From Hippasteria phrygiana (Eukaryota; Echinodermata; Asteroidea; Valvatida; Goniasteridae): DNA of 64,000 nt. The first letter of the stretch is position 1. Every line of letters starts with the position of its first letter. Both the position numbers and the translations under genes were made by a program. Positions 1-64,000 of the stretch are shown piece by piece. Below the pieces are notes generated by a model. It saw nothing but the letters and a program-made list of their open reading frames with translations, was not told the origin of the DNA and searched no databases. Location of the stretch: the NCBI GenBank assembly GCA_037893225.1, contig JAZGUH010000371.1:62001-126000 (forward strand), written 5' to 3'.

Positions 1-1
1 C

Positions 2-602
2 ACCAACGATATAGTGAGCTACCCCCCGCCGAGGTTTAAGAAGCACTGGACGGTGTTCCACCATACGGTCGAGAACGGTGAGGTTAAAATAACCGGGGTC
101 CTTAAAGCGCCCGCTCCCCATGGCTGAGGATGTACAACGGTAACGCGTATTTTGCCGCCACCAGGGAATTTATCGAGTTTGCACTGACTGACCACCGTGC
201 CGTAGATCTGCTAAACTGGACCCGTGATACATACAGCCCCGATGAAGTTACTGGGCCACGCTGCACAGGCTGCCCGGCGCTCCGGGCGGTTTCCCCGTCT
301 CTATGGCCAATCCCAGCTACAAATTCCGATTCGTCAAGTGGACGACTAACCAAAACACGCCGGATTGCCGCTTCGGCAAATCCGTGCGACTTGTGTGCAT
401 ATTCGGCGTGGACTACCTCCGGCACCTCAAGAGGGTCCCACATCTCTTTGCGAATAAGTTCCACTATGACTTCGATCCCGTGGCGATTCAGTGCCTAGAG
501 GAGAGTCTAGACTTCAGGAGGGTCCACCCAATGGAGTCTGATGGACTGGAGGATTTCCCTTTGATTAATTACATATCAGGCGTCAAAAATCGTGACCCAT
601 AA
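2..602 (+). pseudogene. Core-2 type beta-1,6-N-acetylglucosaminyltransferase (GCNT family), 3' end, two frameshifts
   Basis: The translated pieces match the C-terminal half of the GCNT/Branch glycosyltransferase family, Golgi enzymes that add a beta-1,6-GlcNAc branch to O-glycans. Frame 2 (positions 2-124) reads TNDIVSYPPPRFKKHW and ends in a stop. Frame 1 (about 118-246) reads NGNAYFAATREFIEF and DTYSPDE. Frame 3 (249-602) reads YWATLHRLPGAPGG, then VCIFG, HLFANKF and AIQCLEESL, and stops at 600-602. All these blocks are in family order, so the line is interrupted by one shift near 112-124 and another at about 247. The gene enters from the left edge, so the N-terminal part is not visible. 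Both shifts could be assembly errors in a live gene rather than decay. The family assignment is strong; the exact member (GCNT1, 3 or 4 type) cannot be told. Confidence 0.8.
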
Positions 603-1130
603 CTTGTAAAGGAAACTTTACAATTATGCAAAGCACAATGGCGCGGAGCGGTGCGGGGAAAGGGGGGGGGGGGGGGGGGGGGGGGGGGGTGGGGTGGGAG
701 AGATTGGCAGAAGGCATGTGATCGTGTAGTTGAGACTCTCTGGTTAGACTGGTTCCATCCCCAAATATGGGGCCCGGATGGCGCTTTTGATCGGGCTGCG
801 AAAGAGATAATTTTTATTGTTAAAAGTTGAATGCTGTTTTCATTGGTTTGAAAACTGGAGAATTTCTTTGTTGCATGCACGTGTGTTTTGGCTAGTTTTT
901 AACTAAGGCGGTTGAGAACGCAATACATCATGGGCATATCCATATAAAACCCCATGGAGCAGTAAACCAAAGGAATTTCTCTGGGTTGCTAGTTATTAGT
1001 AATAGCCGGAACCGGTCCCCATTATTATGATCAGTGGCGTATTCAGCGGGGGGAAGGGGGGAAACTTCCCCCCCCCCCCTGGCGGCATTTGAGGCGTCAT
1101 GAAAAACAGAAAGAAATAGTGCTTTTAAGA
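603..1130. other. Non-coding stretch with long G and C homopolymers
   Basis: A G run of about 30 bases lies at 661-690 and a C run near 1069-1080. No coding signal is seen. A stretch around 1034 (cagtggcgtattcag) resembles the CAGTGGCG ends of small MITEs found elsewhere in this window. Confidence 0.5.
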
Positions 1131-1134
1131 CGAT

Positions 1135-3015
1135 TGTTTTTTAAGGATGGGTTTAAATAACCCATTTATTACGAGCTTCATCACAAAATACAAATTTATA
1201 ACATTACAAATTACAACAAGAAAATATATAACATTATATATACAAGATTAAATATTACACAAAGCACAAAAAGGAAAACATGTGTTTTTAACAGGGACTT
1301 TTAACAGGTTTTGAATTAGGACTTTAAATCATTTATAAGTGAGACAGGAAAAAAACAACTTCTCATCGTCTATTTGGAAGAGCGCATTATTTTTGCCATA
1401 CGTTGCTATAAAGTCTGTGTTGCCCATTCTCTCTTTTTCCAGGATTAGTGATTTTTTTTACATTTTTTGATAGTGTTTCAATATCTGTGAATCATTAACT
1501 GTATTTTTGTCTTCCAATGTGTGACATCTAGTGATCCAAATAGTTCGAAGGAGCTTAGCTATCAGATATAGGGGGATGTCAGTCACGTGTTTTTCATTGC
1601 CTAAAATTCAATTTCTATCATTGAGGGAAAAACTAATTTTCCTGAATGGATCTGCAAGACATTTTCTAAAAACATCCACGCCTAAAGGGTTATGACACAA
1701 TAAATATATAGATGCTCGAGAGTTTCAATGTTTATTTTACAAAGGCCACAATTTGCTTCTTTGACCTTATTCATTTTAAGAAGAATATTTTTGGTGCATC
1801 GGCAAAATCCTATTTCTAAGCCGGTACCATAAATCTTTGTCATCATGATCTAAGATTGTGCAACACGCCTTTTGCCATATTTCCTTCCAGTTAAAGGATC
1901 TTTTAATGTTCAATTTTTGTTGCCATTTATCTTCTGCTCTGCTTGGAATAACAGCGTCTATAATCATCCTGAGGTATGTGTCCTTGACAGTGATCTTTGA
2001 TATCAGAAATAATTCTGGATTTGTTTCCCCTAGTTTCAGATAAAACAATTACTGAAATGATTACCAGGTCCTTCTCTCTTTTCGTTATTTTTGGGCAATC
2101 TTCCTTTTTAAACCGGCATGAATTCTACCCGCATTAGTTTTTCTAATGTTGGATTTTTCTGCCAAGTCGTTGATAGAAATAAGCTGGTGTTTTTAAGGAC
2201 ATGCTTAAGTTTAACCATTCCGACAGGTTTTAGAATTCTTTTATCGATGCTTCCATTACCTTCAGAAATAGCAGTGCTATTCCACAAGGGGATTTCGAGG
2301 ACTTCTCTGGCACAACTAAAATGAGGATGAAACTGCCCGTTCACTTTGTTGAAGGCCTTAATAACGTCTTTGTAAAAAGGAGGGGTATTAAAAACCACAC
2401 ACCTTTCGTTACCAAAAAATACACCATCCCAGTCTATTATCGCCACTGGCTCCCTTAATCCAATAATCAAATAACTTGGTCCATTTACCCCATTTTTGTG
2501 TGTATCGCTGAAACCACTGTAATTTGAGGGCTTCTAATTTCAGCTCTACAATTATCAGCCCGGTTCCTCCCATTTTTGAAGGCCCACAGACAGTGCTCCT
2601 TTTCATTTTGTCACCTTTTCCGGACCAGTAGAAATTCCAAATGATATCAGTAAGCTTTTTAACCTGATAATCTGGGCAGGACAAGACTGACCCGTAAAAG
2701 GCCATACTGCCTCCGACAAGACAATTAACATCAACAGCGCTGCCTTTCAATGTAAGGGACCGTCCCTTCCATCTATTATATCTATTATAATTATATTAAT
2801 TTGTTCATCCCAATTGTCTTCAGGCGACACATTGTTCCCAAAAAGAATGCCAGGATTTCTAATTTATCATTGTTCCAATTGAAATTTACTGGGTTGTTTG
2901 CTCTATGTCTCCATGCCCCGAGCCACAAACCACATGTTTTCTGGACATTAATTTTTGAACCAGAGCATTTACTATACACTGAAAAAAAAAATGTTGGGCA
3001 AAGTTTGACCAATTT
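1135..3015 (-). mobile_element. L1/Tx1-like LINE, 5'-truncated ORF2 fragment
   Basis: On the minus strand, broken frames read in order through the end of a LINE ORF2. First comes SGSKINVQKTCGLWLG and WRHRANNPVNFNW (3012-2791), the block after the RT active site. Next is FYWSGKGDKMKRSTVC with GGTGLI (2750-2409), then IPLWNSTAI (2470-2108). Last is KDLWYRLRNRILP (2048-1776), a zf-RVT-like end. These blocks are typical of L1/Tx1-type ORF2 C-termini. The RT core and endonuclease are missing, so the copy is 5'-truncated and dead. The 3' limit is placed in the AT-rich flank near 1135 and is approximate. Confidence 0.7.
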
Positions 3016-3217
3016 CTTGCCCCAAATTGGTGCAAATATATGTGACGGTTCTAATGCGAACCCCCTCTATATATATATTTAATGTAACGGTTTCGATGCA
3101 AACCCCCCCCCCCCCCCCCATTATTTATTTTGTAATTACGTAATCATCTTCTATTATTTAAATTGGCGAGCGCCCTCTTGGTTTCTTCAACCAGTTCGCG
3201 CGCTTCCCACTAAACTC

Positions 3218-3279
3218 ATTCTGTTCTCAGTCGAAGACCAAGTAACACAGCTTTATGAACTGTCTTCATTCTTTAACAG
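3218..3279 (+). repeat. 62-bp perfect direct repeat, copy 1
   Basis: The bases from attctgttctcagtcgaag to tctttaacag are identical to 3728-3789. In this copy the repeat ends CAG followed by GTAATG, a good splice donor, and its 5' part (ctgttctcag) looks like a splice acceptor. It could be a short exon of an unseen transcript. Confidence 0.85.
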
Positions 3280-3727
3280 GTAATGATCTTTATATATTTT
3301 ATTTCAACATTTCCTATAATTATAACTTAGATTGATTGATATTTAACACGCGCTATTCTTTAGTTTCATTTAATGTATATTGCCCTGTTGTCGATATTTT
3401 GTTGATTTTGGAAACATAACGTCATATACTGATTGACTACGATAATTAATGTATTTAATACTTCGGTTATTTAATGACAATGTTAATAATCCTATCATAA
3501 GAATGGTGTTACAAGGAAGTTCACAAGGTTGTTTCTTCGTTTCATGCAAGATTGGAATTAGTTTTGGATTTCAAAGATAATTAAACGTCCACAAATTAAA
3601 GATGGCGGACGCTGTCCGAATTTAGGCGGGAACTACCGTTATTGTTTTATACACCCTTTTTCGTATTTAGTATATTGATGATTTTCCAAGTAATTTTGTA
3701 TTATTCGTTCTTGTGTATTCTGCATTG

Positions 3728-3789
3728 ATTCTGTTCTCAGTCGAAGACCAAGTAACACAGCTTTATGAACTGTCTTCATTCTTTAACAG
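3728..3789 (+). repeat. 62-bp perfect direct repeat, copy 2
   Basis: This copy is identical to 3218-3279 and lies 510 bp downstream. Here the last CAG is followed by AAATAA instead of GTAATG, so the splice-donor context is lost. Confidence 0.85.
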
Positions 3790-4859
3790 AAATAAAACAC
3801 TGTGCCAAAACCAGATTCTGCTAGCCGTTCAGCCCGAATTCCTTAAAGGGTCACATATAGACTTCCCAACTTCTGGTCAGAAACTTCCCAACTGTCTTTA
3901 GCAAGCCGTTGTGACCAGAAGTTGGGCAAAAAAGCTTTACCAAATGGTTGGTTCACCAGCTTTCACCAATGAGTTGGTCATGCAAATTGTGCATTTTATT
4001 GTGCATTTTATTGTGCATTCTATTTTATTATATTTTATGTTCAATCAACTCAAAGTCTGGAGGACGTTTTCCGATGTCGTGGTGGTTTCTCTAAATAGGC
4101 CTATCCCGGGTCTGGTTAGCGTTACTTTCAAATTCATTACAGTTATCTTCATCAAGATCACGGTGCACATCAATAAGTTATAGCCGCCTGTAGAACGACC
4201 GCCCAGGCGGCCAGCCGCCTACTCCATGGTACTACGAAGTAGTTGTCATGTTGTCCAAGAAACAAATATTACCATCGAAGACATGGTGGCCTATGTGAAT
4301 CACTGATCACCTTATCAAAATATATTGTCACACATTTGTAAGCCAGCTCAAAAGATGAGATATTTCGGGCAGTTTCTACAGTACTTGAAGTTGAACAAGA
4401 CGAGAGCGTACCACTGATCTCTATATAAAAAATCTGGATTGCGCTTTGGCCGTTCAAGTTGTAGATGGCTGTCTGCCACATTACCACTCCATCCATAGCC
4501 GTATCCCCAAACGTAACGCGAACATATAGCCTATTGCTGCGTTCCAATCACGTCGTGTTTCTCGTGTTCACCGTGAATTACTCCTAGTTCACGAGTGGGA
4601 TGCATTCTAATGCTCCTCACCAACACGCACGCGCACATGCACATTGCACATTCATTCATATCATGCCACATGCAGTTTTTTTTCATCAAGAAACATCGGC
4701 TCCCATGGTTTTTTAAAACCTGCAAATTTCCTCAGGTTGGTGTATTATTGGACTGAGCATGAAAAATGTCTGATCCTGACTGGTAAATATTACCATACAT
4801 GAAGTTTCTAGTGGTTTTTTAATCCACCTAGTTCACTACGTGTTCAGTAACTTTTCAAA

Positions 4860-5813
4860 ATGGCGGCAACCAAGAACAATTTTGACTCGTTAGAAATCCA
4901 GCGAACATCTTGCAGTCTTGGCAGTGAAGTTACCGACATGGACCTAGCCAAAGTCATCGGTGACGCTATTGAGCATTCTCTAAGACCTGAGGTGAGCCCC
5001 CAAAAAACAACAATCCGTAGTTCACAACGGAAAACGACAACATCTAGTGCTGCGCCCTCGTCGAATGATGACGGTTCGAAGGGAGACAGGTCCAAAATTG
5101 GTGATATTGTTAACAATGTTATTGCTGCCATCCAACCATTAATAATTAAATCTGTCACATCTGCTGTCACAGCGACGGTCAAGCTGATCCTGACCGATAT
5201 CAGAGCAGAAATGCAGAGGAACGAGAAAGAGAGACGAGACCATGAAAATTCATCGCTGGGTAACATGAGAAGGGAGGTCCAACTGCAGAAGTTTGAAATA
5301 GATAAACTAGAGCAATACTCACGGAAAGAGAATGTCAGGATTCATGGCATTCCAGAGTCAGGGGGACCGGACCGGGAAGACACCGACGCTGTAATAGTAC
5401 AACTTGCGAACGACATGGGCCTCCAAATAAGGAAAGAAGACATAAGTGTAAGTCATAGACTTGGTTCTCATCATGATGGCAGACACAATAAGCCGAGGCC
5501 CATCATTGTCAAGTTTGTAAGGGGGAGCACGAAATCCTCAATCATGAGACAAAAAAAGAACTTGAAAGACAACAGACAACACAAGAACACATTCATCAAT
5601 GATGATCTCACTCCGCTTCGTTTTAAGATAGTTCGAGAAATTAAGAATGATGACTCCATACAGAGGGTGTGGACGATAGACGGTAAAATCTTCTGTCTCA
5701 CAAAGGAGCAAGGCAGGGATGTTAAGAAAGTGATTGACTCGGCCGACGACTTGTTGAAAATCGGCTGGAGTGAAGAAAAAGTCAAGAGTCTGGGCATCTA
5801 CCTTGAACTGTAG
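4860..5813 (+). CDS. LINE ORF1 protein (coiled coil plus RRM-like RNA-binding domain)
   Basis: This is an intact 317-residue frame starting at ATG in gttcagtaacttttcaaaatgg. The N-terminal 75 residues are Ser/Thr-rich. A helical, heptad-like stretch runs from about residue 85 to 155 (MQRNEKERRDHENSSLGN and following). The block KLEQYSRKENVRIHGIPE at about 155-172 is the hallmark start of the L1 ORF1p RRM. A basic C-terminal domain follows (residues about 205-317). Such proteins trimerise and coat the LINE RNA as a chaperone. It lies directly upstream of ORF2 in the same element. No frameshift or stop is seen. Confidence 0.85.
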   Translation: MAATKNNFDSLEIQRTSCSLGSEVTDMDLAKVIGDAIEHSLRPEVSPQKTTIRSSQRKTTTSSAAPSSNDDGSKGDRSKIGDIVNNVIAAIQPLIIKSVTSAVTATVKLILTDIRAEMQRNEKERRDHENSSLGNMRREVQLQKFEIDKLEQYSRKENVRIHGIPESGGPDREDTDAVIVQLANDMGLQIRKEDISVSHRLGSHHDGRHNKPRPIIVKFVRGSTKSSIMRQKKNLKDNRQHKNTFINDDLTPLRFKIVREIKNDDSIQRVWTIDGKIFCLTKEQGRDVKKVIDSADDLLKIGWSEEKVKSLGIYLEL

Positions 5814-5915
5814 GAAAACGCAGGCCCAGATGAACTTGAAGATGAACTTGAAGGTGAATTTGCTGTGCTCCATGACCATTGCTATTTTAGCGAGTCTTTT
5901 AAATTATGTAAAATA

Positions 5916-8900
5916 ATGGGTCTTAATGTATGTGGGTTAAATTCAAAACTAAAATATGGTGTGCTTGAACAATATATTGCTGACTATGACATTGCTTGTT
6001 TAAGTGAAACTAAATCTGATATGTTTGACTCAGAAATCATCAAGGGCTTTCATGCTATTTGTCTTCAGAAGAAAAACAGCCGACACAGGTTTGGCGGCAT
6101 TCATGGTATTACAGTACTTGTCAAAAGTAATATTTTCAATTATGTTTCTATTGTAGAAAACACATGCTCAAACTCAGTTTTATGGCTAAATATTGACAAA
6201 AAGGCGTTTGGATATGAATTTGTTGTTGGTGCGGTCTATGCACCTCATGAAGGTTCAAAATATTACACTAAAGACATTTTTGATGAAATTGCAGACGACT
6301 GTATTAATATCAAATGTAAATACAATGTGCCTCTATGCCTGATAGGAGATTTTAATGCCAGGTCAGGTAATCTGAATGATTTTGTTACATTGGAGGACTC
6401 GGTTGCTCCTGTCTTTGGAATTGAGTTAGGAAATGACAGCTTATTTAGTGCCAAGGACGAATTAGAATCTCTCGGTATATCAACGACTAGGTGTAACTCT
6501 GATTCTTGCATAAACAATAACGGTTATAATCTTATTAACCTCTGTAAAAATCTTGATATGCATATTGTCAATGGACGAATAGGTGATGATAAAAACATAG
6601 GCAGTGTTACCTGCAGTAGCTCAAGCACGATTGACTATGTTATTGTTTCTACTGAGCTGTTCCCTCAAATTACACATTTTGCTGTTGGTAATTTTGATGT
6701 GTTCCTGTCAGATAAACACAACCCAATTTCAGTTACCATAAAAGTTAAGGATGTGTCATACACAGATAGATTTAAGGAGCAGGTACCAATTGTAGATATA
6801 CAAACCACTACTAAAACTAAAACCAAATGGGATTCGACTTTCTCTGTTCAATATAAAAATGCATTTGATGAAGATGAAATTATGAAATTGCAAGCAAAAG
6901 TAGTGGAAAATTAATTTCTGCAAATGACACAGTCCGATATGGATGACATCACAAGTAATTTGAGTGCCCAATTCATGAATTCTGCTTTTCAAACTGGTGT
7001 AAGTAAGCAATGTAAAACAAACTCGTTTAAAAATAAGAATAAATCTAAAAATATTAGTACGAATAAACCCTGGTTTAATAGTGACTGTAAAAAAGTCAGA
7101 TCCGAGTATTTGAAAATTAAAAATAAACTGAAAAACATCCATTCACCTGAAGCTCAAGCCAAACTTAAATATACTGGTAAAAAATACAAGAAGCTTATTA
7201 ATAAAACCAAACAGGACTTTAGTAAAAAACTTAATATTAAAATAAGGACACTTAAGAGCACTAATCCTAGAGAGTATTGGAAAATTATTAATGATGCAAA
7301 CAATCAGGGTAAAGATGAACTTGGAAATATTGCCTTGGAAACATTCTTTGAGCATTTTAGAAACTTAAGTCAGGTCCAATCGGAAAATGTGGAAGTTAAA
7401 TCTAACGACATTGACCCAAGGAAAATTGATCACTCTGTAAATGAAGAAATAAATAAGAGTTTTACTAAAAATGAAATTTTGGTTCAAAAAAGGAAACTAA
7501 AAAATAATAAGGCTGCTGGTGTTGATTTAATCATTAACGAATTTCTTAAACACTGTCCTGAGTCGATGATTACACTTATTGTATCTCTGTTTAATTTAAT
7601 ATTAAATACTGGTTTCATCCCAACAGAATGGTGTATTGGTCTGATTAGACCGCTGTATAAGAATAATAGTTCGCTTAAAGATGCTGATAATTATAGAGGG
7701 ATCACACTGTTGAGCTGTTTAGGTAAATTATTCACGGCAGTCATCAATGCTCGACTTTCACTTTACTTAGAATGTGCCGGCATTCTTGGGGATGAACAGG
7801 CTGGTTTCCGTGAAGGGTATTCCACCATTGACCAATTGTTTTTACTTCATGCCATTGTTAACTTGTATTTAAATGACAAAAAGCGTCTTTATTGCGCTTT
7901 TATTGACTACCGTAAAGCATTTGACATGGTTGACCGAGCATCATTATGGTCGAAGTTAATTGCGTGTGAAATAAATGGAAAAATAATAACAGTGATTTAT
8001 AACATGTATCAGAATGCCAAATCTTGTGTTAAGCTTGGAAACAAAATGTCAGATTTTTTCTGCTGTAATATTGGTGTTAGACAGGGTGAGAATTTATCCC
8101 CCCTTTTGTTTTCAATTTATTTAAATGACTTTGAGTACTGTATAAGCAGGAAATATAATGGTCTGGAATCATTATCATCGAAGTTCCGTAACGAATTGAG
8201 TAATGATGATATTGAAGTATTTTTGAAATTGTACACACTGTTATATGCAGATGACACAATAGTCATGGCCGAATCGGAACAAGAGCTGCAGAAAGCTCTT
8301 AATGCAGTGGTCGATTACTATGAAGATTGGAAACTTCAAGTAAACCCAAGAAAAACAAAGGTTGTGGTTTTTTCTAAAGGAAAAGTTAAAAAGCATTCTG
8401 ATTTCATGTTTGGAAATGACAAGCTGGAAGTTGTTGATGATTCTATTTACCTTGGTGCCAAATTTAATTATAATGGCAGATTCTCTAAAGCAATTAATAA
8501 GCAAGTTGAACAAGCCCAGAGGTCCATGTATGGCTTAATAACTAAGTCACGTAAGCTCGATTTACCTGTTGATATACAATTGGAATTATTCGACCAATTA
8601 GTCATCCCAATTTTAATTTATGGTAGTGAAGTTTGGGGTTTTGAGAAACTTGAGCAAATAGAGTGTATGTATAGACAATTTTGCAAAAATCTTCTAGGTA
8701 TCAACAAAAACTCTGCAAACTGCATGGTGTATGGTGAAATAGGTAGAACCAACATTAGCAAGATAGTGGAATGTAGAATGGTTAATTTTTGGGCACGTAT
8801 TGTCAATAGCAAACAAAGTAAACTTTCAAATGTAATGTATAGACTGTTGAAAACACTCTTTGATAACATTTATAAATCGCCATGGTTGTCAAAAGTTAAA

Positions 8901-9416
8901 AATATTTTAGATAAAGCTGGTATGTCTAACCTCTTGGACAATAACAGTGTCATTAACAGCAAGTGGTTAAAACAGGCCATTGACCTGAGATTGACAGATA
9001 TGTTTTGGCAAAATTGGAATTCTGAGGTTCAAACTAATGGCTTGTGTACAAATTATAGAATATTTAAACAAAACCCATGTTTTGAGCAATATCTCTCGAG
9101 TTTAAGTAACTCACATCGTGTAAATCTTTGTAGGTTTAAATGTAGAAGCAGCAAACTACCAATTGTTACTGAGAAATATTCAACGAACACAATTGTTGAA
9201 CCGCACTGCCCTTTATGTCAACATCAAGATAGGGATGAATTCCATTATTTGTTTAAATGTTCATTCTTTGAAATGGAAAGACAAAAATATTTAAATTCAT
9301 ACTATAGAATCAGGCCAAACACTCTTAAAATGTATTATTTATTTAACACAACTAATATTCACGAATTAGATAATCTTGCAAAATTCACCCAGGTAATTAT
9401 GTTAAAATTTAAATAG
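5916..9416 (+). pseudogene. LINE ORF2: endonuclease and reverse transcriptase, one in-frame stop
   Basis: The frame is open from 5916 to 9416 except for a single TAA at 6912-6914. The APE endonuclease fills the first third: GLN near the start, SETK, IGDFNARSG, TIDYVIVS and SDKHNPI carry the expected N, E, D/N, D and H residues. The RT follows: NNKAAGVDLI, ADNYRGITLLS, DEQAGFREGYST, FIDYRKAFD, IGVRQGENLSPLLF and YADDT, with both catalytic aspartates. A C-terminal CPLCQHQDRDEFHYLFKC zinc knuckle precedes the stop. Endonuclease and RT are in the same frame, so the stop is either one nonsense mutation, a sequencing error, or a readthrough site. The ATG at 5916 is chosen because the endonuclease begins there. 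Confidence 0.88.
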
Positions 9417-9639
9417 TTCGTTGTATTTGTTCTGATGTTCTTTTTAAAATGTTTAGATTTGTATTGTTTTCTTGTGATCTGGTGCCTGTAATGTGACATG
9501 TAGTTTGAGTGTATTATATTATTTATCTATTTATTTATATTTCTTTATTTGTATTTGTATTTTATGTGTGTAAATAGGTACAGGAAGGGGTGTGTATTTA
9601 TTGTTTAGTTTTAGCTTAATTTATTATTTATTCATTTAT

Positions 9640-9690
9640 ATGTGCGTGTGTGTGTGTGTGTATGTATGTATGTATATATATATATATATT
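9640..9690 (+). repeat. TG/TA microsatellite in the LINE 3' UTR
   Basis: A run of tg dinucleotides passes into tatg and then ta repeats. Confidence 0.85.
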
Positions 9691-9844
9691 TATGTTTATT
9701 TTAAATTAATGTTTTGTTAAATTGTTAAAGGTGTGAACTATTTTGTATGTACATATTTGTTATATTTTTTAAAGATCTCATACCCATTGTTCATATGGGT
9801 CGAAGATGTAAATAAACTCTAAACTCTAAATGACATCGCGGAAG

Positions 9845-9979
9845 CATCCTCGACTCCATGGGCGCGTGTGCGTTCCTTCACTAAGATCGCGCAAGGCATG
9901 GTGGGAAAAACATGGCGCAGCAAGATCGTACCAACCCATGGAGTCGAGGATGAGATCGTACCATCCTCGACTCCATGGG
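9845..9979. repeat. 18-bp motif in three copies, one inverted
   Basis: catcctcgactccatggg occurs at 9845-9862 and 9962-9979, and its reverse complement at 9935-9952. The phrase gatcgtacca also recurs between them. It immediately follows the LINE tail. Confidence 0.8.
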
Positions 9980-10163
9980 AGCATGTATTTTTTCGTCCGA
10001 GGACCGATTTTAACAAAAGACCGACTCCCGAGGAGAAGAAAGATTCCTTTTTGTATTTTCTTTCTCCTCTTGTCCTCGAACGTATAATAGTAACATGTAT
10101 ACAAATACACAGACTGGAAATCGGATGAATTGAAGCAACTCGAATCATCTGTTGCATAATTTC

Positions 10164-10512
10164 CTAATTAAACGAAGTGAAATGAAATGAAATTGAAGTT
10201 TAATTATGATTCTACCGAGTAACCACTAACACTGAAGGACTTACGTGAGATTGCACCTGTCACCGGTATTTCTTTTTCACACTTGAGAGAGTCCTTTGTT
10301 AAAAGGATCCCTCACCCTATATAAGTGAGCCCCGCGAACCACGCCTCAGGGCATTTTTGTAGAAGTTTTTGCAGTCAAAATGGGCGGGAAATATTATTTG
10401 CACTGCACTGTCAAAGCGCAAGTTGAGGGAGGTAACGTAAGTCCTTCAGTGTTAGTGGTTACTAGGTAGAATCATAATTAAACTTCAATTTCACTTCGTT
10501 TAATTAGGAAAT
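10164..10512. mobile_element. Fold-back MITE with about 80-bp inverted arms
   Basis: The left arm (about 10164-10247, starting tttcctaattaaacgaagtg) is mirrored at about 10433-10512, ending cacttcgtttaattaggaaa. Both arms contain the stretch around gtaaccactaacactgaagg. The left arm has a small gaaat duplication. The loop holds a TATATAAG box at about 10319 and a GC-rich stretch. There is no coding capacity. Confidence 0.8.
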
Positions 10513-10519
10513 TTTACCC

Positions 10520-11640
10520 CCCGTTGTAACCACATAACAGTTAGACCTTACGTGAGATATTCGGAGCAACTGCAAAAAGTCAAACAAAATTAACACTGAC
10601 AAGTAGTCTCAAAGGAAATAACTATTTACTTCGTGAAACAGAGGAAGATAATCCTAGTATACAGTCTCAGCAAAGTAGTTATGAGCATTAGCCCTTCTCC
10701 AACCCGCGGCTTTTATAATTATCTATAATGGAACAACTTTCCATGCTACTGCACTACATGAGGCTGAACGTGTGCCGTGGGCGGTAAACTTATCAATCCT
10801 TACACCAGAAGCAGAAAGGGTAAACTTAATCCATCCACTTATTGTTTCTGATCCCACTGCTTTGTGGGGTGGAACATTCGTTGCGTTACCTCAACCTTGC
10901 TTAGGTTTCTCGAGATAAACGTCCAAAACGGTCATAACACATAGCAAACGATCATGTGGATAAGCAATTAAATTAACGTCTGTTCGGGGCTTGCTATAAA
11001 CTTTACTTGATTTAACTGGTGCCTCCATAATAACACTGACATAATTTTATCCCATTCGGACAGAACTAATCAGTAAAGATAACGTCTGGCAACGTTGCCC
11101 GGATGTGAGGGCAATAAGAAGGACCAATTTCGTAGTGATTTCTTTTAATGACAGTCTCTCATTGGGCCCGAGGCTACGTAAGTAGTCTAAAACAACGGTT
11201 AGATCCCACGTGTGGGAGCAGCGGCCGGAGGTTGAAGATCCTTTTCATCAGTCGCTTGACTAATGGATAAGATCCCACTGTAACACAGTGGAGAGGTGTG
11301 AGGACTGCCGAAAGAGCACTTCTAGCAATGTTCAAACGTTATTCGGGATAAAATTGCTGACGTAACGCGAACGCCCATTCTGATTAAATAAGCCAAATCG
11401 GTATTTCAACTGCGCATGTGCACAATGACATTTTATCCCGAATGACCCGCGTGACCTAACACGCGCGTGTGAACGCAAAAGGTGGTCGCACAACGCGCAC
11501 GTGTTAAATTCAATTAGAATGGGCGTTCTCGTAACATGGCGTGAAATTACGTCAGCAATTTTATCCCGATTAAGTTTAGACCTTTGAGATACCGAACTGG
11601 CTTATTTAACACGTGCGCGTTGTGCGACCACCTTTTACGT
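10520..11640. other. Non-coding, with interleaved inverted repeats at 11341-11640
   Basis: 10520-11340 shows no gene. From 11341 two interleaved inverted repeats appear. The first is cgggataaaattgctgacgt (about 11344) against its complement near 11550-11571. The second is ggtggtcgcacaacgcgcac (about 11481) against its complement near 11614-11633. The cgggataaaat motif recurs at about 12609 and in the mirrored copy at about 44.93 and 45.05 kb, so this looks like the outer edge of the repeat family described next. Confidence 0.55.
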
Positions 11641-13083
11641 TCACACCACAGAGTCACCACAAAGCTAAGACGCATCGCTGATTGGCCCACAATAAAATCT
11701 ACACGATGACGTCGTGTCAAATCCAGCTGACTCCCTAGATACCGATCGCCATTAAAAGGCATGCTAAAAATCGAGGAAATTTTTTTTTTTTCGTAATGTC
11801 AGTGTATTACGGTTTTACTTATCGGCAGGCTTGATCTGAGGAGTTAAGGAGACAGCAAAAATACGGGGCCGCCTAGACAACTGTAATAAATTGCGTGGGT
11901 TGTATCGTTTTTTATCTCAGTGGCGAGTTGAAAGGCGGTTTCTTGAAAGGGAAGAAAATATTGCTTGCTTTTTACCATTTTTACTCAAATTCGTAATTAA
12001 TGAAATAGTTGTCTAGGAAGCTTATTTATTCAGCATTATTTTGGTAAATAACTTATCTATTTAGCCTAATTATTCGTCGCAATTTTGCGTCATTCGTAAG
12101 ACGAGTCACATAATTATTTGGATCCGGCGGTCAATGTTACGTGTGTATATAGTCAATACGCTATACAAGAAATGTGTACATGGGCAAAATCGTGGAAATA
12201 CATGTACGACGCAGTATAATTGAATATATTCTGATTTTCCTAGGAAAATACGATCAGATGTTGTATATAGACCAGGAAGTGCACATTAATTTAAAATATT
12301 TTAGATTTATTCTTTCAAATATGTATAAAATCGACCAGTATATTGCGAAGTTTGAGCGGGTGACATATTCGAAATTCTACGATGCTCGATCTAGATCGCA
12401 AGAACTTGTGCTGTATACTCGTCGCGGCCGATATAAATTATTTACCTGAACTCGCTAATTTGTTGGACTTTGTGATGTTTTGCACGTTTCGCACGAAGGT
12501 CACAATGGTCACTCCCCGATTCAACTTTCTGTAAACACTAGCGGGCGCTGTGTACAAATGCAGGGTGTAAATGCTTTGACACGCGCGAGTGAGGTCACGC
12601 GGGTCATTCGGGATAAAATGTCATTGTGCACATGCGTAGTTGAAATACCGAACTGGCTTATTCAATCAGAATGGGCTTTCGCGTATCATCGCGTAAAATC
12701 GCGTAACTTTACGTCATCGATTTTATTCCGAAAAACCTTTGACCTACGAGATACCGAACTGGCTTATTCTGGACTACGAAAAAACGCGTCTTGCGCTGTC
12801 ATAATTATAGCGGGTAGTGAAAAACCTGTTCACGAACGGTTTTCGCGTGTTGGTTCTCGACATTCGATACTCCGTTCTCGTGTTCAGTCAACACGAGAAT
12901 GGGGGTTCGAATACGCTCATTATGTGCATTACCGCGGCGTCCACGGAAAGAAAAGAACATCTGTAAGCTGCATTGTGCAGATTACCGTAAGTCTCGACGT
13001 AAAGCTATCATTCGACCAACGTGGATAAAAAATGTGTCCGAAGAAACAGAGTTTATGTACTTATCGGAGGTGTCGCGAAATTT

Positions 13084-13912
13084 GGGGCCGTCCATAAAGT
13101 ACGTACGCACGAAGGGGGAGGGGGGTTGTTGACATTGCGTACATCATGCGTACAGGGGGGGGGGGGGGGTCCAAGCCAATGCGTACCGTACGCAAACACA
13201 ATTTGCTTTTAATGAATTGTCATGAAATCAATGTACTATCTAATATAAATAACTACCAGGACCAGCTTTTGTGCCTCAAAAAGCAGTTATATAACACAGT
13301 ACCCTTCACCCCAACCAAAACTTCCCAGCGCCACCGCCAGCCAACTCCGGCCTATTTTTAGACCGCAACAAAAAGACTGCTTTATAAACCGGCAGTGTAC
13401 ACCGGAAACGTATACATTTTATGTGTACTTGTATCAACTTCACCTGCGTGCTGTCCAAAATCGCTCATGTACTAAAGGTTAACAAAAGAACAAAAATGAT
13501 GTACGTCTTGTATATCATCTGCCTCTTGTTCAAACACATTATTTCGTGAAAAGCGTTATTCACTATCTCAATAAACCACTCATGAAACATGAGCCAAACT
13601 GTGCCAAAAATAGCCTATCGGGATCCCCCCCCCCCTTTTTTGGTTCATGTCTGTTCAATCATTTCCAGGTCCGTTAATAAAAAAGTGATCTATTTCAGTC
13701 TGGATGCGACATGCGAATCATACTACTACAGCAGGTGTACTGTGACGTTTAATGATGCTAGAATAGGGTAGTCTGAGAAGTCAAAAAGAGATGTGGAATG
13801 CGTATGCGTACAGGGGCAGGGGGGTTTGGAGCCACTGCGTATGGCATGCGTACAGGGGGAGGGGGGTCCAAAAAGTCGGCATTTCGTGCGCACGTACTTT
13901 ATGGACGGCCCC
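13084..13912. mobile_element. 829-bp non-autonomous TIR transposon, copy 1
   Basis: The ends are GGGGCCGTCCATAAAGTACG at the left and its inverted copy ending ggacggcccc at the right. TTT flanks both sides (13081-13083 and 13913-13915). The mirrored locus at 44584-44594 has a single TTT and no insert, which shows insertion with a 3-bp duplication. Subterminal zones carry several gcgtac/gtacgc motifs next to G runs. No transposase is encoded. A 3-bp duplication would suit PIF/Harbinger, but the superfamily is not assigned. A second copy lies at 26598-27508. Confidence 0.85.
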
Positions 13913-14489
13913 TTTGCCAGAGATTGTTTTATTTTTTTTATTATATACAAATATTGCACAAAAGGTGTGTTTCAGGATGAGCATAGAAAAGGCGTATTCC
14001 TATAGCAAAACAGAAGATTATTTAGAAATTTCATTCCAGGATGCAAAACGTGTTTACAGCAAAACAGGACAGGTTTCTATATCTCGTTCATTAACTTATT
14101 TTAGCCTATGTTTGTGTTCAACATGTAATTCTTTTTACCCGTGATTTTCTTTTTCGACCGCGACCCTCCATGAAGGCCAAACAAAATATGGAAACCATAG
14201 GAAAAATAGGGACGCCATGATGAAGTGTTTTAATCAAGTACACAAGTCAGGCGTGCTGTGTGCGCGCACATAGTTTAACCTGCCTCATATACGATACATG
14301 TACGACGATTAGTTCAAGGCTGTCCACACGTTGTGGTTTATTTACATTTCACATCTCGTCACGTGGGTGAAAAGGTCTATACACGATTTGCTATACACTT
14401 GCCTACGTGTTCGAAAGCTCAAGCTTTAATATGCAAATCATATATATAACTTCAGCCCCCTTGGCACAATTAATGATTTATACCCGGCG

Positions 14490-14840
14490 GGACGTATGGG
14501 ACCCCCTCTTGTCCCTACACAATATACACGCTCCAGAGTATTGTTACCCAACCCCTCCCCCAGATATCTGGAAGGAATTCCTGAGATTCCAAGAAGACAA
14601 TTACCAACACAAAAGAGGGGTGGGGGGGGGGGGGAGGATTTCCCTCCGTCCCATATCTTGCTTCAAATGTTATACCCAGCACGATATGGGGCAGAGGGTA
14701 CCCCCTTTTGTCCCTATACCCTATACTCCAGACTATTGTTACCTAACACATCCCCCTGGAGATCTGAAAAGAATTCCTGAGATTCAGGGAACACAATGAC
14801 CAACACAAAAGAGGGGGGGGGGGGGTTCCCTCTGCCCCAC
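14490..14840. repeat. Two tandem degenerate subunits of about 200 bp
   Basis: Both halves contain gtccctatac/gtccctacac, a cca-gagtattgttacc-like stretch, gaattcctgagatt and ccaacacaaaagagg followed by a G run. The same block occurs once in the copies near 25.3 and 43.8 kb. Confidence 0.65.
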
Positions 14841-15164
14841 ATCGCGCATCATTTGTCCTCTGGGCAAATGAAATGTGCTATGGCCTGTAAAGCAAACTGG
14901 AGCCCCCAAACCTTTGAAACACGCACAACGTGAGATGAAAGGCCAGTTTGCCTCCGACATAGCTAAAAGCGGAAAACAAATGGAAAGATATTCCTGGTTG
15001 ATTATGCTAACGACTGAATAATCCTAATCATATACCTGTCCTCACACTGTGAACAAGTAACAATGATTCAGTGCCAAATAACAATAGATGCAGGCGCGGA
15101 TCCCTAGGGGGGGGGGGGGGGGGGTCGAAACCCCCCCTGCTCGTTGTAATTTTTCTTCTTTTTG

Positions 15165-15736
15165 CTTTTGCTTGTAGGGGCCTGCAGGTCTTATTTTCTT
15201 ATATACTCTTGGGTGGTGAGAGTACGATGACTGGTGTTGACGACTGTGTGCTTGGTGAATATCACGTTGTTGCTGAGGTGGAGTTTGGTCGTGGGTGGTT
15301 GGGCGCAACGGGAATCTCTTCCGTTACTATCTCTATTGCTGGTGCCCAACCCCCTGGACCAGGGTCTGTCGTTGTGCTCACCACGTGAGATCTGGAAGCA
15401 GTGGGTGTTGAAGGCTGGGTTGTTAGGCTGGCAATCAACCCTCGCCGACCGCAGCTGGTTGAACTTCCTGATCTGCTTGGTGTGGGAGGCCTGGAAATGA
15501 TGGGTGCCTGTTGACTTGTTGAGGTCTTGGATCTTGGTGAAATCTTGGGGGCTGGTGGTGGCTTGGAGTGCTGTATTGAGGCTGGAAGTGTGTTGGTCCA
15601 GATGTGCAAGTTGGGCCCTGGTGCTGGCTATGCGTTCTCCGAGGAGTGCTTTGCTGGCCCGATCTAGGATGGCTTGGGAACGGTTGTTGCGGATGGGGTC
15701 ATGGATAAGGAGGCCCTTAGGAATTTTTTTAGACAC
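15165..15736 (-). pseudogene. Penelope-like element, N-terminal part of the ORF (fragment)
   Basis: The minus strand reads LLIHDPIRNNRSQAILD, ALLGERIASTRAQLAHLDQH, TSHTKQ-like and SARVDCQPNNPAFN blocks. I recognise these as the region upstream of the reverse transcriptase in animal Penelope-like elements. No ATG is seen at the start and the frame stops after about 180 residues, before any RT motif, where a G/C homopolymer lies (15110-15136). Upstream on the same strand, about 0.8 kb away, is a hammerhead ribozyme of the kind found in Penelope terminal repeats. So this is the 5' part of a truncated element. Identification rests on remembered family patterns. Confidence 0.6.
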
Positions 15737-15934
15737 GTATAAGATCTGAATGGCCTATTGGCTGTGAGAAGTGAAAAAAACATTCGCTATATAACCACTT
15801 CTTGATCAATAGATTTGTTTTGAAAGATATGCAATTTAACTGAAATGTACACATTATACTTAATAAAAAGATTGCTTTCATTAACATTAAATTGAAAAAA
15901 TATACTCAATGTAAAATTTCTGTTACAAAACAAT

Positions 15935-16325
15935 TCATTTATTTTATTTCATTCAACATCCAACAGCGCAAGCGCCAATTACATGATGTGTGCTGAAGGC
16001 ACCAGAAGCACCGGGGCAAACCCCTACTCTTTCACCCACGACAGATTCTCTGGGTTCTTTTACGTACATGCACTGATCCCACAGAGCACACGAGACCTCC
16101 GGCTTAACGTCCCATCCGAAGGACGGGCCCCTTTGAGATGAATGAGGGCCTGTCGTGCCCCAGAACAATTGGGCTATAGCCCAAACCTGCCCAAAGGGTC
16201 CTACAATTGTTACCAGGCACGCTAATGCAAGCAATACTTAGTGTGGTTTCCCATCCAAGTACTGCATGCAATTAACGTTGCTTAACTTCAGTAATGTGCC
16301 ACTTATCGTTTCAGTTTGCGGTAAC
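15935..16325 (-). mobile_element. 5S-rRNA-derived SINE with Deu-like core
   Basis: On the minus strand the element opens with a 5S rRNA-like head: gaagttaagcaacgt, then gtacttggatggg (about 16290-16230), the internal promoter region. A body follows with cttcggatgggacgttaagc and cggaggtc (about 16125-16090), which matches the conserved Deu-type core of SINE3/AmnSINE-like elements. The tail is A-rich (aatgaaataaaataaatg, about 15945). It sits next to the Penelope terminal sequence. It would be transcribed by RNA polymerase III and mobilised by a LINE. Confidence 0.75.
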
Positions 16326-16550
16326 ACCATGTGTTTATCTCAACTAACGAGAGGTATGGGTTCTGAAAAAACCTTATCGCACAACTCGTATCTCAACCTT
16401 CGTTAGGTGAGAAGGGTTCAAGGGAGAACCAATTTTCGTGCAACTCGTTTTCTCTACTGTCGATAAGTGAGAAATATGATTCAGGGGAGAACCATGGGGA
16501 CTTCACGGGTTAATATGGTTCAGGGAGAACCATTGGGACTTCTTGGGTTG

Positions 16551-16595
16551 TTCTCAACGTTTCGATTAGCCTGCTCTAATCTTCGTCAGGAGAAT
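16551..16595 (-). ncRNA. Hammerhead ribozyme (Penelope-linked), copy 1
   Basis: On the minus strand: helix I TTCTC, core CTGACGA, helix II GATTAG/CTAATC, then GAAACGTT and the closing helix I strand GAGAA. CUGANGA plus GAAA with NUH at the cleavage site (GUU) matches the hammerhead consensus. The ACGT after GAA gives the minimal helix III known from Penelope ribozymes, which act mainly as dimers. The stretch 16320-16340 (cacatggtgttacc on the minus strand) is shared with the second Penelope element at 46.1 kb. Confidence 0.72.
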
Positions 16596-16839
16596 GTGCC
16601 ACTTGCTCTTCCACAGAGCCAACAATTTCTATTTTGAACAATGAGAGTGCTTGAATCCAGCTGCTTCCTCCACACATTCGATTGGAGTGATCAGAAAGGG
16701 CATAGATTTATATTGTTTGTACAGCTTAGAATGGCCAGCTACGTACTCCTCGCAATTTAGGGGAAAATTGTGCAGTGATGTTGCCAAGGATTTTCATTAG
16801 GGACACAATAATTATGAGTGGGTGTGTCCATGCATGGCA

Positions 16840-17640
16840 ACAGCATTTTAAGTGAAGACCCGGGCACCAGCATTCGCAACTGGCTGGGGCAAGGAGGGCA
16901 CGCGGCATTTTTAGTGGGGACACAGGGGGCACCAGAATGTTTAGTGAGAGCACAGGTGAACTAACATTTTTCAGTGGGGGCACAGGGGGCACTATAATTC
17001 CCAGTGAGGGCACACCAGGGCCAGCAGCATGAAGGAAATTATGTTAATGTTGCGGCGATTGTGTACTTATACGGGCCCCGTTCATAGGCAAAGCAATGCC
17101 ATTCTTATTGGGGGAGGAGTAGGGGTTGACGTGGAAAGGGGCACTCGATATATCGGGGGCACAGGGGGCACTAAAATTTTTCAGTGGGGGAACATGGGGC
17201 ACTAACATTTTTCAGTGGGGGAACAGGGGGGGGGGGGGCACTATAATTTCCTGTGAGGGCACACCAGGGCCAGCAGGATGAAGGAAATTATTGTCATGTT
17301 GCGGCGATTGTGTACTTATACGGGAACCGTTCATAGGCATAGCAAGGTCATTTTTTATTGGGGGAGGGGGGTATGGGTAGACGTGAAAAGGGGCACTCGA
17401 TATATCGGGGGCACAGGGGGGGCCTACAAATTTTAGGGCACAGAGGCCACTAACATTTTTCAGTGGGGGGGGGGGGGGGGGACAGGGGGAACTAACATTT
17501 TTAGGGCACAGAGGCCACTAAAAATTTTCAGTGGGGGGAACAGGGGTAACTATAATTTCCAGTAAGGGTACACCAGGGCCAGCAGCATGAAGGAAATTAT
17601 TTTAATGTTGCGTCGATTGTGTACTTACGGGCCCAGTTCC
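16840..17640. repeat. G-rich satellite-like tandem repeats
   Basis: Long units of about 250-310 bp recur. The phrase cacaccagggccagcag appears near 17011, 17260 and 17569, and ttcataggca plus gcactcgatatatcgg appear in two of them. Inside are short units of the type cagtgggggcacagggggcactaa. No coding function is supported. Confidence 0.75.
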
Positions 17641-17960
17641 TATAAGAGGACAAAATCCACCTTGAAGTTATTGGACTTACCAAACTAGCTTGTGACATTA
17701 AACACCAACAGGTAGGCTGTCGTAGATAGAGGGCAGGGTTTTGTGGGACGGAAATTTTGCGGTACAAAAAGAACAAAAACAAACAAAAATAGGCCCTCTG
17801 AAAATATTGAGGGGGGTAAATAGCCCCCTCCCCTCCCCCTCGCTGGCTACGCCTATGTAATATAAGTACAGTGACATGGTCAATTTCAGCCCTTCCATGG
17901 CAACAAATGCTGTAAATTTCCCCTTTTTCAGTGATGCCGCAACTCAATGGCGCAAAACTG

Positions 17961-18353
17961 CACTCTAAAAACCGTGTTTAGCAATTGAACACAATCTTGC
18001 TATCAGTTTGTAAACATGTTTAGAAGCTAAACAGTACGTGTTCAATGGCTAAACACTATCCGTCAACACGCTAAACATTTTCAGTATGTAAACGTGTTTA
18101 CAAATGGATAGCAAGAAAGTGTATAGGACAGTGTTTACTTGCAGTGGCGGATCTACGGGGGGGGGGGGGGTTTTGGGGGTTTAAACCCCCCCCCCCCCCT
18201 TGGGCTGAGAAAAAAATAAAAAATATCCAGTGTCTGGTGTCGAAAATTCGGCACGCTGGGGTGTGTAGGCCAATCACCTCAGGTAAACCCCCCCCCCCCC
18301 CTTAGTTAAAACCTAGATCCGCCCCTGACTTGCTAAACACTGTTTTTACAGTG
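17961..18353. mobile_element. MITE with about 26-bp TIRs, carrying a nested insertion
   Basis: The left end cactctaaaaaccgtgttta pairs with the inverted right end, which reads cactgtaaaaacagtgttta on the minus strand. The interior has repeated gctaaaca/tgtttac motifs. It was split by the element at 18142-18327. Confidence 0.7.
18142..18327. mobile_element. 186-bp TIR element nested in the MITE above
   Basis: The ends are CAGTGGCGGATCTA and TAGATCCGCCCCTG. It is flanked by ACTTG at 18137-18141 and 18328-18332, a 5-bp target duplication. The interior is mostly G and C runs. Confidence 0.78.
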
Positions 18354-19371
18354 TGAAAATGTCCAAAACAGCATTTGCACCAATGCCTGATCGAATAACA
18401 TCACATAAGGCGCCATATGAAAGCCGACATTTTAACGTCTCTGGTACATATTAGTTTTATGATCAATCCCACAAAAATTCAGAAATACTAATTGATATCT
18501 CAGTTTCATTTTTTTTTAGGTTCACCCTGTATAATCCAGTAAATGTAAAGGATAGGACTGATCAAATGTCGGTCAAAATCTTCACTAATATTCAGAGTAT
18601 TTTAAGAACTTTCGTTAAAGGTAGTGTACACGACTGGTAATCCTCAAAATGTTTTTTACTGAATTATTACGAAATACCATACTAGACTAAGTTAATAGTA
18701 GTCTCAATCATCCTGTGAAATTATGGCACCAGGTGTGCTGTCGTTGTCAAAAGTTGAAATATATATCGCTTTCCAACGCTTTCCAGCTGGAAATCGTTGG
18801 AAATCTGCCCTGTAGCCTTTAGTCAAGGCGCGCGTGGCTACCCGGACGAGTGGCGCGCCCCGGATATGTTGGCATTCGGGGCACGTCACGCGCCTAGATA
18901 GCCACGCGCGCCTTGACTAAAGGCTATCATCCGCCCGACGGTTGAAAACGAGTGCCGTTTTTCTCTCGTTTTTTTCGCCATCCAACAACGCAAAACTTTG
19001 AACAGGTCAGTCGAACGATATTTCCTATAAAATACTAACCCCCAAATCTGCCCATTCCAGAAAATTGCAACAATGACCTATCATGTAAACTGCCTTTAAC
19101 CGATATACTCTGGCCTCTTCACAACTCGTACAAAACCAAATTATTGTATTTTCCCAAGCTCTGACTGTACGGCGGGCACAAATATATCTTATTCCCACCA
19201 AATTTCCTTAAATTTCAAGTCAATGTTAATTTTCTCAGCACGTCAAGGCGATCATGTACATACAATTTAGAATTTTAAAAAATACGCAAAACGCAGGGGA
19301 CGTAATCCCACCCCCCCCCCCCGAATTCTTTGTTTTTTAAAATTAAATTACAGGAAATGTTGACAAACGGG
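18333..19371. other. Non-coding spacer
   Basis: Apart from the hairpin at 18813-18926 nothing coding is seen. A C run lies at about 19311-19322. Confidence 0.5.
18813..18926. mobile_element. 114-bp hairpin MITE
   Basis: The 27-nt left arm (18813-18839, tagcctttagtcaaggcgcg then cgtggct) is perfectly complementary to 18900-18926. The spacer is GC-rich. Confidence 0.75.
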
Positions 19372-19430
19372 AAACATTGAAAGCGTAAAGTTAAACACGT
19401 CTTGTACTGCTTTGCGTTTACAACTACATC

Positions 19431-19436
19431 TTTATT
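19431..19436 (-). promoter_or_regulatory. Polyadenylation signal of peptide gene 1
   Basis: AATAAA on the minus strand, about 690 nt after the stop codon. The same signal is at 39349-39354 in copy 2. The unit boundary lies about 60 bp beyond it. Confidence 0.55.
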
Positions 19437-20123
19437 TCAAGTGAACACCGTGGGCTCATTGCTATTAAAACCGTGTGTGTCAAGTAAAAAGTATAAAGTT
19501 GCCTACGAAATGGTTGGTGTTTAAGAAACTGATAACATCTTACTTTTTGCTACTTACGTCTTACTTGAGCCAAGCGACAATAGAATTTGTTTCCATTTTT
19601 GTGTATGCCATTCAGTTTAGAATGGCCTAAATCCGGTCAGCGACTATACGACCATGGAAAGATCTATTGAGAAAAAAAAAGATACTTCGTAGAAAACCAA
19701 TGACCCCACACTGATATACCAAAGGAAATGTCACTCGCACGATTCTAACTTGTCCGATGAATACACATGAGATTCTTTGCCTCAACTCGGATAGACCATA
19801 TGATAAACATTCATCTGGTTGAAAATCATTATGGTCTGGCCTTAGAATAAATATATTGTAAATCTAGAGTTTAAAGAAAAGGAGAGACGGCGTTGAAACT
19901 TAAAACCTGAAACCTAAAATTAAACTTTAATGTTCATTTTTCAGGAAAAGGTATTTGTGAAAATCGATTACCTACAACATACAGCCCAAGACAGACATAC
20001 AGGCCAAAATACGTACACTAGAATGCGACTGATGAAACTACGGATAAAAATTAACTTGTTGGTGTGGTCTTGTTATCGCAGATATACATGCATCGGTGAT
20101 CGCACTCGTCCGAATCCATCTCG

Positions 20124-23100
20124 TTACTTTCGTGCCCAATCGCAGTAGGGCCCGTACTCTCCGTCAAGACATGGGGTACCAGCCGGGCACGTACCCAATC
20201 CGCAAGTTACGTCTGTGAAATGCAAGCAGTTTTGAAACCATGGACATGTTACTAAACACACTAGTAGAAATATTGATGATTAATAAATTGCACGAATTCT
20301 TTTGTTTGATCACAACTAAAAAAGTACAAGGTTTTGCAATGTCCATCCTTTTGGTAAATGCTCCTCAGATTTCATTTCTAGCTATACCAACTTGAGGTCA
20401 TTTTAGAAACGCTACGAATTATGCATTTCGGTAGTAGTGTGGGGAAGGGAGAAAACGACATAGGAAAGAGCGCCTTTATTTATACAATCGGGCGAGTTCC
20501 CATGTGGTTTAACCTGCTTCATACAATACATGTACGATGATCACTCCAAGGCGGTCCACGTTTTACACTCTGGTCACGTGGGTGAAAAAGGTTTACTGGC
20601 CACGCCAAAGCCAAACCCTCCATGGGAAGTAACTTCCACAAACTGCTCACCTTTCTGGCGTTTAAGTTCGTGCAGTTTGTTGCGTACCTCAATCAGCAAC
20701 TCCCGCAGAGATTCTGCAGAGACGAGACGAAAAATATACCAAATTTCATGGAATTATTGGTTTGGCCAGGAATTACACAGGAGTCTAGTCTCCATCTACG
20801 CTTTCTTTGCTAGGCGGCGTTATCGCACGTGAACATGTGGAACTGGATCACTGTGTAACAAGTTGACCTATTACTTTTATGGTCAACAAGGTCCCTCACC
20901 AACTATACTTTTCCCTTTTCTTTACTCCCATTGGACAAAACTTCAGCTCTGTGATAGTGCGCCCTCAGGCGATATAAACCATTGCAATATTGGAAATACG
21001 TGGACGATTTGAGTTTGGTTGAGACCCGTCTTGCCAATGAACAATCTAGTCTGCAAGAAACTATCGATGCCTTAGAACAGTGGTCAGAAAATAGTAATAT
21101 GCGTCTGAACCCTACAAAATGTACTACTATGGAAATTAATTTCATGAAAGAGCCTCCAGCACCACCTGTCTTTTATATTAAAGATAATGCCCTTGAACAA
21201 TCAGAAACTGTTAAATTGTTAGGAGTCCATATACAGCAAGATCTTAAATTGAACACCCATATTAACACAATACTCCAAAGGGCTAATGGTCTATTTCATA
21301 TGCTGCGTGTCTTAAAAAGTCACGGCTTACCAGTTGAAGACCTTATTACTATTTATATAGGGTACCTTCGTCCCCTCTTGGAATATGCAGTCCCTGTTTG
21401 GAATGGTGCAATAACAAAACAAAGATCAATTGGAAAAATACAAAAGCGTGTCCTTAGATTAATCTTGGGTGTTGAATATAATAACTATAAAAGTGCATTA
21501 GATTCGTTTAAATTAGAAACATTGACTGACCGTCGCACGACACTGTGCTCTAGATTTGCTAGGGATTTGATGACAAATGAGTATATGTCACATCTTATTA
21601 TACCACAATCTCAAAGTAACCATGTATTACGCCGATCAAAATTATTATCTGAACCAAGATGCAAAACAAATAGGTTCAGAAACAGTGCAATACCTAATTT
21701 AATTCATATAATTACCTCAATGGTTTAAATTGTCTGGTATTACTTGCGGTAGCAGTCTCATCCTTTGTCTTATACTTTACCCTATTCATTAATTTTACCA
21801 CCTTCCATCCCTTTATCTGGTCTCTTTTCTTCCACTTTGTTATAACCTACCCCAACCTATTCCCCTAACACCCCCCCCCCCCCCCAACCTACCCCTCTAA
21901 CCTATCCTTCACCCCTAACCTACCCTCCCCCACTACCCCTAGGCCAAAAAGATAAAATTGTTTGGTTGCCCACACTCCTTCGCCAGTGGGGGGGGGGGGG
22001 GGGGGGGGGGGGGGCGGGCGGAATTTCTTTTCTATTTTTACATTCCCCGGAAGTCCAACTTCAAACCATACACAAAGTAAAACAAAAACACAAATGTTGT
22101 TAGGCCGATAAACAGTTTAATATACGTAATACGGCTGCCTCTTCAGCGATGGCCGCCGGGTCCTTCACTCCATCTGAACATGGAGGAAGAATCCCCCATG
22201 ATCCTAACAACACATTCGAACATACACTTTCAGTTGATGCATTTTTTTGTTTGAATATGTATATTTAATCGTTTGTGTAAATATAAAAAAAAAAATCCAA
22301 ACTAAATATTAAAATATATACCCTTATTGTATTTGTTTAATTTGTTTTATTGTTATCAACCACGTACGAAGTACTATGGGGATGCTAAAAATAGGTAAAC
22401 TTTATACTTGCCTCTTGAAATACAAACAACAAATATTGGAGATTATATATCCATCCCTGACCAATACTTTTTCGGAAGAACGCACAATCAGTTCAATTGT
22501 TATTAAAGAGATTATGTAATCAGAAATGTTGTATTTGGTGTCTTTTGTGTCTCCTGGGAATTTCTTTAAAATCTGTGCTGTTTGTGTGTTTTGGTGCATT
22601 CTGGTGCATGTAAAATTCAATGACCCATGGCAAAATATTGGCGGGACACTGCCATAGCCGTCCCCTCCACAAGAAAATATTGCGGGGACGTGTCCCCCCG
22701 TCCCTCCCATGACAATAGCATAGAGTGTGTGGGGAACTAATAAGGGGGCCCTCTGTCGCATATAGTGCTGGGTATAAACGATGGCACGCATGGGCAAGAA
22801 TCAGAATATTGGGCTCCTGAAATGAAGATCTGGCCGAGTAGTTATTTTTCTCGCCCTCCAAGTACCGCTGTGGCCCGGGTTCGAATCCAAAAAAGGCAGG
22901 CATGTGGATTGGGTTTCCCCAGAACATCATTCTGGGGTTTTCCTCCCAACTCTAAAACTGAAGATTTCTTCGTCTCCTTTCCAGGTTTCTTCAGGCTTTC
23001 GAGCTACATTGCGATATGCACATTTTGTCGAATCCCTAATTTCATGAAAATAACATTAAACAAATTAAATAAACGAGGTTGGACTATCATTAAGTCAATC

Positions 23101-23372
23101 TTGAAGTTACGGGATGTGTCAAATGTTTCGACAGTTATCAAGGAGGGTTGGTTATTTTCCAAGATTTTGCTGATCCTGGCCGATTTTAGTGGGGGAGGGG
23201 GGGGGGGGGGGGGGGGGGGTGAAGTCAGGTGAAATTTCTCCGGAAATAATTAAAAAGCAAAAGTTCCACCCCCCACCCCTGGATGCCACTGCACCATACC
23301 TTTTTCTTGGTAGCCATCACCAAACACAAACCCAATGCACAGAAGAACAACGAGGCAAGTATAGGTCTTCAT
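20124..23372 (-). CDS. Small secreted four-cysteine peptide precursor, gene 1 (three coding exons)
   Basis: Coding exons on the minus strand are 23372-23300, 20713-20651 and 20212-20124 (73, 63 and 89 bp). Both introns are phase 1, and the exons join into exactly 75 codons. Splice sites: a pyrimidine tract plus cgacag before the first exon; G|GTATGG; tcgtctctgcag; AAAG|GTGAGC; atttcacag. Residues 1-18 form a signal peptide (MKTYTCLVVLLCIGFVFG). Residues 25-43 form a charged amphipathic helix ending in Lys-Arg. The last part has four cysteines spaced C-X4-C-X5-C-X8-C (TCGLGTC, GTPCLDGEYGPYCDW). The layout suggests a precursor cut at KR to give a disulfide peptide of about 31 residues. I do not recognise the family; function unknown. 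Intron 2 carries a CR1 fragment and a tRNA-derived SINE. Confidence 0.72.
20975..22740 (+). mobile_element. 5'-truncated CR1-like LINE fragment in intron 2 of gene 1
   Basis: A frame of 248 codons (20982-21728) begins inside the RT at the active site: KYVDDLSLVE, then NMRLNPTKCTTMEI, VKLLGVHI, LRPLLEYAVPVWNG and IQKRVLRLILG. These are the thumb and C-terminal blocks of CR1/jockey-like LINEs. Copy 2 of the host unit lacks it: the match breaks right after ggcgata at 20974. A 3' UTR with C and G runs follows (21880-22015). The 3' limit is approximate. Confidence 0.75.
22824..23075 (+). mobile_element. tRNA-derived SINE, copy in gene 1
   Basis: Box A is TGGCCGAGTAGTT at about 22831 and box B is GGTTCGAATCC at 22878-22888. 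The body includes ttccccagaacatcattctg. The same element lies in the same relative place in copy 2 (42163-42410), so it predates the duplication of the unit. Confidence 0.7.
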
Positions 23373-23434
23373 CTTCAAATAGAACTGTCGAGAAAACAAA
23401 TACAACCCAAACCAAAGATTTCAAACTCTGCTGA

Positions 23435-24101
23435 TAGCCCTAGAAGGACTCCAAGATATGGCGTCCTAGCGCAAAAGACTGCAAAACAGTCCTATGCTAG
23501 AAACCGAGGTTCAAAAATCATACTTTACCTTCATAAATATTCTTAGCATCACCTCCGTCCACAGTTCAACAGCCCATCTCCCCGGTAGGATAGAAATATT
23601 CCTCCAAGAATGTTAAGAACAGGAGATATTTGCGGCGCAAAATCGTCTCCACGCGACGCTGACTTCACAAACAAGAGGAGCAATACCCACATCTTGAACG
23701 TTCATCAACAGAGGGCGCAATTTACAGGCGGTCACCGCGCGCTACCACCACTGATCTCTACACTAGAGATCAGTGGCTACCACCGCGCGCGCGGCAGCCG
23801 TGGCTGTACCGTGCACGGCGACTGTAAATTGATGAACGTTCTAGATGTGGGTATTGCTCCTCTTGTTTGTGAAGTCAGCGTCGCGTGGAGACAATTTTGC
23901 GCCGCAAATATCTCCTGTTCTTAACATTCTTGGAGGAATATTTCTATCCTACCGGGGAGATGGGCTGTTGAACTGTGGACAGAGATGATGCCAAAAATAT
24001 TTAATATGCAGGTTGTGCTTTTTGAACCTCGGTTTCTAGCATAGGAATGTTTTGCAGTCTTGTGCGCTAGGACGCCATATCATGGCGTCCTTCTAGGGCT
24101 A
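23435..24101. mobile_element. 667-bp fold-back transposon in intron 1 of gene 1
   Basis: The ends are TAGCCCTAGAAGG and CCTTCTAGGGCTA. The arms are about 300 bp each with a short GC-rich centre (near 23745-23815) that holds a small palindrome. Copy 2 is empty at the matching site (about 43066-43078). The flanks share ctgctga (23428-23434 and 24104-24110), consistent with a hAT-like 8-bp duplication that is slightly eroded. Confidence 0.82.
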
Positions 24102-24400
24102 TACTGCTGAATAACCACGAAATTCGCCAACCAGGGGAAATGTCATAACCAAAAAAGTAATCACAAACCAACAGTATATACGGCACATTCGGCCATTTCA
24201 CATGCTCATTTCCGTAGCATTCGGTATTCAAAAAAGCTTTATTCTGGAGTTGGGCCAAATTCTTTGGCTTTTGCTAGTCGCATATTCCAGAACAAAATGA
24301 CGGAAAAGGGTTTTGATTTTGAACCCCATAATAGAAGGACGGGAACAGAAAATCTGTATACAGGCACCGTATGACAAAACTATAATTCCACACTACTTAC

Positions 24401-24480
24401 TGTTGGAGATTCGCTGCCTCTAAACGTTGTACAGCTGTCGTGAAATCGTCTTGCTACCTTGAAGGTCAATAGAACGAATG
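24401..24480 (-). other. Non-coding first exon of peptide gene 1
   Basis: The exon ends in tctccaaca followed by GTAAGTAGTG, a strong splice donor at 24400. The 5' limit is inferred from the TATA box about 30 nt upstream. The next exon starts at 23384 and holds 12 nt of leader before the ATG. The intron between them hosts the fold-back element. Confidence 0.55.
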
Positions 24481-24503
24481 AGTCGACACGTTTCCAAAGC
24501 ACG

Positions 24504-24511
24504 TTTTTATA
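24504..24511 (-). promoter_or_regulatory. TATA box of peptide gene 1
   Basis: TATAAAAA on the minus strand in the context gttctataaaaacgtgc. The same sequence is kept in gene 2 at 43464-43471. Confidence 0.6.
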
Positions 24512-26318
24512 GAACGACCGCACCCATGGTCTACGGAGACCTAGAAGTGACCTCTAACAGCTCTTGTGATAATTACTCGGTAATTGCCGCCATCTCACAC
24601 GCGTAAGACATCGGCATCATGTATGTATGAATGAAACTCGGGATTAGGAGAGTTTGAAATTAATATCGTCTTCTTCCTAATTATTTAACATCAAAAATCT
24701 CAGGACCCACAAAGTCATATGTCACATAGAGAGCTCCGTCCTTATCTTCACAATGATAAAGCTCCATTTAAACCTCTATTTTCAAAAGACCAGCCCATTT
24801 GTAAAAAGGGGTGGTAGGCCGTAAAGTTGCGGCCATCAATACCCAGCAGAAGTTTGATAACAAAACATAATAAACTCCCATCGCGTTAATAGGCAAAATT
24901 TGATTATTTTCTAAAGTGCAGTATACCTCGATCTTTGAAAAATAAAGGAACTTATCAACCAAAAGTTATGGCAAACAAAAAGCCCACCGTCCAGCTCCTT
25001 GGAAAATCCAAAGTTTAACGGGTGATAGGACAGGTAATGATTAGGATTATTCAGTCGTATAAGCATAATCAACCAGGCATGTCTCTCCAGTTCTTTTCTG
25101 CTTTTAGCTTTGTCATTGTCAGAGCATGGATGAAGTTGGCCTTTCATCTCACGCTGTGCGTGTTTCAATGGTTTTGGGGCTCCAGTTTGATTTACAGTTT
25201 GCTTTAATAGCACTTTTCATTTGCCCAGAGGTCGCTGTGTCGTTTCTGCCTAGCAATACATTTGAAGCAAGATATGGGACGGAGGGAACTCCTCCCCCCC
25301 CCTCCTCTTTTGTGTTGGTAATTGTCTTCCTGGAATCTCAGGAATTCCTTTCAGATATCCGTGGGGGGGGGGGGGGGGGGGGGGGTGTTAGGTAAATACT
25401 CTGGATTGTGTATATTGTATAGGGACAAGAGGGGGTACCCCTTGGGTCACATATCGTGCCGGGTATAAATGATTCATTGTGCCAAGGGGTAAGTTGGATA
25501 TAGGATTTGCATATTAACGCCTGAGCTTTCGAATTACGTAGGCAAGTGTATAGCAAATCGTGTATAGACCTTTTTACCCACGTGACTAGATGTGAAATGT
25601 AAATAAACCACAACGTGTGGACGCATTGAACTAATCATCCTACATGTATCGGGGCAGGTTAAACTATGTGCGCGCACACAGCACGCCTGACGTGTTTACT
25701 TGTCTAAAACACTTCATTGAGGCGTCCCGTTCTATTTCTATGGTTCCATATTTTGTTTGGCCTTCATGGAGGGTCGGTCGGTCGAAAAAACACATAAAAT
25801 TCAGGGGTAAAAAAAGTTACATGTTGAACACAAACATAGGCTAAAAATAATAATGCAAAATGTTCACTGTATAACTGTCTTGTTTTGAGTTAGCTTCTAT
25901 TTCCATGATTATACAATACATTTTTAATATAAGTTAATGAACGAGATATAAAAACCTGTCATGTTTTTGCTGTAAACACGTTTTGCATCCTGGAATGTGC
26001 CGTATGTGCCGTATTTCTAAATAAACATATAGCATTAAATAGAACAAAATGCCTAACAAACTTGTACAAATTTGCCCGAAACCCCTTGATATTGTTTCAT
26101 GCTGGAGCACACTTCCTGTTCACTGAAAATACATTAAAAACAAAAACCCATCTCTGGCAACTTTTCTGGCAACTTTTGGCGTGAGTAAAACGAAATAAAC
26201 AATTTCTAAATAATCTTCTGTTTTGCTATAGGAATACGCCTTTTCTATATGCTCAGCCTGAAGCACACCTTTTGTGCAATATATTTAAATAATAAAAAAA
26301 TAAAACAATCTCTGGCAA

Positions 26319-29300
26319 TTATGCTGACTATGACCTACCGTTCATACTGCAAACGGATGCATCAGGAGTAGGACTAGGAGCTGTTCTTAGCCAGATACAA
26401 AATGGAACCGAGAGGGTAGTTGCTTACATCAGCAATGGGCTTAACCCTGCAAAGTCCCGCTACCCCGCACACAAGAGAGAGTTCCTGGCAATGAAGTGGG
26501 CCATAACGGACAAGCTGGGAGAGACTACCTTCTGGGTAACAAGTTCACAGTTCTGACCGACAATAACCCTCTTCTCTACGTCACCACATCCGCTAAAGGG
26601 TCCGTCCATAAAGTACGTACGCATGAAATGCCGACTTTTTGGACCCCCCCCCCACTGTACGCATGGCATACGCAGTGGCTCAAACACCCCCCCTCCCCCC
26701 TGTACGCATACACATTCCATATCTCTTTTTTACTTCTCAGACTACCCTATTCTAGCATTATTAAACGTCACAGTACACCTGCTGTAATAGTATGATTCGC
26801 ATGTCGCATCCAAAGTCTGAAATATATCACAAAATGTTGACAGAAAAAATATGCATTTTTATTAACGGACCTGGAAATGATTGAACAGTGATATATTTTG
26901 AACCAAAACAGCTGTCAATGATGACATGAACCAAACAAGGGAAAAAATACCCTGATACACTATTTTTTGCATAGTTTGCTCTTGACGTTTCATGAGTGGT
27001 TTATTGAGATAGTAAATAACGCTTTTCATAAAAATATGTGTTTGAACAAGAGGCAGTTGATATACAAGACGTATATCTTTTCTTTTCTTTTTTTACCTCC
27101 AGTACAAGAGCGATTTTGGACAGCACGCGGGTGAAATTGATACAAGTACATGTACACCTGTACGTTTCCGGTGTACACTGCCGGTTTATAAAGCAGTCTT
27201 TTTGTTGCGGTCTAAAAATAGGCCGGAGTTGGCTGGCAGTGGCGCTGGGAAGACTAATTTACTTTTGGTTGGGGTGAAGGGCACTGTGTTATAACTGTTT
27301 TTTGATGCACAAAAGCTGGTCCTGGTAGTTATTTATATGAGATAGCACATTGATTTCATGACAATTCATTAAAAGCAAATTGTCGGTTGCGTACGGTACG
27401 CATTGGCTTGGACCCCCCCCCCCCCCCTCCCTCCTGTACGCATGGTGTACGCAATGTCAACAACCCCCCCCCCCCCCCTTCGTGCGTACGTACTTTATGG
27501 ACGGCCCCATAACTTGACGCAACGGGTCAAAGAGGGGTTGCAGCTTTATCCCAGTTTGACTTCACAGTAAGGTACAAGCCCGGTAAAAGCAACGCAGCAG
27601 CAGATGCCCTTTCTCGTAAATCACACTCTGACTTCTCACGAACCTCGATGTCCTTTCAGAAAGATGCAATCACGATTCCATCTCATATTGTTCAAGCCAT
27701 CAGTAGCAGTCAACCTCCAGTATCGCTTCCCTTTATGGAGCCACCCACTGCCCGATGTGACGTCATAACGCAAAGCCACACTCCAGTTGCTGTAAATGAG
27801 CTACCTCGAGTCTCACACAAGGACTTGATGTCAGCACAAAGAACTAATCCAGACATCTCCAGAGCAATTTACTATTTGGAGAATAGCAGAAAACCAACTC
27901 CATCAGAGAGAACCTACGAACGTCCTGAATGTCTTCGCTATACTTGCGGCAGTGGGAAAGGCTGCAGATGAGAGATGGCGCACTGTATCGAGTGAGAAAG
28001 ACATCTGATGGGTCTAGTTCATACCAACTAGCTCTCCCTCAGCAGTACAAGTCCACTGTCATTAAAGGTCTACACGATGACTTCGGCCACCTATATAGGC
28101 TATGACAGAACTTTAGATCTGGCGAGAAACCGCTTCTTCTGGCCTAAAATGGCAAAAGACATCCAATTTTGGAGTGAAGGGTGTAAAAGATGCTGTCTCA
28201 GAAAGACTCCATCTACTAAAACCAGAGTGCCCTTGGTCAATATCAACACCAGCGAGCCAATGGAACTGCTGTGTATTGACTACCTGAAACTTGAGCGAAG
28301 AAAGGAAGGTTATGAAAACATCTTGGCTATAACCGACCATTTTACCAAGTACGCGCAGGCCTTCCCGACCCGCGACCAGAAAGCCGACACAGTAGCAAAA
28401 GTCCTGTGGGAGAAGATCATACAGAACTACGGCTTCCCTGTTCGAATACACTCCGACCAAGGTAGAAACTTTGAAAGCCACCTCATCAAGGAACTCTGCA
28501 AAATCTCAGGAATCAAAAAGAGCCGTACAAGTCCATACCATCCAAAAGGAAACGGTCTCACAGAACGGTTCAACCAAACTCTCCTCAACATGCTTGGAAC
28601 ACTAGAGAAAGTCCAAAAGAAAGACTGGACGCAGTACGTTGGAGTAATGACGCATGCGTACAACTCAACTCGCCATGACTCAACAGGATATGCCCCATTT
28701 TATCTTATGTTTGGTCGACATCCAAACTTACCTGTAGATCTTATGTTTGGTCTGAAGGCAAATGCACAAGAAGCACCCGGCTACGACGAATACACAGAAC
28801 GACTGAGGGATAGACTTCAAGGAGCCTACAAGAAAGTCACTGACCTGGTGAGACAGGCGAAAGCTAAACAGAAACGTTTGTACGACAGAGGTACCCAAGT
28901 AGCTACTATACGTCCAGGGGACAGGGTTCTTATTCAGAACAAACATCTAATTGGTACCAGCAAAGAGCTGATCGATGGGAGCCTCAGCCTTACGTCGTAA
29001 TTTCCAAACACCCAGACATACCTATGTACACCGTCCGCTCCATTGACGATGACAAAGAAAGGACTGTGCACAGAACCCTCTTGACACCATGCATGTTTCT
29101 CCCCGTGGAAGAGGAAAACAAGATGGCAGATGAAATCTGAAAAGCAAAAATCTGTGAAGGCATAGACCAGGCTGATATCACCAACAGCATGCACATCCCA
29201 TCTCTCACCGCCTCGTCCCAGACCAACCAGAACTCGAAAACCGATCGATCGACTAAGCTATGATTTCCTTGGCCAGACAAAACAGCATCGAGTTAAACCG
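26319..29300 (+). pseudogene. Ty3/gypsy pol fragment: RNase H and integrase
   Basis: The RNase H part reads LQTDASGVGLGAVLSQ, YPAHKREFLAMKWAI and VLTDNNPLLYVTTSAK, is broken by a MITE at 26598-27508, and resumes as LSQFDFTVRYKPGKSNAAAD with DALSR. The integrase is largely in one frame (28077-29000). It has a GCKRCC zinc-binding cysteine pair, and the catalytic D, D and E in CIDYLKLE, HSDQGRNFES and NGLTERFNQTL. The C-terminal RPGDRVLIQNKH region and a following VVISKHPDIPMYTVRSID stretch run to about 29140. Frameshifts lie near 26515, 27945, 28090 and 28975. Protease, gag and most of RT are absent, and the left end abuts repeat unit 1. It is a dead fragment. Confidence 0.88.
26598..27508. mobile_element. 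TIR transposon, copy 2 (about 911 bp), inserted in gypsy RNase H
   Basis: The ends gggtccgtccataaagtacg and ggacggcccc match copy 1 at 13084-13912, in the opposite orientation. The interior also matches, for example agctggtcctggtagttatt and the gtacgcat motifs beside C runs. It splits the gypsy codons between TSAK and LDATGQ, so it landed after the gypsy element did. Confidence 0.85.
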
Positions 29301-29460
29301 TTAATGTCAGATCAGGAAAAGCTCAACGCTGGTAGAAACTGTTTGAGAAATGGAAGGAACCTTCAATGGCGAAGACAAGAAGAAAGGCTTGTCTTAGACT
29401 TGTACAAGAACACAGTCCCATCTAACTTTCCCATGCACTTTAACTATCATTGTAAACACA

Positions 29461-29866
29461 TGTAGTGTAAATTGTGTAAATATTCAGTTTGTTTATGTTG
29501 TTTCACGCGTTGAGAAATATTGTTACTCTCACTTGATCAAGAGTTAAATATAATTCGTAATGTGTCTAGATATTGAGACATAGCTTGGAAAGTTTCAATT
29601 AAGAGATTTGGAAGACAATAGTTATTTTATAAACAAACAAATAGGAAGGTAATCGTATATAGCTTTCTATTTTGGTGTAAACTTTGTATTTAAGTGACAG
29701 TATTTCAGCCAATATTAATTGTGATTTGTTGAGATTTCTCTGTTAATTTGTGTTCTATTTCGATTTATGGAATACTCCCTTCTTTAAATTTACTTAAGAC
29801 CCGAAGAAAGTGTGCCGGAGTTCTCCTTTCAGGTGTAGAATAGTCCCGCGCACGGTCGACGCTACA
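29461..29866 (+). repeat. LTR of a Ty3/gypsy-type element
   Basis: The segment begins TGTAGTG and ends GCTACA, giving TGTAG...CTACA inverted termini. It is followed directly by TTGGAGGCAGCGGTGA (29867-29882), which looks like a primer-binding site. This makes it a 5' LTR for the gag-like frame downstream. No matching 3' LTR was found at 33642. Confidence 0.65.
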
Positions 29867-29926
29867 TTGGAGGCAGCGGTGACATACCAGAAAGGAATAA
29901 ATCAGGTAAAACTCCGAGTTCTTTCG

Positions 29927-32380
29927 ATGAATACATCGGGTTGGGGTAGTCTGGTGTCTGACTCGCCACACGGCGCGGACACAGACTGGGATACAGCTCC
30001 ACACAACGCAGGCCAACCGGGAGATAAGAATGGCAGACCGTTCGTTACCTTGAGCGAGTTGGAATCCTTCTTGAGGGATAATCAAGGGAGTCTTCCTCGG
30101 GATAAGAGGGAGACTGGGGGGTCACCGGGATCGGAATCTCTCATGTAGGAGGACGGGGGGAATAAGAAGCCAGAGATTGTAGATCAGAGAGGGCGAATTC
30201 GTTACACCCCATGTTGCATTTGCATCGATTCCCCCAAGACTAGTTATGAGTCCCTCAGTGGGCCATCCCACGCCGCCGACGTCGGGGTGACAGGCGCTCC
30301 GTTCCACCCGGAACGTTGCCGAGTCGCACCGGCCGGTGTGGCGGGGACGGTGCTTCACTGTGGGACACCCCACAACCCTTGTCCCGGCGTGCAGGACGCC
30401 GGGCCCCCCGAGGGGCCGCCCTGCGCTGCGCGCGGCGACGGGGCAAACGCTGCGTTCCACACGGAACGCCGCCGAGCCGCGTTCGCCGGGGCAGCGGGGG
30501 CGGAGCCTCGTGTGGAGGTGGCCTGTGAGTTTCGCACCAGTATGCCCAGCGGGGGACACCAGGGGGGACCGCCCCGCGCTGGGTACGGCGGCGTGGCGGA
30601 CACGCCGTTCCATACGGAACGCGGTCGAGCCGCGTCTGCAGACGCAGCGGGGGCGGGGGTTCGTCCGGAGACACCCCACATTTACTACACCGGCGTGAGT
30701 ACCAGGATCCACGAGGAACCAACCCCCAGGGCAGACACTGACGCAACGGGAACAATACCCCACACGGGGATGCCCCATCCTACATGCCCCACGACGGCCA
30801 CAGTAGAGCCCCCTCAACGGTGCCAGTGTGGCCAATCTCCTAGCGTGGCGACCCCCGCCCCCCAACCGGAGCCAATCCGCACGGGAGTCTATGGAGGAGA
30901 GCCAATCCGCGTGGGAGTCAATGGCGCGGAGGCAATCCGCACGGGAGTCTATGGAGGAGAGCCAATCCGCGTGGGAGTCAATGGCGCGGAGGCAATCCGC
31001 ACGGGAGTCTATGGAGGAGAGCCAATCCGCGTGGGAGTCAATGGCGCGGAGGCAATCCGCACGGGAGTCTATGGAGGAGAGCCAATCCGCGTGGGAGTCA
31101 ATGGGACGGAGGCAATCCGCACGGGAGTCTATGGAGGAGAGCCAATCCGCGTGGGAGTCAATGGTGCGGAGGCAATCCGCACGGGAGTCTATGGAGGAGA
31201 AACAATCCGCGTGGGAGTCAATGGTGCGGAGGCAACCGCACGGGAGTCTATGGAGGAGAGCCAATCCGCGTGGGAGTCAATGGTGCGGAGGCAATCCGCA
31301 CGGGAGTCTACGGAGTGAGACGGGCCGGTCGGGAGGAGAGACCCGGTAGGACCGAAGCACCCTCCACCACCACGGGGGCGCAGACTACCCCTGGTACCCA
31401 CGGTGCCGCCGGGCCGGCGGGGGAAGTCACACCGCCGCCCAGGACGAGAAGGGAGGCAGCGGGACCTGGGCATCCCGACCCGGGGAGTCGGAGGCCAGTG
31501 ATGCTTCCCGACAGGTTCGACGGGGGCTCGTCGTGGTCCGACTACTTGATCCATTTCGAGAGTGTTGCGGCGGTCAACCATTGGAGCGAGGCCGAGAAAG
31601 CAATGTTCATGGCTTCCCATTTGAGGGGCACGGCCCGGGAGGAGGTGCTTGCGGATATGGAGCCGGAGAGGAATATTCCTCCCTCCTCGAGAATTTCGGT
31701 TCGGGGTGGCCGCCCAGATCCCATTGCACCGGCCGCAGTTGTCTACGCGCGTGAGAGGCCGCGGTGAGTCACTTGGTAGCTTGGGACAATCAATTCGGCG
31801 GTTAGTCAACCAGAGCTACCCGAAGCTACCCACACAGGTTCGCAAAGATCTGGCGGTGGAGGCCTTTCGGAACGCACTGGGGAATGAACAGTTGCAATTC
31901 CACATCTTCTCCAGGAAAGCGACGACATTGACCGAGGCAGTCACCCTTGCGGCCGAGATGGAGGCCTTTCTCGAGTCACAGGCGCACAGGAAAGGGAGGC
32001 CAGGGACCAAGGACGTTCGGCTGATAGCCCAACCTCCAGCCGAGGAACACAAACCGGCTGCCGGGATCAGGTACGTGCAGACCGCCCGCCCCCCAGTGGA
32101 GTGCTACCGGTGTCACGAATTCGGACACATCTGGCGGTACTGCCCTAGGCGGAGGTCGGCTCCCGACCGGCAACGGGGACTGACAGGAGCAATGCCGAGA
32201 CGCCAGGACCCAAGCGGAGAGCCGGCTGCTCAGGCCAGACCGATGGTCGCAAGGGTGCAGGTGATGAAGAGGATGGGCGACGTCACGTACCGGGTCCAGA
32301 AGTCCCTCAGGGCTAAAGCCAAGGTGGTCCGCTACAACCGGCTGAAGCCATACCGGGGCGACGCCGACGTGGACTGGTGA
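29927..32380 (+). pseudogene. Gypsy gag-like polyprotein joined to an integrase tail, pol deleted
   Basis: The frame starts at ATG 29927 and is open to about 31235 apart from one TAG (30146-30148). A 1-nt loss in a minisatellite unit shifts it, and a second shift lies near 31700. Parts in order: an acidic N-terminus; three degenerate repeats of about 50 residues (PFHPERCRVA, AFHTERRRAA, PFHTERGRAA); a 20-residue tandem repeat; a capsid-like block (LPDRFDGGSSWSDYLIHFES, LRGTAREEVL); and a CCHC knuckle (CYRCHEFGHIWRYC). About 30 codons later comes GDVTYRVQKSLRAKAKVV with YNRLKPY, the typical extreme C-terminus of gypsy integrase. So protease, RT, RNase H and the integrase core are missing. It can be at most a non-autonomous element. 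Confidence 0.72.
30871..31317. repeat. 60-bp minisatellite, about 7 copies, inside the gag-like frame
   Basis: The units are 60 bp and themselves dimeric, with halves ccaatccgcgtgggagtcaa and gcaatccgcacgggagtcta. One unit (31201-31259) is 59 bp. Because 60 is a multiple of 3 and no stops occur, several frames on both strands are open here, which creates long spurious ORFs. Confidence 0.92.
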
Positions 32381-32602
32381 AAGCGTGCTGCTTGCGGACC
32401 CCCAGCGGAGAAGGACAGTGCCACCGCGGAGGGGCCCCCAGCAACTCCGGACCGATCGGAGGGACCGGGGACGGAACCGGCGACCACGGCTTCTCCGGAC
32501 GACCAACCGGATGATGGGGAAGGCCACAACATCAGAGTTGCCCCGAGTCCGCGAGGAGGGGGAACACCATCACCCACGGTAACGACGGCGACGGCTCCCA
32601 GC

Positions 32603-33262
32603 GTGCAGGAGGAGCCAAGGGCCGAGCCCGGCGAAGCGGCGGGAGACGATGGACAGGCCGTCCCTACACCCTCGGAGCCGGCTCCCGGCAGAGTCACCAG
32701 GACTGGGCGGAAAGTTAACCGACCCAGTCGTTACTGCCTCCAGCTAACTAACTTTCCTTCTTCTCTCCCCTGCAGGACGGATCCGACGAAGTGCCCCCAC
32801 TGCGAGAGGACGTTCAACCATAACCATAACCTCCGGAGGCACCTCCGGACGGCGTGCATGGTACTCCACCCGGAATGTCCCTACGCCTGCGCCCGGGGGT
32901 GCGGGAGAACCTTCTACAGGAGGGACGTCCGAGAACGACACTACCCCTACTGTGCTGGATTCTTCGTGGGATCGGTGAGTGCGGAGGTCGATGAGCTTGA
33001 CGTCCACGCCATCGACGGAGAGATGGACGCCGCTCCATCCCCTCCGCCTCCGACGTCCCACCGGGGTGGGGCCGCGACCACCCGGAACAGCCCCCCACTC
33101 AGCCGCTCGGAGCGCAGGGCAGTCGCCCTCGCCGCCGCACCTTACTCGTCAGGGGAGTCACCAGGTCCCCGAGTCTCCCAGCAGGTCGGGGGACCGCGTC
33201 CACCCGGAACGCCCCCCAAGACCGTCCCACCCGGGACGTCCCTCGGAGGGGCGACCATCTAG
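32603..33262 (+). CDS. LTR-element C2H2 zinc-finger ORF
   Basis: The 219-residue frame begins without a clear context and carries GRVTRTGRKVNRPSRY, a phrase like those at the end of gypsy pol. A zinc-finger block follows: CPHCERTFNHNHNLRRHL, then CPYACARGCGRTFYRR with a final HYPYC. The C-terminal 100 residues are Pro/Ser/Arg-rich and low in complexity. Just before the finger the DNA reads tccttcttctctcccctgcag, a strong splice-acceptor-like tract. The finger could therefore belong to a spliced exon. It lies between the integrase tail and a polypurine tract, so it is an accessory ORF of the retroelement. Function unknown; a nucleic-acid-binding role is inferred. Confidence 0.5.
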   Translation: MQEEPRAEPGEAAGDDGQAVPTPSEPAPGRVTRTGRKVNRPSRYCLQLTNFPSSLPCRTDPTKCPHCERTFNHNHNLRRHLRTACMVLHPECPYACARGCGRTFYRRDVRERHYPYCAGFFVGSVSAEVDELDVHAIDGEMDAAPSPPPPTSHRGGAATTRNSPPLSRSERRAVALAAAPYSSGESPGPRVSQQVGGPRPPGTPPKTVPPGTSLGGATI

Positions 33263-33630
33263 GCCGGGGAGCCGCGTCCGCCCGGAACGCTTCCCGGCGC
33301 CCCCGGCCCCCTCATCACGACACCATTGGAACCGGCGCCAGGGCTGGAGAGGCCGACCGACCCGGACGGAGGGAGAGGTGCGAACGAGATCCTCTACGCC
33401 ACCTGGAGCGCCTCCACCGCCACGCTACCCCAACAACGTCCCACGCCGCTTCTGGGAGGAACTGTTGCGACAGACGGAAGTCCAGCGGCAGCCTCCGCCC
33501 ACCAACTGAACTGGATGCTGTTCCCCCCATTGTGTTTTTGTTGTCACTGCGGGCGCCGTCCGGACCGGGTCTTCCTGGGCGTCCGGTCATCGGTGCTGGT
33601 CGCCTTGTTCGGGGACGAACAAAGGTCCTC

Positions 33631-33960
33631 GAAGGGGGCGATGTAGCGCCGGTGCCGGTCGGTCGGCGGAGGGCGCTAGCACGGTACCACAGCGGAGCTG
33701 TTGCAGCGGAGCCCCTGCTGGTCGGCTGGGGAGGCCCGTTCCCGGGCGGCGCACGCGCAGTGACCCGTTTCCCCTAGCAACAAGCTTTGTGCGATCTCCC
33801 ACCATTTTGTGTAAAGTCTTGTGTGATTTCACTGGTAAATAAACGGCCTAGAGCCTTTAAGACCCGATGGAAACCAGTTTTAAACTGTTTGGGCACACCC
33901 TGGGTAAAGAAATGTAAAACAAACAAAAAACAAAAACCGACATTGACAGAAACCTTCAAT
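33631..33960 (+). repeat. Polypurine tract and start of a 3' LTR
   Basis: GAAGGGGGCGA (33631-33641) is followed by TGTAGCGCCGG, a typical gypsy LTR start. A poly(A) signal AATAAA lies at 33838-33843. The right end was not located, and the sequence does not match the LTR at 29461. Confidence 0.55.
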
Positions 33961-34392
33961 AATTCATAATTATGCCTAATTATGGATCAAGTTTGAGCAA
34001 AGAACATTGATTAACCATTGGGTGATTTGTGACGTACATGTACGTACGCCTGCGCAATTAGTTAGTGGGCTCACGGTCGAAAATGACTTCCCATATGCAA
34101 TTTCGGGTACATTCTTTGAAAAATTCAGGGATTATTCATAAAACCCCAAAGAATTCAAATCCACTTGATGCCATTTTTTTCAAACTCCAGAAAAGTGTTT
34201 TTTATGTGATTATTTTCGAGCTGAAACGCAGACGACGCAATAAAACAGATACAACTACCCAAGTGACGACTTGCGGCTTTTTCGGAATCCTCCCTATTGA
34301 TACTGTATAAATGGATTCGCAATTCGGTTTAATTTCGCAAACGGTTGACTACAAGTATGACCGCGCAGTATCAGACATCGTACAAGTACGTA

Positions 34393-34429
<37 letters not shown>

Positions 34430-35586
34430 ACGGGTGCAATCGTGGACCTCCCATTGTTCCTCTTTTGTTTATACTCTAACTTTTTCGGAAGGCCTCCCAT
34501 TGGTTTTGTACACGATTTTCAATCGTGGACGTTAGGTCAAACGTGGACCCCTTTGTCTACGCTCGAATTCTTTTGTCCTAGGTCCACGATTGCCGGCATA
34601 TACAAACTCACGGTGAATGCTGCACCATCAAACATCGCCCGTATGCTGTGCAGCATAGAGCAAGTTCGATCAAGGACTACAGTTGATTGACCGGTTCCGC
34701 AATTTGACCGGTTCCGCAATTTTGAAAATTTAGATCGCGTTTCCGGGAAGACGGAATGGTCGATTTCTGCGTCAGTGATACTGTTGGACCGGATAATTAA
34801 CCCGTTAACAAAAATGTTAACAAAAGTTTTATTTTCCGGAAAGTGACTTTTATGTTAAAATATCTTTTCAAACTATCTTTTCAAGATAGTTGCCATGCTT
34901 TTTAAAATTTCCGACAACCGTGGGTTTTCAACTGCTCAGACACAATAATGAAAGAGGCATGTTGGACAAGAGAATTGAACATGTTTACAGTGGTTTTAAT
35001 AGTTTTAGCAAGCTTGCATTCTATTTTCCGATGGATCGGTTGTCCTCGAGTTATTCCCGAAAAGTTTCTCAACGTTGGTGAGAAACTTTCTGGATTTATC
35101 AGGGGGGACAGAATTACCTTTTACACCGGCCTCGCTCACCACCGGCACCACGCACATTTTGCATATTGGTCTAGCACTAGCAGAGGCGTATATACAGAAG
35201 TGCATGTTGTCGAACTATATGCACCATGTCGTAGCTAAGACTTTAAACTTTACCCCCAAAAATGGTGCATTTCATAAATACATTCTATTAAAAGTACACC
35301 AACCGAAGAAAGATGAACAGAACACTCGGCAATTTCGCAAAAAGAACACGAAAAACCCTTGAGTATACGCTGAGAAAAACGCTGATAACTTGGTCCAGAA
35401 GACCAGAACTATCCAATTTCGACGCAGTAACAGATGAAACGATGGTATTGATTATAGAGAATTGGAAAAAAAATCGTAATACACCATGTGACCATATTTA
35501 ACCAATGAAAAGCTTGGAAACCGGAGGAATCCCTTAATAAGCCCGGTTCATACTTCATGCGAATGCGATGCGAATTTCTACTGGCA
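33960..35586. other. Non-coding; CA microsatellite at 34396-34424
   Basis: No gene is supported. There is a (AC)n run at 34396-34424 and a doubled gaccggttccgcaattt at about 34690-34723. The start of another MITE (agcccggttcatacttcatg) lies at about 35538. Confidence 0.5.
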
Positions 35587-35764
35587 AGGGCCGGTCACAC
35601 TGGCCGCGATAACGAAGACGATAACGAAAACGGTGAGAATAAACGGCATTGATTGGTGGAATTGTCGTGCGGTAATACGCGCGCGTTCCATCCACCAATA
35701 GGGAGCGTTTATTCGCATAGTTTTCGTTTTTGTTATCGTTATCGTGGCCAGTGTGACCGGCCCT
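35587..35764. mobile_element. 178-bp hairpin MITE
   Basis: The ends agggccggtcacactggcc and ggccagtgtgaccggccct are inverted repeats, continued by imperfect pairing of cgataacgaaaac with its complement. It sits inside a second MITE whose end motif (gttcatactt) is seen on both sides. Confidence 0.82.
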
Positions 35765-36599
35765 TTCGCGCACCAAGGGCGAATAATTCGCAGCGCGAGG
35801 GGACGAATTAATTCTTCGCGAAAATGACGTTCATACTTTTGCGAATCGTTTACTGCGAAGTTCACCATGTTGCCGGTAGAGCAAAATAAATTGGTTAGTG
35901 TTGCCCTTCTGCTACGTCGCAAGAAAAATAGTAAAAAGCGATCGATTTATGTTCGTAGAATAAACCAATTGCGACCACTTAAGTAGCTCCTCGTTCGGGA
36001 GATGATGCTGGCAGACCACAGTTTGTTTTTCAGCTCCTTCCGAATGAAGGTTCACAATAGGTTGTGCTCTCGTTGGGGGTGGACGTCTTTATATTTTGCT
36101 CTCGTCTTTTTACTTCGTTCTCGTTTTAACTGTGGCGTCGTCTCATTTAGTTTATTTATTTAGTCTATTTATTTAGTCTATTTGGTGTTTTTTACTGTAT
36201 TCTGCAACTTTGTGTTCGGCCCATCTTATCCTGACTTCAACGATTTGTCACGTTTGGTGGGAAAACAAGCAGTTAGGAAGGAACTCGGCAGGGACTACGT
36301 GCACCTTCTAAAACGCGGGAATCGCCATCTTGGATTTGATTACGATTTGGTGAACATGGCTGGGACCATCGTGGATTTGTGTGTGTGTTGTGGATTTGTT
36401 TGACAGCATCGCTGAATATTTTTAAAGTCTTCACCAAACTGTAATTCCATTCCAGTTTTATTCGTGATTGACTGCCATGATCATGATGATTGCCATGAAC
36501 TTGATGAAGTTGACATTCACCATTTTAAAATAGTGCTGAACACTTTTATAATTTTACTGGCAGCATTTTGTTTCAGGATTAATGTTTAAAATTTTGAAC

Positions 36600-39291
36600 T
36601 GATTTTTACAATGGCTACCTTCCATGAAACTAGGTACATTCGAAGTCAAAAGAAAATGAGGAAGCCTTCACGAGGAATGCTTTTTACATTTCATTGGGTT
36701 CTGTTAATGTACTCCATGTGTCATCTTGCCAGAAACCTCCCAAAAGCAGCACATATAATGCTCAGATTCACAAGGATATTGGAACTGGTCTTAAATTAGG
36801 GGAAGATGTCTGCATCAGGGAAAATAAAACGTTATATGCACACACCATCGTGCAGGCAGTGTTCAAAGCTCATCCAAGAACAGTTCTTTTACTGGCAAGG
36901 TTGTTGGCTGACCCAAGCTTTTGTTTGCAGTCAGCATAATTGTCATCACCAAGAAGGACATGTGATAAGAAATGTGTGATTTTATTGACCATGATTATTA
37001 GTGGCGATATAGAACCAAATCCAGGTCCAAGCTCCAAAAATCAGAACCAGTGTGATCTATGTGGGATCGTCGTCAAACAGAGGGATAGAGCCATTTTTTG
37101 TGAGGATTGCAATAAATGGAAACATGCAAAGTGTGAAAACATAACAGCATTCCAGTATAAGAAGCTTCAGAAAAGCACTGAACCACGGTATTGCAGTGTG
37201 TGTTGCAGCCCTTGTGGGGTATGTGGAAGGAATGAACTAAATGGGGATTCTGCAATTCTATGCGACAGGTGTGAAAGATGGGTGCATTCAGACTGTGCAG
37301 GTGTTTCTCAGTCATGTCAGTCATCTACAAACCTGTGATGAATTGTGGAATTGTTTAAATTGTGAACTCCCAAATTTCTCAGAATCATTTTTTTAAACTT
37401 ATGAAAGCGAAGCTCAGTCAACTGCATCTTTATCAGAGGATGACACACTGGATTGGGGTAAAAAGAAGAGCAATAAATCACGTCTGCGATGTCTCCTGAT
37501 AAATTGTCAGAGCATTCGAGGAACAGTGGCTGACTTGCAGGCCGTTATTCAAGTGTACAAACCAGACATCATCTGTGTGACAGAATCATGGCTCAACCAG
37601 TCAGTAAAAAGTGCAGAAATTTTCCCAACGAACTACAAAGTTTTTCGTAGAGATAGGGATACAAACACGGTAGGAGGGGGAGTTTTTCAAGCAGTTAGCA
37701 GTGAGCTAGTGTCAAATGAACTCCCTGGTGTTAGAAGCAATTGTGAATTGATTTGGACAGAAATAAAGCAAACAACAGGCAAGACGCTCTTTACAGGAAC
37801 ATACTACAGATCACCAGATGATCACAGGGGTACTCAAATGAAGGAACTAATCAAATCTGTGGCTGGAATGAAAGAGAAACTAGACTCGAACACGGTCATC
37901 ATTCTTAGAGATTGTATTTTGCCCAATATAAACTGGGACGACTACACTACTGAAAGTCAAGGCCAAAATAGAACAGTTGGTGACAAATTTCTTAATATGG
38001 TTACTGAATTTGGCTTTAAGCAATGTGTCAAAGAACCAACTAGGACTCAACGTAACACTCAAAATATTCTGGATCTTGTCCTCACAAACAATCCTAATGT
38101 CATCCATGATGTTAAGGTAGTTGAAGGGATCTCGGACCACGACATTGTTTAGGTAGATATTGACATGAAACCCAAGCCCAGAAGGAAGGTCTATACCTGC
38201 GACAGAAAGCAAATACTGAGGGCATAATAGCTGATGTGTACACTCACCTGCCAACCTACATGGAAGTAACTCAGGGAATTTGTCCAGACGGAAAATGGAG
38301 ACACATACATCAAATGTTGGAGGACCTCATGGAAAAGCATGTACCTTACAAATTCACCACAAGTAGGCCTAATCTACCTTGGTTTAATAATTCACTGAAA
38401 AAGGAATACAAAAGGAAGAGGCGTCTTTATAAAAAGGCGAAAAAGTCAAGTAAGGAACAGGACTGGGTGGCCTTTAAACAAGCTCGCAAAGATATGAAAA
38501 ACAGTCTTCTTAAGGCAAGACATGCGTACATCAATTCATACCTTCAGGAAAACTTCAAAACAAACCTCAAAGCTTTCTGGTCATATATAAAGAGCTTTCA
38601 AAAGGAAAATGTAGGAGCTTCTGACCTGAAAGTCCATGGAAACATCTTAAGTGACAGCAAGGCTGAGGCTCTCAACCATCAGTTTCAGAGTGTTTTCACC
38701 TCCGTATCCGAAGGAAATGATGCTAAATTAGAGGGCGACTCATACAATGAAATATCAAAACTACAGATCACTGTCAAGGGTGTTGAAAAACAACTCACTG
38801 AATTAGTTTTAACTAAAGCATCGGGACCAGATGAGGTACCACCTTGGTTATTTAAACTAGCAGCAAAACCTTTGGCCCCTATATCCTCCAGGATCTGTTT
38901 CAGAGTTCAGTCGATAGTGGGATGGTACCAACTGCTTGGAAGACGGCTAATGTCACTGCAATCTTTAAGGCAGTGGTACGGTCCGAACCAGCAAATTATC
39001 GGCCGGTGTCTCTTACCTCTGTCACATGTAAGGTTCTCGAGCATGTAATTCTTAGTCATATATAATGAAACATCTTGATAAGTACAAGATTCTCACAGAT
39101 TGTCAACATGGATTCCGCTCAAGGAGATCTACAGAAACCCAACTTATCACTACACTATACATGACATCGGACAAGCCATTGACAACAGGCAGACAGTGGA
39201 TGTAGCGGTCCTGGATTTCTCAAAAGCTTTCGACAAAGTTTCACATAAATTGCTCCTTAATAAGCTTCAACATTATGGTATAGTAGTTCGA
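36600..39291 (+). pseudogene. CR1-like LINE with 2A-like motif, PHD-type fingers, APE and partial RT
   Basis: The frames are decayed but ordered. 36611-36939 is an N-terminal region with a frameshift and a stop at 36937. 36940-37338 has SGDIEPNPGP, a D-x-E-x-NPGP 2A-like motif, then two cysteine-rich fingers (CDLCGIVVKQRDRAIFCEDC, CGVCGRNELNGDSAILCDRC). 37480-38230 is an APE endonuclease (INCQSIRG, VTESWLN, ISDHDIV), but the usual GDFN is RDCI, so a catalytic Asn is lost. 38236-39290 is RT up to VLDFSKAFDKVSH. The element stops dead at 39291, where repeat unit 2 begins, so its 3' half is missing. It cannot be active. Confidence 0.8.
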
Positions 39292-39348
39292 ACATTGAAA
39301 GCGTAAAGTTAAACACGTCTTGTACTGCTTTGCGTTTACAACTACATC

Positions 39349-39354
39349 TTTATT
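39349..39354 (-). promoter_or_regulatory. Polyadenylation signal of peptide gene 2
   Basis: AATAAA on the minus strand, about 710 nt after the stop codon and about 60 bp inside the unit boundary. The position matches gene 1. Confidence 0.55.
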
Positions 39355-40062
39355 TCAAGTTAACACCGTCGGCCCATTGCTATTAAAACCGTGTGTGCCA
39401 AGTAAAGCTAGGGCTCTTCATAAGCTGACAAGTATAAGGTTGCATACGAAATGGTTGGTGTTAAGAAACTGATAACATCTTATTTTTTGCTACTTACGTC
39501 TTACTTGAGCCAAGCGACAATAGAAAATTGTTTGCCATTGTGTTTATGCCATTCAGTTTAGAAAAGCCTAAATCCGGTCAGCGACTATACGACCATGGAA
39601 ATAACTATTGAAAAAAAGAAGATACTTCGTAGAAAACCAATGACCCCGCACTGATATACCAAAGGAAATGTCACTCGCACGATTCTAACTTGTCCGATGA
39701 ATACACATGAGATTCTTTGCCTCAACTCGGAAAGACCATGATAAACATTCATCTGGTTGGAAATCGTTATGGCCTGGCCTTAGAATAAATATATTGTAAA
39801 TCTAGAGTAAAAAAAAAAAAAGAGAGACGGCGTTGAAACTTAAAACCTCAAATTAAACTTTAACGTTCGTTTTTCAGGAAAAAGTATTTGTGAAAATCGA
39901 TTGCCTACAACATACAGCTCAAGACATAAATATTAGGCCAAAATACGTACACTAGAATGCGACTGATGAAACTACGGCGTATAAAAATTAACTGTTGGTG
40001 TGGTCTTGTTATCGCAGATATACATGCATCGTCGGTGATCGCACTCGTCCGATTCCATCTGG

Positions 40063-43005
40063 TTACTTTCGTGCCCAATCGCAGTAGGGTCCGTACTCTC
40101 CGTCAAGACATGGGGTACCAGCCGGGCACGTACTGAATCCGCAAGGTACTCCTGTGAAATGCAAGCAGTTTGTGAAACCATGGACGTGTTACTAAACACA
40201 CAGAAGTAGAAATATTTATAATATATTAATAAATTAGACGAATTCTTTTGTTTGATCACAACTCAAAAAGTACAAGGTTTTGCAATGTTGTCCACCTTTT
40301 GGTAAATGCTCCTCAGATTTCATTTCTAGCTATACTAACTTGAGGTCATTTTAGAAACCCTACGAATTATGTATTTCGGTAGTAGCGTGGGAAGGGAGAA
40401 AACGACATTAGCCTTTTAGGAGGTATGGCGGACACAATAGGAGGGCGCTATTTGATTTGGGTAAACCTTTTGTATGGCACAAAAGGTTTACCCAAATCAA
40501 ATAGCGCCCTCCTATTGTGTCTGCCATACCTCTAAAAGGATAATAGGAAAGAGCGCCTTCATTTAAAAACTAGGACCCAACAACACAGTAGTGGATTCGA
40601 CCGACCCAGATCCGACTCAAGGTGCCTTTTCTTTTGGACACTAGTTGGACAATTTTGGCAAATTATACACCGAACGGTATTGATATTTTTCCAGGAAAAA
40701 GCAAATTCGTTTTTAGTTTGTTTTTCCCGTCATGGATAGAGAACTTGAGATGAAGTCGTGCTTCGCGGAAAATTGCCAAGTCGGCGGATTGACACAAGAT
40801 AGCCATTGATCTATATTGTGTAAATCGACCATTTTGACGTTTCCTATGAAGCACGCTTTCTTTAGTCTACGTTCCCTATAGATCCAGAAACCCCAAGTCA
40901 TAGGCCCTTCACAAAACGTGGCTTCGCTTTTGGCTTCCCATAATTTCCGTCCTCCGATTTGGCTACAACTCGGGACCATTTTGCAACATGTAGGCCTAGT
41001 CATTCAAACTTGACGCCCTATGTAGCGTAAATGTTCAGTCACTATGAAATACAGGCTCATTAGTATTGCGCATGCCCGAGTGAAGATAAGTGGCCAGTCG
41101 CGTGAGAGTGTTTAAACAATAACGGGGAAATGAGTGATTTTCCTGGGAGTCGGATATTCATACGACACTGGGACCGCAGCCCTTTTCCATTCAAGTATTC
41201 AAGGCTTCAGGGTGACAATGGAGCTCGATAATTAAGACCTTTTTTCACGTGTCGTAAACCACATTGTACCGGATAGTGATGCTAATGCTGTGCTTTTTTG
41301 AATAAACCAGTCGAGCGTGCCGCGAGTTCCCACGTGGTTTAACCTGCTTCATACAATACATGTACGATGATCACTCCAAGGCGGTCCACATTTTACGCTC
41401 TGGTCACGTGGGCGAAAATGGTTTACAGGCCACGCCCAAGCCAAACCCTCCATGGGAAGTTAATTCCACAAACTGCTCACCTTCCTGGCGTTTAAGTTCT
41501 TGCAGTTTGTTGCGCACCTCAATCAGCAACTCCCGCAGAGATTCTGCAGAGACGAGACGAAAAAAACCAAATTACATGAAATTATTGGTTTGGCCAGGAA
41601 TTACACAGGACTCTAGTCTCCATCTACGTTTTCTTGGCTAGGCGGCGTTATCGCACGTGAACATGTGGAACTGGATTATATTGTGTAACCAGTTGACCTA
41701 TTACTTTTACGGTCAACAAGGTCCCTCACCACTATACTTTTCCCTCTTCATTACTCCCATTGGACAAAACTTCAGCTCTGTGATAGCGTGCCCTCGGGCG
41801 ATAGCACTCAATGTAAACCTATCATATCCTATGCAGAGCGCTATGCAATTTTTTTGCACGTTGCACAATCAGCATGGCTAATGCCGAGCTACTTATTCAT
41901 GGTTTTGTGACAAATTCCATATATTGTGTGCACTTGCGTTTTTGAAGACTCTTGCGAAACATTGCCCTTCGTCATCTTGCGATCTCAAAATTTACCAGAC
42001 AGCGTTAAGGAATGGCATTGGATTATCCAGTTTTAGCATGGAGGAATGGCCCAGGCCCCAGAAACGTATAGTCGTATAGCGTGTGCAGCTATTGTCAAAT
42101 ACGGCACAACTTGCAAAATAGCGATGGCATGGGCAAGAATCAGAATCTTGGGCTTCTGAAATGAAGATCTGGCAGAGTGGTTATTTTTCTCGCCCTCCAA
42201 GTATACCACTGTGGCCCGGGTTCGAATCCAAAGAAGGCCGACATGTGGATTGGGTTTCCCCCAGAACATCATTCTGGGGTTTTCCTCCCAACTCTAAAAC
42301 TGAAGATTTCTTCGTCTCCTTCCTTGCACGTTTCTTCGGGCTTTCGAGCTACATTGCGATATGCACATGTCGAATCCCTGGTTTTATGAAAATATAATAA
42401 AAAAAATAAAGGTTGGACTATCATTAAGTAAATCTTGAAGTTACGGGATGTGTCAATGTTTCGACAGTTATCAAGGAGGGTTGGTTATTTTCCAAGATTT
42501 TGCTGATCCTGGCCGATGTTGGTGGGGGGGGGGGGGGGGGGGGGGGGGGGGGTGAAGCAGTGGCGCACCCAGGATTTGACTTTGGGGGCTCACCAATTTT
42601 TTTTAAAGAATGTTGCCCCAGAATTTTTTGCACCGGGGGGGGGTTATGGACTCTTTTGACGTTGGTGGCGCCATCTACCCCCATTATACTTCTACACCCC
42701 CCTTATACTACTCGGAAATAGGCCACTTACATATCACCGCGGTCAATTCCTTGGACACAAAAAAAAACCTTTTGGGGGGGTGCTCAAGCTGCTCAAGCCG
42801 CTCAAGCACCCCGAGCCCCCCCCCCCCCCCCCCCTTGGGTGCGCCACTCGGGTGAAGTCAAGTAAAATCTTTTCGGAAATAATTAAAGAGCAAAAGTTCC
42901 ACCCCCCACCCCTGGATGCCACTGCACCATACCTTTTTCTTGGTAGCCATCACCAAACACAAACCCAATGCACAGAAGAACAACGAGGCAAGTATAGGTC
43001 TTCAT
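40063..43005 (-). CDS. Small secreted four-cysteine peptide precursor, gene 2 (three coding exons)
   Basis: Coding exons on the minus strand are 43005-42933, 41543-41481 and 40151-40063, with the same sizes, phases and splice signals as gene 1. They join into 74 codons plus stop with no frameshift. The signal-peptide exon is identical in all 73 bases to gene 1. The helix exon reads SLRELLIEVRNKLQELKR, and the last exon PCGFSTCPAG then GTPCLDGEYGPYCDW. Across 75 codons the copies differ in 8, of which 6 change the residue (positions 39, 45, 46, 48, 51 and 52). Five of the six fall at the start of the cysteine peptide. Cleavage after Lys-Arg (42-43) would give an N-terminal Gln. Function unknown; antimicrobial, venom-like and peptide-hormone precursors share this layout. 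Confidence 0.74.
40412..40539. mobile_element. 128-bp near-perfect hairpin MITE in intron 3 of gene 2
   Basis: Arms of about 60 nt (40412-40472 and 40480-40539) pair almost perfectly around a 7-nt loop. Copy 1 lacks the hairpin (aacgacataggaaagagcgc at about 20456). A transcript would form a pre-miRNA-like stem. Confidence 0.85.
42163..42410 (+). mobile_element. tRNA-derived SINE, copy in gene 2
   Basis: Box A is TGGCAGAGTGGTT at 42170 and box B is GGTTCGAATCC at 42219-42229, with the same body as 22824-23075. Confidence 0.72.
42558..42849. mobile_element. 292-bp hAT-like element in intron 2 of gene 2
   Basis: The ends are CAGTGGCGCACCCAGG and its inverted copy ttgggtgcgccactc. Flanks GGGTGAAG at 42550-42557 and 42850-42857 form an 8-bp duplication. 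Copy 1 has one GGGTGAAG (23217-23224) and no insert. Confidence 0.87.
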
Positions 43006-43361
43006 CTTCAAATAGAACTGTCGAGAAAACAAATACAACCCAAACCAAAGATTTCAAATTCACTACTGCTGAATAACCACGAAATTCGCCAACCAGAGGA
43101 AATGTCATAACCAAAAAGGTAATCACAAACCAATAGTATATACGGCACATTCGGCCATGGCACATGCTAATTTCCGTAGCATTCGGTATTCGAAAAACTT
43201 TCTTCTGTAGTTGGGCCAAATTCTTTGGCTTTTGCTAGTCGAATATTCCAGAACAAAATGACGGGAAAAGGTTTTGATTTTGAACCCCATAATAGAAGGA
43301 CGGGAACAGAAAATCTGTATACAGGCACTGTATGACAAAACTATAATTCCACACTACTTAC

Positions 43362-43440
43362 CGTTAGAGATTCGCTGCCTCTAGAGATTGCACAGCTGTC
43401 GTGAATCGTCTTGCTACCTTGAAGGTCAATAGAACGAATG
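43362..43440 (-). other. Non-coding first exon of peptide gene 2
   Basis: The exon ends in tctctaacg followed by GTAAGTAGTG at 43361. Its start is inferred from the TATA box. The following exon begins at 43017 after ttgttttctcgacag. Confidence 0.55.
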
Positions 43441-43463
43441 AGTGGACACATTTCCAAAGCACG

Positions 43464-43471
43464 TTTTTATA
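43464..43471 (-). promoter_or_regulatory. TATA box of peptide gene 2
   Basis: TATAAAAA on the minus strand, about 25-30 nt upstream of the inferred first exon. Confidence 0.6.
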
Positions 43472-46174
43472 GAACGACCGCACCCATGGTCTACGGAGAC
43501 CTAGAAGTGACATCTGACAGCTCTTGTGATAATTAATCGCTGATTACCGCCATCTCACACGTGTAAGACTTCGGCATCATGTCTGAATGAAACTCGGGAT
43601 TAGGAGAGTTTGAAATTAATATCGTCTTCTTCCTAATTATTTAAAATAAAAAATCTCAGGACCCACGAAGTCAGATGTCACATAGAGAGCTCCGTCCTTA
43701 TCTTCACAACGATAAAGCTCCATTTAAACCTCTATTTTCAAAAGACCTCCTGCCCCATATCGTGCTGGGTATAACATTTGAAGCAAGATATTGGACGGAG
43801 GGAACTCCTCCCCCCCCCCCCCCCCCCCCCCACCTCCTCTTTTGTGTTGGTAATTGTCTTCTTGGAATCTCAGGAATTCCTTTCAGATATCTGGGGGAGG
43901 GGTTAGGTAACAATACTCTGGAGTGTGTATATTGTGTAGGGACAAGAGGGGGTCCCATACGTGCCGGGTATAAATCATTCATTGTGCCAAGGGGTGAAGT
44001 TGGATATAGGATTTGCATATTAAAGCTTGAGCTTTTATATCACACAGGCAAGTGTATAGCAAATCGTGTATAGACCTTTTCACCCACGTGACCAGATGTG
44101 AAATGTAAAAAATCCACAACGTGTGGACAGCCTTGAACTAATCATCCTACATGCCAGGTTAAACTATGTGCGCGCACACAGCACGCCTGACTTGTTTGCT
44201 TGACTAAAACACTTCATTAGCGCGTCCCTTTCTATTTCTATGGTTCCCATATTTTTGTTGGCCTTCATGGAGGGTAGGTCGGTCGGGAAAAAAATGTAAT
44301 AAAAATAGAACAAAATGCCTAACAAACTTGTACAAATTTGCCCGAGACTCCTTGCTATTTTTTCATGCTGGAGCACACTTCCTGTTCACTGAAAATAAAT
44401 TAAAGACAAAAACCCATCTCTGGCAACTTTTCTGGCAACTTTTGGCATTAGTAAAACGAAATAAACAATTTCTAAATAATCTTCTGTTTTGCTATAGGAA
44501 CTTGAATACGCCTTTTCTATGCTCAGCCTGAAGCACACCTTTTGTGCAATATTTTTAGATGATAAGAAAATAAAATAATCTCTGGCAAATTTCGCGACAC
44601 CTCTGATAAGTATATACACTCTGTTTCTTCGGACACATTTTGGATCCACGTTGGTCGAATGATAGCTCTACATCGAGACTGCACAATGCAGCTTACAGAA
44701 TGTTATTTTCTTTCCGTGGACGCCGCGGTAATGCACATAATGAGCGTATTCGAACCCCCATTCTCGTGTTGACTGAACACGAGAACGGAGTATCGAATGT
44801 GGCGAACCAGCACGCAAAAACCGTTCGCGAACAAGATTTTCACTCCCCGCTATCTGACAGCGCCGGACGCGTTGTTTTCGTATTCCAGAATAGCCAGTTA
44901 GGTATCTCGAAGGTCAAAGGTTTTTTCAGGATAAAATTGCTGACGTAAAGTTACGCGACTTTACGCGATGATACACGAAAGCCCATTCTGATTGAATAAG
45001 CCAGTTCGGTATTTCAACTACACGCATGTGCACAATTTAATGACATTTTATCCCGAATGACCCGCGTGACCTAACTCGCGCGTGTCACAGCATTTACACC
45101 CTGCATTTGTACACGGCGCCCGCTAGTGTTTACAGAAAGTTGAATCAAGGAGTGACCTTCGTGACCTTAGTGCGAAACGTGCTAAAAATCGCAAAGCTAG
45201 GGAGTCCAACAAATTAGCGAGTGAGGTAAATAATTTATATCGGCCGCGACGAGTGTAGCACAAGTTCTTGCGATCTAGATCTAGCATCGCAGAATTTCGA
45301 ATATGTCACCCGCTCAAACTTCGTAATAAACGGGTCGAGTTTATACATATTTGAAAGAATAAATCTAAAATATTTCCTGATCTATATACAACATCTGATC
45401 GTATTTTCCTAGGAAAATCAGAATATATTGAATTTTACTGCGTATTTCCACGATTTTGCCTGCCCATGTACACAATTCATGTATAGCGTATTGACTACAC
45501 ACGTAACATTGACCGCCGGATCAGAATAATTAAGTGACTCGCCTTACGAATGACGCAAAATTGCGACGAATAATTAGGCTAAATAGATAAGTTATGTACC
45601 AAAATAATCCTGAATAAATAAGCTTCCTAGACAACTATTCATTAATTACCAATTTGAGTGAAAATGTTAAAAAAAACAAGCAATATTTTCTTACCTTTCA
45701 AGAAATCGCCTTTCAACTCGCCACTGAGAATAAAAACAATACAACCCACGCAATTTATTAGGGGGGACAGTTGTCCAGGCGGCCCCGTATTTTTGCTGTC
45801 TCCTGAACTTTTCAGATCAAGCCTGCCGATAGGTAAAACCGTAATACACTGACATTGCGAAAAAGTAGATATTTTTTTCTAGATTTTTAGCATGCCTATT
45901 AATGGCGATCGGTAGCTAGGGAGTCAGCTGGATTTGACACGACGTCATCGTGTAGATTTTATTGCGGGCCAATCAGCGATGCGTGTTAGCTTTGTTGTGG
46001 CGCTGTGGGCCACTGTGCAGGGTGAATGAGCAGTGTAAATCCTGAGGTAGATACGATTTGAAGCTTTGCATGGTGGGTGCGATATGAGAGAGACTGGGAT
46101 TGCGGGTAACACCATGTGAAATATATCTCTTCTAGGAAGAAGTGTGGTTCTGAAAAGAACCGGGGTGAGTGTGT

Positions 46175-46218
46175 AACTCGACGTTTCGGACAGTGTGCTC
46201 TGTCCGTCCTCAGGAGTG
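46175..46218 (-). ncRNA. Hammerhead ribozyme (Penelope-linked), copy 2
   Basis: On the minus strand: helix I ACTC, core CTGAGGA, helix II CGGACAG/CTGTCCG with a 6-nt loop, then GAAACGTC, cleavage after GUC, and helix I GAGT. All conserved core positions are present. The short helix III (ACGU) is the minimal type known from Penelope elements. Confidence 0.78.
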
Positions 46219-46502
46219 TGAGTGATGTGATGCGGAGTTGCTGCAGCTTTTATGCATTCTGTGTGCCTAGTCGGGTGTGACGACTGGATGCTGTTGTGTG
46301 CGTTGGGGTGTGGCAGTAGCTTGTTGGGTGGCGTTGGTGTAGGATGTGTGGTGCTTGAAGAGTTGGGACCAAATGTGCCAGAATGTGACTGGAGCGATGA
46401 TCTTGGCTTGGTTTCAGTTGATGCAGTGGTCTTGTTCGTGTGAGTGTTTGATGATTGCTGACTTGTCTATTTCTCCTTTCCTGCCGTGTGCTTGGTGTTC
46501 CA

Positions 46503-47131
46503 CCCTGCGCAGCACTGACGGCGTCCCCAAGGGAAGCCGTTTTTGTTGTTTTCCTTATAAAAAAAAAAAATGTCAATACATTGATACTCCAGATATGCCT
46601 AGCCTGGTCCTTGCCGAAAAGCACTGTATAGTCACTTTGTGGCCTGGGTTGGAGGGCAAGCCAGGGTAAGCCATAGAAATGCATGTCTCAGGGAAAGTCC
46701 CATAGGGTTGTGCACAAATCTCCTTCCTGTTTGTTCATAATGGTTTTACCACAGGCATGTAAACGATATGTCAATAGCCCAGCTCCAGATGGCCAGGCCT
46801 TTGTAGTCTGCCGACCCAGTCAAGGCCCAAGGTCTTTAGGAGGGCATGTGGTGTTTTTTTTTTTTTTTTTTTTTTTGGGGGGGGGACGGTGGTGTTGATA
46901 TGAAAGTTCGTTGACATGGTGTGCACAAGGGCATGGCAAGAGGTCATGTTGCAGGGCTTTGGAGTATATGTCAATGACCCAGCTCCAGAAATGGGGTGAA
47001 AGAGTTCATGGGACCGCCATGTGTACATGTACATTGGTCGAAGGTATATACATGTACGCTACAAGCACATGCTTCCCCAAAGGAAGCAGGCAGTGTCACC
47101 GCGTCAGTAGGAATTGGCAGTGCAGCGCAGG
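46503..47131. mobile_element. 629-bp TIR insertion inside the GIY-YIG domain
   Basis: The ends ccctgcgcagcactgac and gcagtgcagcgcaggg are inverted repeats, extended by a mirrored ggaagc block inside each end. It separates codons that are contiguous in Penelope elements. A T run and a G run lie at 46853-46887. Confidence 0.65.
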
Positions 47132-47803
47132 GTTAAGTCTTGTGTTGAGGTCTCTGCCGGTTTCTCCGATGTATACATTACCGCATTCACAGGGAATGCG
47201 GCAGACGCCCGCCTTGGTGTTTGGGTCTTGTTTGTCCTTGTGTGTCTGTAGTTGAACTAGGACCTTGTCTGGTGATGTGTGGAAGACCTTGATTTGAGCT
47301 TGGCTGAAGATGAGTTGTAGCTTGTGGGAGATGTGGCCGATGTACGGGAGTGCGACTGTAGACTTGAATTGAGGGCGCTGTTCAGGTGGGGTGGGGGGCT
47401 TGGGCTTGTTGATATTGACGCTGTTGTATCCCTTGAGCTTGAGTGATGTCTTGATGTGGTGGAGTTCTTGACCTAGGCTGGCCTGGTCGCAGGTGTTGTA
47501 GGCTCGGCGTACCAGGGTGTTGCATACTGATGACTTGAAGCGTGGATGGTGGAACGAAGAGCTGTGGAGATAGCGGTCTGTGTGTGTGGGCTTGCGATAG
47601 ACTGTGTGGAATATGGTGCCATCTGGTCTGCGGGTGAGCTTGACGTCAAGGAAAGCGATGGAGTTGTTCTGTTCTTGTTCCATGGTGAACTTGATGAGTG
47701 GGTGTTGGCTGTTGATGTGCTGTAGGAAAATCTGCAGTTGTTCTGTGCCCTGTGGCCATACTATGAAGGTGTCATCAACGTAGCGTAGCCATAGGTCAGG
47801 ACA

Positions 47804-48346
47804 TCACGGTATAGAACTTTCACATCCAAAAAGTGTTTGCAGTGCGAGTGTATGTGGTTTTGAAACATGTTTTGTCTTAACTAGACGAGTACAAAGGAAT
47901 GTCCTCACAAGGCTTGCAGCAACGACTTGTTTGTGACTGCATGTGCGCATGCCAGATGTGGCCTTAAAAATTCCAAAAAGTATAAACTCGATAGGGCTTA
48001 TGCACTAAATCTTTACACATGTCATTCAAAATGGACAAGTTTAATCATGTTTATAATTCCTGAAATCTCGTTATTTTTTAATACCACATTATCTTTTTGG
48101 TTTCCTTCCATAAAATCACAACCTTCTAAAAATCTTGATATAACACTGTTCGTTATATAAAGCCAAATGAGCTAAAAATAGATCTCAAGAAATTTAATGA
48201 GGGCGTGCGCGGACCAGACGCAGAGGGTTTACTTTTCTATCATCCAAGTGCGAGTTGTACGTACATCACGACCTGACCTGACTTGACCTGGACATGCATA
48301 AAGCCCAGTTCATACTTTATGCGAATGCGTATGCGAAGCGAATTCG
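47804..48346. other. Non-coding spacer ending in a MITE half
   Basis: No gene is seen. 48304-48346 (gttcatactttatgcgaatg and following) is the left half of a MITE related to 58040-58155, split by the 4.7-kb element. Confidence 0.55.
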
Positions 48347-48350
48347 TTAA

Positions 48351-51300
48351 AGGGGCTGTATCGTCACGATCATAGCAGGCTTGCGGCTGTACACTGAATC
48401 CCGAACTGAGATGAACGCAGATGAACCCAGTAACTGCAAATAATACCCCACGACCGCGCGCTGACCAACAGGGCGCGCGCGCCGCGCCAGATCAGATTAC
48501 AATTGCAATGACTGCTGCATGCATGATCCTGTAGTTATGATACATACTGCATGTACAAGTATTTTGTATGTTTGTGCCACCAAAAATACACGATAGGCCT
48601 ACAGTCGAACATAGTCCGTGCCACCCACCCGCCGGCCAAACGCCAAAATGTACCATGACAGAACCAAACGAAAATAAGTAAATAAGTAAATCTGTATTTA
48701 TAATTGTAAAATAAATAATGTACCAGCCCCTTCCTATACAAAAATAAAGTTGTAGGCCTATGTATCGAAATAAATTTTGACTAAAATCGGCTGTGCGTGC
48801 AATGATGAGCAAATCAAAGTAAAACAGCTATATACTGGTGACGATATTGAGTCCACGACCTTGTGTTACATTTGACGGCAGGACTTTATGGAAAGTTACA
48901 TCATAAGAGTTATTTCAACACTAGCAAATAATAAACACAATAATAACAGTTATTACCAATAAATAATATACGCCAATGAAATGAGATTTCACCAGTGGCG
49001 AGTAAATCCGTGTCAAAAAGTGGGGATGATTATTGAATTTGTCAACGAAGTACTGCATCTCGAACTGTTCTCAATGGGGGATAACCCCGCCCCAAACACC
49101 GCTTGAAATTTGAAACATCACTTTGTGTACAATTTTCCCCTTTTTGTTTTGTTTACGAAACAAAAAAGAAATACAAATCGGCGGGCCCCTGAACTCCTTC
49201 CCCGTGTTTACGCCACTGGCGCACAGATCCCCACATCACTATGATAAAGATGACTATACCGAAGAAACAAAGAAATAAACACCCCGACAAATATTCAAAC
49301 AACCCAAATTTTCACCTGTTTTGCACGAATTATTCGCTTATTATTACTTTTTATGACATGAACAATTCACATACCGAGTACATGGATCGGATGTACTGTA
49401 CATGTAATGTATGTACTGTACATTCACATGTACATGTACATTACATGTAGACTTGATGTGCGGAAATATTGTTTCACACAGCGAGTTGTTGACAAGTGCC
49501 AGCGGAATAGCGACCAAGTGAAGTTGTTTCAGCTCCATCTATCAATTACTGTTTCAAAACAATTTACTTATAAGTTCTAGATTTAAATTTTGTTGTTCGC
49601 TGCTAAAGAACTGTCTGCAGCCACTACCCCTCTTTTAGTAGCATGATAATTTTGTTATTGAAGTGACTGGTCAAAATACGCCTGAAGCTTTTTATCGACC
49701 TAGTTTACATGCAAGATACAAACAAGATACATCCAAATGAATGTACACAATTTTACACATAATGCATAGACCCTTTTACGGATACCCCGCCTGTGGGATT
49801 TTGTGTACAAAATTTAGCACAAACTGTCCCACAGCGACAAGACACGTTGCAGTTTTGCTGTGCACGGACAAGCACCCCGTGTGCTGAGTCGTCCTCTCTG
49901 GCAAGAGTTTCGGCATGTTTAGTTTGAATTCTGTGGGTTCATGACCGTAATTGTGTCTACTTTCCACCGTCTAGTAATTTTTGACAACGGTTTACTGATA
50001 AGTTTCTTCGACAATTCAAATCTGTCCTCGCACTTATCAAGAAAATTGAATGTTGCGTAGGTGTGCTGTTTACGCAACTTTTTCTTCAGTTGTCAAGTGC
50101 AATGGGTTGTACAAAAGCTATGTACCAAACCAAGCAAAACGATTTTCAATCATCAATGACGGGCATTCTTCTCGATTATCCAACCTTTCAACGATTTTGT
50201 CGTCACAAAAGATACGTGATGCTTGCTTCACATAGCAATGGTCCTTATTTTGGAAAGTGCAAGGACAGATTCGTATTGTCGAAGGAATCACCAGACGGTG
50301 GAGACTAGACACATTGAGTCGTATGAATGAAAAAATATTCTTCACATTTTGCAGCTGTTATACTACCACACGCCCGTATCCTGCCCGGAGACTATAGGGA
50401 GTTTCGTCAAACCCCAAAGTGGAACTTTTGGTATTGTGCGCAACATTGCGAACACATGCATAAAATTAATACATACCACGAGGTCACCGGAATTGCTTGT
50501 TCAAGATTGAACAAAAAACTTTACAACTCGAAGGCGAGGTATTTTTCTGAATAATTTTTGGGGGTCGTGTGGATTTTGTGGGCAGCGAGTTATTTTTAAT
50601 ATTTTGTAAAAAGATAAATATTTCTGAGCGGAACTCGTCACCAAGCGGAGGGCGGGGGGGGGGGGGGGGTCGATTGAACCCCCGAACCACCTCCCCCTTT
50701 AGCCTACGGGCCTGTACCATCTGTATGACTGAAGTAAAAGTTCATACTTTTAGCATTCATCACATGCTTTTAATTATTCAACACTTTAAAGCATTTCACT
50801 TTCGTGGCACTAGCTGCACATTGGTCAAAGGCACACTTGTGGTTATGAACAGCATGCATTATTATAGTTATTTGGGGAGCGGTGAGCGTTTATCAAGAAC
50901 AAAAACCACACTGGCAGTCAGAGGTGTGATAATGTGCCTGTTTATTATTCAGGAGGACCTCCTGATATGAATACGAACCCGGGAATAGCGGTGTCATATG
51001 AATATCCGACTCCCATGAATGTCCGACTCCTCTTCCCTATTATTTTTTAAACCCTCTCACGTGACCGGCCACTCTCCCAATAATCGATTCATCAATCACT
51101 TAAAGGGGCTGTGTCGTCGCGCCATCTCGCGTATAGTAACGAATCAAATATTGGAGTGCGCCCCCTTGCGCTTCATTTCGGTTATGTGCTATTTTTAACC
51201 TCCATCCGTTTGTTATGGCTGTTCCGAGAATTGGCTTTTGGAAACTACACACCCTGGAACACACACGCATGTCCAGCATCTGCGTACACACATACTCATG

Positions 51301-53050
51301 CATACATATTGTACACACATACTTATAAACAAGTAGCACACATCGTGACACTCAGTTCTCTAAGAGTAAGATTATTAGAAAAAACGTTCAAATTTCATCT
51401 GTTTATTTCATAAAATGTCATTCACATACACACAAGTGCCATGGAATATTTCTCTGAAAGTTGCATGGAATTGGAGGTTGGCGATATAGAAGTAGAACCT
51501 TACGCTGGAGAACAGTATGACATGCAGAAACTCTTGCCAGAGAGGACGACTCGGCACACGGGGTGCTTGTCCATGTAAATGTGCACAGCAAAACTGCAAC
51601 GTGTCTTGTCGCTGTAGGACAGTTTGCGCTAAATTTTGTACACAAAATCCCACAGGCGGGGTATCCGTAAAAGGGTCTATGTATTATGTGTACATATACA
51701 TTCATTTGGATGTATCTTGTTTGTATTTTGCTTGTAAACTTAGGTCGATAAAAAGCTTCAGGCTTATTTTGACCTGTCAATTATCATGCTACTAAAAGAG
51801 GGGTAGTGGCTGCAGACAGTTCTTTAGCAGCGAACCAAAAAATTTAAATCTAGAACTTATAAGTACATTTTTTTGAAACAGTTGATAGATGGAGCTGAAA
51901 CAACTTCACTTGGTCGCTATTCCACTGGCACTTATCAACAACTCGCTGTGTGAAACAATATTTCCGCACATCAAGTCTACATGTAATGTACATGTACATG
52001 TGACTGTACAGTACATACATTACATGTACAGTACATGTACATCCGATCCATGTACTCGGTATGTGAATTGTTCATGTCATAAAAAGTAATAATAAGCGAA
52101 TAATTCGTGCAAAACAGGTGAAAATTAGGGTTGTTTGAATATTTGTCGGGGTGTCGGTAGTCATCTTTATCATAGTGATGTGGGGATCTGTGCGCCAGTG
52201 GCGTAAACACGGGGAAGGAGTTCAGGGGCCCGCCGATTTGTATTTCTTTTTTGTTTCGTAAACAAACAAAAAAAGGGGGAAATTGTACACAAAGTGATGT
52301 TTCAAATTACGGTGTTTGGGGCGGGGGTATCCCCCGTTGAGAACAGTTCAAGATGCAGTACTTCGTTGACAAATTCAATAATCATCCCCACTTTTCGACA
52401 CGGATTTACTCGCCACTGGTGAAATCTCATTTCATTGGCGTATATTATTTATTGGTAATAACTGTTATTATTGTGTTTATTATTTGCTAGTGTTGAAATA
52501 ACTCTTATGATGTAACTTTCCATAAAGTCCTGCCGTCAAATGTAACACAAGGTCGTGGACTCAATATCGTCACCAGTATATAGCTGTTTTACTTTGATTT
52601 GCTCATCATTGCACGCACAGCCGATTTTAGTCAAAATTTATTTCGATACATAGACCTACAACTTTATTTTTGTATAGAAAGGGGCTGGTACATTATTTAT
52701 TTTACAATTATAAATACAGATTTACTTATTTACTTATTTTCGTTTGGTTCTGTCATGGTACATTTTGGCATTTGGCCGGCGGGTGGGTGGCACGGACTAT
52801 GTTTGACTGTAGGCCTATCGTGTATTTTTGGTGGCACAAACATACAAAATACTTGTACATGCAGTATGTATCATAACTACAGGATCATGCATGCAGCAGT
52901 CATTGTAATCTGATCTGGCGCGCGCGCCCTGTAGGTAGGTCAGCGCGCGGTCGTGGGGTATTTGCAGTTACTGGGTTCATCTGCGTTCATTTCAGTTCGG
53001 GATTCAGTGTACAGCCGCAAGCCTGCTATGATCGTGACGATACAGCCCCT
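48351..53050. mobile_element. 4.7-kb DNA transposon with about 1.5-kb inverted arms and TTAA target sites
   Basis: The ends are AGGGGCTGTATCGTCACG and its exact inverse, flanked by TTAA at 48347-48350 and 53051-53054. The arms (about 48351-49915 and 51527-53050) mirror each other nearly throughout. They include runs such as gacgactc-ggcacacggggtgc and the catgtacatgtac palindromes. The centre is about 1.6 kb. The right arm near 51517-51650 can encode GACPCKCAQQNCNVSCRC, a cysteine-rich motif; the left arm has a frameshifted version. No intact transposase is seen. A TTAA duplication fits Kolobok or piggyBac types; the superfamily is inferred. Confidence 0.85.
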
Positions 53051-53054
53051 TTAA

Positions 53055-53396
53055 GGTAACGGAGAACGTCACAATGAAACTTCACTTACCAAATCTACAA
53101 ATTACTGCTCCTTATTACATGTTGTTGGAAATTCAAATTGAAATTGGCAATGTGAAGAGTCGATTAATACCTACCAGGTTTGCATGAACTTGAAGCTTTC
53201 AAATTATTGGCATTAAAAAACACTTTTGGGTTTGCTCTACAAATTTCAACTTAGCAATGTCATTTCAAACAGGTTGTATCGTAAAATATTGGGCGTGATC
53301 CCTGGCTATACGGCATTATGGGTTTATGGCTTCTGACCAGTGCCCCCCCCCCCCCCCGAACAAAGATACTGATAATTTGAGAGACCGCCAACAGAG
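53055..53396. other. Non-coding; right half of the split MITE and a C run
   Basis: ggtaacggagaacgtcacaa at 53055 continues the MITE interrupted at 48346. A C run lies at 53343-53357. Confidence 0.5.
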
Positions 53397-53469
53397 GGCA
53401 AGATAGCTCAGTTGGCAGAGCGCCGGTACGGTATTCCGGAGGTCGCAGGTTCGAATCCCGCTTCTGCCA
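53397..53469 (+). mobile_element. tRNA-like head of a SINE, copy 1
   Basis: It folds like a tRNA: ggcaaga acceptor, tagctcagttggcagagc D arm, box B GGTTCGAATCC and a ttctgcc acceptor return. The anticodon loop lacks the usual U33 (acggtat), so it is a SINE head rather than a working tRNA gene. The flank ttttctttgttcactttgaa recurs in the other copies. Confidence 0.65.
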
Positions 53470-53541
53470 GTTTTCTTTGTTCACTTTGAAAGTTAATCAA
53501 TTTTGATTAACAGTTTTCTTTGATTTCTTTTTAATTTGTAG

Positions 53542-56500
53542 ATAGTGAAGCATGAATTCTTTAAAAATATCAAGCTCAAGGAATTGGACAAGAAAGCACC
53601 AACAGAGGTAAGAAAAAAAAAATAACCACTGTTCTGTTTACGATCTGTTTACAAATATGTACGTACTGTTAGCATGTTTCACACCGGTTGTAGTTGTGTA
53701 GAAACTGCACTGATGAGAATATGCATTCAGGGCTCGCGAAATCGGTAGTCCGACGTCCCGGGACAACCAAAACATTTTGTCAGACAACCAAATGTTCCAG
53801 GTTGCCAGCCCGACAAGCAAGTACCTGTTTTTGGCAATACATTCTTTTACACTCATATTTTAATCCACGGCATTTGAGAAATTTCAGCACTGTGCACAGC
53901 GGCGAAAAAAGATCAACATTCAAACCTTGATGTTGCGCGACTGTGCATGTGCGTGCAGTGGTGTACGGCGGTACGTCCGGTCGAATCGTTGGCATAAACA
54001 ACGCTGCCTATCGCCAAACGCAATGTCGCCCGGAGTCTGAAATTTGAAGCCACAGATATTTGCTAAAACCCATGGGCCAGTGTTCGCCATAAGCATTGAA
54101 CATAAGCTATTCAACGTCCGCATGCAATGCGACCGATTAGCGCAAACTGCTGCTAGCTTGGATTTTGGTGCAAATGTTCACAATGTACGTGCAGCACGTG
54201 GCCGCGGTTGCAATCGGCAGCAGCATGGCCGGGTGAATGCACCGTGAATCTAGCCTGGAGTACGGCACCAAATACCGGCGAGGCCAGGTTACGGCTGGAA
54301 AACATGTGTTTTAACTAATTGAGTGCAGTTTGGGAATTTTTTTTGAAAATAATTTTTTTCAAAATCTAATTTTTTAAGACAGCAGATCCGTAATCTAAGT
54401 AATACAAAAAAATGGCCTTACCAAAAGCTTGGAGACCACGTGACACGATGTAGTCACACGTGATTTGATTCACTGGTAACCCAACTCATTAAATACGTTA
54501 TCTCTGGGGGAAGTTAAGGGGCAGATGGGTACCAGTTACAAGACTTTTTTCAATCGATTCCAGGTAAGTAAACATGTATTTTATTGGCCTACAGCTCGGG
54601 GCAAAAACTTCCTTGTCGGGCAATTGAAAATGAAATTAGGGCAACCAGAATTTAGACTCCCCAGCCCGAAGAGCAACTATTTAAAAAAAAAATTTGCGAG
54701 CCCTGCTGCATGTAAAGTGATTTACTCTAAAAGCAAATTACGCTTTTGAGAAGAACCGGAGGTTTTAAGGACCATTTTCTGGGGGAAGGTGAGTTGGTCT
54801 CCCCAGCGGTGTGGATAAAGGTCTGAAAATTGGTATCTATTGACAACTTATCCTCTATTTACGAGGGTCGGCTGAAAAGTTCGTAGGTTGACTCTGAAGG
54901 AGTAATGCCAGATCAATGAAACTTAAAAATGCCTTTATTTCAATGCTTTTGATAACTAATTGCATGCTGTTGGAATCTCCCATGAGAGAGTTGAGAACAT
55001 TCTCAGTAGAGAACTTGTAATGTGACCCCTGATCAAAAGCGCACCAGGCTGGTCATGTCAAGGGATAACTTGGAGTTTTGAAGCAGATCCAGAGACAAAG
55101 AGGCAATCCATGCAGTGGAAACACACGTCCTCACCCCCTCCAAAGAAGGCCAAGGTCGTTTCGATGGCACATTTCGTCCATTTTTACGAAGTCGTCTACG
55201 AACCACCAAATACGGCCTTAACTAGAAACAAACAATGCAATTAGTTATCAAAAGGGTTGAAATAAATGCATGCTGAGTTGCATTGATCTGGCATTACTCC
55301 TTCAGAGTCAATCTACAAACTTTTCAGCCGACCCTCGTAGATCTGGACTCAGGAAAACCGTAAGCGTGGTAGGGCTGGCAACCTAAAATGTGGCAAACCG
55401 CCTTTCATTGCCTTTTATTCTTCAAGCCTTGTATATTTTGATTTATGCCCAGATTCGGCTAACGTCTGCAATGAAAACTCTCTTGAAGACTGTTAAGAAA
55501 GGCCGCATCCTCAAGAAGCAATCGCTGAGACGTGGACCTTCGTCCAAACACCCAAGGTACGTGGTTCCAGATGACATCAGTAGCTTATTCGATCCAAATG
55601 ATTGGCCTGTGTCGTGGATCCCGAAACCGAAAGACGAGGGCGTTCTTCGCGGGAAAAGGCCAGTATGGTTGATTGAGAGAGTTAATATCAGCGGCTAAAT
55701 GTATGTAAACTTCGACTGCACTGATGAGTATTGTTTTTGGAAAAGGAGCAAGTTTGGTAGATATCCGCACTTGTAAGCAGGCAGTAATGGATTTGAGCTT
55801 GAAATAATGTACATCATAGGAAGGGCAAAAATCCTGTTAAAATTAAAAATTCAACCAATAACTTTGAATTTCTATTGTTGGTCAAGGATGTACTTTCGTA
55901 CTAATCAGTGTAAGGCCGCATGGTTAAAATTCGGTGGAAAATAGTTCTTCATTAATCTGTGTAGAAATGTTCAGCTTATTTTTTGTTTTCCTGAAATGCT
56001 CAGGAGACTGGGGTGCACATACTTTGGACGCCAGTGAAATGTTGAAGATATCGTTTGATCCCTTACATGCACCGCAGATCCAAACGGAAATCTTCTGCAT
56101 CGTCGCTGAAGAGCAACGAAGTCGAAACTGTGCTGTCGCAGGAGCCGGTCACAAACGGCTCATTGCGGTCTGATGCCAGCGCGGCCCCACAAGCACCTTC
56201 CCCACTGGCTGCTGTCCCCCCGCCCCCTCCCTCACCTACAGTACCATCCGCAACCAAGCAAGATTTGCCGGGTATTTCAGATAAACAGAGTGCCCTGCTA
56301 AGCGATATTCGCAAGGGCCTTGCCCTCCGGAGGACAGCAGTGAATGAGGATGTGTAAGTTAAAACCTTATTGCATTTTTTAGCATCGTCAAACAAACCGC
56401 AAGGGAAACTGACTGGGCAATTTGAATAAATGTTCAAAGTGAACAAAGAAAAGTAGCAGGAGCGGGATTTGAACCTGCGACCTCCGGAATACTGTACCGG

Positions 56501-57208
56501 CGCTCTGCCAATTGAGCTATCTTGCCCTATGTTGGCAGTCTCCCAATTGTCAGTATCTTTGTTCGGGTGGGTGCTAGTCAGAAGACATTAGTACCCAGAA
56601 TGCTGTATAGCCGGGGATCATGCCCAATTTTACGATACAACCTGGGAATCAACATTGTGGGGATCACTCAATGAGGATAAAACTTTTTAACTTTATATTA
56701 GCATCAAACAAACCACAAGGGAAACTAACTAGTAGGTAATTCAAATGAATTTTCAATAATGTGAAGAAATTGGGAGACCCCCCCACATAGCTCAGTCGGT
56801 AGAGCACCGGTACGGTATTCCAGAGGTCGCAGGTTCGGATTCTGCTCCTGCCATTTTCTTTTTCATTCAAAAATATTGTTATCAATAAACCATTAGTATG
56901 GGGAAATCCATTTAATTGAACTTTTCAGAGTGTGGACATGCAACAAGTACGTTCCAATGGGCTACTAAGTTTCTGCACTTGCGCTAAATTAAAATAAATG
57001 TCTATACTAATTAGCTACAGCAGCAATGTAATCCAATATCATTTTTGTTTCTCAGCCAGTTTGGTGTGTAAAAATGCCAGGTCTATGCCAGCACCCTTTA
57101 ACCCCTTGTCAGACAGAGCCGTGGTTGCAAGCAGGGTGTGCTGTTACATAACCTGGTCATTTTCACGGCTTGCTCTTGCAGATTAGCTCTGGTGCTCAGT
57201 CTTCATAG
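53542..57208 (+). CDS. Host gene exons with two WH2-like actin-binding motifs (partial)
   Basis: Three exons are supported by splice sites and compatible phases. 53542-53607 (ttaatttgtag / GAG|GTAAGA) reads IVKHEFFKNIKLKELDKK. 55453-55556 (tatgcccag / AAG|GTACGT) reads AMKTLLKTVKKGRILKK. 56078-56353 (caccgcag / GT|GTAAGT) reads a Ser-rich stretch, a Pro run (AAVPPPPPSPTVPS) and ALLSDIRKGLALRRTAVNED. The LLxxIxKGxxLR pattern, seen twice, is that of WH2 motifs that bind actin monomers. A candidate last exon starts at 57182 after cttgcag and has AATAAA at 57223-57228. The 5' exons are not visible. Family not settled; shootin-like or WASP/WAVE-related cytoskeletal proteins are possible. Introns hold a mariner relic and SINEs. 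Confidence 0.6.
54860..55339. mobile_element. Mariner-like relic (480 bp)
   Basis: The ends CGAGGGTCGGCTGAAAAGTT and their inverse are flanked by TA. The interior reads DPETKRQSMQW and SPPPKKAKVV, blocks of mariner transposase, but most of the gene including the DDD residues is deleted. Confidence 0.82.
56380..56526 (-). mobile_element. tRNA-like SINE, copy 2
   Basis: The minus strand has ggcaagatagctcaattggc and box B GGTTCAAATCC (tRNA-like part 56526-56455), then a body with gggaaactgac and caaacaaac blocks. It lies in an intron of the WH2-motif gene. Confidence 0.65.
56783..56876 (+). mobile_element. tRNA-like SINE, copy 3
   Basis: catagctcagtcggtagagc and the B-box-like ggttcggattc are diverged from the other copies. 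Confidence 0.6.
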
Positions 57209-57249
57209 GTACGGAGCCAAATAATAAAGTTTAGAGATTTATAGGGGTT

Positions 57250-58035
57250 TTTACACTACTCTGAACTTACCCGGGTAATTAATCACCCGGGTAGAAACTA
57301 ACCCGGAGAATCGGTTTCACACTACAAAATTAACCCGCAATTCAGCTTACCCACTTACCACATTCACACTATGCGAATGGTAACCCGGAGAATGTGCATT
57401 GCTTGACCTCTGCCCTCCCAAAACCCAGAACTGTAATATAATTTTCACTTTGAGACTTGCAAGTAAGATTAATTATACTAAAAAAATACTTGTTAATTGT
57501 TTTTCTTCCCATAATCTCAGCACTGAATAGTGCCATAAATTGTGTCCAAAAGTTGGGGAGAGGGGAATCCAGAATTTCGTAAGAAATAACCGTCGAAAGT
57601 AACAAACAACCCCCCCCCCAAAAAAAAAAATTAAATTATATCCGCCTCAAAAGTTTCCTCCTGCAAACAAATTGACATATATGAGTATCATGAAAGTTGG
57701 GCTGGGGCGGGGGTGGATGTTTTCAAATCTATTTAAAAGGGGATGTGCTTTGGCCAAAATTAATTACATGTAGCTGGCCGATAAAACAAGACGAAGTGCA
57801 CCCACCTACGCGGGTTGAAGAAAACCCGGCGAGCTTTCACACTACTGATGGTAACCCAGAGACTCGTCTCAAGGTCATCGTTAACCCCAAGATTGGTGGG
57901 TTAACCCACCTTGCGAGCAGGGTTAGAAATTACCCGGGTTAAGTGGGGTTTTGAGGCAGTTAACCCAGAGAATTTCTAATCCCGAGAAGTGCAGTGTGAA
58001 CACTCCATAACACCCGGGTAATATCAGGGTTAATA
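57250..58035. mobile_element. Non-autonomous element rich in AACCCGG motifs
   Basis: From 57255 to 58025 the strings cccgggtaa, aacccggagaa and ttcacacta recur at both ends in direct and inverted form (for example 57267-57300 and 57930-58030). The centre is AT-rich with no ORF. The termini are not defined. Confidence 0.5.
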
Positions 58036-58039
58036 TTTT

Positions 58040-58155
58040 CGTTAACCCATACTGCATGCGAATGCGTATGTGAAGCTAATTCGTTAAGGTAACGGAGAAA
58101 GTCACAATGAAATTCGCTTTGCATTCACATTCGCATGAAGTATGAACCGGGCTTC
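58040..58155. mobile_element. MITE with intact TTAA site
   Basis: catgcgaatgcgtatgtgaa (58053 on) pairs imperfectly with cacattcgcatgaagtatga (58126 on). The centre reads attcgttaaggtaacggaga with a single TTAA at 58084-58087. It is the unoccupied relative of the MITE that hosts the 4.7-kb element. Confidence 0.72.
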
Positions 58156-58159
58156 AGAG

Positions 58160-61100
58160 TATAGTGTGAAACGGCTAATAAAATACTAAAGAAAAGAAAG
58201 GGAAACAATTTGAGTAAAACACAACCACTGAATAAGTATTAAAGGTTAGGTTTTCGTCTGTTGTCTACGATATCTCTTTAGTTTGGTAAAACTCTGGGAG
58301 CTGAGAAATTTTAAGTCCAAAAAGAGCAATCTCAAGCTCCCTAGCAACATGTTCCCAGTGTTATTTGACAGATACTGTGAGTTCATTCCAAATTTCATTC
58401 TTTGGGTTTTAAAGATATGATCTATATTTAGTCAGTATGATAAATATCATGGACGTCCATGAATTCAAAATGGCTTATTTTACAAACTTTGTAAAGCCAT
58501 TGTTTACATCGTAATTTTTATGTTGTCAAGGACCCTCATTACGTATGCAAGCAGTCATTAAATTACTGCATGGTCAGTACGGATGGAATGTACTTGGCAA
58601 GCAAGATATCTGAGAATATTAGGTGCAATCCCGATCATATCTCTCGTGTTTTTGAACGTTTAGCTGCATGTGTGCTAGTTCACTGTACACTCACATTCAC
58701 CTTAAATTGGTTACGTTAGCTACAAAGTACATATTGTACGTTTGCATTACTGTTGTAAAATTAAAGCAAATTAGGCAAGCTCGTATCGTGACTGCTGTGG
58801 TTTGTTACTTGGAAAAACAAGGGAAGTCCTTTCAATGGTGTGAAAATGTTGACGATTCTATAGAATTGTGAGAATATATCAGAAATAGAAATGTAAAAAA
58901 GTATTCATTTGAAAACAATATGAACTATTGAAAACAATCATGCTGCGTGCTGCCGTCCACAAAAGATTCCCCATTCGCTTAAACACACAAAATTTCAGTT
59001 TGTGTTCATTACTATTTCCAACCATTTATAGCTTTTTTGCTATATCGGTTTCTGTGAACCAGACCTTGAAGTATGAGTTACAAGGCTAGCACAATTCGTC
59101 TACTTAAAGTTCACACGGTTTCTTTGCTAATTGTTAAAGATACACTGTCTGTTCTCTTTTCAAATTTCACTACGAAAAAATGTGTGTTTTAATTAAATGT
59201 ATTCAGTTTGGATTAGAATAATTTACAAATGTTGAATAATTTGTTTTTTCCAATAATGTGGACATATCTCTTTGTGCGTTAGCTGTGCAAAAGCAACCAA
59301 GAATACAACTGATTGTACCAATTTTTTCTTAAAGCTGCTTAATTGTTCATGCCGTAATCATTTTAAAAAAGAGATGACAATTTTTTATAGAATTTATTGC
59401 TTACTTGCCAAGCAAGATTGTATCGTCTATAATGAATGCCAACCATTGAACCATTGAATCATGTGCCAACCATCAAATCATGTGCCAATCATCAAATTTT
59501 GCAATTTTTGACCATGTAAGTATTGTTGATTTTCTATTTTTTTTTCTGACAACTGCAAAATTTGCAAAAAGGCAGTTCGTTTTAAGTGACAAAAATGGTA
59601 GTGTAATATGTATACATTTGTTCTTATCTAACACCGATAATATTTGCATTCCAAATTGTTTTTATAGTGTCTAGTCTAGCATTCGCTAATTTTTCAGTTT
59701 TAAATGTAATTATTATTCCTATTATGTAAAAAATGCCATGGCGTTGCTGTTGAAAAGAATATGTGTATTGAATATTCAGATGAGGATTTATATTTACACT
59801 AATTTGTACAGTGCTGTACATGGCCAGTTAAAAAGAACTCGGCCCAAATATTTCTGGAAATTAAGTTGAGAAATTCTGCACTTTTTTTTAATGTGATAGT
59901 TTTGTATTAAATTAAAACGTATGAATTATGATTTCGTGGCTATATGTGCTTAAAAACAACTAAAATACAGAATATCCTGAAAAATGATGGGGAAAGCTGT
60001 ACATCATGATGATGGGGGGGGGGGGGGGAAATGGGGGAGTGGATCGTGACATAATGAATATTCATAAAAGGAAGAAAAAAACGCCCACTTGTGACGCATT
60101 GTGTTTTTACTTACCAGGACCGCAATTTAGTTTTTGTTGTAATGTTTTCCTTTGACAGTATTATGGTTGTGTGTTTGTACTAGAATTGTTTTATCGTCAA
60201 ACAAACCACGAGGGAAACTGACTTGGTAATTTGAATGAATTTTCAATGTGAACAAAGAAAACTGACAGGAGCAGGATTTGAACCTGCGACGTTCCGGAGG
60301 TCGCAGGTTCAAATCCCGCTGCTGCCAGTTTTCTTTGTTCATTTTGAAAATGTAGAGTTTGTTTGTATAATGAATAGGGAATATGACTAGTCGTACGTTT
60401 TTAATTGGTATGGACTGTGTAAGTTTTGCCCGCTGTGAAGCTCTGCTAGAGAGCAGTACTTTTACTTGGATCGGTGTGGTTTTGGTCGGGGACAATTCAT
60501 TGATGGTCGAGTGGGTTGGGGGATTTTCTATATGAAAAAAAATTACCTAGATATGTCGGGATTTGTCTTGGGCCTTGGTATTTTTAACCGGAGTTAAATA
60601 TGTTTAGCAAACAAGAAATGTCAATTCGTTGTTGGCCCTGGCTTCATCGAGGGAAATATCTGTAAGGGGGATATCGGTTAAGGGGGAATATTCGTATTTA
60701 AATTTGAATAAGGGAATACACATTCTGGGTAAGGCAATTTTTGTAAGCGGTAGCTTGTATTTATTCTTTGAGGTCTTGGTATCGTCTATTTGAGAAAATA
60801 GCTACGTAAATATATTACATTGCTTAATTTTTAGAATCTGCCTTGGGCGTTTATGAAAATGCTATGGGTCACAGTTAAGCAGGGAATAACCGTAATGCAC
60901 TCTTTGGTTGTTTCCAAGGATGACCAAGGTCCTTCGTATCAAGAATGACTTTAAATGGACAACGTCGTATTTTTTCAATGAACAATTTGAAATTAAGTTA
61001 ATTATGAAATGTTTGCCAACCGTTTTCATTGACGGTTGAATCGCAGACGCAATAAGACCTTATACGTGGCGACCATATATGGCTAACGTCTTTGTGCTTA

Positions 61101-61470
61101 CATTGTTGCAGAATTTGAATGACAAAGATATAACTCGAAGATGTCCGATAATATTTCTCTACATTCGTAACTGTTTTCTTAAGTTATTTCTAATTAAGTC
61201 GAAAGCTTGACAAAATGGATTCCTTTTGAAATACTGTAAAGTTTATGTAGTATATTTTGTGACATTTTATTTAATTTTTTATTTTTTTTATGTGGTTTTG
61301 CCGAGAGGTAATTGATACAAAAACCATTGTATTGACAGATTTTTAATTCTTATAAGCTATGCAAGGTTATGAGAAAGGTTTAATTCTGAAATAAAATCAA
61401 ATGCAATATTGTAAACTTGCATGATTATTATGACGTTGTCGAAACAGGGCAATTCAGGAAATTCTCATTT
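58160..61470. other. AT-rich non-coding stretch
   Basis: No domain or gene is recognised outside the SINE fusion at 60.2-60.35 kb. A G run lies at 60016-60028. It may be intron or 3' flank of the WH2-motif gene. Confidence 0.45.
60190..60345. mobile_element. Head-to-head tRNA-like SINE fusion
   Basis: A minus-strand T-arm half (about 60250-60290) meets a plus-strand T-arm half (60291-60340), which gives an inverted repeat from gaacaaagaaaactg to cagttttctttgttc. Confidence 0.65.
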
Positions 61471-61499
61471 CAATGCATGTAGTCGGAATTGACATTATT

Positions 61500-61516
61500 T
61501 GTATTTATTTATTTTG

Positions 61517-61549
<33 letters not shown>

Positions 61550-62550
61550 TTGTAATCAAAGGGTATGCAGCAGTCGTTGCTGTAGTCTTGGTTCCAAGAC
61601 GTCCTTAGCGGTGCGACGTATAGCTACACACACGGCAAGGACAAATTTGGCCTTGGCGTGTGTGTAGCTAGCTGGAGGGCGCTGTCGGCCGGCCGTGCGC
61701 AGAGCACTGATCTCACAGACGTGACTGATCTCCATCATCCTCGTGTATGCTTGCTTATTAGCACGGTTCCCGTCTCTGCTGCGGTATTTAATTGATAGCA
61801 GTAGAGACGGGAACCAGTCTACAGTGCGTACTCGATTGGGTATATTTTGATCCATGACTTGGGGAGAATTTAAATAGGTCTATAGAATTTTACTCTCTCA
61901 CCGAAGTGATGACGTCAATGCAATGTTTGGAACCAGAATACTTTTGTTATGTGTTTGCATGACTGGCTGTTAACAAAGGAACAGTTGAAATTTACATGTG
62001 TTTGGAACCAGTTGTCACGCTAACTGACGTCAGACTTCGGTACTCTATTGTGATTATACAACGTTACTTCATCGTTTTGAACGTTTGAAGGACATTACAT
62101 AAAGCATTTGCCAAGCGTTTTTGGCGAAAAAGAGGAATTCTTGCTACGCTTTAATAAATTGTACATTTAGGCCTATAGCAAAGACGATGGCAGTCGTTGT
62201 AAGATGATGTTTCTTCCTTCATGTTTTTATATCTGATCAATAATGTGCAGCCCGGTACGGCAGTGCTTTGCCAAATGCCGAAAAGCCATAAGAACAGTCT
62301 ATGAAGTATAGAATATTCACTCTGTTGAGCAACGGATGACACAACGTCTAAGACTACGCATAGGCCGTATACGGGTATAGGGTTGAAAAAACAAACGAAT
62401 CGGAATTTGGGAGTGGAATTGGCATGTCAAAAGAGCATTTCTTTTAATTTTCCTTTTTGTTTTTTATTAAAAAGTAAATTTCGATTTTCAATACATTTCC
62501 TTGACCCACCCACATTTTCGAAAAGAAATCGAAATTTTAAAACATTGCAA
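61500..62550. other. Non-coding, with a long G run and two short hairpins
   Basis: A G run of about 30 occupies 61519-61548. Hairpins: agctacacacacggcaagg against its near complement (61621-61670), and ggttcccgtctctgctg against cagtagagacgggaacc (about 61765-61815). Confidence 0.55.
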
Positions 62551-62557
62551 ATTTTGA

Positions 62558-63985
62558 ATGGCCCCTTACCCGGATATGCCTGACACAAAAGTGTCTGTGG
62601 AAGGTGTTTTGAAATTGCTTAAATCAATGGATGTCTCTAAAGCAGCTGGACCGGACCAAATATCAACTAGAGCCCTCAAATTGGCTGCGGATGAAATTAC
62701 CCCTATCCTTGCGCACATTTTCAAACAATCTTTGGACACAGGTGAGCTGCCGGCAGATTGGAAAAAGGCCAACATAACTTCTTGTTTAAGAAGGGTGTTA
62801 CATCTGACCCAGCAAACTACAGACCAGTATCCCTATAACTTCAGTGTGTTGCAAATTACTGGAGCATATTGTTGACAGTCATTTGATGAAACATCTAGAC
62901 CAGCATGAAATTCTAGCTGAAAATCCCTGCATGCCTTTCGTAGAGGGCGTTCATGTGAGAGTCAGCTTATCCTGACCTTCAATGACCTTGCCTGCAATCA
63001 CAACAATGGTATCACTACCGATGTAGCAGTGCTCATTATTGCTGGACTTTTCGAAGGCGTTTGATGTAGTACCCGACACCGGAAACTCCTTTATAAGATC
63101 AATCATGATGGCATCAGAGGCAAGATTAAAAACTGGATCGCTGCGTTCCTTACCAACCGGCTGCAGAGAGTTGTGGTAAACGGTGAATTTTCTAGCTGGC
63201 ACAAAGTTCTTAGTGGTGTGCCACAGGGGACTGTGTTAGGACCGCACTTGTTCATCCTCTTCATTAATGACATTCAATCGGCTGTGAAGGGTGTTATCAG
63301 GCTATTTGCCGAGTGCCTCATATATCATCATATTAACTCCAATGAAGATGAGAAACTGCTGCGAGCCGACCTTGACAACCTCATTGGATGGGCTACTACT
63401 TGGGGTATGCGATTTAATGCTGACAAATGTAAAACGATGCGAGTCTCTCGTAAACGAAACCCTGGTAAACCATATGCGATGGATGGTGTGAATCTTGAAG
63501 CATCTAAGGAATTCACGTATCTGGGGATGCAAATCCAAAATGATTTGGGATCAGACGCAGCATGCTGTTACTAAGGCAACGAGAGTCCTCAACTTCATAA
63601 AACGAAATGTTTACATGAGCTCTAAAAATGTCAAGGAAAAGTTATATCTTACACTAGTTCGGACACTCTTATAATATGGTGTGCATGGCAGCATGGAACC
63701 CTTATATAGACTTTCACCAATCTGCGATTGAGAAAGTTCAGCGCAGGGCAGCGCGTTTTGTTCACGGAGATTACGCAAGAACGAGTAGTGTCTCCAATAT
63801 GTTAACGTCTCTTGGGTGGGAGAAGTTAACGGACAGAAGGGAAACACACCAGGTGACTCAGCTCTACAAGATTATCACTCAAGTTATTGACATCGACGCT
63901 TCGGACCATCTTCAGCCAAAAATGCAGAGATCTAGGAGGGGGGACAATAATCACTTCAAAATACTACAAATCCTCAACTGTACTT
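62558..63985 (+). pseudogene. CR1-like LINE RT fragment, heavily frameshifted
   Basis: Ordered RT blocks in changing frames: VLKLLKSMDVSKAAGPDQIS and ELPADWKKANI (62558-62790), LLDFSKAFDVV (about 63040), VLSGVPQGTVLGPHLFILFI (63200-63270), MRFNADKCKTMRV and FTYLGMQI (63400-63540), then AIEKVQRRAARFVHGDY (63730 on). The catalytic FADD is replaced by FAEC (about 63305), so the RT is dead. It begins inside the RT domain and runs to the right edge. Confidence 0.8.
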
Positions 63986-64000
63986 AAGAATTCCTTTTTC

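Follow-up and report, generated by a model that had tools for sequence, protein, structure and literature searches.

Split genes for a putative secreted KARTESH-like peptide with four cysteines in a ten-copy array of a probable sea-star genome

The KARTESH peptides KASH1 and KASH2 of the sea star Asterias rubens (PDB 8V2M/8V2U) come from a precursor that consists of a signal peptide, an acidic region, a dibasic convertase site and a four-cysteine peptide of 28-30 residues, and they rise in coelomic fluid after injury (PMC11891777). Synthetic KASH2 pairs CysI with CysIII and CysII with CysIV, forms a disulfide-directed hairpin and leaves the growth of human fibroblasts unaffected; an amidation signal (Gly-Lys/Arg) is present in KASH2 and absent from KASH1 (PMC11891777). 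Beyond the Asterias rubens genome, the authors of the KASH2 study could not retrieve KASH2 homologues in usable form, although their introduction states that KARTESH and CHUPA have homologues in echinoderms (PMC11891777). The consensus of the DDH motif is given as C-X5-19-C-X2-(G/P)-X2-C-X6-19-C (PMC10779620). Mini-granulin/paragranulin half-domains and granulin-fold conotoxins are hairpins similar in size to the peptide considered here, with two or three disulfides (PMC7463432, PMC10133702, PMC11035057).

The locus lies in a window of 64,000 bp (the whole stretch of DNA analysed; C371:62001-126000 of a 944-Mb assembly), in which two minus-strand genes had been predicted, one in each of two large repeat units (Table 1). 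The exons and junctions can be read as predicted in both copies: coding exons of 73, 63 and 89 nt are joined across GT/AG sites (minus-strand reading) at 23300/20713 and 20651/20212 in gene 1, and at 42933/41543 and 41481/40151 in gene 2, both coding introns are phase 1, and the product is 74 residues long in each. The largest coding exon thus stays below 90 bp, in keeping with the statement that open-frame searches miss these genes. The two products differ at six residues, all within residues 39-52, and share in their mature region the expected cysteine spacing C-X4-C-X5-C-X8-C. Upstream, a TATAAAA box stands 110-111 nt before the GTAAGT donor of a non-coding leader exon, and the acceptor lies 12 nt ahead of the ATG. 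Intron lengths differ between gene 1 and gene 2 (leader intron, 1016 and 344 nt; coding intron 1, 2586 and 1389 nt; coding intron 2, 438 and 1329 nt). A near-perfect inverted repeat (foldback) occupies 40412-40539 within intron 2 of gene 2; no such repeat was noted in the corresponding intron of gene 1.

Table 1. Positions of gene features and repeat units in the window.
Feature	Position	Strand	Remark
Gene 1 TATA box (TATAAAA)	24505..24511	-	Motif in 10/10 complete copies
Gene 1 non-coding leader exon	24401..24480	-	Donor GTAAGT at 24400, kept in 10/10; start approximate, transcription start inferred
Gene 1 exon 1: 12 nt 5' UTR, ATG at 23372, signal peptide	23300..23384	-	Sequence reading
Gene 1 exon 2: charged propeptide, end ...LKRQK	20651..20713	-	Sequence reading
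Gene 1 exon 3, coding sequence of the four-cysteine peptide with its stop codon	20124..20212	-	Sequence reading
Gene 1 poly(A)-signal-like ATTAAA	19926..19931	-	ATTAAA in 4/10 copies
Gene 2 TATA box (TATAAAA)	43465..43471	-	Motif in 10/10 complete copies
Gene 2 non-coding leader exon	43362..43440	-	Donor GTAAGT at 43361; start approximate
Gene 2 exon 1: 12 nt 5' UTR, ATG at 43005, signal peptide	42933..43017	-	Sequence reading
Gene 2 exon 2: propeptide	41481..41543	-	Sequence reading
Gene 2 exon 3, coding sequence of the four-cysteine peptide with its stop codon	40063..40151	-	Sequence reading
Repeat unit 1, with transposon insertions	19373..27509	.	Self-BLAST
Repeat unit 2, with transposon insertions	39291..46008	.	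Self-BLAST

The genes are more than the pair originally proposed. Ten complete copies were read from two contigs: C371 carries eight, and the other two lie at the end of C378. The final 546 bases of C378 are identical to the first 546 of C371, so the contigs probably join into a single array of ~230 kb. For the same reason a copy at the beginning of C371 that consists of exon 3 alone was counted as the same gene as copy K. The two window copies have the opposite orientation to the remaining eight. Every copy has an unbroken 74-codon frame with GT/AG at both coding introns, free of stops and frameshifts, and every copy has the four cysteines; together the ten amount to five distinct coding sequences and four distinct proteins. 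The TATA box, the leader donor (110-111 nt downstream of it) and the acceptor before the ATG, predicted to be kept, are found in all ten complete copies, which in the leader region are 93.5-100% identical to gene 1. The poly(A) signal does not follow this pattern. A search for eight hexamers in the first 330 nt past the stop gave ATTAAA in four copies, including gene 1, and GTTAAA in six, including gene 2, contrary to the claim that the signal is kept in both. Similarly, the Lys-Arg said to precede the peptide is present in both window copies and in seven of the ten overall, but three copies have Lys-Gly. A search of the whole assembly with the mature peptide (E up to 10) found no locus outside the array. 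Both split genes look real and belong to a ten-copy array in an apparent sea-star genome.

A third, inverted and partial copy of the repeat unit, limited to sequence that lies upstream of the peptide gene, was observed at 11646-15042 (matching 43750-46008 and 25027-27509). Other elements of the window include an apparently non-LTR-retrotransposon-like stretch at 4851-9416, in which open frames of 320, 366 and 833 residues follow one another; a 60-bp minisatellite of 7.6 copies at 30867-31320, in a GC-rich (0.64) region where long open frames overlap; and a retroelement-like open reading frame at 36940-37338, with a GDIEPNPGP stretch that presumably corresponds to a viral-type 2A peptide, followed by what seem to be PHD-like zinc-binding cysteines. 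A frame at 47096-47803, reverse-transcriptase-like and GIY-YIG-like, is presumably Penelope-like.

Intronless copies of a beta-1,6-N-acetylglucosaminyltransferase gene (GCNT-like, PF02485) are interspersed in the array: one is open (C371:216020-217453; L034:59-1453), one frameshifted and one interrupted, and two are fragments. The copy at the window's edge (window 1-599 plus C371:61168-62000) has frameshifts near position 124 and near 250-290. Not everything in the array, therefore, is kept, although the glycosyltransferase provides a rough internal contrast and not an exact one, its frame being ~6 times longer than the peptide coding sequence. Among the best 120 of 1564 matches, the open copy is closest to proteins whose shortened name labels read 'Acan' (76%), 'Pati' (66%) and, in fourth place after a match that carries no name, 'As' (64%); fully named matches among these 120 include Acanthaster planci (58%), Patiria miniata (57%) and Asterias amurensis (56%). 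Among the matches listed this neighbor is thus closest to sea-star proteins, which supports, but does not prove, a sea-star origin that depends on this one gene.

The original prediction of a secreted, convertase-type four-cysteine precursor encoded by split genes is supported, as is its placing among marine invertebrates, for which the one neighboring gene points to a sea star. A hydrophobic core follows MKTY (mean hydropathy over nine residues up to 3.29, the signal peptide being judged by hydropathy); the gene 1 propeptide is neutral (charge -0.14 at pH 7, pI 6.78); and the mature peptide is acidic (pI 4.3-4.7). The 31 residues that follow Lys-Arg would make the mature peptide one residue longer than the KARTESH range, unless trailing basic residues are trimmed. 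In single-sequence models, exon 3 of either gene has predicted strands spanning 16-19 and 22-25 (pLDDT 87.9 for gene 1 and 76.6 for gene 2). Searches of family libraries returned no match, Pfam being covered to E 10, and a search of 5.8 billion proteins, which requires shared five-residue words, returned no homologue; nor was a paper describing this gene array found in the open-licence literature. The genes had been called undescribed and their peptide unrecognized: the first stands in so far as the gene copies lack a database match, whereas the type of peptide is known, as KARTESH/KASH2 of Asterias rubens (PMC11891777).

Our preferred reading, to which we assign a probability of roughly 0.6, is that the array encodes a secreted, KASH2-like hairpin peptide with two disulfides that functions in coelomic fluid as a humoral factor in injury or defence. 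The 74-residue precursor would comprise a signal peptide (~18-20 residues), a charge-balanced propeptide ending in LKR and an acidic four-cysteine peptide of ~31 residues. It would be secreted and, in copies that keep Lys-Arg, cleaved after that pair; in the three Lys-Gly copies the peptide could stay joined to its propeptide. By analogy with KASH2, bonds CysI-CysIII and CysII-CysIV would close a small beta-hairpin fold. Action in coelomic fluid, in injury or defence, is a role carried over from KARTESH.

A possible alternative, though we think it unlikely, is that the genes form a family of defence or antimicrobial peptides on which diversifying selection acts, new variants being supplied by the array. 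The presence of ten copies in a single array would suit such a family, as would the placing of variation: eight of the ten variable replacement codons fall within residues 39-57 (P 0.004). Six of the ten, however, set the gene-1 type apart from all other copies and may thus reflect a single event. The five distinct coding sequences differ at ten replacement and three synonymous codons, a mix close to the ~70% nonsynonymous that mutation alone would give; dN/dS among copies is about 1, not confidently above it, and the type of substitution taken alone shows no selection. Furthermore, the mature peptide differs from cationic antimicrobial peptides in being acidic, and its charge argues against a membrane-lytic antimicrobial. 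A variant of the preferred reading joins the two ideas, and is unlikely in its full form: a lineage-specific, ten-gene humoral family of KARTESH-like peptides in which the N-terminal half of the mature region is diversifying, the signal peptide, cysteines and hairpin are nearly fixed, and the Lys-Gly copies have switched to an uncleaved form.

How close the peptide stands to KARTESH was assessed by fold, by sequence and by precursor layout, the sequence comparison being made with KASH2 only. In Foldseek searches KASH2 was ranked first for the gene 1 model (E 1.3, probability 0.23) and second, after a granulin peptide, for the gene 2 model (E 3.6, probability 0.10). Granulin peptides and EGF domains were ranked beside KASH2, with Notch1 EGF12 in the gene 1 list. 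C-P-x-G is a granulin motif, and it is present in the array peptide too; in Notch-type EGF repeats the first four cysteines are likewise spaced C-X4-C-X5-C-X8-C. The array peptide nonetheless departs from both: an EGF-like domain has six cysteines, of which Cys5 and Cys6 are missing here, and a granulin half-domain has six (granulin having six disulfides) against four, with no Pfam hit to EGF and none to granulin up to E 10. Among seven sequence searches of the PDB, one, with the gene 1 core, listed Kartesh-2, in first place (E 1.0 and 1.1), and it was missing from the lists of the other six; 12 of 22 aligned residues are identical. No KASH2 E-value is significant in either the PDB sequence or the Foldseek searches.

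Two further comparisons lean towards similarity. Shuffles with the cysteines held fixed gave, for gene 1, P 0.002-0.004 and, for gene 2, P 0.014-0.019; these values are biased towards the match, since the KASH2 stretch used was residues 2-24 as displayed by the match itself. When this stretch was searched against ~260 kb of array DNA, the four gene-1-type copies of exon 3 came first (E 0.005), followed by five of the six other copies (E 0.07) and then by an unrelated place (E 0.33); exon 3 of copy B was not among the matches listed. KASH2 and the array peptide have in common a second loop of X5, a third loop of X8, and TCG, CPAG, D and YC residues, while the precursors share a signal peptide, a propeptide, a dibasic site (in seven of the ten array copies) and a short four-cysteine mature peptide, each apparently in a sea star. 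Against this, the array peptide lacks the Gly-Lys/Arg amidation signal of KASH2, three of its ten copies have LKG, and its genes form a ten-copy array. Since, in addition, loop 1 falls one residue short of its KASH2 counterpart (X4, not X5) and the propeptide is neutral where the KARTESH region is acidic, the peptide is best called KARTESH-like, not a proven member. The DDH consensus likewise has at least five residues in loop 1, whereas the C-PA-G-TP-C stretch and the X8 loop fit it, with S in place of that G in copy B (PMC10779620).

It is conceivable, if rather unlikely, that the array encodes a real secreted sea-star peptide unrelated to KARTESH, the likeness being a convergence of two-disulfide hairpins such as mini-granulin, half-EGF and DDH. 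The mixed fold lists, the granulin peptide that heads the gene 2 list and PDB E-values for KASH2 that are all at least 1 are what convergence would predict; the shuffles, however, favor residual similarity beyond the cysteines, and both peptides are apparently from sea stars and have similar precursor layouts (PMC11891777). A relationship to KARTESH is thus likely – supported but not proven – from the similarity tests, the shared animal group and the precursor layout together, none of which is decisive alone.

Because the array copies are so alike, open frames alone are weak proof that the genes are maintained. Distinct indels were therefore counted in alignments of the copies (copy K being left out of the exon-2 block, which has nine of the ten rows): the 225 coding columns contain none, compared to 32 in 1372 flanking non-coding columns, where ~5.2 were expected and resampled non-coding blocks reached zero in 0.5% of draws (P ~0.005). 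Variable coding sites number 14 where 24 were expected, and 3% of draws came out as low (P ~0.03). Exon 1 by itself is uninformative on indels, since the 107 non-coding columns around it likewise hold none. An earlier count with wider flanks (75 gap intervals in 1583 core non-coding columns, none in coding sequence) was set aside: some of those flanks are not homologous, with rows down to 71% identity, and the flanks were narrowed for this reason. That the copies are dead or passengers, spread with segmental duplications, their frames mere remnants of recent ancestry, would fit the near-identity of the leader regions, the near-neutral mix of replacement and synonymous codons and the differing poly(A) signals, but is very unlikely given that none of the ten has a stop, a shifted frame or a damaged splice site in its coding part and that coding indels are in deficit while glycosyltransferase copies are partly broken.

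The array genes show how annotation can miss genes of this kind, whose coding exons are all at most 89 nt long. If they are indeed relatives of KARTESH, they would supply that class of peptide with a gene structure, with the four protein variants that occur naturally among the ten genes, and with a genomic address in a second sea star.
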